Source: Oegoconia quadripuncta (taxonomy: Eukaryota; Arthropoda; Insecta; Lepidoptera; Autostichidae). From it: DNA of 64,000 bases. Numbering within the stretch: the stretch's first letter is position 1; each line of letters starts with the position of its first letter. The DNA lies in the NCBI GenBank assembly GCA_949316235.1, contig OX438758.1, forward strand, positions 2,081,772 to 2,145,771. Direction: 5' to 3'. The position numbers were made by a program, and so were the translations under genes. Below the pieces are notes generated by a model, which saw nothing but the letters and a program-made list of their open reading frames with translations, was not told the origin of the DNA and did not search any database. Below are positions 1 through 64,000 of the stretch, in pieces.

Positions 1-889
1 CTACGACAGTGGTGCACTGCCTGACATGGTGTTGGCACCGCACTCACGTAGTGAACGTCTATATCAGGCTCCAGTCACAGCAGCATGGATGGATAGCGAG
101 CCGCCGCCGCCGCCGCCGTCGGCGACAAGCTCCTACGACAGTGGCGCACTGCCTGACATGGTGTTGGCACCGCCGACCTGTAAGTGCGGTGCCTGTTACA
201 GGGGGCACGTAGTGAACGTCTATATAAGGCTCCAATCGCAGCAGCATGGATGGATAGCGAGCCGCCGTCGCCGACAAGCTCCTACGACAGTGGTGCACTG
301 CCTGACATGGCGTTGGCACCGCACTCACGTAGTGAACGCCTATATCAGGCTCCAAGTCGCAGCAGCATGGATGGATAGCGAGTCGCCGCCGCCGCCGCCG
401 TCGTCGACAAGCTCCTACGACAGTGGTGCACTGCCTGACATGGTGTTGGCACCGCACTCACGTAGTGAACGTCTATATCAGGCTCCAGTCGCAGCAGCAT
501 GGATGGATAGCGAGCCGCCGCCGCCGTCGCCGACAAGCTCCTACGACAGTGGTGCACTGCCTGACATGGTGTTGGCACCGCACTCACGTAGTGAACGTCT
601 ATATCAGGCTCCAGTCGCAGCAGCATGGATGGATAGCGAGCCGCCGCCGCCGTCGCCGACAAGCTCCTACGACAGTGGTGCACTGCCTGACATGGTGTTG
701 GCACCGCACTCACGTAGTGAACGTCTATATCAGGCTCCAGTCGCAGCAGCATGGATGGATAGCGAGCCGCCGCCGCCGCCGCCGTCGCCGACAAGCTCCT
801 ACGACAGTGGTGCACTGCCTGACATGGAGTTGGCACCGCCGACCTGTAAGTGCGGTGCCTGTTACAGGGGGCACGTAGTGAACGTCTAC
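1..889. repeat. 126-bp GC-rich minisatellite, about 7 copies
   Basis: Repeat starts, marked by the same ctacgacag word, lie at 1, 133, 282, 415, 541, 667 and 799, giving unit lengths 132, 149, 133, 126, 126, 132 and a final partial unit. Each unit ends in a (CCG)n tract whose length changes by whole triplets. Units 2 and 7 share an inserted 29-bp block (for example about 171-205) absent from the others, so the array has two unit types. Unit 3 has one extra base near 355. The array continues off the left edge of the window. Confidence 0.93.
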
Positions 890-943
890 ACTGACATCAT
901 GACTACAAACGCATTACTACTGTCTTTGCATCTTAGTGCGTAA
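26..943 (+). CDS. Open frame of 42-residue Pro-rich repeats (doubtful gene)
   Basis: The frame stays open through the whole minisatellite and reads as a repeat containing YDSGALPDMVLAPHSRSERL, then a QAP/AWMDSEP segment and a run of prolines. The 29-bp insertion in unit 2 throws the frame off and the extra base in unit 3 restores it (29 + 1 = 30), and the triplet-tract changes keep the frame. The stop is at 943 and an AATAAA lies about 100 bp downstream. Against a gene: other frames and the opposite strand of this stop-poor repeat are also long and open, and I recognise no family. It could be the tail of a last exon whose start lies left of the window, or simply noncoding minisatellite. Confidence 0.25.
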   Translation: MVLAPHSRSERLYQAPVTAAWMDSEPPPPPPSATSSYDSGALPDMVLAPPTCKCGACYRGHVVNVYIRLQSQQHGWIASRRRRQAPTTVVHCLTWRWHRTHVVNAYIRLQVAAAWMDSESPPPPPSSTSSYDSGALPDMVLAPHSRSERLYQAPVAAAWMDSEPPPPSPTSSYDSGALPDMVLAPHSRSERLYQAPVAAAWMDSEPPPPSPTSSYDSGALPDMVLAPHSRSERLYQAPVAAAWMDSEPPPPPPSPTSSYDSGALPDMELAPPTCKCGACYRGHVVNVYTDIMTTNALLLSLHLSA

Positions 944-2202
944 TCTAGACTCGGAAACAGTAATTTTGTTACTACTTACGTATTAACGTTTAATAATACA
1001 AATACGCTTATAGTAAACACCATTCTTTGTAATGATATTATAATAAAGACAGTACAAAGTTTCTGAGTCTTTATTAATGTGGTTTCCTCTAAAATCTATA
1101 AGTGTTAATTAGTCCGAATCTATATAACCTGCATCCGTGAAGAAGACTGTGCACGCTTCATTTATTTAACTACGCACCAAGAACGTACATATTTCGCTAC
1201 CTTCTAGGTACGTATATAGAGACTTGTGAAGTTATGTATGTTTCGATATGATTGTAGGAATAAGGTTTGTTATTGATTATAGTGTAAAACTCTTTTTATT
1301 GATGTCCGTCCACGATTGAAATTAATGAACATCAATTTCGGGACGAGCTAAATTTGATGGCGGCTAACGAAATACAGACATATACAGAAATATACTTTTA
1401 TGAGTTTAAAACAATAGGCAACTCGCTCTGCAGAATTGCTAAGATTTCCCGTTAGGCGTTTGCATAGCCGCTGCCTTACTAAAGACTTGAATGCATTACC
1501 AGAGAATTGAATGCATTACCAAAGAGGTACACGCATTAACAAGTTAGACTAACGGTATCTTTATATCTTTATTTGCTCACCAAATAAAATAAGGACTGGT
1601 GGTACTGTAAACCTAAATAAAATTTAAAATGTGTGTTGTAGAATTGTCACCACTAAGTGTGTGAGTCACATTTTGCACAAATTAGTTTTTATTGTAATCT
1701 GTAATTTTTTTGTTATTCCAACCTGTTCCCTTGTTTGGCTAATATCTCTGATGTTTGACTAGTTATGCCAGAGTTTTATACCTCATTTGAAAGCTTAAGA
1801 AATGTAGATGTTTTTTTTTATAATACGCAGAGTAAGTGTAATAGTGAGCTTTTTTTAAACGAGCTGTTTTTTGTAATAAAACTAGTAAATTATTTATTAT
1901 TTTCTTTGAGTTTTACAGCACTGTGTCTAGAATAATGCAAATAATGTAGATTTGATGATGCTAACATGTAACTAGAACGTAAGAGACTAATCAGTAAATG
2001 AAAAATTATCGAAATTTTCAACAATTTTTTTTTACAATTTTCTTTGCTTACCACATAGATATTTTTAAAAAAATTCCCAAAAAAAAGATTGGTTCACTTT
2101 TGCATACGAGTGTTCCTACAAAAGTTGTTGCAAATGACCTGTGCAACATCCCCTTACAAGGTTATGCTTCAATTTAAAGTCACCCTGTATATATACCTAT
2201 AT
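944..2202. other. AT-rich noncoding gap with a small 20-bp repeat
   Basis: No supportable gene. At 1487-1526 a 20-bp unit beginning ttgaatgcattacc is repeated twice, with a weaker third relative at 1525-1540. Near 2178 the motif caccctgtatatata resembles the terminal motif of many insect MITEs read from the minus strand, but I could not find the matching other end. Confidence 0.5.
1042..1047 (+). promoter_or_regulatory. Candidate polyadenylation signal AATAAA
   Basis: AATAAA occurs 99 bp after the stop of the minisatellite frame and is followed by a T/G-rich stretch around 1065-1085. In AT-rich DNA this hexamer is common by chance, so it matters only if the upstream frame proves transcribed. 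Confidence 0.25.
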
Positions 2203-2638
2203 TGTTGGCGACGGGAAGCAGTGGACTGTAACTTATTGGTGTTGCTTGGGTGCTGGTGTAAAGTGGCAAGCGGTCCACAGGTGGGCACGATAGTCGTCGG
2301 CGCGGAGGAAAAACGGCAGTGAAGAAAACACACACACTATTTATACTGGGACTGAGAGGCAGAGGCGAACTTCTTCAGTATATAGGTGCGCACGCTGCGG
2401 TGTTCGGCGGGTGAATGCGGTCGACTGGGTTGGGTCGCTCTATTTATAAGACGGCGCGTGTACCCGTTCAGTTAGATAGCTGCGTCGGCCTCTCATATCT
2501 CATTTATTTATTGAAAATAAAAGCAAATGATTTAACAATTACCCATATCTAACTGCACTTACTGGAATTGATACACCATAAGAGAATAACTTTTAATTGC
2601 GTAAATCTTAATTCTATCTAAACATTATTATAATTACA
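2203..2638 (-). repeat. BEL/Pao 3' LTR
   Basis: Read on the minus strand it starts TGTAATTA and ends CCAACA, the TG...CA ends expected for an LTR, and it begins directly after the pol stop. A TATAAATAGA box on the minus strand lies at about 2440-2450. No second copy is visible in the window, so the boundaries come from the termini and position only. Confidence 0.6.
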
Positions 2639-2640
2639 TC

Positions 2641-5228
2641 TTATTTTATTCCGTCGTGTACATTTATCCCGCCGTCGCCGTGATCTGGCGATCTAGTTGG
2701 CAACACGACGATCTTCTTCGTTGGCCGTCTCAGGGTGTGCCCATTGCTGGTGGTGACGTCCACGACACGTACCACGCCGTCTTTGCCAGGGAAGATCTTG
2801 GTTACTCGTCCCATTGGCCACGTGTTGTGGGGGAGGTTGGGGTCACAGATGATCACGAAGTCACCGACGGCTGGGCTGACTCCCCTGGTGCGGGGCTCCC
2901 GCCGGTGTTGTAGCAGGGGCATGTATTCCCGTACCCAGCGTTACCAAAATATGTCGGCCAAGCGCTGGGCACGCCTCCATAGTTGGCGGGCGGTGTTATC
3001 GTGCCCGTCGAAGGTACCCGGTGCAGGAGTTTGGCAGTTTGGCCCGAGCAAAATCATGTTGGGCGTTAGTGCTGGGGGTCGTCCGGGGTCACCGCCACGT
3101 GAGTGAGGGGGCGGGAGTTGACCGTCATTTCAACTTCTGCCAACAGCGTTTGGAGCGTCTCATCGCTGGGGTACCTCTCGTGCAGTGTAGCTCGCAGAGC
3201 TTCCTTCACGGTGCGGACCATGCGCTCCCAGGCCCCGGCCATGAAGGACGCTGTCGGGGGTAGGAAGCGCCATTTGATGCGGTGAGTGGTGGCCTCCTCT
3301 TCTGTGACTTCCAGCGCCGCCTGTGTAAGTTCGCGGTTGGCAGAGCGAAAACAAGTGGCGTTATCGCTCCACATTTCGGTGGGGCACCCACGCCGCGCTA
3401 TGAAGCGGCGGAGCACAGCGATGGCGGAGTCAGTGCTCAGGGAGGCAGCTACTTCCAGGTGTACAACTCGCGACGTCATGCACGTGAAGAGGGCAACGTA
3501 GCGTTTTTCATGGTGCCGGCCAACGGTGACCTCCAGCGGTCCGAAGTAGTCCAGCCCAGTAAATGAGAAGGGGCGGACATGGTGGGCCAGGCGTGCAGCT
3601 GGCAGGTCTCCGGTCATGGGGCTGGCTGGCTTTGCTTTCTGCCTTCTGCAGGTGAGACAGGTCTTAATCGCTTCTTTCACGCTCGGTCGGATCTTTGTAA
3701 TGTGTACTCTCTGTCGCAGTTCGTTTATGACGTTCTCGGTCCCGCCATGGTGCAGTGTTTCGTGTACATGTTGTATATACATTCTTGTGTATATATGTTT
3801 GCCGTGTAGTACAGGCGGGTTCGCGGTCTCTTCTAGTATCGCGTCGGCTTCGGTAATTCTTCCTTTCAAGCGTACTATGTTGTCGCTGTCTATGTATACA
3901 CTAAGCGAAGCCAGTCGGTCGTTGCTACTCGGTGTCTCTTTCTTCATTATTCTGTCTCTTTCTCTCGCGTAGCAATCTTCTTGTGAGGCGCGTATCCATA
4001 GACGCTCGGCTTGAATGAGATATAGAGCTTGTAAACCGATATACTGATTTTTCCCCTTAGGCTCAGTGGTTAGCTTGACGGGTTTCGGTTTACGAGGTGC
4101 GGGTTCATTCCACGCGCGATTTTCTTTTTCATTTTTCTTAGTGCGTTTTCGTCTAGCGGCGGCCACTGTGTGTCTTTCAGTGCGACACAGGTCAATGAAT
4201 TGCAGTACTCGGGCAGTGACGCGAAGTAGGCGTGTCCATTTTGAAAAGCGTTCTATTGTGGGTAGGTGGGCGTGTTCTCTCTTCAAGTGTAGTGCGAGGC
4301 ATTTTTCTTTCTCTTCACCGGTGCGAGTGACTTCTATCCTTATTTCCGTGGGCCATGAACTCTCGGGTTGGTAGAGGAAATGGGGTCCACTATACCATCT
4401 GTGGCTTGTATCGAAGTCGATAGGTGTCGCCCGTGTCGCGTCGTCTGCTATTTTTTCTGACGTAGGTACCCACCTCCATTCATTTTTCTTGCTATTGTCT
4501 TCTATTTCAGCGAGGCGGTGTGCTACGAATGCTTTGTAAGTACGGGGCTCCGCGCGTTTCCAGGCCAGCGTAGTGCGTGAGTCGCACCAGTATGTTTTGC
4601 TCGCTGTTACGAAGTCGTGTTCTTCTTCCACCGTCTTGGGTAGGCGGACTCCGAGCACGGCGGCTTGTAATTCGAGCCGTGGGATGGATATCGGCTTCGT
4701 AGGCGTGACTCGGCTTTTCGCTGCAGCGAGGGCGACACGCACTGAGCCATCGGGGCGCGTCATCCTCCAGTAGATGGCGGTAGCGTAGGCCTCTTCACTT
4801 GCGTCTACGAAGGTGTGCAGCTCATAGGTGGTGGCCGGTGAGTTGTCGTAGCAGCGTGGTATTCGTAGCTCTTCTATGTTTCGTAGCTGTCGTAGCCACG
4901 TAGACCATCTAGCTTCTAATTCTTGCGGTATAGGGTCGTCCCACTCGGTTTTGTAACGCCATGTATCTTGCATAATACGTTTTGAGGGCGTGGTGATCGG
5001 TGAGGTTAGGCCGAGTGGATCGAATATCGACATAATTAGGCTGAGTGCTTCTCTCTTAGTCGGTGGGCGTTGATCTAGGACGACTTCTGGCGGCGTCTTC
5101 AGTCGGTTGAGGCGGAAACTGATGTCGTCTTTCTTTGTATTCCAAAGCAGGCCGAGCGTTTTCTCCGTCTCGCTCCCGCAGATACGGAAAGTAGTTGTTT
5201 CCGGGTTCGCCGCGTGGTTACTTCTCAA
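2641..5228 (-). pseudogene. BEL/Pao pol: RT tail, RNase H, integrase (broken)
   Basis: The main frame (5228 to 3066, 720 codons) opens with the RT thumb region (TLGLLWN), then an RNase H-like part (FVDASEEAYATAIY), then the integrase zinc-binding H-H-C-C region (HHGGTEN ... CLTCRRQ) and the catalytic core with D in GLDYFGPL, D in WSDNATCF and E in GAWERMVRTVKEAL. A frameshift after VTPDDP ends this frame at 3066. The protein continues in another frame to about 2945, where a TAA replaces a sense codon just after an IFW motif, and then resumes in the same frame to the stop at 2641 with the C-terminal module (GDFVIICDP ... PMGRVTKIFPGKDGVVR). The RT YxDD catalytic box is absent because the element is cut at its 5' side. 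It cannot make an active enzyme. Confidence 0.9.
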
Positions 5229-6184
5229 CTTTTCTTCGATCGTAGCTCAGCCGCGTAGTTCGAAACCGGCTTGTCGATGCACGTAGTCAACTTCTCTCGT
5301 GATTTTTCCCGCTTCTTTAATTGAAGCTTTGTAGGTAATCGTCCATGTAGTGATTTTTCTCGATTGCACGCGCCGCCTCGGGGTACTGTGGTGCGTGTTC
5401 TCTTGCGTTGCGTTTTTGATGTAGAGGGTGGTGCAGGGTGGTACATATAATTTTACATTAAACTAATTTTGTTTAAATAATGAAGGTTGTGCGTCTGGTC
5501 ATTAATCCGATTTTTAGGGTGCCACCTGGGGTCGTGTGCAGGGACGCCCACGATGTCAGGACGGACGATTGTTAGGGTTGTTAATTTAAATATGTATTTT
5601 TGAATTGGCAACCCCGTGTTCATAAAATGGCAACACTGGGAGCGGTTATTTCGGGTTTCTTGAACGCGATTGGTTAACGTCTAGCCAATCGGAGGGAATA
5701 ACATTTCCCGCCAGAATGGTAATTGATTGAATGTCGACCAATAACGACTCTGTGTTTTTGGCGGCAAAAAGTGGAGGGGTGACCGGGCGCAGGGCTTTCG
5801 GCAGTCACTTTGTTTTGCGGAGCTGAAGTAGTAAGACGTGGAGTTGTAGTTACTGCCAATCAATTATTGTAATAATAGCTGATAATTATTATTGAAATTA
5901 AAGTAAAAGTGTAACACGTGTTTTGGATTTATTTTATTGCTAATATTGGTATAAAGTGAGAATCGGTGATAGGTCTCTTTATATTAGTAACACGTAATAG
6001 ACAATGCAGACAATATAGTGACTATACATCCTGTGTGAGAACCCACGTGTTAAAAGGTCAAGGTAGCTGACCCCCCCCCCCCGTTCCTCACCTCCTTGTT
6101 TTAGAAATTAGAGTAAATTCAGTGCGCGGGTGATCGCAGGTGTGTCGCGTTTGACGGCAAATTGCTCACTGCGCGACTACTCAC
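5229..6184. other. Noncoding stretch with CCAAT motifs and poly-C
   Basis: No recognisable gene; a 73-codon minus-strand frame at 5225-5446 resembles nothing I know and lies where degenerate BEL sequence would be expected. CCAAT/ATTGG motifs cluster at 5669-5745, including a back-to-back pair about 15 bp apart. A run of 14 C lies near 6070-6083. The segment starting tgttagggttgtt at about 5570 could be an LTR start, but there is no partner. Confidence 0.4.
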
Positions 6185-6354
6185 GTAAGTAAAATTTGTA
6201 TGTTTTTTTTTCTATACTTAAAATCTGATTAGTTTTCATTACGTATAGTATTGTTTTTATGTAATTATCGTATTATCATTTATTTTTGGTTTGTTTTGAT
6301 TAATTATTAGGCGTTGTGTTTTTGTTTTGCTCACTTTATATTATATCTTTTTAG
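6185..6354 (+). other. Possible intron upstream of piggyBac ORF
   Basis: A donor-like CAC/GTAAGT at 6185 and a T-rich tract ending in ttttag at 6354 bracket 170 bp, and the first in-frame ATG (6369) follows 14 bp later. A 5'-UTR intron would explain why the open frame extends upstream to 6327 without a good start. It is inferred from splice consensus alone. Confidence 0.35.
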
Positions 6355-6368
6355 ATAATCACAGCCTG

Positions 6369-7436
6369 ATGACGAATAAACAAGACAAACAAATACTTGC
6401 GTGGTTGCTAGAGGAGAGAGAAGACGAAGAAGATGATGGACATAATTCATCGCAAATAGTGTCTGAAAGTGACCGGGAATGTGAACATAGTGATCATAAT
6501 ACTGACACGGAGCAATCAGCGGCAGAATCTGACAAGGATGTGCCATTAACCTCTCGCGTAGTAACGCCTGTAGTATCCCCTGCGCCTGTTCAGGAGTCAT
6601 TGTGTCGTGGACGCGGGCGCGGTCGCGAACGTGGTTCCACAGTACACCGCCCACGGTCACCAACAAGATCTCGTTCACGATCGTCAAGTAATGAACCTCT
6701 GGCTCGGCTGATTGACAGACGAACTGCAGCTGTTACTACTGAAGCAAGTTCAGAGCGACGGCCTACAAGAGTTCTTATGTATGAAGGAAAAGATGGAACT
6801 AAGTGGCTAATACATCCTCCTTCAAGGCCTAATATACGAACTAGACAAGAAAATATTGTCATAAATTCCCCCGGAGTGAAAGGCGAGATGCAAAAAATTC
6901 TCGAACTCCATTGGAATGTTTTAATTTGTTTATTACTAAACAAATGAAGACATCGTGCTATTCACAAATATACACATACGAGACTCTAAGGAGAAGTTTT
7001 CGAGGGAGCGAGATACCAAAGAAACCGATTTGACTGAGATTGAAGCTCTAGTCGGTCTTTTGCTTATGGCTGGGATGAAAAAAATGCATCACCTAAACAT
7101 TAATGAAATGTGGATTGATGATATGACTGCGTCTGATACATTCACTGTGTCAACCATGTCAAAGACAAGATTCTTTTTCCTGCTAAGAAATATTCGTTTT
7201 GATAATGTGCACACCAGAGCAGAACGCGCTCAATATGATAGTTGGCAGCAATGAGGAATATTATTTGAAACATTTGTCACCTGTCTGACACATTAGCAGA
7301 TTGGGGAAAATGGTACAATTGATGAGATGTTAGAGTCATTTAGAGGACTTTGCAAGTTTCGTGTATACATGGCAAACAAACCCGCAAAATGCGGCATAAA
7401 AATGTATGCTTGTGATGCTTCAGTATTAGCACTATA
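6369..7436 (+). pseudogene. piggyBac-like transposase, N-terminal half (broken)
   Basis: The start is placed at ATG 6369 (MTNKQDKQ) after the candidate splice acceptor. The first 190 residues are acidic and then Arg-rich (RGRGRGRERGS), as in many piggyBac N termini. After a frameshift near 6947 the transposase body continues at about 6948-7254 (TEIEALVGLLLMAGMKK), has a TGA at 7252-7254, and reaches TIDEMLESFRGLCKF, which contains the first catalytic Asp of the family, and MANKPAKCGIKMYACDAS. The homology stops there at about 7434, roughly half-way through the protein, where copia sequence on the other strand begins. The remaining catalytic Asp residues are missing. It is unlike the other two piggyBac copies in this window. 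Confidence 0.85.
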
Positions 7437-7440
7437 ATTT

Positions 7441-7918
7441 ACTTCCTTGGTGTGGTGCTACCTTTACATTCTTGCATATTATACCTTTCTAGAAGTCTGT
7501 TTATCATATCAATTGTTGTATTTTTATTTTGTTTTTTTCCCTTTTAATTTCCAGTCCCAAATAGTTCCTTACTTCTCCCAAGTTCTTCACTTTAAATTCC
7601 TTTTCCAATAAATATACTATTTCATCATCTGAACCGAGGAGTAAAATATCATCGACGTAGACTAATATCCATGTACTCTTTTTCTGGTATAAACATGAAT
7701 CATATTGAGACTGTATAAATCCATGTCTTGTTATAAATTCATGAAAGCGCTGATTCCAACACTTAGGAGCTTCTTTTAACCCATATAAAGCCTTTTTTAG
7801 TTTTAGGACCTTTCCTTCTCCTATTTTCACACCTTTTGGACATTTAATAAAAACTTCACTATCTAGGACTCCGTTCAGAAAGAGTAGGTACATCAAATTG
7901 TTTTAATTTAATATTTTC
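7441..7918 (-). pseudogene. copia reverse transcriptase core (fragment)
   Basis: Reading from 7918 down: LKQFDV, then FLNGVLDSEVFIKCPKG, the ALYGLKEAPKCWNQ motif, and the catalytic box LVYVDDILLLGSDDE, followed by GEVRNYLGLEIKRE, all diagnostic of copia RT. The frame ends at 7504; one frame over the code continues with RLLERYNMQECKGSTTP to about 7441, the segment that normally precedes RNase H. Then the homology ends abruptly. The YVDD residues themselves are intact. Confidence 0.9.
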
Positions 7919-8060
7919 ATTTATTTATTTATTTATTCAGTCTTTCACATACAGCATTACAGTAAAATTACCAATGCACTGTACAGTTACTTAGGTAGTA
8001 CAAATTAGAATTTATAGCTATTCTTAATTATTTATCTAAGTCAATCATCCATCATCATTC
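7919..8060 (-). mobile_element. LINE 3' end with (TAAA)n tail inserted in copia
   Basis: The copia RT code is interrupted between KLSTLKLS and LKQFDV. The interrupting segment, read on the minus strand, ends in aataaataaataaatg, a tandem tetranucleotide tail typical of several insect non-LTR retrotransposons. Only about 140 bp of 3' UTR is present, so this is a strongly 5'-truncated insertion. No clear target duplication is seen. Confidence 0.65.
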
Positions 8061-8592
8061 ATGAACAGCATGGCTCAACTTCAGTGTGGATAGTTTTGCT
8101 ACTGGGGCATAGTTAATTTCTAAATTACTTTGTTGGAAGCCCTTGGCAACGAGTCGTTTCTTCATTGTTCCATCCTGCTTTGTTCTAAATAACCACTATG
8201 TATCAATTGCTTTACTTCCTTCCGGTAATGTGGATACTTCCCAAGTTTGTGACTTCTTTAGTGACTCTATTTCCCTTTTAATTGCAACCCAGTTCTTTTC
8301 TTTGATAGCTACTTCATATTCTTATGGATCTCCTGATAATAAGCAGTAAGCTGTAATGAGCTCATAATCCCCTAGAGCAACTGGCTTTCTCACACTTCTC
8401 CCTGAACGTGTTCGGTACTGTTGGGTTTCAATATTATTTTCTTCATTTTCTATTTCCCTTTCTTGTGTAATCTTCTTTCCCCTTGTGCATATTGTCTGTA
8501 CTATTTTTTCTTTCTTTTGCTGTTTTCTTCTCTTCTATACACTTCTGTCTTGTTTCTTCTTGATTTTGATCATCCTTTTCCTCTATGATATT
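8061..8592 (-). pseudogene. copia linker and start of RT (broken)
   Basis: After the integrase comes an acidic/Lys-rich linker, then RTRSGRSVRKP, and the RT entry motifs NWVAIKREIESLKKSQTWEV, LFRTKQDGT, KRLVAKGFQQ and NYAPVAKLST. In-frame stops occur near 8325 (GDP*EYE) and near 8200 (DT*WLF). This links the gag-integrase part to the RT core as one element despite the two insertions. Confidence 0.8.
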
Positions 8593-8687
8593 CAATCAAT
8601 CAATCAATCAAATACTCTTTATTGCACAATTAACAAAAGCTACATGAAGAATACAGCGTACATCATTATTCCTGTACATTACACTTT
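8593..8687 (-). mobile_element. LINE 3' end with (ATTG)n tail inserted in copia
   Basis: Read on the minus strand this ends tgcaataaagagtatttga followed by tandem gatt units, a tail that recurs in lepidopteran non-LTR elements. It replaces copia sequence after the residues FDEAQIQYKEINKS, and its translation has no copia similarity. About 95 bp survive. Confidence 0.7.
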
Positions 8688-10785
8688 TATTTATCTCCTT
8701 ATACTGTATTTGTGCTTCATCAAATCTTACATCTCTTGCCACTGTAATTGTGTTATCCGCAGGATTCCATAGTCGATATCCATTTGGAGCATAGCCGAAT
8801 AACCTCATTGCTCTGGCTCTCACATTAAGTTTGTCCTGTTTAGGTAAAGTATGAACCCAAGCTTTACAGCCAAATACTTTCAACTTTGTCAAGTCACGGC
8901 TCCCAAGCATCCTTTGAGCTGGTAATTTAAAATTTATGGCCGAAGAAGGACAGTGATTTAACTGATACACTGAACATCTCACTGCCTCACCCCATAGTGT
9001 CTTTGGCAAACCAGTCTCATTCAATAATGTTCTTAATCTATTATATATAGTTCGGTTCATCCTTTCGGCAACTTTGTTGGATTGTGGACTATAGGGAATG
9101 GTAAACTGTAGAATAATTCCATTTTTCTTACAAAAAATATAAATTGTTTCATTTTTAAATTCTCCTCCGTTATCACAACGTATTTTTCTGACCTTATTAC
9201 TTTTTTGTCTCTCTAATTTAATAATATATTCAATTAATTTCTCAGTATTTTCACTTTTCTTCTTCAGCAGATACACTTCACAGAAATGAGAGTAGTCATC
9301 GATTATGATATAATAATAATTTTCTCCATTAGAAGTAGGCGTACTCACAGGACCTGAGATATCGGTACGTATTAACACACCTATGTAATGAGAACGAGGC
9401 TTTGGTGTGGAATAGAATGGTAATCTGGTGGACTTACCTTGCATGCATGGTTCACATGCGGTGTCACTACATGGCAGCTTTATCATTTTCAGTAATTTTC
9501 TGTTGGGATGGCCTAGTCTTTGATGCCAGAGATTAGCTGAAAAGCACTTTTCATTTTTTAGTTGCATGTCTACTACATACAATCTACCTCACATTTTACA
9601 AAGGATTTCCTGTTTGTAATTTGAAATAGAAACAAAGTTATTGTGAAATTGAACAAAGAAACCTTTTTCTAGTAATTTTCTCACTGATAGTAAGTTATGA
9701 GTTAAATTTGACGCTATTAAGCCTTCAATATTAACTGTAATGTTATTAAATTGTAATTGCAATTTACCCCTTTGACAGCTTGTTAAATATTCACCATTAG
9801 CAATGTATATCTTAATTTCTTTATCTAAATTAGTGATGTCAGTCATGTACTGTTTGTATTTAGACATGAGCAAATGCTCAGTTGCACCAGAGTCAACCAC
9901 AAATCTTAAGTTATCACTCATCATATTATTATATTGACCGTACACATCACTTGTACTGTATGCTGTAAAAGACAAAGTGTGGTCATCCTCTACAGCGAGA
10001 TGGCCATACTGCCTTGATGTTCCTGTTCCTCTTCCTCTACTGACATAATTTCTAGCGCGCCTAAATCCTCTATGTCCTCTTTGTGGTGGTCGTCCACGGT
10101 TCCAATTATTAAAGTGTGGTGCTGTATATTGCCTCTCTTTAGAATCCTTGGCCATGTGCCCTTTCTTGCCGCAGCCATAACAAACAAGAAAAGCTTCTTC
10201 GCTTGAGCTTTTTGTGGTCTGAGAATCACCGCACTTAATTTCTGCATCAAGTAACCTGGCCTTAACAAATTCAATATTAATTTCTTTTTCTGTTGACATG
10301 GTTTCAAGAGATGTGATGACGTTGTCATAGGTAGGCGGCATTGACGACAATAGGTAGCAAATCTGATCCATTTGATCCACCTCACACCCTATTGCTCCAA
10401 GTTCACTGACTAGGGTATCAAATTTGAGGAAATAGTCCTGTAGTTTATCAGTAGGGCTGCACTTTAGCATGATTAACTGACGCTTTAGTCTTAATTTGTT
10501 GAATATGCTTTCCCGCTCAAATATTTCTTTTAATTTAGTTATCATTGCAGCAGCTGTCTTGCAATTTTTGACAATTTCTATGTGTTTAACGTTTAGGCAT
10601 TGAACTATTATAGATCTGGCTTTCGCGTCACTGCTGCTCGCTTCACTTTTTGAAGACGATGGCTCCAAGACATTTACCACGCCTTTTTCTTCTAAGATCA
10701 ATTTAATCCGAAATTTCGAATGTCCAAAGTTGCACTTTTCGTCAAGTTTCGGATATTCATTCATTTTTCGTGGTCTCACCTTCAC
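8688..10785 (-). pseudogene. copia gag-protease-integrase with one nonsense codon
   Basis: One reading frame runs from ATG 10785 (MKVRPRKMNEYPK) to the LINE insertion at 8687, interrupted only by a TGA at 9589-9591. The first part is a copia-type Gag with a zinc knuckle CYGCGKKGHMAKDS in which the fourth ligand, normally Cys, is Ser. Then comes the protease motif FVVDSGATEHLL. After the TGA follow the integrase zinc region (WHQRLGHPN ... CEPCMQGK) and the catalytic triad in RTDISGPV, RCDNGGEF and AERMNRTIYN. Both the Ser in the knuckle and the internal stop suggest an inactive but fairly recent copy. Confidence 0.92.
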
Positions 10786-11861
10786 AATTATTCTTTAATT
10801 TCTATTCGTCTTGCGCAGTGTAAGCGTATTAAAGTATAAATTATTAAAACAACCTTCATGTTCGTTCAGCCATCTTTATTGAGAGGAGCAGAGACAAATC
10901 CGGACGATTACCATAGAGCATCTTTCACATCACAGACAATATTTTAACATGTGATAATGACTTCACAACAACTAGCTTATAAAGATCCACTATCACTACT
11001 GGACATAAGCCTCTCCTATTTGCTCTAATTACCAAACTGGACAAGGGGGTTGGTGATCGCATTTAATAGCTGGATGCTTACATTTTTTTTTACAAACCTT
11101 TCAAACAAACAAGACTGAAGTGCGCGATCTTACCCATTACATATAAGAAGACGTGGCTGACTATCAACATATTTTTTTTTCTTATTTATCTTCTCGGTTG
11201 TTATGCAATAATTTGATTTAATCTACCCACTATCTGCATACAAAAAAAAATAGGGTGGCAATCTCTTGACATATATTTACAATCAACTATGTGTATAACA
11301 GTGCGTTTGTAACGTAAATTAAATAGAACAACATAGATCAAAAGCAGTCTCCACTAATGAGTACTGAACAGTATTATAGCATATATTTTCTATGTTATTT
11401 TAATAATCTACTGTGGGTGTATTGAATGTTTGTAGCGTGGTTTATTTCGGTATACTATTTAATCCCACTGATTTAATTCATTTCTAATTACCTGTTGATT
11501 GCCAGTACATACATGATTATTAATAAATTGCCTTACTTACTCGTAAGTCTCGTACCTTACGATCGACACATATATCACAATGTTGCACATTAAATTATAC
11601 ATAATTTTAATTAGGTGTTTATTGAATACTCATTCAACTGAGTCCATTTTGTCTAACGACTTACAATACAATAATTATTAAAGCCAGTGGATACACTTTC
11701 CCAATTTAAATTTATAATAATTTTATTTATAAACATGCATTATTATAGGGTAATGTCAATTAATTAATCAATATATCTTAATTATTGAGAGTTAAATGAA
11801 ATATAATAAAAATTAATGCAATATTAAAATGTGCTTGACTTTTGTATATAATTCGCCTCAA
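10786..11861. other. AT-rich noncoding; copia leader and an old repeat
   Basis: No gene seen. The part next to 10785 should be copia 5' leader or LTR but has no pair to define it. At about 10998-11075 the words tactggacataagcctctcc and acaagggggttggtgatcgc resemble a dispersed lepidopteran repeat. The rest is unstructured AT-rich DNA. Confidence 0.4.
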
Positions 11862-11872
11862 CCCATATGCCC
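11858..11872 (+). repeat. piggyBac left TIR with mutated TTAA
   Basis: TCAA followed by CCCATATGCCC. The target tetranucleotide has probably mutated from TTAA by one transition. Confidence 0.75.
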
Positions 11873-12251
11873 TGTGGGTCGTTTTTGACCTGTAAAACAG
11901 GTTATGTTATAAGAGCGCTTTTGTGAATCAAAACGCTTATTGGCTACGCCTATCGCCATCTATCGATCAATAAAAGTATTATCTACCAAAACAAGTAAAG
12001 AACGTTGACATACGGTAAGTTTTGTAACTATTGGTGACAGTTGAAGTCATAACTTGATTTTTGGTGGCAAAAAAGTCCGAATCGGCTGAGAATAATTTAA
12101 GAAATATTTTTTTCTGCGTTAAAAAACCTATTATGTTGTTTTTATCATAAAATTAGATAATTTATCTCTCTATTAACAGTGACAGTGTTATAGAATAACA
12201 TGTTTATTACTCTGATATAGTTGTCAAAACATTTGAATTTTTGGTTTTTAG

Positions 12252-14168
12252 GTCTAGAATACCGTTTAAAACGAACGATATCATAGAGGAGTTAGAAAAT
12301 TTGAACTCCGATGATGAGGTACTAGGTGCTAATATCTTTATTAACCCTCCTGGCGATGGTAGGGTATCTGACGGTGATTCCGGAGATGAAGAAGAATTTT
12401 TTCCATCATTTATCCCGTCGACAGCTACTCGCACCTGCAAGTCTAACTTTGAGGCGTCCATTTGCTGAGGAAACCGCCTCCAGCGATAATGAAGAACCCG
12501 ATGGTATGTACCATGGTGATGTCACCATTGCCATTGGAACAAGTGAGTCGCGGAAGGGAGCGAGGAAGAGCACGCGGCCGGGGGCAAGGAAGAGGACGTG
12601 GAAGGAGGCGAGGAAGAGGACGCGGATGGGGGCAAGGAAGAGGATGTGGTGTATCGGTGGAAGTAAATGAGGAATCTGATAGGGTGCCACCTGCGCCACT
12701 GGAACTAATCAGTCGCGGAAGGGCACGCGGAAGGGGGAGAACAGTTACTCAACGCCAAGCGGGTGTAGATCGCACTTGGGTGAGGAGAGATCTTCCCAGA
12801 AATATTGTCCGAAAATAGTGACCCTGTCACATGCTTCGAGCTCTTTTTTGACCATGAAGTAATCGTTCACATAGTCAGACAAACAGTTATATTTGCTGTT
12901 CAATCGGGAAATATGAATTTCTCTTTGTCAGACAAAGAAATATACTGTTTTATTGCAATCCTTATTTTGTCTGGTTATGTTCCGTTGCCGCGACGTCGTA
13001 TGTACTGGTAGAGCAATGAAGATACCCATAACATCCTTGTCACAAAAAGTATGCGCCGCAATAGATTTGAAGAGATATTGCGCTATTTCCACGTGGCCGA
13101 TAACACCGAACTGCCTGAAAATGACAAAATGGCAAAAGTACGGCCGCTAATTTAGCATATGCTAAATGCCAAATTTCTACAGTATGCTCCTATTGAAAAA
13201 GAAATAAGTATCGATGAATCCATGGTTCCGTATTACGGTAGACATAGTTGCAAACAGCATATCAAAGGGAAGCCAATAAGATTTGGCTTCAAGATGTGGA
13301 TTGCTGCAATGAGACTGGGCTACTGTCTATATGCTGATCCCTATCAAGGGCGCTCTGAGCGTGCTGAAACAGGATTAGGACGTCATGTTATCAATAAATG
13401 AATAACTAAAGTACAGGAGGAGTTTCCCAATACAGATTTCTCGGTATATTGCGACATTTTTTTACTGGATTGCCATTGGCCACCGATCTCAAAGAGAAAC
13501 ACGTGTTTTTGACGGGTACAGTGCGTAGTAACCGTATTGAAAACTGTCCACTGAAAGACGCAAAAGAATGCCAAAGAGAAGAGAGAAGGTACTACGACTA
13601 TCAATTGGATGAAACGAATGGGATATGTGCTGTTAGATGGCATGATAATAGCGTTGTGACCCTCTTATCGATTGAACACGGAGTACAGCCCATCCAAACG
13701 GCAAGAAGATATTCAGCTGCACTAAAATCAAGGATAGATGTACCACAACCCTATCTCATTCGAATATAATCGATACATGGGGGGTGTTGATCGATTGGAT
13801 GCCAACGTAGGCGTGTATAGAATCGCCATGAGAGGGCAAAAAATGGTATACGCCTATTCTTTTTTGGCTCATTGATGTCGCGGTGAATAATGTTACACTT
13901 CTAGCTCGACAGTACCGAAGCGATATTGACACATTGGAGTTTCGACGGAGCATTGCCCGCACTTTGTTGCAGAACCACGGAACCGAAAAGCTTCAACCTG
14001 GACCAACTCGAAAGGTCCCAACTAGCGTACCTTATACGGTGCGGAGCATATGATCGGAAAGCTCTGTCGAGACTTCGCTGTGCTTTATGCAAAAATAAAA
14101 CTGTTACGGCGTGCAGTAAATGTGGTGTCAATTTACATGCAAAATGTTTTTCTCAGTTTCATTCTTGA
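12252..14168 (+). pseudogene. piggyBac-like transposase (many frame breaks)
   Basis: A T-rich tract ending in ttttag just before 12252 suggests a spliced start. The N-terminal part is acidic (EELENLNSDDEVLG), followed by an Arg/Gly-rich block. The transposase core is scattered over three frames: FELFFDHEVIVHIVRQT, SLSDKEIYCFIAILILSGY, then ISIDESMVPYYGRHSCKQHI with the first catalytic Asp (about 13208), the second in VYCDIFF (about 13450), the third in RWHDNSVVTLL (about 13640), and a GGVDRLDANVGVYRI segment near 13780. A C-terminal Cys-rich finger (RCALCKNKTVTACSKCGVNL ... AKC) ends at 14168. At least five frameshifts or stops separate these blocks, so the gene is dead although all domains survive. 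Confidence 0.88.
12548..12765 (+). repeat. Purine-rich minisatellite encoding Arg/Gly block
   Basis: Imperfect short repeats of gcgaggaagaggacgcgg type run through the transposase N terminus and encode RGRGRGRRRGRG in one frame. The repetition probably promoted the frame slips here. An Arg/Gly block also occurs in the piggyBac copy at 6600. Confidence 0.6.
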
Positions 14169-14400
14169 TTTTTGTTGTGAGCTTTGTCGGTAAATAAAGA
14201 ATTGATAAAATATTGTCATTTTTATTCATCATAAATTTAAAGTATTACGTATGACCCAGGGGTAATTTTCGACCCATTAAAAAAACATCCTTCCCTCACT
14301 GTCACCTCTAATCTTCACTTGCAGTCTTCTTAAGAACCCTTCAGGTATCCACGTATCCACATATCCAAATATAAAAGAAACCGGAGAAAAAAAAAGATCT

Positions 14401-14417
14401 GGGCATAAATGGGTTAA
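14401..14417 (-). repeat. piggyBac right TIR with TTAA target
   Basis: Read on the minus strand: TTAA then CCCATTTATGCCC, a two-base-longer match to the left end. Confidence 0.8.
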
Positions 14418-14448
14418 ACTAAATATAGGTTGGGTTAGTGAAACAAAT

Positions 14449-14760
14449 GATAATAATAATAATAACTTTATTCCAAAAAAGTTTACAGTTTATCTTATAA
14501 TCTATATTAAGCTAGTAATTTAGTATTCCAATAATATAGCCCCTGTTGCCGAACTAGGTTGAAAAAACCTGTATTTCAGCATACAGTGCCCTTCCCCATA
14601 GGACAGTATCACTAGCCTTATAGTCATCATAACTAAAAACATAATAATAACATTATTGACACGTGTAGGGATACAACTTGACTCTCGACATATAAAACAA
14701 TAAAAAGCATATTGTGTCTGATGCACTATCCCAAAACGTGTCACAAATATCGATTAACTT
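14449..14760 (-). mobile_element. Non-LTR retrotransposon 3' end with (ATT)n tail
   Basis: On the minus strand the segment ends ggaataaagttattattatt, an AATAAA followed by a trinucleotide tail, the usual end of several insect LINE families. No coding sequence can be recognised in the preceding 300 bp, so the right limit is approximate. Confidence 0.5.
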
Positions 14761-14944
14761 AAAAACTAACATAAACTAAAGAATTAACAATATATGTGTA
14801 ACAAAATTGGTAAGTATAGGCGAAGTGTATTATGAGTTATGTAATTGTGTGGAAGTTCCTTTTATTTGCCGTAAAAATAATAATATATAACACTACGTTA
14901 TTATTTATATTGTGTAAGGAATGCCCATTATCTAAGTTTAAAAT

Positions 14945-15151
14945 ACTGCTTATTTATTCATTTCGAGGTTGAAGCAAGATGCCAAATGAGTCAAGAGCAT
15001 GTGCAACTCCTGAACGTGGTCGAACAGCGCCGAGATGCAGGCACAGGCGCAGGACCTTTCCTGTCGAAGGGAAATTAGGACGCCACCACTCGACGGATCC
15101 CGGAGTCGTAGTCGCTCTCGTGGACGCACGCATTCTCGACCACCAAGCGAA
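14945..15151 (+). pseudogene. Upstream part of an Arg/Ser-rich Gag-like region
   Basis: The plus strand reads DGSRSRSRSRGRTHSRPPSE and runs in frame into the RRSESRRSKARPSRSSERR tail where the tandem array starts (15152). It therefore seems to be the original 5' context of the Arg/Ser block that was later captured in every S module. Arg/Ser tails of this kind occur in some Ty3/gypsy Gag proteins, but the part upstream of about 15030 is not assignable. Confidence 0.5.
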
Positions 15152-16194
15152 CCTCGAAGATCTGAATCGAGGAGGTCGAAGGCGAGACCATCGAGATCAA
15201 GCGAGCGGCGCATCACGCCTAGTCGCTCGAGGTCAAGGCTTCCTTTGCGTTGCAATAATTCTGGTCACTTCACAAGGTGAGTGAGCAAACGGAAGTAAGT
15301 CAAGCAGGTACCGAATGTACAGAACAGAGGAGCAACAGGGTATCACCGCACACTGAGCAGTTTAATGTACACGGGATGCATGATAAATGCATGATTTAAG
15401 CAATAATACACAAAATTTGTTTTTTGAAAAGTTTATTGACACGGTAACGAATTTAATAGGCCCTAGTGATCGTGTCAGATTCCCTGTGTTAAACAACGTA
15501 ATACCAGAGTTTGATCCCCTAAGTAAGGAACAATCTGTCGATGTTTGGATCCACAAAGTTGATGAAATTGTTATAAAAGGCAAGATCACTAGAATTAGCA
15601 ATTATATCGAAAAAATTGACGCGGCGAAAGAATCGCTACAGGAGATACACGTACGACTCCATGAGGTAACCGCCATAATGAATAAGTTCGACGATATTCA
15701 AACTCTCATCGAGGTATTAGAAGTGACCTCGGACAAACAAGCACTGCATGAAGTGGAGCGCTCGAACATGGAGACGCGATATTTCAATATGAAGCACAAA
15801 TGGAAGCGCTCCTTCACGGTCCGATCGTTAGTGGGGAAATGCAATCTTGTACCGCATCACCACGTGCCAACTCCACCGTCCTCGACGACTGTTACAAGGC
15901 AAAAAAAGCCGAAATTAGATTGCCTAAGATCGAGATTCCCAAGTTTGACGGCGATATAAGAAAGTGGCCTAATTACAAGAATATCTTCTTCGACACCGTT
16001 AAAAGCGCGGACATACCACCTATCACTAAGCTACAGCATTTGAAGCTGGCCCTCACTGGAGAGGCCGCAGCCCTCGTGTCGTGTTTGTAAAAGGTACGAA
16101 AACAAAACCATTCTTGTACACTGCCTTTTAAAGGCGATTGTAAATCATGGTACCATAAATAGACATAACCTTAAAGACTTCTTAACTGTATTTC
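15152..16194 (+). repeat. Left-edge unit (partial S plus alpha), divergent
   Basis: This first unit differs from the core at many sites. It keeps the frame between the gypsy Gag start and its continuation (T-run at about 15419-15425), and keeps an Arg codon (about 15917) where core alpha modules have TGA. It has its own one-base deletion near 15770. It thus retains a less damaged version of the ancestral sequence. Confidence 0.85.
15387..15959 (+). pseudogene. Fused frame: gypsy Gag start joined to BEL Gag
   Basis: From ATG 15387 (MHDLSNNTQNLFFEKF) the frame encodes the first 60 or so residues of a Ty3/gypsy-type Gag (FPVLNNVIPEFDPLSKEQSV), then crosses at VDE/IVIKGK directly into the N-terminal coiled-coil part of a BEL/Pao-type Gag (IDAAKESLQEIHVRLHEVTA). 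The last third is out of register because of a one-base deletion near 15770. The proper BEL frame continues at 15800-16090 (LPKIEIPKFDGDIRKWPN ... LALTGEAAALVSCL, the DUF1759-type core) and then breaks again. No start or promoter evidence makes it a real gene; it is the best preserved view of the chimeric junction. Confidence 0.75.
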
Positions 16195-18510
16195 GACAAA
16201 GTGTAGACTCTCTAAAAGCCATAGAATTACCCGTAGACCAGTGGGATGTGCTGTTAGTATTCCTTATCACTCAAAAACTGGACCAGTCACTGCGCAATGC
16301 TTGGGAAACCAATAGAAAAGATGCTTCTATTCCCACTTTGATCGAGCTGTTACATTTTCTTAATATGCGCATGACTGCCTTAGAATTAATAAGTGACAAA
16401 GGCATGGAACCTAAACAACAAATAAAACCTCGAAGATCTGAATCGAGGAGGTCGAAGGCGAGACCATCGAGATCAAGCGAGCGGCGCAACAAGCCTAGTC
16501 GCTCGAGGTCAAAGCTTCCTTTGCGTTGCAATAATTCTGGTCACTTCACAAGGCGAGTGAGACAAACGGAAGTAAGTCAAGCAGGTACCGAATGTACAGA
16601 ACAGAGGAGCAACAGGGTATCACCGCACACTGAGCAGTTTAATGTACACGGGATACATGATAAATGCATGATTTAAGCAATAATACACAACATTTGATTT
16701 TGAAAAGTTTATTGACATGGTAACGAATTTAATAGGCCCTAGTGATCGTGTCAGATTCCCTGTGTTAAACAACGTAATACCAGAGTTTGATCCCCTAAGT
16801 AAGGAACAATCTGTCGATGTTTGGATCCACAAAGTTGATGAAATTGTTATAAAAGGCAAGAGCACTAGAATTAGCAATTATATCGAAAAAATTGACGCGG
16901 CGAAAGAATCGCTACAGGAGATACACGTACGACTCCATGAGGTAACCGCCTTAATGAATAAGTTCGACGATATTCAAACTCTCATCGAGGTATTAGAAGT
17001 GACCTCGGACAAACAAGCACTGCATGAAGTGGAGCGCTCGAACATGGGAGACGCGATATTTCAATATGAAGCACAAATGGAAGCGCTCCTTCACGGTCCG
17101 ATCGTTAGTGGGGAAATGCAATCTTGTACCGCATCACCACGTGCCAACTCCACCGTCCTCGACGACTGTTACAAGGCAAAGAAAGCCGAAATTTGATTGC
17201 CTAAGATCGAGATTCCCAAGTTTGATGGCGATATAAGAAAGTGGCCTAATTTCAAGAATATCTTCTTCACCACCGTTAAAAGCGCGGACATACCACCTAT
17301 CACTAATCTACAGCATTTGAAGCTGGCCCTCACTGGAGAGGCCGCAGCCCTCGTGTCGTGTTTGTAAAAGGTACGAAAACAAAACCATTCTTGTATACTG
17401 CCTTTTAAAGGCGATTGTAAATCATGGTACCATAAATAGACATAACCTTAAAGACTTCTTAATTGTATTTCGACAAAGTGTAGACTCTCTAAAAGCCATA
17501 GAATTACCCGTAGACCAGTGGGATGTGCTGTTAGTATTCCTTATCACTCAAAAACTGGACCAGTCACTGCGCAATGCTTGGGAAACCAATAGAAAAGATG
17601 CTTCTATTCCCACTTTGATCGAGCTGTTACATTTTCTTAATATGCGCATGACTGCCTTAGAATTAATAAGTGACAAAGGCATGGAACCTAAACAACAAAT
17701 AAAACCTTGAAGATCTGAATCGAGGAGGTCGAAGGCGAGACCATCGAGTTCAAGCGAGCGGCGCAACAAGCCTAGTCGCTCGAGGTCAAAGCTTCCTTTG
17801 CGTTGCAATAATTCTGGTCACTTCACAAGGCGAGTGAGACAAACGGAAGTAAGTCAAGCAGGTACCGAATGTACAGAACAGAGGAGCAACAGGGTATCAC
17901 CGCACACTGAGCAGTTTAATGTACACGGGATACATGATAAATGCATGATTTAAGCAATAATACACAAAATTTGATTTTGAAAAGTTTATTGACATGGTAA
18001 CGAATTTAATAGGCCCTAGTGATCGTGTCAGATTCCCTGTGTTAAACAACGTAATACCAGAGTTTGATCCCCTAAGTAAGGAACAATCTGTCGATGTTTG
18101 GATCCACAAAGTTGATGAATGTGCTCAGATTTATGGGTGGAACGATAGGTAGATTGTTCATTACGCTTTGCCGAAACTTATTGGAGTTGCGAGGACCTGG
18201 TACCAAGGTTTGCCATCACTGTTGTTTAGCTGGTCCGCATGGAAATAAAAATTAAGAGCATCCTTCCCTACCAGAGATACTCGTAATTATGCAGAGTTAT
18301 TGACAGAAATGATGAATAAAAAGGTGCGTTTTGGAGAGTCTTTAGAAATTTATTATTATTCTAAGATGACTCTTCTGAACAGGTGTCAGATTTCTGGTAA
18401 ACGAGCTGTGGATTGTTTGGTAGCAGACATAGAGGATCGTGGTGTAAGATTAGGAGCACAGAGGTCTCCGAGCCAGAACAGGTACTGAAATTTTTGAAAA
18501 CTGTTAAGGT

Positions 18511-18828
18511 AGGGCAAGATAGAAGTTCAGGAGATTCATCACGGCCTAGAGAGAAAGATAGACGTGCTAATTACACAAACAATAACGGCAACCCACCAAT
18601 CGGCAACAAACTCGATACTTCACAGAAATCCTCTAGACAGTTAGTTTGTTATAACTGCAATATAGAATTAGGGCAAGATAGAAGTTCAGGAGATTCATCA
18701 CGGCCTAGAGAGAAAGATAGAGGTGCTAATTACACAAACAATAACGGCAACCCATCAATCGGCAACAAATTCGATACTTCACAGAAATCCTCTAGACAGT
18801 TAGTTTGTTATAACTGCAACGAGTCGGG
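18511..18828 (+). repeat. 159-bp in-frame duplication inside beta
   Basis: A segment beginning agggcaagatagaagttcag is repeated at 18511 and 18670, a 159-bp (53-codon) period. The first copy ends before a complete zinc knuckle (CYNCNIELGQ); the second completes it (CYNCNESGHPFYRC). The duplication is present in every full beta module, so it predates the amplification. Confidence 0.9.
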
Positions 18829-18942
18829 CCATCCCTTCTATCGCTGTCCTAAGCCCAAGTAGCAATGTACAAAGTGTAAACCTGATAATAATATTGTTTA
18901 GAATGTATCTAAATGTCTAAATAATAAAAAATATCTAAATGT

Positions 18943-19590
18943 GACAAAGTGTAGACTCTCTAAAAGCCATAGAATTACCCGTAGACCAGTGGGATGTGCT
19001 GTTAGTATTCCTTATCACTCAAAAACTGGACCAGTCACTGCGCAATGCTTGGGAAACCAATAGAAAAGATGCTTCTATTCCCACTTTGATCGAGCTGTTA
19101 CATTTTCTTAATATGCGCATGACTGCCTTAGAATTAATAAGTGACAAAGGCATGGAACCTAAACAACAAATAAAACCTCGAAGATCTGAATCGAGGAGGT
19201 CGAAGGCGAGACCATCGAGATCAAGCGAGCGGCGCAACAAGCCTAGTCGCTCGAGGTCAAAGCTTCCTTTGCGTTGCAATAATTCTGGTCACTTCACAAG
19301 GCGAGTGAGACAAACGGAAGTAAGTCAAGCAGGTACCGAATGTACAGAACAGAGGAGCAACAGGGTATCACCGCACACTGAGCAGTTTAATGTACACGGG
19401 ATACATGATAAATGCATGATTTAAGCAATAATACACAACATTTGATTTTGAAAAGTTTATTGACATGGTAACGAATTTAATAGGCCCTAGTGATCGTGTC
19501 AGATTCCCTGTGTTAAACAACGTAATACCAGAGTTTGATCCCCTAAGTAAGGAACAATCTGTCGATGTTTGGATCCACAAAGTTGATGAA
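18943..19590 (+). repeat. Module S (reference copy)
   Basis: S has three parts: the C-terminal part of a BEL Gag (AIELPVDQWDVLLVFLITQK ... ISDKGMEPKQQIK); an Arg/Ser-rich tail with a CNNSGHFTRR end; and, after a stop, the start of a gypsy Gag (NLIGPSDRVRFPVLNNVIPE ... WIHKVDE). Two linked variants exist: S after beta usually reads gagatcaag and S after alpha gagttcaag; S before alpha reads cacaacattt and S before beta cacaaaattt. These tags make crossovers inside S visible. Confidence 0.9.
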
Positions 19591-20219
19591 ATTGTTATAA
19601 AAGGCAAGAGCACTAGAATTAGCAATTATATCGAAAAAATTGACGCGGCGAAAGAATCGCTACAGGAGATACACGTACGACTCCATGAGGTAACCGCCTT
19701 AATGAATAAGTTCGACGATATTCAAACTCTCATCGAGGTATTAGAAGTGACCTCGGACAAACAAGCACTGCATGAAGTGGAGCGCTCGAACATGGGAGAC
19801 GCGATATTTCAATATGAAGCACAAATGGAAGCGCTCCTTCACGGTCCGATCGTTAGTGGGGAAATGCAATCTTGTACCGCATCACCACGTGCCAACTCCA
19901 CCGTCCTCGACGACTGTTACAAGGCAAAGAAAGCCGAAATTTGATTGCCTAAGATCGAGATTCCCAAGTTTGATGGCGATATAAGAAAGTGGCCTAATTT
20001 CAAGAATATCTTCTTCACCACCGTTAAAAGCGCGGACATACCACCTATCACTAATCTACAGCATTTGAAGCTGGCCCTCACTGGAGAGGCCGCAGCCCTC
20101 GTGTCGTGTTTGTAAAAGGTACGAAAACAAAACCATTCTTGTATACTGCCTTTTAAAGGCGATTGTAAATCATGGTACCATAAATAGACATAACCTTAAA
20201 GACTTCTTAATTGTATTTC
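19591..20219 (+). pseudogene. Module alpha: BEL/Pao Gag N-terminal half (reference copy)
   Basis: The module encodes STRISNYIEKIDAAKESLQE, an amphipathic N-terminal region, then NMGDAIFQYEAQMEALLHG, and the DUF1759-type core LPKIEIPKFDGDIRKWPNF ... LKLALTGEAAALVSCL. A TGA separates KKAEI from LPKIE (19942-19944), and a one-base slip follows SCL, after which the code continues (RYENKTILV ...) into S. Both lesions are identical in all core copies. The other alpha modules start at 15567, 16843, 22339, 25087, 27835, 30583, 33331, 36079, 38827, 41575, 42852, 45600 and 46877. Confidence 0.9.
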
Positions 20220-20867
20220 GACAAAGTGTAGACTCTCTAAAAGCCATAGAATTACCCGTAGACCAGTGGGATGTGCTGTTAGTATTCCTTATCACTCAAA
20301 AACTGGACCAGTCACTGCGCAATGCTTGGGAAACCAATAGAAAAGATGCTTCTATTCCCACTTTGATCGAGCTGTTACATTTTCTTAATATGCGCATGAC
20401 TGCCTTAGAATTAATAAGTGACAAAGGCATGGAACCTAAACAACAAATAAAACCTTGAAGATCTGAATCGAGGAGGTCGAAGGCGAGACCATCGAGTTCA
20501 AGCGAGCGGCGCAACAAGCCTAGTCGCTCGAGGTCAAAGCTTCCTTTGCGTTGCAATAATTCTGGTCACTTCACAAGGCGAGTGAGACAAACGGAAGTAA
20601 GTCAAGCAGGTACCGAATGTACAGAACAGAGGAGCAACAGGGTATCACCGCACACTGAGCAGTTTAATGTACACGGGATACATGATAAATGCATGATTTA
20701 AGCAATAATACACAAAATTTGATTTTGAAAAGTTTATTGACATGGTAACGAATTTAATAGGCCCTAGTGATCGTGTCAGATTCCCTGTGTTAAACAACGT
20801 AATACCAGAGTTTGATCCCCTAAGTAAGGAACAATCTGTCGATGTTTGGATCCACAAAGTTGATGAA

Positions 20868-21690
20868 TGTGCTCAGATTTATGGGTGGAACGATAGGTAG
20901 ATTGTTCATTACGCTTTGCCGAAACTTATTGGAGTTGCGAGGACCTGGTACCAAGGTTTGCCATCACTGTTGTTTAGCTGGTCCGCATGGAAATAAAAAT
21001 TAAGAGCATCCTTCCCTACCAGAGATACTCGTAATTATGCAGAGTTATTGACAGAAATGATGAATAAAAAGGTGCGTTTTGGAGAGTCTTTAGAAATTTA
21101 TTATTATTCTAAGATGACTCTTCTGAACAGGTGTCAGATTTCTGGTAAACGAGCTGTGGATTGTTTGGTAGCAGACATAGAGGATCGTGGTGTAAGATTA
21201 GGAGCACAGAGGTCTCCGAGCCAGAACAGGTACTGAAATTTTTGAAAACTGTTAAGGTAGGGCAAGATAGAAGTTCAGGAGATTCATCACGGCCTAGAGA
21301 GAAAGATAGACGTGCTAATTACACAAACAATAACGGCAACCCACCAATCGGCAACAAACTCGATACTTCACAGAAATCCTCTAGACAGTTAGTTTGTTAT
21401 AACTGCAATATAGAATTAGGGCAAGATAGAAGTTCAGGAGATTCATCACGGCCTAGAGAGAAAGATAGAGGTGCTAATTACACAAACAATAACGGCAACC
21501 CACCAATCGGCAACAAATTCGATACTTCACAGAAATCCTCTAGACAGTTAGTTTGTTATAACTGCAACGAGTCGGGCCATCCCTTCTATCGCTGTCCTAA
21601 GCCCAAGTAGCAATGTACAAAGTGTAAACCTGATAATAATATTGTTTAGAATGTATCTAAATGTCTAAATAATAAAAAATATCTAAATGT
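20868..21690 (+). pseudogene. Module beta: Ty3/gypsy Gag with zinc knuckle (reference copy)
   Basis: It continues the gypsy Gag of S: QIYGWNDR, stop, IVHYALPKLIGVARTWYQGL, stop, then ELLTEMMNKKVRFGESLEIY and KMTLLNRCQISGKRAVDCLV, a frameshift, EPEQVLKFLKTVK, the duplicated linker, and a complete CCHC knuckle (CYNCNESGHPFYRC). The two stops and the frameshift are common to all copies. The last about 80 bp are AT-rich and lead into the next S. Other full beta modules start at 18120, 23616, 26364, 29112, 31860, 34608, 37356, 40104, 44129 and 48154. Confidence 0.9.
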
Positions 21691-24600
21691 GACAAAGTGT
21701 AGACTCTCTAAAAGCCATAGAATTACCCGTAGACCAGTGGGATGTGCTGTTAGTATTCCTTATCACTCAAAAACTGGACCAGTCACTGCGCAATGCTTGG
21801 GAAACCAATAGAAAAGATGCTTCTATTCCCACTTTGATCGAGCTGTTACATTTTCTTAATATGCGCATGACTGCCTTAGAATTAATAAGTGACAAAGGCA
21901 TGGAACCTAAACAACAAATAAAACCTCGAAGATCTGAATCGAGGAGGTCGAAGGCGAGACCATCGAGATCAAGCGAGCGGCGCAACAAGCCTAGTCGCTC
22001 GAGGTCAAAGCTTCCTTTGCGTTGCAATAATTCTGGTCACTTCACAAGGCGAGTGAGACAAACGGAAGTAAGTCAAGCAGGTACCGAATGTACAGAACAG
22101 AGGAGCAACAGGGTATCACCGCACACTGAGCAGTTTAATGTACACGGGATACATGATAAATGCATGATTTAAGCAATAATACACAACATTTGATTTTGAA
22201 AAGTTTATTGACATGGTAACGAATTTAATAGGCCCTAGTGATCGTGTCAGATTCCCTGTGTTAAACAACGTAATACCAGAGTTTGATCCCCTAAGTAAGG
22301 AACAATCTGTCGATGTTTGGATCCACAAAGTTGATGAAATTGTTATAAAAGGCAAGAGCACTAGAATTAGCAATTATATCGAAAAAATTGACGCGGCGAA
22401 AGAATCGCTACAGGAGATACACGTACGACTCCATGAGGTAACCGCCTTAATGAATAAGTTCGACGATATTCAAACTCTCATCGAGGTATTAGAAGTGACC
22501 TCGGACAAACAAGCACTGCATGAAGTGGAGCGCTCGAACATGGGAGACGCGATATTTCAATATGAAGCACAAATGGAAGCGCTCCTTCACGGTCCGATCG
22601 TTAGTGGGGAAATGCAATCTTGTACCGCATCACCACGTGCCAACTCCACCGTCCTCGACGACTGTTACAAGGCAAAGAAAGCCGAAATTTGATTGCCTAA
22701 GATCGAGATTCCCAAGTTTGATGGCGATATAAGAAAGTGGCCTAATTTCAAGAATATCTTCTTCACCACCGTTAAAAGCGCGGACATACCACCTATCACT
22801 AATCTACAGCATTTGAAGCTGGCCCTCACTGGAGAGGCCGCAGCCCTCGTGTCGTGTTTGTAAAAGGTACGAAAACAAAACCATTCTTGTATACTGCCTT
22901 TTAAAGGCGATTGTAAATCATGGTACCATAAATAGACATAACCTTAAAGACTTCTTAATTGTATTTCGACAAAGTGTAGACTCTCTAAAAGCCATAGAAT
23001 TACCCGTAGACCAGTGGGATGTGCTGTTAGTATTCCTTATCACTCAAAAACTGGACCAGTCACTGCGCAATGCTTGGGAAACCAATAGAAAAGATGCTTC
23101 TATTCCCACTTTGATCGAGCTGTTACATTTTCTTAATATGCGCATGACTGCCTTAGAATTAATAAGTGACAAAGGCATGGAACCTAAACAACAAATAAAA
23201 CCTCGAAGATCTGAATCGAGGAGGTCGAAGGCGAGACCATCGAGTTCAAGCGAGCGGCGCAACAAGCCTAGTCGCTCGAGGTCAAAGCTTCCTTTGCGTT
23301 GCAATAATTCTGGTCACTTCACAAGGCGAGTGAGACAAACGGAAGTAAGTCAAGCAGGTACCGAATGTACAGAACAGAGGAGCAACAGGGTATCACCGCA
23401 CACTGAGCAGTTTAATGTACACGGGATACATGATAAATGCATGATTTAAGCAATAATACACAAAATTTGATTTTGAAAAGTTTATTGACATGGTAACGAA
23501 TTTAATAGGCCCTAGTGATCGTGTCAGATTCCCTGTGTTAAACAACGTAATACCAGAGTTTGATCCCCTAAGTAAGGAACAATCTGTCGATGTTTGGATC
23601 CACAAAGTTGATGAATGTGCTCAGATTTATGGGTGGAACGATAGGTAGATTGTTCATTACGCTTTGCCGAAACTTATTGGAGTTGCGAGGACCTGGTACC
23701 AAGGTTTGCCATCACTGTTGTTTAGCTGGTCCGCATGGAAATAAAAATTAAGAGCATCCTTCCCTACCAGAGATACTCGTAATTATGCAGAGTTATTGAC
23801 AGAAATGATGAATAAAAAGGTGCGTTTTGGAGAGTCTTTAGAAATTTATTATTATTCTAAGATGACTCTTCTGAACAGGTGTCAGATTTCTGGTAAACGA
23901 GCTGTGGATTGTTTGGTAGCAGACATAGAGGATCGTGGTGTAAGATTAGGAGCACAGAGGTCTCCGAGCCAGAACAGGTACTGAAATTTTTGAAAACTGT
24001 TAAGGTAGGGCAAGATAGAAGTTCAGGAGATTCATCACGGCCTAGAGAGAAAGATAGACGTGCTAATTACACAAACAATAACGGCAACCCACCAATCGGC
24101 AACAAACTCGATACTTCACAGAAATCCTCTAGACAGTTAGTTTGTTATAACTGCAATATAGAATTAGGGCAAGATAGAAGTTCAGGAGATTCATCACGGC
24201 CTAGAGAGAAAGATAGAGGTGCTAATTACACAAACAATAACGGCAACCCACCAATCGGCAACAAATTCGATACTTCACAGAAATCCTCTAGACAGTTAGT
24301 TTGTTATAACTGCAACGAGTCGGGCCATCCCTTCTATCGCTGTCCTAAGCCCAAGTAGCAATGTACAAAGTGTAAACCTGATAATAATATTGTTTAGAAT
24401 GTATCTAAATGTCTAAATAATAAAAAATATCTAAATGTGACAAAGTGTAGACTCTCTAAAAGCCATAGAATTACCCGTAGACCAGTGGGATGTGCTGTTA
24501 GTATTCCTTATCACTCAAAAACTGGACCAGTCACTGCGCAATGCTTGGGAAACCAATAGAAAAGATGCTTCTATTCCCACTTTGATCGAGCTGTTACATT

Positions 24601-27600
24601 TTCTTAATATGCGCATGACTGCCTTAGAATTAATAAGTGACAAAGGCATGGAACCTAAACAACAAATAAAACCTCGAAGATCTGAATCGAGGAGGTCGAA
24701 GGCGATACCATCGAGATCAAGCGAGCGGCGCAACAAGCCTAGTCGCTCGAGGTCAAAGCTTCCTTTGCGTTGCAATAATTCTGGTCACTTCACAAGGCGA
24801 GTGAGACAAACGGAAGTAAGTCAAGCAGGTACCGAATGTACAGAACAGAGGAGCAACAGGGTATCACCGCACACTGAGCAGTTTAATGTACACGGGATAC
24901 ATGATAAATGCATGATTTAAGCAATAATACACAACATTTGATTTTGAAAAGTTTATTGACATGGTAACGAATTTAATAGGCCCTAGTGATCGTGTCAGAT
25001 TCCCTGTGTTAAACAACGTAATACCAGAGTTTGATCCCCTAAGTAAGGAACAATCTGTCGATGTTTGGATCCACAAAGTTGATGAAATTGTTATAAAAGG
25101 CAAGAGCACTAGAATTAGCAATTATATCGAAAAAATTGACGCGGCGAAAGAATCGCTACAGGAGATACACGTACGACTCCATGAGGTAACCGCCTTAATG
25201 AATAAGTTCGACGATATTCAAACTCTCATCGAGGTATTAGAAGTGACCTCGGACAAACAAGCACTGCATGAAGTGGAGCGCTCGAACATGGGAGACGCGA
25301 TATTTCAATATGAAGCACAAATGGAAGCGCTCCTTCACGGTCCGATCGTTAGTGGGGAAATGCAATCTTGTACCGCATCACCACGTGCCAACTCCACCGT
25401 CCTCGACGACTGTTACAAGGCAAAGAAAGCCGAAATTTGATTGCCTAAGATCGAGATTCCCAAGTTTGATGGCGATATAAGAAAGTGGCCTAATTTCAAG
25501 AATATCTTCTTCACCACCGTTAAAAGCGCGGACATACCACCTATCACTAATCTACAGCATTTGAAGCTGGCCCTCACTGGAGAGGCCGCAGCCCTCGTGT
25601 CGTGTTTGTAAAAGGTACGAAAACAAAACCATTCTTGTATACTGCCTTTTAAAGGCGATTGTAAATCATGGTACCATAAATAGACATAACCTTAAAGACT
25701 TCTTAATTGTATTTCGACAAAGTGTAGACTCTCTAAAAGCCATAGAATTACCCGTAGACCAGTGGGATGTGCTGTTAGTATTCCTTATCACTCAAAAACT
25801 GGACCAGTCACTGCGCAATGCTTGGGAAACCAATAGAAAAGATGCTTCTATTCCCACTTTGATCGAGCTGTTACATTTTCTTAATATGCGCATGACTGCC
25901 TTAGAATTAATAAGTGACAAAGGCATGGAACCTAAACAACAAATAAAACCTCGAAGATCTGAATCGAGGAGGTCGAAGGCGAGACCATCGAGTTCAAGCG
26001 AGCGGCGCAACAAGCCTAGTCGCTCGAGGTCAAAGCTTCCTTTGCGTTGCAATAATTCTGGTCACTTCACAAGGCGAGTGAGACAAACGGAAGTAAGTCA
26101 AGCAGGTACCGAATGTACAGAACAGAGGAGCAACAGGGTATCACCGCACACTGAGCAGTTTAATGTACACGGGATACATGATAAATGCATGATTTAAGCA
26201 ATAATACACAAAATTTGATTTTGAAAAGTTTATTGACATGGTAACGAATTTAATAGACCCTAGTGATCGTGTCAGATTCCCTGTGTTAAACAACGTAATA
26301 CCAGAGTTTGATCCCCTAAGTAAGGAACAATCTGTCGATGTTTGGATCCACAAAGTTGATGAATGTGCTCAGATTTATGGGTGGAACGATAGGTAGATTG
26401 TTCATTACGCTTTGCCGAAACTTATTGGAGTTGCGAGGACCTGGTACCAAGGTTTGCCATCACTGTTGTTTAGCTGGTCCGCATGGAAATAAAAATTAAG
26501 AGCATCCTTCCCTACCAGAGATACTCGTAATTATGCAGAGTTATTGACAGAAATGATGAATAAAAAGGTGCGTTTTGGAGAGTCTTTAGAAATTTATTAT
26601 TATTCTAAGATGACTCTTCTGAACAGGTGTCAGATTTCTGGTAAACGAGCTGTGGATTGTTTGGTAGCAGACATAGAGGATCGTGGTGTAAGATTAGGAG
26701 CACAGAGGTCTCCGAGCCAGAACAGGTACTGAAATTTTTGAAAACTGTTAAGGTAGGGCAAGATAGAAGTTCAGGAGATTCATCACGGCCTAGAGAGAAA
26801 GATAGACGTGCTAATTACACAAACAATAACGGCAACCCACCAATCGGCAACAAACTCGATACTTCACAGAAATCCTCTAGACAGTTAGTTTGTTATAACT
26901 GCAATATAGAATTAGGGCAAGATAGAAGTTCAGGAGATTCATCACGGCCTAGAGAGAAAGATAGAGGTGCTAATTACACAAACAATAACGGCAACCCACC
27001 AATCGGCAACAAATTCGATACTTCACAGAAATCCTCTAGACAGTTAGTTTGTTATAACTGCAACGAGTCGGGCCATCCCTTCTATCGCTGTCCTAAGCCC
27101 AAGTAGCAATGTACAAAGTGTAAACCTGATAATAATATTGTTTAGAATGTATCTAAATGTCTAAATAATAAAAAATATCTAAATGTGACAAAGTGTAGAC
27201 TCTCTAAAAGCCATAGAATTACCCGTAGACCAGTGGGATGTGCTGTTAGTATTCCTTATCACTCAAAAACTGGACCAGTCACTGCGCAATGCTTGGGAAA
27301 CCAATAGAAAAGATGCTTCTATTCCCACTTTGATCGAGCTGTTACATTTTCTTAATATGCGCATGACTGCCTTAGAATTAATAAGTGACAAAGGCATGGA
27401 ACCTAAACAACAAATAAAACCTCGAAGATCTGAATCGAGGAGGTCGAAGGCGAGACCATCGAGATCAAGCGAGCGGCGCAACAAGCCTAGTCGCTCGAGG
27501 TCAAAGCTTCCTTTGCGTTGCAATAATTCTGGTCACTTCACAAGGCGAGTGAGACAAACGGAAGTAAGTCAAGCAGGTACCGAATGTACAGAACAGAGGA

Positions 27601-30600
27601 GCAACAGGGTATCACCGCACACTGAGCAGTTTAATGTACACGGGATACATGATAAATGCATGATTTAAGCAATAATACACAACATTTGATTTTGAAAAGT
27701 TTATTGACATGGTAACGAATTTAATAGGCCCTAGTGATCGTGTCAGATTCCCTGTGTTAAACAACGTAATACCAGAGTTTGATCCCCTAAGTAAGGAACA
27801 ATCTGTCGATGTTTGGATCCACAAAGTTGATGAAATTGTTATAAAAGGCAAGAGCACTAGAATTAGCAATTATATCGAAAAAATTGACGCGGCGAAAGAA
27901 TCGCTACAGGAGATACACGTACGACTCCATGAGGTAACCGCCTTAATGAATAAGTTCGACGATATTCAAACTCTCATCGAGGTATTAGAAGTGACCTCGG
28001 ACAAACAAGCACTGCATGAAGTGGAGCGCTCGAACATGGGAGACGCGATATTTCAATATGAAGCACAAATGGAAGCGCTCCTTCACGGTCCGATCGTTAG
28101 TGGGGAAATGCAATCTTGTACCGCATCACCACGTGCCAACTCCACCGTCCTCGACGACTGTTACAAGGCAAAGAAAGCCGAAATTTGATTGCCTAAGATC
28201 GAGATTCCCAAGTTTGATGGCGATATAAGAAAGTGGCCTAATTTCAAGAATATCTTCTTCACCACCGTTAAAAGCGCGGACATACCACCTATCACTAATC
28301 TACAGCATTTGAAGCTGGCCCTCACTGGAGAGGCCGCAGCCCTCGTGTCGTGTTTGTAAAAGGTACGAAAACAAAACCATTCTTGTATACTGCCTTTTAA
28401 AGGCGATTGTAAATCATGGTACCATAAATAGACATAACCTTAAAGACTTCTTAATTGTATTTCGACAAAGTGTAGACTCTCTAAAAGCCATAGAATTACC
28501 CGTAGACCAGTGGGATGTGCTGTTAGTATTCCTTATCACTCAAAAACTGGACCAGTCACTGCGCAATGCTTGGGAAACCAATAGAAAAGATGCTTCTATT
28601 CCCACTTTGATCGAGCTGTTACATTTTCTTAATATGCGCATGACTGCCTTAGAATTAATAAGTGACAAAGGCATGGAACCTAAACAACAAATAAAACCTC
28701 GAAGATCTGAATCGAGGAGGTCGAAGGCGAGACCATCGAGTTCAAGCGAGCGGCGCAACAAGCCTAGTCGCTCGAGGTCAAAGCTTCCTTTGCGTTGCAA
28801 TAATTCTGGTCACTTCACAAGGCGAGTGAGACAAACGGAAGTAAGTCAAGCAGGTACCGAATGTACAGAACAGAGGAGCAACAGGGTATCACCGCACACT
28901 GAGCAGTTTAATGTACACGGGATACATGATAAATGCATGATTTAAGCAATAATACACAAAATTTGATTTTGAAAAGTTTATTGACATGGTAACGAATTTA
29001 ATAGGCCCTAGTGATCGTGTCAGATTCCCTGTGTTAAACAACGTAATACCAGAGTTTGATCCCCTAAGTAAGGAACAATCTGTCGATGTTTGGATCCACA
29101 AAGTTGATGAATGTGCTCAGATTTATGGGTGGAACGATAGGTAGATTGTTCATTACGCTTTGCCGAAACTTATTGGAGTTGCGAGGACCTGGTACCAAGG
29201 TTTGCCATCACTGTTGTTTAGCTGGTCCGCATGGAAATAAAAATTAAGAGCATCCTTCCCTACCAGAGATACTCGTAATTATGCAGAGTTATTGACAGAA
29301 ATGATGAATAAAAAGGTGCGTTTTGGAGAGTCTTTAGAAATTTATTATTATTCTAAGATGACTCTTCTGAACAGGTGTCAGATTTCTGGTAAACGAGCTG
29401 TGGATTGTTTGGTAGCAGACATAGAGGATCGTGGTGTAAGATTAGGAGCACAGAGGTCTCCGAGCCAGAACAGGTACTGAAATTTTTGAAAACTGTTAAG
29501 GTAGGGCAAGATAGAAGTTCAGGAGATTCATCACGGCCTAGAGAGAAAGATAGACGTGCTAATTACACAAACAATAACGGCAACCCACCAATCGGCAACA
29601 AACTCGATACTTCACAGAAATCCTCTAGACAGTTAGTTTGTTATAACTGCAATATAGAATTAGGGCAAGATAGAAGTTCAGGAGATTCATCACGGCCTAG
29701 AGAGAAAGATAGAGGTGCTAATTACACAAACAATAACGGCAACCCACCAATCGGCAACAAATTCGATACTTCACAGAAATCCTCTAGACAGTTAGTTTGT
29801 TATAACTGCAACGAGTCGGGCCATCCCTTCTATCGCTGTCCTAAGCCCAAGTAGCAATGTACAAAGTGTAAACCTGATAATAATATTGTTTAGAATGTAT
29901 CTAAATGTCTAAATAATAAAAAATATCTAAATGTGACAAAGTGTAGACTCTCTAAAAGCCATAGAATTACCCGTAGACCAGTGGGATGTGCTGTTAGTAT
30001 TCCTTATCACTCAAAAACTGGACCAGTCACTGCGCAATGCTTGGGAAACCAATAGAAAAGATGCTTCTATTCCCACTTTGATCGAGCTGTTACATTTTCT
30101 TAATATGCGCATGACTGCCTTAGAATTAATAAGTGACAAAGGCATGGAACCTAAACAACAAATAAAACCTCGAAGATCTGAATCGAGGAGGTCGAAGGCG
30201 ATACCATCGAGATCAAGCGAGCGGCGCAACAAGCCTAGTCGCTCGAGGTCAAAGCTTCCTTTGCGTTGCAATAATTCTGGTCACTTCACAAGGCGAGTGA
30301 GACAAACGGAAGTAAGTCAAGCAGGTACCGAATGTACAGAACAGAGGAGCAACAGGGTATCACCGCACACTGAGCAGTTTAATGTACACGGGATACATGA
30401 TAAATGCATGATTTAAGCAATAATACACAACATTTGATTTTGAAAAGTTTATTGACATGGTAACGAATTTAATAGGCCCTAGTGATCGTGTCAGATTCCC
30501 TGTGTTAAACAACGTAATACCAGAGTTTGATCCCCTAAGTAAGGAACAATCTGTCGATGTTTGGATCCACAAAGTTGATGAAATTGTTATAAAAGGCAAG

Positions 30601-33600
30601 AGCACTAGAATTAGCAATTATATCGAAAAAATTGACGCGGCGAAAGAATCGCTACAGGAGATACACGTACGACTCCATGAGGTAACCGCCTTAATGAATA
30701 AGTTCGACGATATTCAAACTCTCATCGAGGTATTAGAAGTGACCTCGGACAAACAAGCACTGCATGAAGTGGAGCGCTCGAACATGGGAGACGCGATATT
30801 TCAATATGAAGCACAAATGGAAGCGCTCCTTCACGGTCCGATCGTTAGTGGGGAAATGCAATCTTGTACCGCATCACCACGTGCCAACTCCACCGTCCTC
30901 GACGACTGTTACAAGGCAAAGAAAGCCGAAATTTGATTGCCTAAGATCGAGATTCCCAAGTTTGATGGCGATATAAGAAAGTGGCCTAATTTCAAGAATA
31001 TCTTCTTCACCACCGTTAAAAGCGCGGACATACCACCTATCACTAATCTACAGCATTTGAAGCTGGCCCTCACTGGAGAGGCCGCAGCCCTCGTGTCGTG
31101 TTTGTAAAAGGTACGAAAACAAAACCATTCTTGTATACTGCCTTTTAAAGGCGATTGTAAATCATGGTACCATAAATAGACATAACCTTAAAGACTTCTT
31201 AATTGTATTTCGACAAAGTGTAGACTCTCTAAAAGCCATAGAATTACCCGTAGACCAGTGGGATGTGCTGTTAGTATTCCTTATCACTCAAAAACTGGAC
31301 CAGTCACTGCGCAATGCTTGGGAAACCAATAGAAAAGATGCTTCTATTCCCACTTTGATCGAGCTGTTACATTTTCTTAATATGCGCATGACTGCCTTAG
31401 AATTAATAAGTGACAAAGGCATGGAACCTAAACAACAAATAAAACCTCGAAGATCTGAATCGAGGAGGTCGAAGGCGAGACCATCGAGTTCAAGCGAGCG
31501 GCGCAACAAGCCTAGTCGCTCGAGGTCAAAGCTTCCTTTGCGTTGCAATAATTCTGGTCACTTCACAAGGCGAGTGAGACAAACGGAAGTAAGTCAAGCA
31601 GGTACCGAATGTACAGAACAGAGGAGCAACAGGGTATCACCGCACACTGAGCAGTTTAATGTACACGGGATACATGATAAATGCATGATTTAAGCAATAA
31701 TACACAAAATTTGATTTTGAAAAGTTTATTGACATGGTAACGAATTTAATAGGCCCTAGTGATCGTGTCAGATTCCCTGTGTTAAACAACGTAATACCAG
31801 AGTTTGATCCCCTAAGTAAGGAACAATCTGTCGATGTTTGGATCCACAAAGTTGATGAATGTGCTCAGATTTATGGGTGGAACGATAGGTAGATTGTTCA
31901 TTACGCTTTGCCGAAACTTATTGGAGTTGCGAGGACCTGGTACCAAGGTTTGCCATCACTGTTGTTTAGCTGGTCCGCATGGAAATAAAAATTAAGAGCA
32001 TCCTTCCCTACCAGAGATACTCGTAATTATGCAGAGTTATTGACAGAAATGATGAATAAAAAGGTGCGTTTTGGAGAGTCTTTAGAAATTTATTATTATT
32101 CTAAGATGACTCTTCTGAACAGGTGTCAGATTTCTGGTAAACGAGCTGTGGATTGTTTGGTAGCAGACATAGAGGATCGTGGTGTAAGATTAGGAGCACA
32201 GAGGTCTCCGAGCCAGAACAGGTACTGAAATTTTTGAAAACTGTTAAGGTAGGGCAAGATAGAAGTTCAGGAGATTCATCACGGCCTAGAGAGAAAGATA
32301 GACGTGCTAATTACACAAACAATAACGGCAACCCACCAATCGGCAACAAACTCGATACTTCACAGAAATCCTCTAGACAGTTAGTTTGTTATAACTGCAA
32401 TATAGAATTAGGGCAAGATAGAAGTTCAGGAGATTCATCACGGCCTAGAGAGAAAGATAGAGGTGCTAATTACACAAACAATAACGGCAACCCACCAATC
32501 GGCAACAAATTCGATACTTCACAGAAATCCTCTAGACAGTTAGTTTGTTATAACTGCAACGAGTCGGGCCATCCCTTCTATCGCTGTCCTAAGCCCAAGT
32601 AGCAATGTACAAAGTGTAAACCTGATAATAATATTGTTTAGAATGTATCTAAATGTCTAAATAATAAAAAATATCTAAATGTGACAAAGTGTAGACTCTC
32701 TAAAAGCCATAGAATTACCCGTAGACCAGTGGGATGTGCTGTTAGTATTCCTTATCACTCAAAAACTGGACCAGTCACTGCGCAATGCTTGGGAAACCAA
32801 TAGAAAAGATGCTTCTATTCCCACTTTGATCGAGCTGTTACATTTTCTTAATATGCGCATGACTGCCTTAGAATTAATAAGTGACAAAGGCATGGAACCT
32901 AAACAACAAATAAAACCTCGAAGATCTGAATCGAGGAGGTCGAAGGCGAGACCATCGAGATCAAGCGAGCGGCGCAACAAGCCTAGTCGCTCGAGGTCAA
33001 AGCTTCCTTTGCGTTGCAATAATTCTGGTCACTTCACAAGGCGAGTGAGACAAACGGAAGTAAGTCAAGCAGGTACCGAATGTACAGAACAGAGGAGCAA
33101 CAGGGTATCACCGCACACTGAGCAGTTTAATGTACACGGGATACATGATAAATGCATGATTTAAGCAATAATACACAACATTTGATTTTGAAAAGTTTAT
33201 TGACATGGTAACGAATTTAATAGGCCCTAGTGATCGTGTCAGATTCCCTGTGTTAAACAACGTAATACCAGAGTTTGATCCCCTAAGTAAGGAACAATCT
33301 GTCGATGTTTGGATCCACAAAGTTGATGAAATTGTTATAAAAGGCAAGAGCACTAGAATTAGCAATTATATCGAAAAAATTGACGCGGCGAAAGAATCGC
33401 TACAGGAGATACACGTACGACTCCATGAGGTAACCGCCTTAATGAATAAGTTCGACGATATTCAAACTCTCATCGAGGTATTAGAAGTGACCTCGGACAA
33501 ACAAGCACTGCATGAAGTGGAGCGCTCGAACATGGGAGACGCGATATTTCAATATGAAGCACAAATGGAAGCGCTCCTTCACGGTCCGATCGTTAGTGGG

Positions 33601-36600
33601 GAAATGCAATCTTGTACCGCATCACCACGTGCCAACTCCACCGTCCTCGACGACTGTTACAAGGCAAAGAAAGCCGAAATTTGATTGCCTAAGATCGAGA
33701 TTCCCAAGTTTGATGGCGATATAAGAAAGTGGCCTAATTTCAAGAATATCTTCTTCACCACCGTTAAAAGCGCGGACATACCACCTATCACTAATCTACA
33801 GCATTTGAAGCTGGCCCTCACTGGAGAGGCCGCAGCCCTCGTGTCGTGTTTGTAAAAGGTACGAAAACAAAACCATTCTTGTATACTGCCTTTTAAAGGC
33901 GATTGTAAATCATGGTACCATAAATAGACATAACCTTAAAGACTTCTTAATTGTATTTCGACAAAGTGTAGACTCTCTAAAAGCCATAGAATTACCCGTA
34001 GACCAGTGGGATGTGCTGTTAGTATTCCTTATCACTCAAAAACTGGACCAGTCACTGCGCAATGCTTGGGAAACCAATAGAAAAGATGCTTCTATTCCCA
34101 CTTTGATCGAGCTGTTACATTTTCTTAATATGCGCATGACTGCCTTAGAATTAATAAGTGACAAAGGCATGGAACCTAAACAACAAATAAAACCTCGAAG
34201 ATCTGAATCGAGGAGGTCGAAGGCGAGACCATCGAGTTCAAGCGAGCGGCGCAACAAGCCTAGTCGCTCGAGGTCAAAGCTTCCTTTGCGTTGCAATAAT
34301 TCTGGTCACTTCACAAGGCGAGTGAGACAAACGGAAGTAAGTCAAGCAGGTACCGAATGTACAGAACAGAGGAGCAACAGGGTATCACCGCACACTGAGC
34401 AGTTTAATGTACACGGGATACATGATAAATGCATGATTTAAGCAATAATACACAAAATTTGATTTTGAAAAGTTTATTGACATGGTAACGAATTTAATAG
34501 GCCCTAGTGATCGTGTCAGATTCCCTGTGTTAAACAACGTAATACCAGAGTTTGATCCCCTAAGTAAGGAACAATCTGTCGATGTTTGGATCCACAAAGT
34601 TGATGAATGTGCTCAGATTTATGGGTGGAACGATAGGTAGATTGTTCATTACGCTTTGCCGAAACTTATTGGAGTTGCGAGGACCTGGTACCAAGGTTTG
34701 CCATCACTGTTGTTTAGCTGGTCCGCATGGAAATAAAAATTAAGAGCATCCTTCCCTACCAGAGATACTCGTAATTATGCAGAGTTATTGACAGAAATGA
34801 TGAATAAAAAGGTGCGTTTTGGAGAGTCTTTAGAAATTTATTATTATTCTAAGATGACTCTTCTGAACAGGTGTCAGATTTCTGGTAAACGAGCTGTGGA
34901 TTGTTTGGTAGCAGACATAGAGGATCGTGGTGTAAGATTAGGAGCACAGAGGTCTCCGAGCCAGAACAGGTACTGAAATTTTTGAAAACTGTTAAGGTAG
35001 GGCAAGATAGAAGTTCAGGAGATTCATCACGGCCTAGAGAGAAAGATAGACGTGCTAATTACACAAACAATAACGGCAACCCACCAATCGGCAACAAACT
35101 CGATACTTCACAGAAATCCTCTAGACAGTTAGTTTGTTATAACTGCAATATAGAATTAGGGCAAGATAGAAGTTCAGGAGATTCATCACGGCCTAGAGAG
35201 AAAGATAGAGGTGCTAATTACACAAACAATAACGGCAACCCACCAATCGGCAACAAATTCGATACTTCACAGAAATCCTCTAGACAGTTAGTTTGTTATA
35301 ACTGCAACGAGTCGGGCCATCCCTTCTATCGCTGTCCTAAGCCCAAGTAGCAATGTACAAAGTGTAAACCTGATAATAATATTGTTTAGAATGTATCTAA
35401 ATGTCTAAATAATAAAAAATATCTAAATGTGACAAAGTGTAGACTCTCTAAAAGCCATAGAATTACCCGTAGACCAGTGGGATGTGCTGTTAGTATTCCT
35501 TATCACTCAAAAACTGGACCAGTCACTGCGCAATGCTTGGGAAACCAATAGAAAAGATGCTTCTATTCCCACTTTGATCGAGCTGTTACATTTTCTTAAT
35601 ATGCGCATGACTGCCTTAGAATTAATAAGTGACAAAGGCATGGAACCTAAACAACAAATAAAACCTCGAAGATCTGAATCGAGGAGGTCGAAGGCGAGAC
35701 CATCGAGATCAAGCGAGCGGCGCAACAAGCCTAGTCGCTCGAGGTCAAAGCTTCCTTTGCGTTGCAATAATTCTGGTCACTTCACAAGGCGAGTGAGACA
35801 AACGGAAGTAAGTCAAGCAGGTACCGAATGTACAGAACAGAGGAGCAACAGGGTATCACCGCACACTGAGCAGTTTAATGTACACGGGATACATGATAAA
35901 TGCATGATTTAAGCAATAATACACAACATTTGATTTTGAAAAGTTTATTGACATGGTAACGAATTTAATAGGCCCTAGTGATCGTGTCAGATTCCCTGTG
36001 TTAAACAACGTAATACCAGAGTTTGATCCCCTAAGTAAGGAACAATCTGTCGATGTTTGGATCCACAAAGTTGATGAAATTGTTATAAAAGGCAAGAGCA
36101 CTAGAATTAGCAATTATATCGAAAAAATTGACGCGGCGAAAGAATCGCTACAGGAGATACACGTACGACTCCATGAGGTAACCGCCTTAATGAATAAGTT
36201 CGACGATATTCAAACTCTCATCGAGGTATTAGAAGTGACCTCGGACAAACAAGCACTGCATGAAGTGGAGCGCTCGAACATGGGAGACGCGATATTTCAA
36301 TATGAAGCACAAATGGAAGCGCTCCTTCACGGTCCGATCGTTAGTGGGGAAATGCAATCTTGTACCGCATCACCACGTGCCAACTCCACCGTCCTCGACG
36401 ACTGTTACAAGGCAAAGAAAGCCGAAATTTGATTGCCTAAGATCGAGATTCCCAAGTTTGATGGCGATATAAGAAAGTGGCCTAATTTCAAGAATATCTT
36501 CTTCACCACCGTTAAAAGCGCGGACATACCACCTATCACTAATCTACAGCATTTGAAGCTGGCCCTCACTGGAGAGGCCGCAGCCCTCGTGTCGTGTTTG

Positions 36601-39600
36601 TAAAAGGTACGAAAACAAAACCATTCTTGTATACTGCCTTTTAAAGGCGATTGTAAATCATGGTACCATAAATAGACATAACCTTAAAGACTTCTTAATT
36701 GTATTTCGACAAAGTGTAGACTCTCTAAAAGCCATAGAATTACCCGTAGACCAGTGGGATGTGCTGTTAGTATTCCTTATCACTCAAAAACTGGACCAGT
36801 CACTGCGCAATGCTTGGGAAACCAATAGAAAAGATGCTTCTATTCCCACTTTGATCGAGCTGTTACATTTTCTTAATATGCGCATGACTGCCTTAGAATT
36901 AATAAGTGACAAAGGCATGGAACCTAAACAACAAATAAAACCTCGAAGATCTGAATCGAGGAGGTCGAAGGCGAGACCATCGAGTTCAAGCGAGCGGCGC
37001 AACAAGCCTAGTCGCTCGAGGTCAAAGCTTCCTTTGCGTTGCAATAATTCTGGTCACTTCACAAGGCGAGTGAGACAAACGGAAGTAAGTCAAGCAGGTA
37101 CCGAATGTACAGAACAGAGGAGCAACAGGGTATCACCGCACACTGAGCAGTTTAATGTACACGGGATACATGATAAATGCATGATTTAAGCAATAATACA
37201 CAAAATTTGATTTTGAAAAGTTTATTGACATGGTAACGAATTTAATAGGCCCTAGTGATCGTGTCAGATTCCCTGTGTTAAACAACGTAATACCAGAGTT
37301 TGATCCCCTAAGTAAGGAACAATCTGTCGATGTTTGGATCCACAAAGTTGATGAATGTGCTCAGATTTATGGGTGGAACGATAGGTAGATTGTTCATTAC
37401 GCTTTGCCGAAACTTATTGGAGTTGCGAGGACCTGGTACCAAGGTTTGCCATCACTGTTGTTTAGCTGGTCCGCATGGAAATAAAAATTAAGAGCATCCT
37501 TCCCTACCAGAGATACTCGTAATTATGCAGAGTTATTGACAGAAATGATGAATAAAAAGGTGCGTTTTGGAGAGTCTTTAGAAATTTATTATTATTCTAA
37601 GATGACTCTTCTGAACAGGTGTCAGATTTCTGGTAAACGAGCTGTGGATTGTTTGGTAGCAGACATAGAGGATCGTGGTGTAAGATTAGGAGCACAGAGG
37701 TCTCCGAGCCAGAACAGGTACTGAAATTTTTGAAAACTGTTAAGGTAGGGCAAGATAGAAGTTCAGGAGATTCATCACGGCCTAGAGAGAAAGATAGACG
37801 TGCTAATTACACAAACAATAACGGCAACCCACCAATCGGCAACAAACTCGATACTTCACAGAAATCCTCTAGACAGTTAGTTTGTTATAACTGCAATATA
37901 GAATTAGGGCAAGATAGAAGTTCAGGAGATTCATCACGGCCTAGAGAGAAAGATAGAGGTGCTAATTACACAAACAATAACGGCAACCCACCAATCGGCA
38001 ACAAATTCGATACTTCACAGAAATCCTCTAGACAGTTAGTTTGTTATAACTGCAACGAGTCGGGCCATCCCTTCTATCGCTGTCCTAAGCCCAAGTAGCA
38101 ATGTACAAAGTGTAAACCTGATAATAATATTGTTTAGAATGTATCTAAATGTCTAAATAATAAAAAATATCTAAATGTGACAAAGTGTAGACTCTCTAAA
38201 AGCCATAGAATTACCCGTAGACCAGTGGGATGTGCTGTTAGTATTCCTTATCACTCAAAAACTGGACCAGTCACTGCGCAATGCTTGGGAAACCAATAGA
38301 AAAGATGCTTCTATTCCCACTTTGATCGAGCTGTTACATTTTCTTAATATGCGCATGACTGCCTTAGAATTAATAAGTGACAAAGGCATGGAACCTAAAC
38401 AACAAATAAAACCTCGAAGATCTGAATCGAGGAGGTCGAAGGCGAGACCATCGAGATCAAGCGAGCGGCGCAACAAGCCTAGTCGCTCGAGGTCAAAGCT
38501 TCCTTTGCGTTGCAATAATTCTGGTCACTTCACAAGGCGAGTGAGACAAACGGAAGTAAGTCAAGCAGGTACCGAATGTACAGAACAGAGGAGCAACAGG
38601 GTATCACCGCACACTGAGCAGTTTAATGTACACGGGATACATGATAAATGCATGATTTAAGCAATAATACACAACATTTGATTTTGAAAAGTTTATTGAC
38701 ATGGTAACGAATTTAATAGGCCCTAGTGATCGTGTCAGATTCCCTGTGTTAAACAACGTAATACCAGAGTTTGATCCCCTAAGTAAGGAACAATCTGTCG
38801 ATGTTTGGATCCACAAAGTTGATGAAATTGTTATAAAAGGCAAGAGCACTAGAATTAGCAATTATATCGAAAAAATTGACGCGGCGAAAGAATCGCTACA
38901 GGAGATACACGTACGACTCCATGAGGTAACCGCCTTAATGAATAAGTTCGACGATATTCAAACTCTCATCGAGGTATTAGAAGTGACCTCGGACAAACAA
39001 GCACTGCATGAAGTGGAGCGCTCGAACATGGGAGACGCGATATTTCAATATGAAGCACAAATGGAAGCGCTCCTTCACGGTCCGATCGTTAGTGGGGAAA
39101 TGCAATCTTGTACCGCATCACCACGTGCCAACTCCACCGTCCTCGACGACTGTTACAAGGCAAAGAAAGCCGAAATTTGATTGCCTAAGATCGAGATTCC
39201 CAAGTTTGATGGCGATATAAGAAAGTGGCCTAATTTCAAGAATATCTTCTTCACCACCGTTAAAAGCGCGGACATACCACCTATCACTAATCTACAGCAT
39301 TTGAAGCTGGCCCTCACTGGAGAGGCCGCAGCCCTCGTGTCGTGTTTGTAAAAGGTACGAAAACAAAACCATTCTTGTATACTGCCTTTTAAAGGCGATT
39401 GTAAATCATGGTACCATAAATAGACATAACCTTAAAGACTTCTTAATTGTATTTCGACAAAGTGTAGACTCTCTAAAAGCCATAGAATTACCCGTAGACC
39501 AGTGGGATGTGCTGTTAGTATTCCTTATCACTCAAAAACTGGACCAGTCACTGCGCAATGCTTGGGAAACCAATAGAAAAGATGCTTCTATTCCCACTTT

Positions 39601-40926
39601 GATCGAGCTGTTACATTTTCTTAATATGCGCATGACTGCCTTAGAATTAATAAGTGACAAAGGCATGGAACCTAAACAACAAATAAAACCTCGAAGATCT
39701 GAATCGAGGAGGTCGAAGGCGAGACCATCGAGTTCAAGCGAGCGGCGCAACAAGCCTAGTCGCTCGAGGTCAAAGCTTCCTTTGCGTTGCAATAATTCTG
39801 GTCACTTCACAAGGCGAGTGAGACAAACGGAAGTAAGTCAAGCAGGTACCGAATGTACAGAACAGAGGAGCAACAGGGTATCACCGCACACTGAGCAGTT
39901 TAATGTACACGGGATACATGATAAATGCATGATTTAAGCAATAATACACAAAATTTGATTTTGAAAAGTTTATTGACATGGTAACGAATTTAATAGGCCC
40001 TAGTGATCGTGTCAGATTCCCTGTGTTAAACAACGTAATACCAGAGTTTGATCCCCTAAGTAAGGAACAATCTGTCGATGTTTGGATCCACAAAGTTGAT
40101 GAATGTGCTCAGATTTATGGGTGGAACGATAGGTAGATTGTTCATTACGCTTTGCCGAAACTTATTGGAGTTGCGAGGACCTGGTACCAAGGTTTGCCAT
40201 CACTGTTGTTTAGCTGGTCCGCATGGAAATAAAAATTAAGAGCATCCTTCCCTACCAGAGATACTCGTAATTATGCAGAGTTATTGACAGAAATGATGAA
40301 TAAAAAGGTGCGTTTTGGAGAGTCTTTAGAAATTTATTATTATTCTAAGATGACTCTTCTGAACAGGTGTCAGATTTCTGGTAAACGAGCTGTGGATTGT
40401 TTGGTAGCAGACATAGAGGATCGTGGTGTAAGATTAGGAGCACAGAGGTCTCCGAGCCAGAACAGGTACTGAAATTTTTGAAAACTGTTAAGGTAGGGCA
40501 AGATAGAAGTTCAGGAGATTCATCACGGCCTAGAGAGAAAGATAGACGTGCTAATTACACAAACAATAACGGCAACCCACCAATCGGCAACAAACTCGAT
40601 ACTTCACAGAAATCCTCTAGACAGTTAGTTTGTTATAACTGCAATATAGAATTAGGGCAAGATAGAAGTTCAGGAGATTCATCACGGCCTAGAGAGAAAG
40701 ATAGAGGTGCTAATTACACAAACAATAACGGCAACCCACCAATCGGCAACAAATTCGATACTTCACAGAAATCCTCTAGACAGTTAGTTTGTTATAACTG
40801 CAACGAGTCGGGCCATCCCTTCTATCGCTGTCCTAAGCCCAAGTAGCAATGTACAAAGTGTAAACCTGATAATAATATTGTTTAGAATGTATCTAAATGT
40901 CTAAATAATAAAAAATATCTAAATGT

Positions 40927-43900
40927 GACAAAGTGTAGACTCTCTAAAAGCCATAGAATTACCCGTAGACCAGTGGGATGTGCTGTTAGTATTCCTTATC
41001 ACTCAAAAACTGGACCAGTCACTGCGCAATGCTTGGGAAACCAATAGAAAAGATGCTTCTATTCCCACTTTGATCGAGCTGTTACATTTTCTTAATATGC
41101 GCATGACTGCCTTAGAATTAATAAGTGACAAAGGCATGGAACCTAAACAACAAATAAAACCGCGAAGATCTGAATCGAGGAGGTCGAAGGCGAGACCATC
41201 GAGATCAAGCGAGCGGCGCAACAAGCCTAGTCGCTCGAGGTCAAAGCTTCCTTTGCGTTGCAATAATTCTGGTCACTTCACAAGGCGAGTGAGACAAACG
41301 GAAGTAAGTCAAGCAGGTACCGAATGTACAGAACAGAGGAGCAACAGGGTATCACCGCACACTGAGCAGTTTAATGTACACGGGATACATGATAAATGCA
41401 TGATTTAAGCAATAATACACAACATTTGATTTTGAAAAGTTTATTGACATGGTAACGAATTTAATAGGCCCTAGTGATCGTGTCAGATTCCCTGTGTTAA
41501 ACAACGTAATACCAGAGTTTGATCCCCTAAGTAAGGAACAATCTGTCGATGTTTGGATCCACAAAGTTGATGAAATTGTTATAAAAGGCAAGAGCACTAG
41601 AATTAGCAATTATATCGAAAAAATTGACGCGGCGAAAGAATCGCTACAGGAGATACACGTACGACTCCATGAGGTAACCGCCTTAATGAATAAGTTCGAC
41701 GATATTCAAACTCTCATCGAGGTATTAGAAGTGACCTCGGACAAACAAGCACTGCATGAAGTGGAGCGCTCGAACATGGGAGACGCGATATTTCAATATG
41801 AAGCACAAATGGAAGCGCTCCTTCACGGTCCGATCGTTAGTGGGGAAATGCAATCTTGTACCGCATCACCACGTGCCAACTCCACCGTCCTCGACGACTG
41901 TTACAAGGCAAAGAAAGCCGAAATTTGATTGCCTAAGATCGAGATTCCCAAGTTTGATGGCGATATAAGAAAGTGGCCTAATTTCAAGAATATCTTCTTC
42001 ACCACCGTTAAAAGCGCGGACATACCACCTATCACTAATCTACAGCATTTGAAGCTGGCCCTCACTGGAGAGGCCGCAGCCCTCGTGTCGTGTTTGTAAA
42101 AGGTACGAAAACAAAACCATTCTTGTATACTGCCTTTTAAAGGCGATTGTAAATCATGGTACCATAAATAGACATAACCTTAAAGACTTCTTAATTGTAT
42201 TTCGACAAAGTGTAGACTCTCTAAAAGCCATAGAATTACCCGTAGACCAGTGGGATGTGCTGTTAGTATTCCTTATCACTCAAAAACTGGACCAGTCACT
42301 GCGCAATGCTTGGGAAACCAATAGAAAAGATGCTTCTATTCCCACTTTGATCGAGCTGTTACATTTTCTTAATATGCGCATGACTGCCTTAGAATTAATA
42401 AGTGACAAAGGCATGGAACCTAAACAACAAATAAAACCTCGAAGATCTGAATCGAGGAGGTCGAAGGCGAGACCATCGAGTTCAAGCGAGCGGCGAAACA
42501 AGCCTAGTCGCTCGAGGTCAAAGCTTCCTTTGCGTTGCAATAATTCTGGTCACTTCACAAGGCGAGTGAGACAAACGGAAGTAAGTCAAGCAGGTACCGA
42601 ATGTACAGAACAGAGGAGCAACAGGGTATCACCGCACACTGAGCAGTTTAATGTACACGGGATACATGATAAATGCATGATTTAAGCAATAATACACAAC
42701 ATTTGATTTTGAAAAGTTTATTGACATGGTAACGAATTTAATAGGCCCTAGTGATCGTGTCAGATTCCCTGTGTTAAACAACGTAATACCAGAGTTTGAT
42801 CCCCTAAGTAAGGAACAATCTGTCGATGTTTGGATCCACAAAGTTGATGAAATTGTTATAAAAGGCAAGAGCACTAGAATTAGCAATTATATCGAAAAAA
42901 TTGACGCGGCGAAAGAATCGCTACAGGAGATACACGTACGACTCCATGAGGTAACCGCCTTAATGAATAAGTTCGACGATATTCAAACTCTCATCGAGGT
43001 ATTAGAAGTGACCTCGGACAAACAAGCACTGCATGAAGTGGAGCGCTCGAACATGGGAGACGCGATATTTCAATATGAAGCACAAATGGAAGCGCTCCTT
43101 CACGGTCCGATCGTTAGTGGGGAAATGCAATCTTGTACCGCATCACCACGTGCCAACTCCACCGTCCTCGACGACTGTTACAAGGCAAAGAAAGCCGAAA
43201 TTTGATTGCCTAAGATCGAGATTCCCAAGTTTGATGGCGATATAAGAAAGTGGCCTAATTTCAAGAATATCTTCTTCACCACCGTTAAAAGCGCGGACAT
43301 ACCACCTATCACTAATCTACAGCATTTGAAGCTGGCCCTCACTGGAGAGGCCGCAGCCCTCGTGTCGTGTTTGTAAAAGGTACGAAATCAAAACCATTCT
43401 TGTATACTGCCTTTTAAAGGCGATTGTAAATCATGGTACCATAAATAGACATAACCTTAAAGACTTCTTAATTGTATTTCGACAAAGTGTAGACTCTCTA
43501 AAAGCCATAGAATTACCCGTAGACCAGTGGGATGTGCTGTTAGTATTCCTTATCACTCAAAAACTGGACCAGTCACTGCGCAATGCTTGGGAAACCAATA
43601 GAAAAGATGCTTCTATTCCCACTTTGATCGAGCTGTTACATTTTCTTAATATGCGCATGACTGCCTTAGAATTAATAAGTGACAAAGGCATGGAACCTAA
43701 ACAACAAATAAAACCTCGAAGATCTGAATCGAGGAGGTCGAAGGCGAGACCATCGAGTTCAAGCGAGCGGCGCAACAAGCCTAGTCGCTCGAGGTCAAAG
43801 CTTCCTTTGCGTTGCAATAATTCTGGTCACTTCACAAGGCGAGTGAGACAAACGGAAGTAAGTCAAGCAGGTACCGAATGTACAGAACAGAGGAGCAACA

Positions 43901-44951
43901 GGGTATCACCGCACACTGAGCAGTTTAATGTACACGGGATACATGATAAATGCATGATTTAAGCAATAATACACAAAATTTGATTTTGAAAAGTTTATTG
44001 ACATGGTAACGAATTTAATAGGCCCTAGTGATCGTGTCAGATTCCCTGTGTTAAACAACGTAATACCAGAGTTTGATCCCCTAAGTAAGGAACAATCTGT
44101 CGATGTTTGGATCCACAAAGTTGATGAATGTGCTCAGATTTATGGGTGGAACGATAGGTAGATTGTTCATTACGCTTTGCCGAAACTTATTGGAGTTGCG
44201 AGGACCTGGTACCAAGGTTTGCCATCACTGTTGTTTAGCTGGTCCGCATGGAAATAAAAATTAAGAGCATCCTTCCCTACCAGAGATACTCGTAATTATG
44301 CAGAGTTATTGACAGAAATGATGAATAAAAAGGTGCGTTTTGGAGAGTCTTTAGAAATTTATTATTATTCTAAGATGACTCTTCTGAACAGGTGTCAGAT
44401 TTCTGGTAAACGAGCTGTGGATTGTTTGGTAGCAGACATAGAGGATCGTGGTGTAAGATTAGGAGCACAGAGGTCTCCGAGCCAGAACAGGTACTGAAAT
44501 TTTTGAAAACTGTTAAGGTAGGGCAAGATAGAAGTTCAGGAGATTCATCACGGCCTAGAGAGAAAGATAGACGTGCTAATTACACAAACAATAACGGCAA
44601 CCCACCAATCGGCAACAAACTCGATACTTCACAGAAATCCTCTAGACAGTTAGTTTGTTATAACTGCAATATAGAATTAGGGCAAGATAGAAGTTCAGGA
44701 GATTCATCACGGCCTAGAGAGAAAGATAGAGGTGCTAATTACACAAACAATAACGGCAACCCACCAATCGGCAACAAATTCGATACTTCACAGAAATCCT
44801 CTAGACAGTTAGTTTGTTATAACTGCAACGAGTCGGGCCATCCCTTCTATCGCTGTCCTAAGCCCAAGTAGCAATGTACAAAGTGTAAACCTGATAATAA
44901 TATTGTTTAGAATGTATCTAAATGTCTAAATAATAAAAAATATCTAAATGT
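40927..44951 (+). repeat. 4025-bp superunit 1 (S-alpha-S-alpha-S-beta)
   Basis: An extra S-alpha is inserted. Private changes are T-to-G at 41162, C-to-A at 42496 and A-to-T at 43388. The middle S (42204) combines the gagttcaag tag with the cacaacattt tag, which marks a crossover inside S. Confidence 0.93.
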
Positions 44952-47900
44952 GACAAAGTGTAGACTCTCTAAAAGCCATAGAATTACCCGTAGACCAGTG
45001 GGATGTGCTGTTAGTATTCCTTATCACTCAAAAACTGGACCAGTCACTGCGCAATGCTTGGGAAACCAATAGAAAAGATGCTTCTATTCCCACTTTGATC
45101 GAGCTGTTACATTTTCTTAATATGCGCATGACTGCCTTAGAATTAATAAGTGACAAAGGCATGGAACCTAAACAACAAATAAAACCGCGAAGATCTGAAT
45201 CGAGGAGGTCGAAGGCGAGACCATCGAGATCAAGCGAGCGGCGCAACAAGCCTAGTCGCTCGAGGTCAAAGCTTCCTTTGCGTTGCAATAATTCTGGTCA
45301 CTTCACAAGGCGAGTGAGACAAACGGAAGTAAGTCAAGCAGGTACCGAATGTACAGAACAGAGGAGCAACAGGGTATCACCGCACACTGAGCAGTTTAAT
45401 GTACACGGGATACATGATAAATGCATGATTTAAGCAATAATACACAACATTTGATTTTGAAAAGTTTATTGACATGGTAACGAATTTAATAGGCCCTAGT
45501 GATCGTGTCAGATTCCCTGTGTTAAACAACGTAATACCAGAGTTTGATCCCCTAAGTAAGGAACAATCTGTCGATGTTTGGATCCACAAAGTTGATGAAA
45601 TTGTTATAAAAGGCAAGAGCACTAGAATTAGCAATTATATCGAAAAAATTGACGCGGCGAAAGAATCGCTACAGGAGATACACGTACGACTCCATGAGGT
45701 AACCGCCTTAATGAATAAGTTCGACGATATTCAAACTCTCATCGAGGTATTAGAAGTGACCTCGGACAAACAAGCACTGCATGAAGTGGAGCGCTCGAAC
45801 ATGGGAGACGCGATATTTCAATATGAAGCACAAATGGAAGCGCTCCTTCACGGTCCGATCGTTAGTGGGGAAATGCAATCTTGTACCGCATCACCACGTG
45901 CCAACTCCACCGTCCTCGACGACTGTTACAAGGCAAAGAAAGCCGAAATTTGATTGCCTAAGATCGAGATTCCCAAGTTTGATGGCGATATAAGAAAGTG
46001 GCCTAATTTCAAGAATATCTTCTTCACCACCGTTAAAAGCGCGGACATACCACCTATCACTAATCTACAGCATTTGAAGCTGGCCCTCACTGGAGAGGCC
46101 GCAGCCCTCGTGTCGTGTTTGTAAAAGGTACGAAAACAAAACCATTCTTGTATACTGCCTTTTAAAGGCGATTGTAAATCATGGTACCATAAATAGACAT
46201 AACCTTAAAGACTTCTTAATTGTATTTCGACAAAGTGTAGACTCTCTAAAAGCCATAGAATTACCCGTAGACCAGTGGGATGTGCTGTTAGTATTCCTTA
46301 TCACTCAAAAACTGGACCAGTCACTGCGCAATGCTTGGGAAACCAATAGAAAAGATGCTTCTATTCCCACTTTGATCGAGCTGTTACATTTTCTTAATAT
46401 GCGCATGACTGCCTTAGAATTAATAAGTGACAAAGGCATGGAACCTAAACAACAAATAAAACCTCGAAGATCTGAATCGAGGAGGTCGAAGGCGAGACCA
46501 TCGAGTTCAAGCGAGCGGCGAAACAAGCCTAGTCGCTCGAGGTCAAAGCTTCCTTTGCGTTGCAATAATTCTGGTCACTTCACAAGGCGAGTGAGACAAA
46601 CGGAAGTAAGTCAAGCAGGTACCGAATGTACAGAACAGAGGAGCAACAGGGTATCACCGCACACTGAGCAGTTTAATGTACACGGGATACATGATAAATG
46701 CATGATTTAAGCAATAATACACAACATTTGATTTTGAAAAGTTTATTGACATGGTAACGAATTTAATAGGCCCTAGTGATCGTGTCAGATTCCCTGTGTT
46801 AAACAACGTAATACCAGAGTTTGATCCCCTAAGTAAGGAACAATCTGTCGATGTTTGGATCCACAAAATTGATGAAATTGTTATAAAAGGCAAGAGCACT
46901 AGAATTAGCAATTATATCGAAAAAATTGACGCGGCGAAAGAATCGCTACAGGAGATACACGTACGACTCCATGAGGTAACCGCCTTAATGAATAAGTTCG
47001 ACGATATTCAAACTCTCATCGAGGTATTAGAAGTGACCTCGGACAAACAAGCACTGCATGAAGTGGAGCGCTCGAACATGGGAGACGCGATATTTCAATA
47101 TGAAGCACAAATGGAAGCGCTCCTTCACGGTCCGATCGTTAGTGGGGAAATGCAATCTTGTACCGCATCACCACGTGCCAACTCCACCGTCCTCGACGAC
47201 TGTTACAAGGCAAAGAAAGCCGAAATTTGATTGCCTAAGATCGAGATTCCCAAGTTTGATGGCGATATAAGAAAGTGGCCTAATTTCAAGAATATCTTCT
47301 TCACCACCGTTAAAAGCGCGGACATACCACCTATCACTAATCTACAGCATTTGAAGCTGGCCCTCACTGGAGAGGCCGCAGCCCTCGTGTCGTGTTTGTA
47401 AAAGGTACGAAATCAAAACCATTCTTGTATACTGCCTTTTAAAGGCGATTGTAAATCATGGTACCATAAATAGACATAACCTTAAAGACTTCTTAATTGT
47501 ATTTCGACAAAGTGTAGACTCTCTAAAAGCCATAGAATTACCCGTAGACCAGTGGGATGTGCTGTTAGTATTCCTTATCACTCAAAAACTGGACCAGTCA
47601 CTGCGCAATGCTTGGGAAACCAATAGAAAAGATGCTTCTATTCCCACTTTGATCGAGCTGTTACATTTTCTTAATATGCGCATGACTGCCTTAGAATTAA
47701 TAAGTGACAAAGGCATGGAACCTAAACAACAAATAAAACCTCGAAGATCTGAATCGAGGAGGTCGAAGGCGAGACCATCGAGATCAAGCGAGCGGCGCAA
47801 CAAGCCTAGTCGCTCGAGGTCAAAGCTTCCTTTGCGTTGCAATAATTCTGGTCACTTCACAAGGCGAGTGAGACAAACGGAAGTAAGTCAAGCAGGTACC

Positions 47901-48958
47901 GAATGTACAGAACAGAGGAGCAACAGGGTATCACCGCACACTGAGCAGTTTAATGTACACGGGATACATGATAAATGCATGATTTAAGCAATAATACACA
48001 AAATTTGATTTTGAAAAGTTTATTGACATGGTAACGAATTTAATAGGCCCTAGTGATCGTGTCAGATTCCCTGTGTTAAACAACGTAATACCAGAGTTTG
48101 ATCCCCTAAGTAAGGAACAATCTGTCGATGTTTGGATCCACAAAGTTGATGAATGTGCTCAGATTTATGGGTGGAACGATAGGTAGATTGTTCATTACGC
48201 TTTGCCGAGGACCTGGTACCAAGGTTTGCCATCACTGTTGTTTAGCTGGTCCGCATGGAAATAAAAATTAAGAGCATCCTTCCCTACCAGAGATACTCTT
48301 AATTATGCAGAGTTATTGACAGAAATGATGAATAAAAAGGTGCGTTTTGGAGAGTCTTTAGAAATTTATTATTATTCTAAGATGACTCTTCTGAACAGGT
48401 GTCAGATTTCTGGTAAACGAGCTGTGGATTGTTTGGTAGCAGACATAGAGGATCGTGGTGTAAGATTAGGAGCACAGAGGTCTCCGAGCCAGAACAGGTA
48501 CTGAAATTTTTGAAAACTGTTAAGGTAGGGCAAGATAGAAGTTCAGGAGATTCATCACGGCCTAGAGAGAAAGATAGACGTGCTAATTACACAAACAATA
48601 ACGGCAACCCACCAATCGGCAACAAACTCGATACTTCACAGAAATCCTCTAGACAGTTAGTTTGTTATAACTGCAATATAGAATTAGGGCAAGATAGAAG
48701 TTCAGGAGATTCATCACGGCCTAGAGAGAAAGATAGAGGTGCTAATTACACAAACAATAACGGCAACCCACCAATCGGCAACAAATTCGATACTTCACAG
48801 AAATCCTCTAGACAGTTAGTTTGTTATAACTGCAACGAGTCGGGCCATCCCTTCTATCGCTGTCCTAAGCCCAAGTAGCAATGTACAAAGTGTAAACCTG
48901 ATAATAATATTGTTTAGAATGTATCTAAATGTCTAAATAATAAAAAATATCTAAATGT
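44952..48958 (+). repeat. 4025-bp superunit 2 with an 18-bp deletion
   Basis: It repeats all three private changes of superunit 1 at exactly +4025 bp (45187, 46521, 47413), so it is a direct duplicate of it. It then acquired its own changes, including an 18-bp deletion near 48208 flanked by short cga repeats. Confidence 0.93.
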
Positions 48959-50065
48959 GACAAAGTGTAGACTCTCTAAAAGCCATAGAATTACCCGTAG
49001 ACCAGTGGGATGTGCTGTTAGTATTCCTTATCACTCAAAAACTGGACCAGTCACTGCGCAATGCTTGGGAAACCAATAGAAAAGATGCTTCTATTCCCAC
49101 TTTGAACGAGCTGTTACATTTTCTTGTGACAAAGGCATGGAACCTAAACAACAAATAAAACCTCGAAGATCTGAATCGAGGAGGTCGAAAGCGAGACCAT
49201 CGAGATCAAGCGAGCGGCGCATCACGCCTAGTCGCTCGGGGTCAAGGCTTCCTTTGCGTTGCAATAATTCTGGTCACTTCACAAGGAGAGTGAGACAACC
49301 GGAAGTAAGTCAAGCAGGTACCGAATGTACAGAACAGAGGAGCAACAGGGTATCACCGCACACTGAGCAGTTTAATGTATACGGGATGCATGATAAATGC
49401 ATGATTTAAGCAATAATACACAAAATTTGTTTTTTGAAAAGTTTATTGACATGGTAACGAATTTAATAGGCCCTAGTGATCGTGTCAGATTCCCTGTGTT
49501 AAACAACGTAATACCAGAGTTTGATCCCCTAAGTAAGGAACAATCTGTCGATGTTTGGATCCACAAAGTTGATGAATGTGCTCAGATTTATGGGTGGAAC
49601 GATAGGTAGATTGTTCATTACGCTTTGCCGAAACTTATTGGAGTTGCGAGGACCTGGTACCATGGTTTGCCATCACTGTTGTTTAGCTGGTCCGCATGGA
49701 AATAAAAATTAAGAGAATCCTTCCCTACCAGAGATAATTATGCAGAGTTATTGACAGAAATGATGAATAAAAAGGTGCGTTTTGGAGAGTCTTTAGAAAT
49801 TTATTATTATTCTAAGATGAATCTTCTGAACAGGTGTCAGATTTCTGGTAAACGAGCTGTGGATTGTTTGGTAGCAGACATAGAGGATCGTGGTGCAAGA
49901 TTAGTAGCACAGAGGTCTCCGAGCCAGAACAGGTACTGAAATTTTTGAAAACTGTTAAGGTAGGGCAAGATAAAAGTTCAGGAGATTCATCACGGCCTAG
50001 AGAGAAAGATAGACGTGCTAATTACAACAACGGCAACCCACCAATCGGCAACAAATTCGATACTT
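48959..50065 (+). repeat. Right-edge unit (S plus partial beta), divergent
   Basis: This S has a 31-bp deletion near 49125 and shares edge-specific variants with the left-edge unit, including gcatcacgcctag and the long T-run that keeps the gypsy Gag start in frame (ORF 49397-49609). Beta has a 6-bp deletion near 50026 and stops at 50065 inside the zinc-knuckle linker. Confidence 0.88.
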
Positions 50066-50346
50066 TATTACATTGGCTCATACACAGAGGAGATGCATTT
50101 ATATTAGACAGAGGATTTAGAGATAGCGTTTATGACATCCAGTCGCTTGGCTATGAGGCTCACATACCTCCAACAAAAGACAGACATGCTACCCAACTCA
50201 CCACTGAACAGGCAAATAAGTCGCGTTTAGTAACGATATGCAGGTGGGTGGTAGAAGCCGTGAACGGAAAGTTCAAAAATAGGTTTAAACTTTTAAGACA
50301 GACATATTTTAACAGAGCTTTACCGAATATGTTCGTTGAGTTTTGA
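49864..50346 (+). pseudogene. Chimeric frame: satellite gag tail fused to DDE transposase
   Basis: An open frame crosses the right end of the array: the gypsy Gag linker (EPEQVLKFLKTVKVGQDK ... NPPIGNKFDT) reads directly into a DDE transposase (LLHWLIHRGDAFILDRGFRD). The junction lies in the shared word gatactt near 50059-50065. There is no ATG start at 49864, so expression is doubtful and the fusion is most likely an accident of the join. Confidence 0.7.
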
Positions 50347-50955
50347 ATTGCTGCAGCGATCGTAAATGCACATTATCGCGTGGCTACTGACACCAGGCTT
50401 GCCTCAGAAATACTGAATATCATACACGATAGAATCAACACGCCTAATCTGTTACGTGATTATGTAGAAATGAAAAATCTCAATCGTCAGAGAGTGACTT
50501 TTACGGCCATGGAAGCACAAATGCCTCATTTCGATGAGTTTCCGCGATAAACGAGGATGACGTCATTTTAATAGCCGTAGGCACTTATCATTTAAAACTA
50601 GCTAAGTGTTACTGCGCGCGAAACGGATTATTCATTATTGAATTATATCGCGAAAATGCATTGAATGACTTGTCAAGATGTAATATAATTATAAATAATG
50701 CATGGCTGATAAGAGCGCGAATACAATCCAGACATGTTAGATCACGCATATATTATTCGTATGTGCTAATTGATGGAAATACTACTGATAGACATGGTAT
50801 TGCACACAGTTACTGTACTTGCTTGACGGGCAGTCGCACAGTAGGAAGTTGTGCTCATATCATATCCATTATATGGTACATGGGAATAGGTCGTTACACA
50901 GATTTTAATCTGCCATCGCATCTATTAGACAGTATTACAACTTTTAAGACTTATA
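50066..50955 (+). pseudogene. DDE_Tnp_4-like transposase C-terminus with SWIM finger
   Basis: The catalytic fold appears with the second Asp in FILDRGFRDSV and the Glu in VVEAVNGKFKNRF; the part with the first Asp is missing at the array junction. A TGA (50344-50346) interrupts VEF/IAAAIVNAHYR, and a frameshift follows HFDEFPR near 50550. The code then runs VGTYHLKLAKCYCARNG, LIRARIQSRHVRSRIYYSYV and a SWIM-type zinc-binding motif CTCLTGSRTVGSCAH. The pairing of this DDE core and SWIM finger is known from Harbinger-like transposases of animals. It is a fragment and not active. Confidence 0.8.
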
Positions 50956-50959
50956 AGAA

Positions 50960-51245
50960 CTGAAAGCCAAGATGAGTCTATCATTAATTATCTCAGCCTA
51001 ATGCAGAACTATTTTTCAAGATTAACTAAACCAATTTCAGATGATGAGAAACTAACAATTGTATCATATAATATCAAGTCATTGTATTCCACTCAGCTGG
51101 CCTTACAAAACATTACTACAAGGTCTGATCTCAAGTCTCAGTGCCGTCTTTTTGAAGACGCAAGACAGAGATCTGTTATGTTTTGAGAACCGCCTCGTCA
51201 AGACAATTTACTTGCAGGTGACTTGTCATATAAATGTCGTTCCAA
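50960..51245 (+). pseudogene. Ty3/gypsy-type Gag fragment
   Basis: Reads IINYLSLMQNYFSRLTKPIS, DDEKLTIVSYNIKSLYSTQL and a CRLFEDARQRS segment, the pattern of the middle of a gypsy Gag (limited-step capsid C-terminal domain). It is different in sequence from the gypsy Gag of the satellite. Only about 90 residues remain. Confidence 0.5.
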
Positions 51246-51254
51246 TAGTATAAT

Positions 51255-51670
51255 TATGTGCGTCCACGTCGTTTCAAATGTGGAAATAAAGATTGAAATT
51301 ATGTTTGAGGCAAAAGGTTTACTAAAAGTAGTGAATGGTTCAAAAAAAGGGTTAAGGACAACACGACACCTTCAATACAAAAAATGCGATGGCAAAGCAC
51401 ATTATTATTCTGATCATAGAAAGAAATACAAACCGCAGCCCTATGAGTGCGTAACAGGATAAGAAATGTTCTCAAAAATATGTGAAACTTTCGAGGGAAC
51501 GGAGGAGAGAAAGAAATTGTCACTGTTGCAGGATTTCTGTAACATAAAATACAGCATAGATAGTTCAATGGAAAAAACCTGTCTAAAATAGAGAATTTAA
51601 CATTCAGATTAAAACAATTAAATGTAAATATGGATGACGTCGTGATTGAATCCAAAATATTGAGTTCTAT
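51255..51670 (+). pseudogene. Ty1/copia Gag fragment
   Basis: Reads KIEIMFEAKGLLKVVNGSKK, then after a frame change YECVTG, ICETFEGTEERKKLSLLQDF and KIENLTFRLKQLNVNMDDVV ... KILSS, the UBN2-type Gag core of copia elements. It has several frame breaks and no pol follows, so this is a fragment unrelated to the longer copia element at 7437-10785. Confidence 0.65.
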
Positions 51671-51695
51671 TGGTTATCATTGCAAGTGCGCAGCT

Positions 51696-51835
51696 ATGCC
51701 GAAGCCAGAATATACGCAACATTTTTGGGATTCTTGGCTTCAAGACCCACATTTAAAGGATTGGCTACAAGTTATTGAAAGTACCACGGGTCCAGTAGCA
51801 AAATGTAAAGTTTGTGGAATAACTTTGAGGTGTCC
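51696..51835 (+). pseudogene. BED-type zinc finger N-terminus fragment
   Basis: Reads MPKPEYTQHFWDSWLQDPHL, KDWLQVIE and CKVCG, the start of a BED finger as found in hAT transposases and relatives (conserved WL..P.FKDWL followed by C-x2-C). The His pair and transposase body are missing; a different sequence follows. Confidence 0.45.
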
Positions 51836-52109
51836 TGGAAGGCGACCCAGGCGAAAGCATGCAAGCAAGCTCAGCCCGACATGCCCGCTGCAGCCACCGT
51901 TGAACCATCAGTGCAAAACCGACCAATCGCGATAATCAGACCTTTCCAACAACAGCCACCGACAGGAACGAGCCGAGGACGGGGTAGAAGACTACAAAAT
52001 TAGCAGCAAACGCTAATTAATCAGGTACATGCTGGAAATTTAAACAACTACTTTAAATGCTGGTCTAACACTACAAATGTGTCGCAATGGATTCAAGGAT
52101 TGCTTTGAC
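51836..52109 (+). other. Gag/pol linker-like relic, family uncertain
   Basis: A Gln/Pro/Arg-rich frame (PFQQQPPTGTSRGRGRRLQN) and then AGNLNNYFKCWSNTTNVSQW, which resembles the segment that leads into RT in some gypsy elements. Too short to assign firmly. Confidence 0.3.
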
Positions 52110-52441
52110 AATGTATCCAGAAAAAGATGTATGTGACATACCGCAAAATAGACTAAAATTTTGGAAATTGTGTACAAAGTTGAAACAGTGTTTTTGGAAA
52201 ACCTGGCATAAGTATTACCTAAATTTGTTACAAAATAGACCTAAATGGCAAACTGAAATGTGTAATGTAAAGTTAGGTAATTTAGTTATTCTAAAGGATT
52301 TCCTTCTTTAGCTTGGCCCATGGCCAGAATTGTTAAACCATTCCCAGGTCAAGATGGGAAAGTAAGGGCAGTGGAAGTTAAAACTTCAAATAATAAAACT
52401 TACATTCATGCAATATTACCTATAGATGATAATTATAACTA
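52110..52441 (+). pseudogene. BEL/Pao integrase C-terminal fragment
   Basis: Reads DIPQNRLKFWKLCTKLKQCF, KTWHKYYLNLLQNRPKW and LGNLVILKD, then after a frame break near 52310 MARIVKPFPGQDGKVRAVEV to a stop at 52441. This matches the DUF5641-type module at the C terminus of BEL pol and parallels residues of the element at 2641-5228, but from a different family and on the opposite strand. Confidence 0.75.
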
Positions 52442-52492
52442 GTTTTTTGAGGTTCATATGTATTATTAGCTTTACATTGAGAGGCGGCAGCA

Positions 52493-52569
52493 TGTTGCGA
52501 TGGCAACACTAATTTACTTTACTTACCTTATTTTGTATTTACTTATTAACGAGTTCTATCTATTGGTTT
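52493..52569 (+). repeat. Possible start of a BEL 3' LTR
   Basis: About 50 bp after the pol stop there is a purine-rich gagaggcggcagca followed by TGTTGCGATGGCAACA. A polypurine tract next to TGTT is what a BEL 3' LTR start looks like. The LTR end is not visible. Confidence 0.35.
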
Positions 52570-52887
52570 TTGAATATTCATGATAAGACCGTTGAATACA
52601 TACTGTCACCCGTTGAACGTCAAGAGATGGTACGAACCGTGAGCCGCATAGGTAGGCAACTCACTGCCTTTTGCAGCATGATGGGATTCGTGAAGGATAT
52701 AACGCCTCTAAATTACGAGGCAGGAGCGAAGCGATGGAAGCAGGTCTTGCCTCCCAACAACTAACCGACGCGCTCTCGGATGCCGACAAGAAAGATATGT
52801 AGGGGAGTCTGGTAACCGCAAAAGCAGCCATATATGAAAGAGCAGATAGTCGAAAACTAACCCTATCCGCCTACTTGAACACCCGCA
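52570..52887 (+). pseudogene. Unidentified coding relic, left part (split by hAT)
   Basis: A frame reads EYILSPVERQEMVRTVSRIG, LTAFCSMMGFVKDITPLNYE and AKRWKQVLP, then a frame change to DALSDADKKDM and VTAKAAIYERADSRKLTLSA. I do not recognise the family. It continues beyond the hAT insertion (see 55611-56225). It might be a gene of an old viral integration or of an undescribed element; it is broken by stops and frameshifts. Confidence 0.45.
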
Positions 52888-52899
52888 CAGTGTTGCCAA

Positions 52900-52981
52900 C
52901 TATACGGATTTCTCCGTATTTATACGGATTTCGAACTTCGCATACGGATGACATTCATATACAGATTTTTATACGGATTTC
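52900..52981 (+). promoter_or_regulatory. Subterminal atacgga repeats, left end of hAT
   Basis: The heptamer atacgga occurs at 52902, 52922, 52942 and 52971 with one inverted partner (tccgtat, 52913). At the right end it recurs at 55543 and 55554 in the same direct orientation. Repeats like this near hAT ends commonly serve as transposase binding sites; that role here is inferred. Confidence 0.55.
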
Positions 52982-53312
52982 TATGTTCAGAAACAAAATA
53001 ATAGTAATGATATTTTTTTAATTAACAATAGGTACTTAAGGTAATAATACATTTCATGTTGGAAATTTAGTATTCTATTTTAGGGAATTTCAGTCGTTAA
53101 TATGGCAACATTGATTAATAGTGAACGGGGAATTCCCGAATAATCTTTGTTCTGGTACAGTATAGGGGGAAATTACCTATTTGAACGAAGGCTATAGAAG
53201 AGCTTTGCTTTGTTTCATTCATTTCAATTAATTAGTTCCTTTTGGCGAGACGTCTTTTCACGCTTTCATCCTCTTTATAATCAAGTGTTAAATATAGTGA
53301 ACGGTGTGCATT

Positions 53313-55267
53313 ATGTCGAACAAAAGACAACGTATCCTACAATATTTCAATGTTGATTGGTTAGAAGAAGCTGGATTTAAGATTTGGCTGGCACGCAGTA
53401 CTAAAGGTGACAACTTTGCTTATTGCAAACTATGTTCGACCGATCTTTCGATTGCTACAGGAGGTGAAAACGATATTTACAAACATAGTAAAACGGCAAA
53501 ACATCAGAATGCCACTCCTAGTACCTCACAACAATCTATGTCTTCTTTTGTGTATAAAAAAGAAGACATGGACCGTGTGAAAGAAGGCGAAATACTGTTA
53601 TCAACTTTTGTGGCCGAGCATAACATATCTATGAACGTTATGGAACACCTTCCGAAATTAATTAAAAGAATATGCTCTGATTCGGAGATTGCAAAAAAAA
53701 TTACAAGTGGAAGAACTAAAACTACTGCGATAATTAAATCAGTCACAGGCGCATACGCTAAAGACCAAATTATACAACATTTAAGATTAAATACATTTTC
53801 TCTGCTATTGGACGAAAGTACAGATAGGGGCTGTATAAAACATCTTTGCATGATAGCGAGATTTTTTAAGGACGGTAAAGTTATTGATGCCTTCTTAGGC
53901 TTAATCCCTCTCCACGATGCCACTGCCCAAAAGCTCTACGAGCATATAATAACTTTTTTTAATGACAATGCAATTCCGTATAAGGACAACATGATAGGAT
54001 ATGCTGCCGATGGCGCTAACACAATGATGGGCAGTGTAAATTCTCTCCTCACTAGATTTAAATCGGATTTACCACACTTATATGTTGTTAAATGTATTTG
54101 TCATTCCTTTCACCTGTGTGCGTCATACGCCTGCCTAAAACTGCCCAGGGAACCGGAAGATTTAATGAGAGACATTTACAACTATATTAGTAACAGTCCT
54201 AAAAGAATAGTAACTTTAAAAGAATTTATGAATATGTTGATTTAAAGCCCCATAAGCTATTACATCAAAGCCAAACTAGGTGGCTCTCACTTCGTGCAGC
54301 TGTTTCACGTATTTTGGAACAATATGAAGCCCTCATATTATTCTTTACAGAAGCAGCCTTTTCTGATAGACTGAAATCAGCAGAAATAATTTTGCATATG
54401 TTGAAAAACCCCTACAATAAATTGTATTTAGAATTTTTAGAGTTCTCTCTGGAAATATTTACCAATATTAATAAAACTATGCAGTCCGAACACCCACAAA
54501 TACACAAGTTACACGAGACCATATGCAGAACATACCGTAACCTATTAGATTGTTATATGAATGATTCGTATTTATCAAGAACTGAATTTAAAAATGTTAA
54601 CAACGAAAACCCCCGAAATTTTAAATCGATCGAAAATATTTATTTGGGAACTAAAGTAGCTATTCATTTATCAGATTCGAATCTTACTGTCGACAACGTT
54701 AAAACGTTTAAACTGAAATGTCTTGATTTTTATATCGAAGCTGCAAGACAAATGAAAATGCGCTATGATTTTGGGAACGAGGTAGTTAAAGGCCTGGAAT
54801 TTTTAAGCCCCGAAGTAGTGGCATCACGCAGAATAGAGTCAATAGTACAGATGGCGCTTCACTTTCCAAATTTAGTAGAACAAGAAAATTTGCAAGCGCT
54901 AGATACAGAATGGAGAGATTTAAGAAATGATTCCATGATAAAAGCAGCTACAAACGAAGATATGGAAAAGTATTGGCAGAGAATTATCACGACCGTGAAT
55001 CCTGCTGATGGAAATTTGCTGTATCCACAACTATCAAAATTTATTACGTCGTTGCTAAGTTTGCCACATTCCAGTGCAGCTGTGGAAAGAATTTTCTCAG
55101 CTATCAATATTATAAAAACGAAACAACGAAACCAGTTATCTACTGAAACAATAGAGGGTCTGCTATATACTAAACAATTGTTAGGCAGCACAGACTGTTT
55201 TGATTTCGAAGTAAATTCATCAATTATAAAAAAAATGAACACGAAAGCAATGTATGATTTTAAATAG
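53313..55267 (+). pseudogene. hAT transposase, intact except one frameshift
   Basis: ATG 53313 (MSNKRQRILQYF) is preferred over the upstream GTG. A BED-like finger follows (FAYCKLCS ... YKHSKTAKHQ). The catalytic region shows SLLLDESTDRG and GYAADGANTMMGS for the Asp residues and CICHSFHLCAS, the C-H motif of the family, then after one frameshift at about 54236-54242 the RWLSLRAAV segment and a long helical insert. The C-terminal dimerisation domain is clear (LLSLPHSSAAVERIFSAINI). Total length near 650 residues is full size. A one-base loss is the only defect I can find; the two halves are otherwise open over 310 and 340 codons. Relatives are the SCAND3/ZBED-like hAT group. Confidence 0.92.
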
Positions 55268-55610
55268 GTCAAGTCATTCTTTCAATATCTTTTAATTTTG
55301 GCAAAAAATAACTTTAGACATCTCTTTTTTATGTAAACTAAAACGTACTTAAATAACATTTATAACATCTTGTGTTTTTTGTTTTGCAACTGCTATTTTT
55401 GTATTAAAATTTATTTATAATATGTATAGATTATACTAAGTTAATAATCTTTTTAGATTAAGGTTTTTCTATAAATTGTCTATATTAGTATTAGTTTTTA
55501 GTATCTTGTTTGTTTTTCCTCTTTATATTAAATATTATAGACATACGGAATTTATACGGATTTTTATTGACCTAGTACAGATTTTACTTCATAAAAGGTT
55601 GGCAACGCTG

Positions 55611-56225
55611 CACCCGCACAGCAGCCAACCGAGGCCCTCCCACCATTCTGGTCATCCTCACGCAGCTAGATTTGGTTTATGACAATTCCTACCTGAAATC
55701 CGTCGTTTGTATGAAACACTTCATTCACTCCGATAACAGAGCCTTATTGTGCACAAACATTGGGAAGGAGGCGATGAATTTCATCAAAATCTTTAACAGA
55801 GTGTCTGCTCAAGAAGGAGAGATTTTCTTCATGCAGACTTTTAGATAATGCGAAACACTCTGAACTGAACCACGTCAATTTCCCGGATCTATATGCTATA
55901 ACGGGTCCAGAAGAACTATGTTGGAAGCCAAGCCATTATGAACCGGGCAACAGACATAATAATAGGTCTAAGATTAGTTTAGGTCCAAGCCAGACAATCT
56001 ATCCCGGCTTTGACAACTGAAGAACGTCAATGGTTACAAAATGTGGGATACGCGATAGACGAGACAGAAATTTCGAATTTAATAGCTGAAAGTAAACCCT
56101 ACAACAACAATCTCGGCATTGTACTCCAATGAGATGCCGGCTCCTCGGGGAGCATTACAGACCCACAACGCGTCCACTACTATTCCGAGGAAGTGTTGGA
56201 TATGTGGAACATGGAGCGTATTCTA
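55611..56225 (+). pseudogene. Unidentified coding relic, right part (split by hAT)
   Basis: Immediately after the target duplication the sequence continues in scattered frames: QLDLVYDNSYLKSVVC, KHFIHSDNRALLCTNIGKEA, NFIKIFNRVSAQEGEIFF, and later LTTEERQWLQNVGYAIDETE and PQRVHYYSEEVLDMWNMERI. The composition looks like genuine old protein-coding sequence with many stops. No domain is recognised. Together with the left part it would cover about 300 codons of one gene. Confidence 0.45.
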
Positions 56226-56250
56226 GATAGGTTTGAGCTATTTTTAGAGT

Positions 56251-56690
56251 TTTTTTTTATTTTTTTATTAAAAACTGGTTTCGCGTTTGGCCACAATCTC
56301 ACCTGATGGAAAGTGACGATGTAGCCGAAGATGTATCACGCGCACCCAGTACATGCCTATTCACTCTAGACTTGAAGATCCCAAGGTTGTAAGTGTCGGG
56401 AAAAACCGACGCGGGCAGTGAGTTCCATACCTTAGCAGTCCGCATTATAAATGACGAAGCAAAGAGCTTAGTGCGGATGTTCGGTATGTTGATAACATAT
56501 GAATGGAAACCCCCCCCGCGCCTGGTTGTCCGAAGATGGAAAGGGGACGGTGGAATAAGATCATGCAATTCCATCGCACACTCCCCGAAATGTAAAAGTA
56601 GGGTCACCATTAATGTCTGCAAAAGTCCGAATTCAGGGCTCTCGCTGGTTAGGACGCGTGCCGACTCGGGGCTTCCTTGTGTTTTTATTT
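56251..56690 (-). mobile_element. LINE C-terminal and 3' end fragment
   Basis: On the minus strand the frame at 56622-56299 reads FHSYVINIPNIRTKLFASSF, KVWNSLPASVFPDTYNLGIF, KSRVNRHVLGAR, the conserved extreme C terminus of jockey-like lepidopteran LINE reverse transcriptases. It is followed by a short 3' UTR (gtgagattgtggccaaacgc) and an A-rich tail at 56251-56275. The element is truncated at its 5' side at about 56690. Confidence 0.82.
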
Positions 56691-57030
56691 ATAATGTAGA
56701 GCCAGGAGCTCGCGAGGCGGTCCTGGGCGAGCACGAGCGTAGCGTCACCGTGGCGTAGCGAGGGCCGGAAACCGGAGGCCGGAGGTCCGAGCAAGCCGTT
56801 AGGTGACGCGCGCGAGGGCCGCCCAAGGGCGCCGAGTGAGTCTTCTGGCGTAACACACTTATTTTCCTTTTCATTCCCTTTTTTATTCCCTAATCTAATT
56901 TAAGGTTTATTTGTCTCACTTCCAATATTTATCAATAATGATTGTTTCTTTTACAGATGAACTGGGCACCAAAGAAAAATGTATCACATTCTGTGAACAA
57001 CGTCGTTTAAAATATAATATAATAAAAATA
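56691..57030. other. GC-rich block, then a possible splice acceptor and short exon
   Basis: 56700-56850 is markedly GC-rich amid AT-rich DNA and contains gcgag/ctcgc and ggccgga repeats but no gene that I recognise. At 56942-56957 a T-rich tract ends in tttacag; the following frame (DELGTKEKCITFCEQRRLKY) is open for about 25 codons and could be an exon, but nothing confirms it. Confidence 0.35.
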
Positions 57031-58826
57031 TAATCTGTTGGACAAAAATCAATACGGTTTTCGAAAAAAGCGATCAACCACACAGGCTGTATACCAATAC
57101 GTTCAAGAAATAATGACATACATTAGAGACAAATGCTATGCAATAGGAATACTACTTGATATGTCAAAAGCATATGATAGGGTGTCGCACAGTATACTGC
57201 TTAAAAAGCTCTATGGGATGGGAATCAGAGGGAAAGCACATAAATGGATGCAATCCTACCTCGCCGACCGAAAGCAATGCGTACAGGTTGACCATCTTGA
57301 CAACGACTCTGGTGAGTTAAATAATGTTTTTTCAGAAGTAGTCACAATAAACTGCTCCATCCCACAGGGAAGTGTGATAGGATGCATACTATTTTTAATA
57401 TACATAAACGATTTACCAAAAATCGCAGTCCCTATGTGTGTCCTCTTTGCTGACGATATCTCTCTACTATATAAATGTATAAACATAGATGATAATTATA
57501 AGACTCACATGTCAGAAACATACAATATAATAAAAAAATGGTTACAAGCACATAACCTGGAAGTTAACGATAACAAAACAAAAATAATACAGTTCAAGCC
57601 TTATCAAAAACAGGAATTAAATTTAAAAGAAATTTCAAACCACTTAAATATAAAAGAAACAACAAATTTCACTTTATTAGGAATAACACTGGACTCGCCC
57701 TTAAATTGGAAAAAACACATCGAAAATATAAAAACCAAGCTTTCTCAATTTACATATGCCCTATCAGTACTGAAAGCAAATACTAAACGCGAATGTGCTC
57801 TCTCTGCTTATTACGCCTATGCGTATGCTTGGCTGCGATATGGAGTGGTACTGTGGGGACACAGCACTGACGCAAATGATCTGTTTGTAGCGCAAAAGAA
57901 ATGCCTACGCATCATAAATAACATACACCCCAGGGACACGTGCAGGCCGCATTTCATCCGGGATAATATTTTAACTCTACCATCCATATACATATTAGAG
58001 ACCGCTATCTTTGTCAGACAGAACATCCATCTTTTTGATTTTGTTAAAAGTGAACGCCGAAGAAGAAATATTGCCCTTCCAACTGCCCGGCTGGAAATGT
58101 TTAGAAACAGCCCACTATACAGATGCATAGTCATCTATAACAAAATACCTGACTTCTTGAAAACTATTGAAGATGACAAAACATTTAAAAACAAACTAAA
58201 ATGTTTGTTAACAAATAAATGTTACTATGAAATCGATAAATTTATGAACGATAAGGAGTTCCAGGCTTCTTCCTCCTAGAAAAATGTAACAAATATTAAA
58301 TCTTCTAAAATAAAAAAGCCAATTTAAATGATTAGGTAACAATGACATGATATATAAAGAACTTAATAATAATAGATTATGTAATTATAAAATAATCATT
58401 AATTTAATAATAATAAATACTCCATAATTAAAATAAAAAACAATCACATATTGACAATAATAAATAATTAAATAATAACAATTCAATTCATTCATTTACT
58501 AACGGATAACATAAATATCTAAAATATATAAACTGTAATTCTTATAGTAACAATCTGATAACTCGCACATAATATAGCATATAAATTATCTCATATGTAC
58601 TTAATTACTGTTGTTGGTTCTTTAAAAAGGGAAATATATAAAATAAATAAATTGTGAGATTACACAAAAATTGCATAGTAGGTAAACAAATTAGACAGGA
58701 CGTCCTCTGACCGCTGCTTCACCCTGACAGGGTATGTGCATGAGTACTATACTATAATTACCTGTTATTAGCATAAGTATTGTGTACATGTTGCAGTTAC
58801 AATAAATAAATAAATAAATAAATAAT
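57031..58826 (+). mobile_element. 5'-truncated LINE with intact RT frame and (TAAA)n tail
   Basis: The element begins inside the RT domain and ends in six tandem aaat units at 58802-58826. The endonuclease and any ORF1 are absent, the usual outcome of incomplete target-primed reverse transcription. The 3' UTR (58280-58800) is very AT-rich with no gene. Confidence 0.85.
57038..58279 (+). pseudogene. LINE reverse transcriptase, N-terminally truncated, 413 codons open
   Basis: There is no ATG at the start; the frame opens with LDKNQYGFRKKRSTTQAVYQ, the RT fingers. Conserved RT blocks follow: LLDMSKAYDRVSHSILLKKL with a catalytic Asp, SIPQGSVIGCILFLIYINDL, VLFADDISLL with the FADD catalytic pair, and GITLDSPLNWKKHI. 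The C-terminal part contains RECALSAYYAYAYAWLRYGV and AQKKCLRIINNIHP. The whole frame is uninterrupted to the stop at 58279, so the insertion is fairly recent. Its blocks suggest the Daphne/CR1-like side of the LINE tree rather than the jockey-like fragment at 56251; that placement is tentative. Confidence 0.88.
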
Positions 58827-59635
58827 TTTGGATGCGAAAAATTGTAGATATCATCGCAGCGCCATGAAAATTTTGGAATCCAGGGATCGACTTGGATCTT
58901 TTGTTTGTAAAAAGGACTGCAAAAACAGGTTTATCAGTAGAACTTTAGGCACCTGGTTTGAAAATATAAAATTACCGCTACCAATAATATTTAAATTGAT
59001 GTACTGCTATGCCCGTGATTTTGATTATTTTCAAACCAAGATAGAGTTGTAGTTTTAAGACACGTGGCGTAGCAGTCTCACAAGCGACAATTTGTGACGG
59101 GTTCCTTTATTGTCGAGAAACTATTGCGGTCCATCAATTGAAACATCAGGTGGAAAAACCAAAAATTGGTGGACCTGGCAACGTTGTACAGATTGACGAA
59201 AGCAAATTTGGAAGGAGAAAATTTTATTTTATTTTATTTTCTTGGTAAAACCAACAGCTGTTTTACAAATTATCACTTAAACTAAGAAACTGAAAGCCAA
59301 TTAGAGGTTTCCACTGATAGACAATATAATAAAGGACGAAGAATCGAGGGCCACTGGGTGCTGGGCATGGTGGATGATTCAACTAATGCCTTGAGATTGG
59401 AAGTGTGTCCCAATAATGAAAGGTTGGCAGAGATACTTGTCCCTCTAATAAAAAAACATGTAGCAGAAGGATCTATAATTCACATAGATTGTTGGCGTGC
59501 ATATGATTCTCTGTCGACCCATGGTTATGTACATAAATAATCCTTTTATTGCTGAAGATGGGATACACACCCAGGATATAGAGAGCCAATGGCGAAATTT
59601 AAAACGAAGATTTCATAAAGTACTTGGTTAATAGA
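58827..59635 (+). pseudogene. Merlin (IS1016/ISXO2-like) transposase relic 1
   Basis: Reads RSAMKILESRDRLGSFVCKK, TLGTWFENIKLPLPIIFKLM and YFQTKIEL, then in shifted frames VQIDESKFGRRKF with the first catalytic Asp (about 59196), EGHWVLGMVDDSTNALRLEV, IIHIDCWRAYDSLSTHGYVH with the second, and DIESQWRNLKRRFHKVL with the Glu. An unrelated stretch of about 100 bp (59224-59325), rich in ttttatttta, splits GRRKF from KGRRIEG. Stops and shifts make it nonfunctional; no terminal repeats are visible. Confidence 0.85.
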
Positions 59636-60479
59636 GTATACAGGGTGGTCCAACTAGTGACGTCAACAATTTTTTTTTAGATTCCTCATACTGGGGTGTA
59701 TCCGAAAATACCCCATGTATGTTCCGCGATTTTTTGTATTTTTCGAGTTGTTAATTTTTTTGTGATTTTTTAATGTTTTGTAGTCGGTATTTTGCAGATC
59801 TTTTTTTTGTGACATAATTGTATTGAATGTTGTTTTAATAAAAAAAATAATTCAACTTCCTGAAATTACTCAAGTTGCTCAAAAAAGGGTTGAAAGTTAA
59901 AAATTTACTTTTTAGTAGGTTTTACTGAAACATTCAAATTCAATTTAAAAATACAAGAAGGAGTTTCCATTGCTTTTAACAAACTTTTAAAACTTTGCAA
60001 GGTCCTTAACTACCATAATAAATAAAATAAAAATAGCACTTAATAGGCTTTTTTTGTTGCAATCGGCCTTTGAAGGCGGTTAGTGTGAAAATCATTAAAA
60101 ATCATTTAAAGCGTTAATAATAATATTATTATTATGGTACCTAAATTAAAGTTAAAAATGTAATTTTAAAATCATTTTGTTTGGAATTCCTGTAAAATAA
60201 CTGCAGCTCGTGTATTTTTATTACAATTAATTTGGTCTTAGCACTATGATTCAAAATATGATCTTTGTGAAATTATACGCGGGCATGCCATTGAATTCCA
60301 AGGGCAGGTAGCAACGGGACCGTTTTTACTTGCTCCAAGACCCGCCCCTTGTGCTATCTCGGCACGTCTGAGCGAGAAGTACCAGCGGGCTCTTTTTCGC
60401 ATCGAGCTGCAACAGAGAGGTTTGAGGCTGGCAGTGACTGACGGGCACACAAACATAATATCCCTTCCCCGGAGCACTC
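59636..60479. other. Noncoding; possible MITE end
   Basis: No gene. At 59637-59660 tatacagggtggtccaac resembles the terminal sequence of many insect mariner-type MITEs, but no inverted partner was found. Around 60280-60470 GC rises and small frames open on the minus strand without any recognisable protein. Confidence 0.4.
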
Positions 60480-60539
60480 TCCTATTTTCTTCGTCCCATA
60501 GTCTATATCCATTATCACAGTAAACGGTTGGAGTGTAGC

Positions 60540-60860
60540 CTTCGGGGCACTATGGGAAGAAGACTTGGAAAAATTTCGATCAAAAATTTTTTTTTCCATT
60601 TCTCCCCTTTTTATGATTCTATCGCGCGTTTGACGCGTATCGTCAAACCACCCCACGTCCCGCTAGAGACCGAAATCGACACTATGGAAAAAACACTTAG
60701 AAAATTTTCACACGTGAATTTTTTTTTTCGAAATCCGCCTTTTTATGATTTCATGGGATGAGGGGGCTCAAGGGGGGCAACTTTTGTCTAGTTAACTTTT
60801 TTGTGAAACCACCCCACGTCCCGCTAGGGACCGAAATCGACACTACGGAATAGCGGCTCT
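60540..60860 (+). repeat. Degenerate tandem repeat, 130-161 bp period
   Basis: The words aaaccaccccacgtcccgct and gaccgaaatcgacacta occur at 60645-60684 and again at 60806-60845 (161 bp apart). The block cactatgg...cttggaaaa at 60549 recurs at 60679 (130 bp apart), each followed by an A/T-run and tttttatgatt. So two to three diverged units lie head to tail. Confidence 0.75.
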
Positions 60861-61180
60861 CGTTAAGGTATTGCTCAAAAGTCACGGCACGGTTGATGCA
60901 GATAATATAATTTTTTATGATATTTCGAGGCATTTTCGGACAGGTAGTCGGTAACGCAGACTGCCTGATCCCCTAACCCCCCACACATTAAAACATTGTA
61001 AGAATTCATTTTGATAATTAGTATTTTCCTTCCTTTTTCCATACACATTTTATTTGTTTCATTTTTCTAGTTTTAGTTTAATAATTTCTTTTGTCTTAGT
61101 TTTAGTTTTATTAATTTGTCTTTTGTTTTTTTTTAGTTTTAGGATAGTATTCTTGTTACCTACTTATTTTTTTAATTAGT
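60861..61180 (+). other. T-rich noncoding stretch
   Basis: Long runs of tttagtttta and poly-T; no gene or element is identified. It continues beyond the LINE tail to 61560. Confidence 0.5.
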
Positions 61181-61412
61181 TTAGTTTAGTTTTTTTTTTT
61201 ATATGAGAGAGCGGCAAACGAGCATGCGGGTCACCTGATGGAAAGTAATCACCGCCGCCCATGGACACCCGCAACACCAAAAGGGTCACAGATGCGTTGC
61301 CGGCCTTTGAGGAAGGTGTAGACTCGTTTCTTGAAGGTTCCAATGTCGTACTCGTTCGGGAATACCGCTGCCGGAAGTCCGTTCCACAGGGTGGTCGTAC
61401 GTTAGTTTAGTT
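61181..61412 (-). mobile_element. LINE 3' end with 11-bp target duplication
   Basis: The insertion (61192-61401) on the minus strand encodes [32 protein letters not shown] and a stop, the end of a lepidopteran LINE RT, then a 3' UTR including catcaggtgacccgcatgct and a poly-A tail at 61191-61200. The flanks ttagtttagtt at 61181-61191 and 61402-61412 are identical, fitting a target-site duplication, although the local T-rich DNA repeats similar words. Confidence 0.82.
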
Positions 61413-61572
61413 GTTTTTCCTATTTTTTTGTTAGTTTTTTCTTCATTTTTTTGGCAGTTTCATTATTAGTTTGTTGGTTTTTTAATTTTTTTGTTAGTTT
61501 CGTTGTTACTTTGTTGGTTTTCCTATTTTGTTCTTAGTTTAACTTATCTTTGTTTTTTATACGTCAGTTGAA

Positions 61573-62455
61573 ATGAATCCTTTACAACTGTTTTTGCCAC
61601 GTAATTTTAACATTTGGAATTATGCAGTAACCACTTCTAACGAAGAGCGAGCTATCGAAGCCGCCAAGGCTTGGCTTTTAATACCCAGGCGCACACCCAG
61701 TTGCCCAACATGTGGTGGCCCAATGAATGCGGAGCAGAACCGCGAGTATAAGTTGGGGTTCAGATGGCGATGCAGGAGTGCAGGCTGCAGCGTCATCCTA
61801 TCTTCTCTCAAGAACACTTTCTTTGAGAAGAGTAACGTATCAATATTAAATGTAATACGGTTAATTTTACATTTTATTCGGTGTGACAAAGTCACACAAG
61901 CGACCACAAGTAACAAAGAAAACCGCAATTCAAGTTTACCATTTTTTGCGCGAGGTGTGCGAAGTGGCTGAGGTGCATGATCGGGAGATGATAGGGGGAA
62001 CCAATGATATCGGAAACCAATGATATCGTGGAAGTGGATGAGACGCATTTATATACTAACATATATCATAGAGGGCGCCTACTACAGCGGCAACCTTGGT
62101 CCTTCGGCTGCATTACCCGATTGACCAAGAAAATACACATTGAGTTGATCCCGAATAAGAATCGCACCACCCTTGATCCTATAATTGCGGCAAACGTAAG
62201 ATCAGGTTCCTACATAATGTCGGACCAACACTGAGCATATATGGGCGTCCACTAGCGTCTCGGAATGGCAGGGCACTACACTGTTAACCACAGCCGCCAA
62301 TTCGTCGCTGGGACGTTCTGCGCCCCCGTCGATCCCAGTCTGGGTAACATTGTGCCGGGCACTAATAATGTCCGGTGCAAAATTCACACAAACACCATCG
62401 AGCGGCAATGGTTAGAGCTGAAGCGACATTCCCGCATTGCTGCAAATTTAGAATA
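61573..62455 (+). pseudogene. Merlin (IS1016/ISXO2-like) transposase relic 2
   Basis: ATG 61573 (MNPLQLFLPRNFNIWNYAV) follows a T-rich tract with tacgtcag, a possible splice acceptor. An N-terminal zinc ribbon is visible (CPTCGG ... RWRCRSAGC). After frame breaks at 61900-62030, partly due to a 16-bp tandem copy of gaaccaatgatatcg at 61998-62028, the catalytic part reads IVEVDETHLYTNIYHRGR, GSYIMSDQH, two in-frame stops, RLGMAGHYTVNHSRQFV and NTIERQWLELKRHSRIAANL, giving the D, D and E. It ends at about 62455, fused to piggyBac sequence. It is a different subfamily from relic 1. Confidence 0.88.
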
Positions 62456-63434
62456 TATATGCCAAAGAAGCCAAATAAGTATGGATTAAAAGTTCTCCTG
62501 CTGGCTGATGCCCAAAGTTTTTAAGTATACAATGCTTACGTATATCATGGCACAGTGGCAATGGTCTAAGTAATGCAGAGAAACGCTTTTCATTTCCCAC
62601 ACAATCTGTTCTACATCTTTGTAATGGGATCGAGGGCTGTAACCGAAATACAACAACAGATAACTGGTTTACCTCGATAGAACTACGGCAAGCACTGAAA
62701 GATCGTGGATTTACTTACTTGGGCACTATGAAGAAAAACAAGAGGGAGATCCCACCAGAATTTCAGCCTCACAAAGATAGAGTGGTTGGTTCTTCGATGT
62801 ATGGATTCACCAAAGACAATACTATTCTGTCTTATGTGCCTAAGCCTAAAAAGCTGTTTTACTGGTGTTGTCTATGCACCATATCAAAGAGAATGATTCT
62901 GCAACTAATAAGCCTATTATGATAACTGACTATAACAAGACAAAAGGAACTATATCAAAGAGAATGATTCTGCAACTAATAAGCCTATTATGATAACTGA
63001 CTATAATAAGACAAAAGGAAGGGTGGATGAGGTGGACAAGAAGTGTTCTAATTACTCGTGCTCTCAAAGAACTCGACGTTGGCTTATGACTTTGTTTTAC
63101 AGGTTGATAGACATGAGCGGTGTTAATGCTTATGTATTGTACAACATGTGCACAAACAAGGGCGACATCAGTCGTGGCCGATTTTTACTCTCGCTGGCAC
63201 GTGAATTAGTAATCCCGAATATGAAATTACGCGTTTAAAAAGTTATAGGACCCGCCGATATGCCCGAGCCTCCACCACCAAAAACTTATCGGAATCCAGA
63301 TCCAGGTGTTAGAAAGACATGTGCAATCTGTCCCAGTCGGTTGAAAAGGCGAACGAAGTACTGCTGTTACAAATGCAAGAAACCAATAAGGCACTTGCTG
63401 AATGTACAAAAACTTAATGAACAAGAAACTTAGT
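62456..63434 (+). pseudogene. piggyBac-like transposase, C-terminal half (broken)
   Basis: Starts in mid-protein with PKKPNKYGLKVLLLADAQSF, then TTTDNWFTSIELRQALKDRG containing a catalytic Asp, TYLGTMKKNKREIPPEF, KDNTILSYVPK, and the last catalytic Asp in GRVDEVDKKCSNYSCSQRTR. It ends with a Cys-rich tail (CAICPS ... KYCCYKCKK) and stop near 63434. A 71-bp direct duplication (62881 and 62952) shifts the frame. The family is distinct from the copies at 6369 and 11862. Confidence 0.88.
62881..63022 (+). repeat. 71-bp tandem duplication inside piggyBac relic
   Basis: The block atatcaaagagaatgattct ... caaaaggaa occurs twice in direct succession with one or two differences. 71 is not a multiple of three, so it breaks the transposase frame. 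Confidence 0.92.
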
Positions 63435-63822
63435 GAATGTACCAAATATTCAAGTGCTGTCATTTTTTTATTTCTTAACTAAGAAGTCAGATTTATGTTT
63501 TATTTTGATAATTGTTTATAGAAGATAACATATTTTAAGTTCATTCGTTGTTTATTACTTAATTTTAGAGAAAAATGAGACTGAAGTAAGTCCTTAAAAT
63601 TGAGTGCCAAATAATTGTGATCTCTCGAATAAATGTTGATTTTACCTGAAAAATTACGTGTATTTTTTTGAAATCCTGTAGTTTAATTACCTCAAATAAC
63701 AATCTTTTTAATGTATAAAATAGAAAAAAAAATACACTATTTATTTCAGTACCTACTTAAATTTTGACGTCTCTCAGTCGTAACGTCGGCGTAAGTGCTA
63801 CGTTTAACCAGGCGGGCAGCTA
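63435..63822. other. AT-rich noncoding
   Basis: Nothing recognisable. AATAAA motifs occur (for example near 63629), which could serve the piggyBac relic. Confidence 0.4.
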
Positions 63823-64000
63823 AAGGTAAAAATAAATAAAATTTTATATTAATTTTCCATAGTTTTACTATATTTTTGCCAAATAAATGAACTACTGTTA
63901 CATACGATTCCTAGTTGTATATGTTGAAACATTTGTAAACCGATTTTTTTTGTTCTAGATGAATTTGGAAAGAGATCAGGCTAAGATATTGAATATTCTT
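63823..64000 (+). other. Possible 5'-UTR intron and first coding exon at window edge
   Basis: A donor-like aaag/gtaaaa near 63827 and a T-rich tract ending ttctag at 63959 would define a short intron; ATG follows at once at 63960 (MNLERDQAKILNIL) and the frame is open to the edge. The layout resembles the intron-then-ATG arrangement at the piggyBac gene at 6185-6369, so another DNA transposon gene is possible. Too little sequence remains to identify it. Confidence 0.3.

Follow-up and report, generated by a model that had tools for sequence, protein, structure and literature searches.

A tandem array with a Ty3/gypsy and BEL/Pao gag unit in Oegoconia quadripuncta, probably born within a decayed gypsy gag

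The window, which is the whole 64,000-nucleotide stretch of Oegoconia quadripuncta DNA analysed here, possesses a tandem array of ~35 kb at 15150-50065. Its repeat unit combines gag pieces of two retrotransposon superfamilies, Ty3/gypsy and BEL/Pao. Most probably (with a probability of roughly 0.7) it is a young non-coding array born within a decayed Ty3/gypsy gag by the four steps described below. All array parts, gag pieces and modules located in this text are on the plus strand.

Self-comparison resolved the array into three modules, S (648 bp, 26 copies), alpha (629 bp, 14 copies) and beta (823 bp, 12 copies), with offsets of 2748, 1277 and 1471 bp. The same lengths and spacings were given in an earlier note on this DNA, which placed the array at 15152-50065, and the array is real. 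The module order was found to be SaSaSb(SaSb)x8 SaSaSb SaSaSb Sb, where a and b denote alpha and beta. The main unit is S-alpha-S-beta (2748 bp) and the variant unit is S-alpha-S-alpha-S-beta (4025 bp). The alternation of S-alpha and S-beta proposed earlier is the general pattern but it is not strict, as S-alpha-S-alpha occurs at three places, once at the left edge and twice close to the right end. Beta contains an internal 159-bp tandem duplication. The inner homogenised array, composed of main and variant units, covers 16195-49125 according to self-comparison and the module map. Inner S copies showed a mean difference of 0.28% (n=24), and the mean difference was 0.045% for both inner alpha (n=13) and inner beta (n=11). 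Owing to this low divergence between inner copies, the array is not attributable to chance. The outermost copies have diverged by 1.6-2.0% from the near-identical inner ones. The left edge comprises G1' (S bases 232-648, a diverged N-terminal part of gypsy gag, 15150-15566) followed by B1', an alpha piece of BEL gag which differs by 1.8% from the inner copies (15567-16194). The right edge comprises a diverged S' from base 199 and beta' (bases 1-501), truncated at 50065 (49126-50065).

The earlier note treated S as a module of its own. It was rejected as a natural module because comparison with a sister locus on contig C20 of the same genome splits it at about base 231, into a part which is BEL and a part which is gypsy. 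Bases 1-231 are the end of a BEL/Pao gag piece while bases 232-648 are N-terminal Ty3/gypsy gag. Alpha and S bases 1-231 together form an 860-bp BEL block embedded in gypsy gag. In one example, at 16843-17702, C20 coverage ends at 16842 and resumes at 17712. It is followed at 17703-18942 by an uninterrupted gypsy gag, G1-G2 (S bases 232-648 and beta), identified by the C20 alignment and by homologues. DUF1759 (PF03564), a domain of BEL/Pao gag, matched above its curated cut-off (E 2.7e-9 and 4.1e-8) to either side of the alpha-S boundary. The match covers only part of the block (~17221-17361 in alpha, and 16086-16322 in the neighbouring copy), and the remainder is putatively assigned to BEL by continuity. 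The S-only ORF at 18945-19421 scored slightly under the cut-off. The gypsy part has 53 homologues, some of them also with PF13975, PF13650 or PF00665, which places it with gags linked to protease or integrase, as in Ty3/gypsy. A related gypsy element with direct terminal repeats is present on C19 of the same genome. In all 9 homologues among the matches listed, gypsy homology spans the S|beta joint; in 8 of 9 it ends 6 bp beyond the S|alpha joints (15566 and 16842). The exception is P0012, whose alignment extends past these joints to 15677 and 16965. The joining of a Ty3/gypsy gag with a BEL/Pao gag is thus upheld by the 53 homologues, the native gag order in the same genome and the DUF1759 match.

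Other searches were negative. The gypsy read-through matched no gag family in Pfam, and its best solved structure was an Arc capsid chain with E 0.01, which is too weak for use. Against public proteins, none of the 357 candidates for the BEL part reached E<=0.001; the same was true of the 69 candidates for the ORF spanning the S|alpha joint. Scans of the S|alpha joint against viral and genome contigs, of the BEL piece against viral contigs, and with Rfam and tRNA models found nothing.

The sister locus (C20:1380700-1385712) is another array built from this gypsy gag, in which G1 runs directly into G2 without BEL. It shows the native uninterrupted order of the gag, and the 860-bp BEL block is the part absent there. 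Window 16426-18942 lacks a C20 match only at 16843-17711 (an 869-bp BEL stretch), in the last 62 bp (18881-18942, the end of the G1-G2 example) and in gaps of 9 and 7 bp. In this comparison two LTRs and pol were not found inside the unit. Nested complete elements are ruled out, since C20 gag and the BEL stretch account for nearly all of the interval, and the earlier view that the unit falls short of a complete retroelement holds, small gaps aside. As C20 has the native order and the BEL block is missing there, the founder is deduced to be a gypsy gag that contained part of a BEL gag as well as a 417-bp gypsy duplication. The BEL piece lies inside the gypsy gag, and the two gags are not placed end to end as had been described. 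Six differences (five substitutions and one 1-bp length change) are common to both edges of the window array and occur in 0 of 24 inner S copies; all four of these sites that were scored in the C20 alignment have the C20 state at the edges. At sites in beta, the right edge has the C20 state at 3, the inner copies at 4 and neither at 1. The right-edge beta is not simply ancestral.

In the C20 alignment the gypsy gag sequence extends leftward beyond the array. The native 5' part of the gag with its leader is at 14852-15149 (plus strand), and 14852-15565 matches C20 unbroken at 78%. Its ATG may lie at 14979 and its N-terminus is SR-rich, as in homologues. The SR-rich protein matches of the left flank (E 5e-15 at best, and 0.009 at best on the minus strand) have inflated scores, as corrections for low complexity and composition were off, and the gypsy identity of the flank is carried by DNA continuity with C20 and not by these matches. 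A further 36-bp piece from the gypsy 5' region (14417-14452, plus strand, 94% match), which on C20 lies directly beside the 14852 match, is stranded between a presumably piggyBac-like stretch on one side and a young repeat on the other. Further left, 10950-11812 (plus strand) is an upstream region common to the C20 locus, aligned at 10952-11292 and 11418-11812 with 81-86% identity to C20:1386527-1385773. Copia domains are situated to its left at 7507-10794, and its left limit is the putative end of a copia insertion. In the right flank, outside the unit, a domain match revealed a DDE_Tnp_4 transposase fragment at 50066-50346 (plus strand). The array sits within what is left of a gypsy copy that other elements have interrupted.

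Two marker sites of S, at bases 278 and 497, form the basis for reading exchange within the array. All 10 S copies that follow beta and precede alpha carry A at 278 together with C at 497. Those between alpha and beta have A at 497 in 11 of 11 and T at 278 in 10 of 11, the exception being S at 47506 with A at 278 though it stands before beta. Two S copies between alphas, at 42204-42851 and 46229-46876, are hybrids with T at 278 (the type before beta) and C at 497 (the type before alpha), while S at 16195, also between alphas, is non-hybrid. The two hybrids have variants in common, which indicates that the 4025-bp unit was duplicated. Similarly, S at 24439 and S at 29935, two units apart, share one variant. 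Unequal exchange is suggested by the hybrid S copies and the duplicated blocks.

The proposed origin starts from a gypsy gag with its own 5' region at the C17 site, the locus of the window, as shown by the C20 sister locus. An 860-bp BEL/Pao gag piece would then have come to lie inside this gag with 417 bp of gypsy gag on each side, giving the G1-BEL-G1-G2 structure seen here; the route may have been template switching between co-copied RNAs, or DNA repair with template jumps. Exchange between the two G1 copies would have produced 1277-bp G1-BEL repeats. The 2748-bp unit would have formed when the tail of the gypsy gag was joined illegitimately to the BEL piece at a point in its middle. In the final step, which is supported by the edge and hybrid copies, one mutated unit would have been multiplied and made uniform through unequal exchange or conversion, with the 648-bp S serving as homology, leaving older copies at the edges, and exchange inside S would have given the 4025-bp variant.

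The inner array may instead come from rolling-circle amplification of one unit as an extrachromosomal circle, which returned to the ancestral locus through homologous exchange in S. The switch from edge to inner sequence is in register (on the left from the end of alpha to S base 295, on the right near S base 199) and the inner copies trace to a single mutated founder, but the 4025-bp pair with private variants and the S copies at 24439 and 29935 show later exchange in place, and this origin is considered unlikely. The rolling-circle route and exchange in place are compatible with each other. It is more doubtful still that a gag chimera of the form gypsy-BEL-gypsy arose in a virus-like particle, inserted here as a mobile element and was amplified afterwards. 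Two sense-oriented gags and a duplication would fit RNA template switching, which has reportedly been described for LTR elements of Triticeae; however, no second copy exists among the alpha matches and C20 has the same gypsy 5' region without BEL.

Around the array, both strands carry pieces of several types of element, which is compatible with a small-RNA source resembling a piRNA cluster, retained for RNA against two retrotransposon families, but the DNA search found no close BEL relative as a target and such a role is very improbable. Near-identical units leave copy number uncertain in any assembly. The units nevertheless carry distinct ordered variants between diverged edges, the array is within a 20.6-Mb contig, and the gypsy part has its sister array on C20, so an assembly artefact is hardly credible. 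Least probable of all is that domesticated gag-like genes form a cluster here. The array repeatedly shows open frames of 153-210 codons, but inner units have stops or frameshifts within both gags, and dN/dS between inner C17 and two C20 copies was 0.87 and 1.02. The in-frame stops and the dN/dS near 1 led to rejection of a coding gene. A function of its own is improbable for this array of decayed gags.

In the DNA search of the 623-Mb assembly, which skips very common words, 14 of 14 alpha matches were in the array and no BEL parent was found outside it, while 17 of 20 beta matches were in the two arrays and 3 were distant. The array shares with satellites its head-to-tail homogenised units and their retrotransposon-derived sequence; high copy number or several loci were not found. 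As alpha was found only here, it looks like a single-locus array, and a widespread family was rejected; the new satellite family suggested earlier was an overstatement. The close DNA relatives found for the gypsy gag interval are two arrays, on C17 and C20, with different unit joints. On a speculative and less likely reading, this interval has a tendency to become tandem and would have done so at least twice, once after capture of a BEL gag, and the family may act as a satellite nursery.

The rye B-chromosome satellite E3900 contains part of a gag-like reading frame from a Ty3/gypsy element (PMC9659126, PMC3648361), and resembles the array in this respect. It is a plant satellite for which the available text mentions no BEL/Pao part, whereas here a gag of another superfamily lies inside the first (PMC9659126, PMC3648361). 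Maize CRM1TR and CRM4TR are likewise tandem arrays derived wholly from LTR retrotransposons, of subfamilies with known recombinants and gene conversion, and nested insertions are proposed as their source; they are built from Ty3/gypsy LTR and UTR, in contrast to coding gag of two superfamilies (PMC3648361). Ogre-derived satellites of Lathyrus sativus are long arrays tied to short tandem repeats within Ty3/gypsy element copies, downstream of gag-pol, while here gag itself is the repeat (PMC7004042). Kilobase-sized monomers, described as unusual for insects, are shared with lepidopteran long-unit satellites such as Cper-Sat01 (2244 bp), but those are genome-wide repeats for which the available text states no gag origin, and the present array is at a single locus (PMC8042265).

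No satellite from gags of two superfamilies was found in the open PMC literature (titles and abstract openings, among the matches listed). Satellites from gag were already known, and what is new is a composite of two superfamilies whose birth can be read. As a rule, the beginnings of satellites have to be guessed from arrays that are already complete. In this case older edge copies, a BEL-free sister locus and hybrid modules are all present, and therefore the order of events from a dead gag to a 2748-bp repeat is directly testable. A single tandem repeat unit can combine two retrotransposon superfamilies, and the diverged ends together with the sister array elsewhere let much of the birth of the array be read.

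The window, C17:2081772-2145771, belongs to an assembly of 622.6 Mb in 45 contigs. A tandem array occupies the middle of the window (15150-50065) and possesses 26 copies of module S (648 bp), 14 of alpha (a, 629 bp) and 12 of beta (b, 823 bp) in the order SaSaSb(SaSb)x8 SaSaSb SaSaSb Sb. At the two ends of the array the outermost modules, an S and a beta, are incomplete, and the last S is a composite which has lost about 31 bp. This confirmed the array as the earlier note had observed it, with repeat offsets of 2748, 1277 and 1471. All 11 full beta copies have 159 bp of the gypsy zinc-knuckle region duplicated in tandem (18510-18819 in one of them).

Matches to DUF1759, which we take to be the BEL/Pao gag domain, exceeded its cut-off at the end of alpha and in the alpha-S open reading frame. 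The domain spans only part of alpha plus S1-231, and the remainder is putatively assigned to BEL for its continuity with the matched part. The gypsy part gave 53 protein matches at E<=0.001 among 260 candidates. The organism was named for 31 of the 53, representing 17 species, presumably all Lepidoptera; Leptosia nina scored highest with 70% identity. On this basis the host of the array is probably itself lepidopteran. Among the matches listed, gypsy gag homology crossed the S|beta joint in 9 of 9 homologues (best 17976-18461, 70%), and in 8 of 9 it ended 6 bp beyond the S|alpha joints (15566, 16842), the exception being P0012, whose alignment extends to 15677 and 16965. The N-termini of homologues P0003 and P0004 are SR-rich, as are the left flank and the latter half of S.

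A DNA search with 14560-15560 gave 241 candidates, of which 40 were scored. Twenty-six of these were the array itself or its flank. A single row, C20:1385088-1385712 on another contig, matched 14852-15560 at 78%. It belongs to another array, C20:1380700-1385712, in which this gypsy gag is likewise repeated in tandem, as about 4.7 copies of a 962-bp unit without any BEL part; the three complete units are mutually 98.4-98.7% alike. A 140-bp tandem array (C20:1378660-1380695) adjoins it, and C20:1367007-1373228 nearby contains more imperfect repeats, several of them 78-93% alike at offsets of ~1.2-1.7 kb. In the C20 array the 5' region of the gag leads into G1 (S bases 232-648) and G1 into G2 (beta), with no BEL between. 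Within window 16426-18942, C20 covers 16435-16842, 17712-18661 and 18669-18880 and lacks 16843-17711, so S divides near base 231, and alpha plus S1-231 form a BEL block of 860 bp. The earlier interpretation stands for its two gag sources and fails in its module logic. The C20 array joins the gypsy tail directly onto the gypsy N-terminal part, whereas the window's array joins it onto the middle of the BEL piece. These differing joints suggest separate tandemisation.

In DNA searches of the assembly, which skip very common words, all 14 scored alpha candidates matched and lay in this one array, so the label "satellite family" was mistaken. All 20 scored beta candidates matched: 12 in the array, 5 on C20 and 3 distant (C19 69%, C6 66%, C4 64%). 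The C19 locus is a related gypsy element of ordinary anatomy, bounded by two identical 391-bp direct repeats, and its gag, protease-type and integrase-type matches follow in that order.

Mean divergence among inner copies was 0.28% for S (n=24) and 0.045% for both alpha (n=13) and beta (n=11), while the outermost (edge) copies differ from them by 1.6-2.0%. Six S differences (five substitutions, one 1-bp length change) are common to both edges and found in 0 of 24 inner S; C20 had the edge state in 4 of the 4 scored in its alignment. At other G1 sites it is the edge that has changed, the inner copies agreeing with C20 (left 1, right 5). In beta the C20 state was found in the right edge at 3 sites and in inner copies at 4, with one three-way site. 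So the inner array descends from a single derived founder, the edges retaining older copies which have themselves drifted.

S between beta and alpha (n=10) has A at 278 and C at 497, while S between alpha and beta (n=11) has A at 497 in 11/11 and T at 278 in 10/11. Two S copies with an alpha on either side (42204 and 46229) combine T at 278 with C at 497, so that their left half is of one kind and their right half of the other, the product expected from an exchange inside S. Against exchange, the S at 47506 precedes beta yet shows A at 278, and S at 16195, following the left-edge alpha, is entirely of the before-alpha type. Three variants (S 236G, S 293A, alpha 537T) are common to the 4025-bp blocks around 42204 and 46229 and private to them, indicating duplication of the block after the exchange. 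Variant 268T is common to S copies 24439 and 29935, two units apart.

Stops or frameshifts break both gags in the inner units. With two stop codons omitted, the part of the gypsy frame that could be compared gave dN/dS values against two C20 copies of 0.87 and 1.02 (inner copies) and of 0.86 and 1.01 (right edge); between two C20 copies the ratio was 1.06. Inner and right-edge copies differ by 0 synonymous and 5 nonsynonymous changes, numbers too small to interpret. The broken frames and the dN/dS values near 1 speak against a coding role of the units. Comparison with C19 (dN 0.16-0.20, dS saturated) suggests that the gypsy family was formerly under constraint.

To the left of the array, the gypsy 5' region is interrupted by a copia element (7504-10949, minus strand; gag, integrase and RT domains), a stretch we take from its unscored sequence to be piggyBac-like, and a 99% repeat. 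This repeat (14560-14850) lies in an insert without C20 counterpart (14453-14851); 13 of the 40 scored rows matched it alone at 99%, spread over nine other contigs, so it is probably a young, recently active repeat. A BEL/Pao pol (Peptidase_A17, integrase; 3066-5246, minus) lies 10 kb from the array, and a 126-bp tandem repeat of 5 copies (206-839) has long open frames on both strands. At the right end, the partial beta ends at 50065 against a DDE_Tnp_4 fragment. Further on, hAT-like transposase pieces (53301-55267) lie in two overlapping frames, with DUF4371 below and the hAT dimerisation domain above cut-off.

A review names gag as a satellite source (PMC12628747). Published work describes a gag fragment in the rye E3900 satellite (PMC9659126, PMC3648361), maize CRM repeats derived from LTR elements, with known recombinants among subfamilies (PMC3648361), and long-unit satellites in moths (PMC8042265). 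A satellite derived from retrotransposon gag is thus a known kind; our literature search, covering titles and abstract openings of open PMC papers, met no two-superfamily composite with a readable founder. The array is most likely a by-product of recombination, and its worth lies in being a dissected example of satellite birth.
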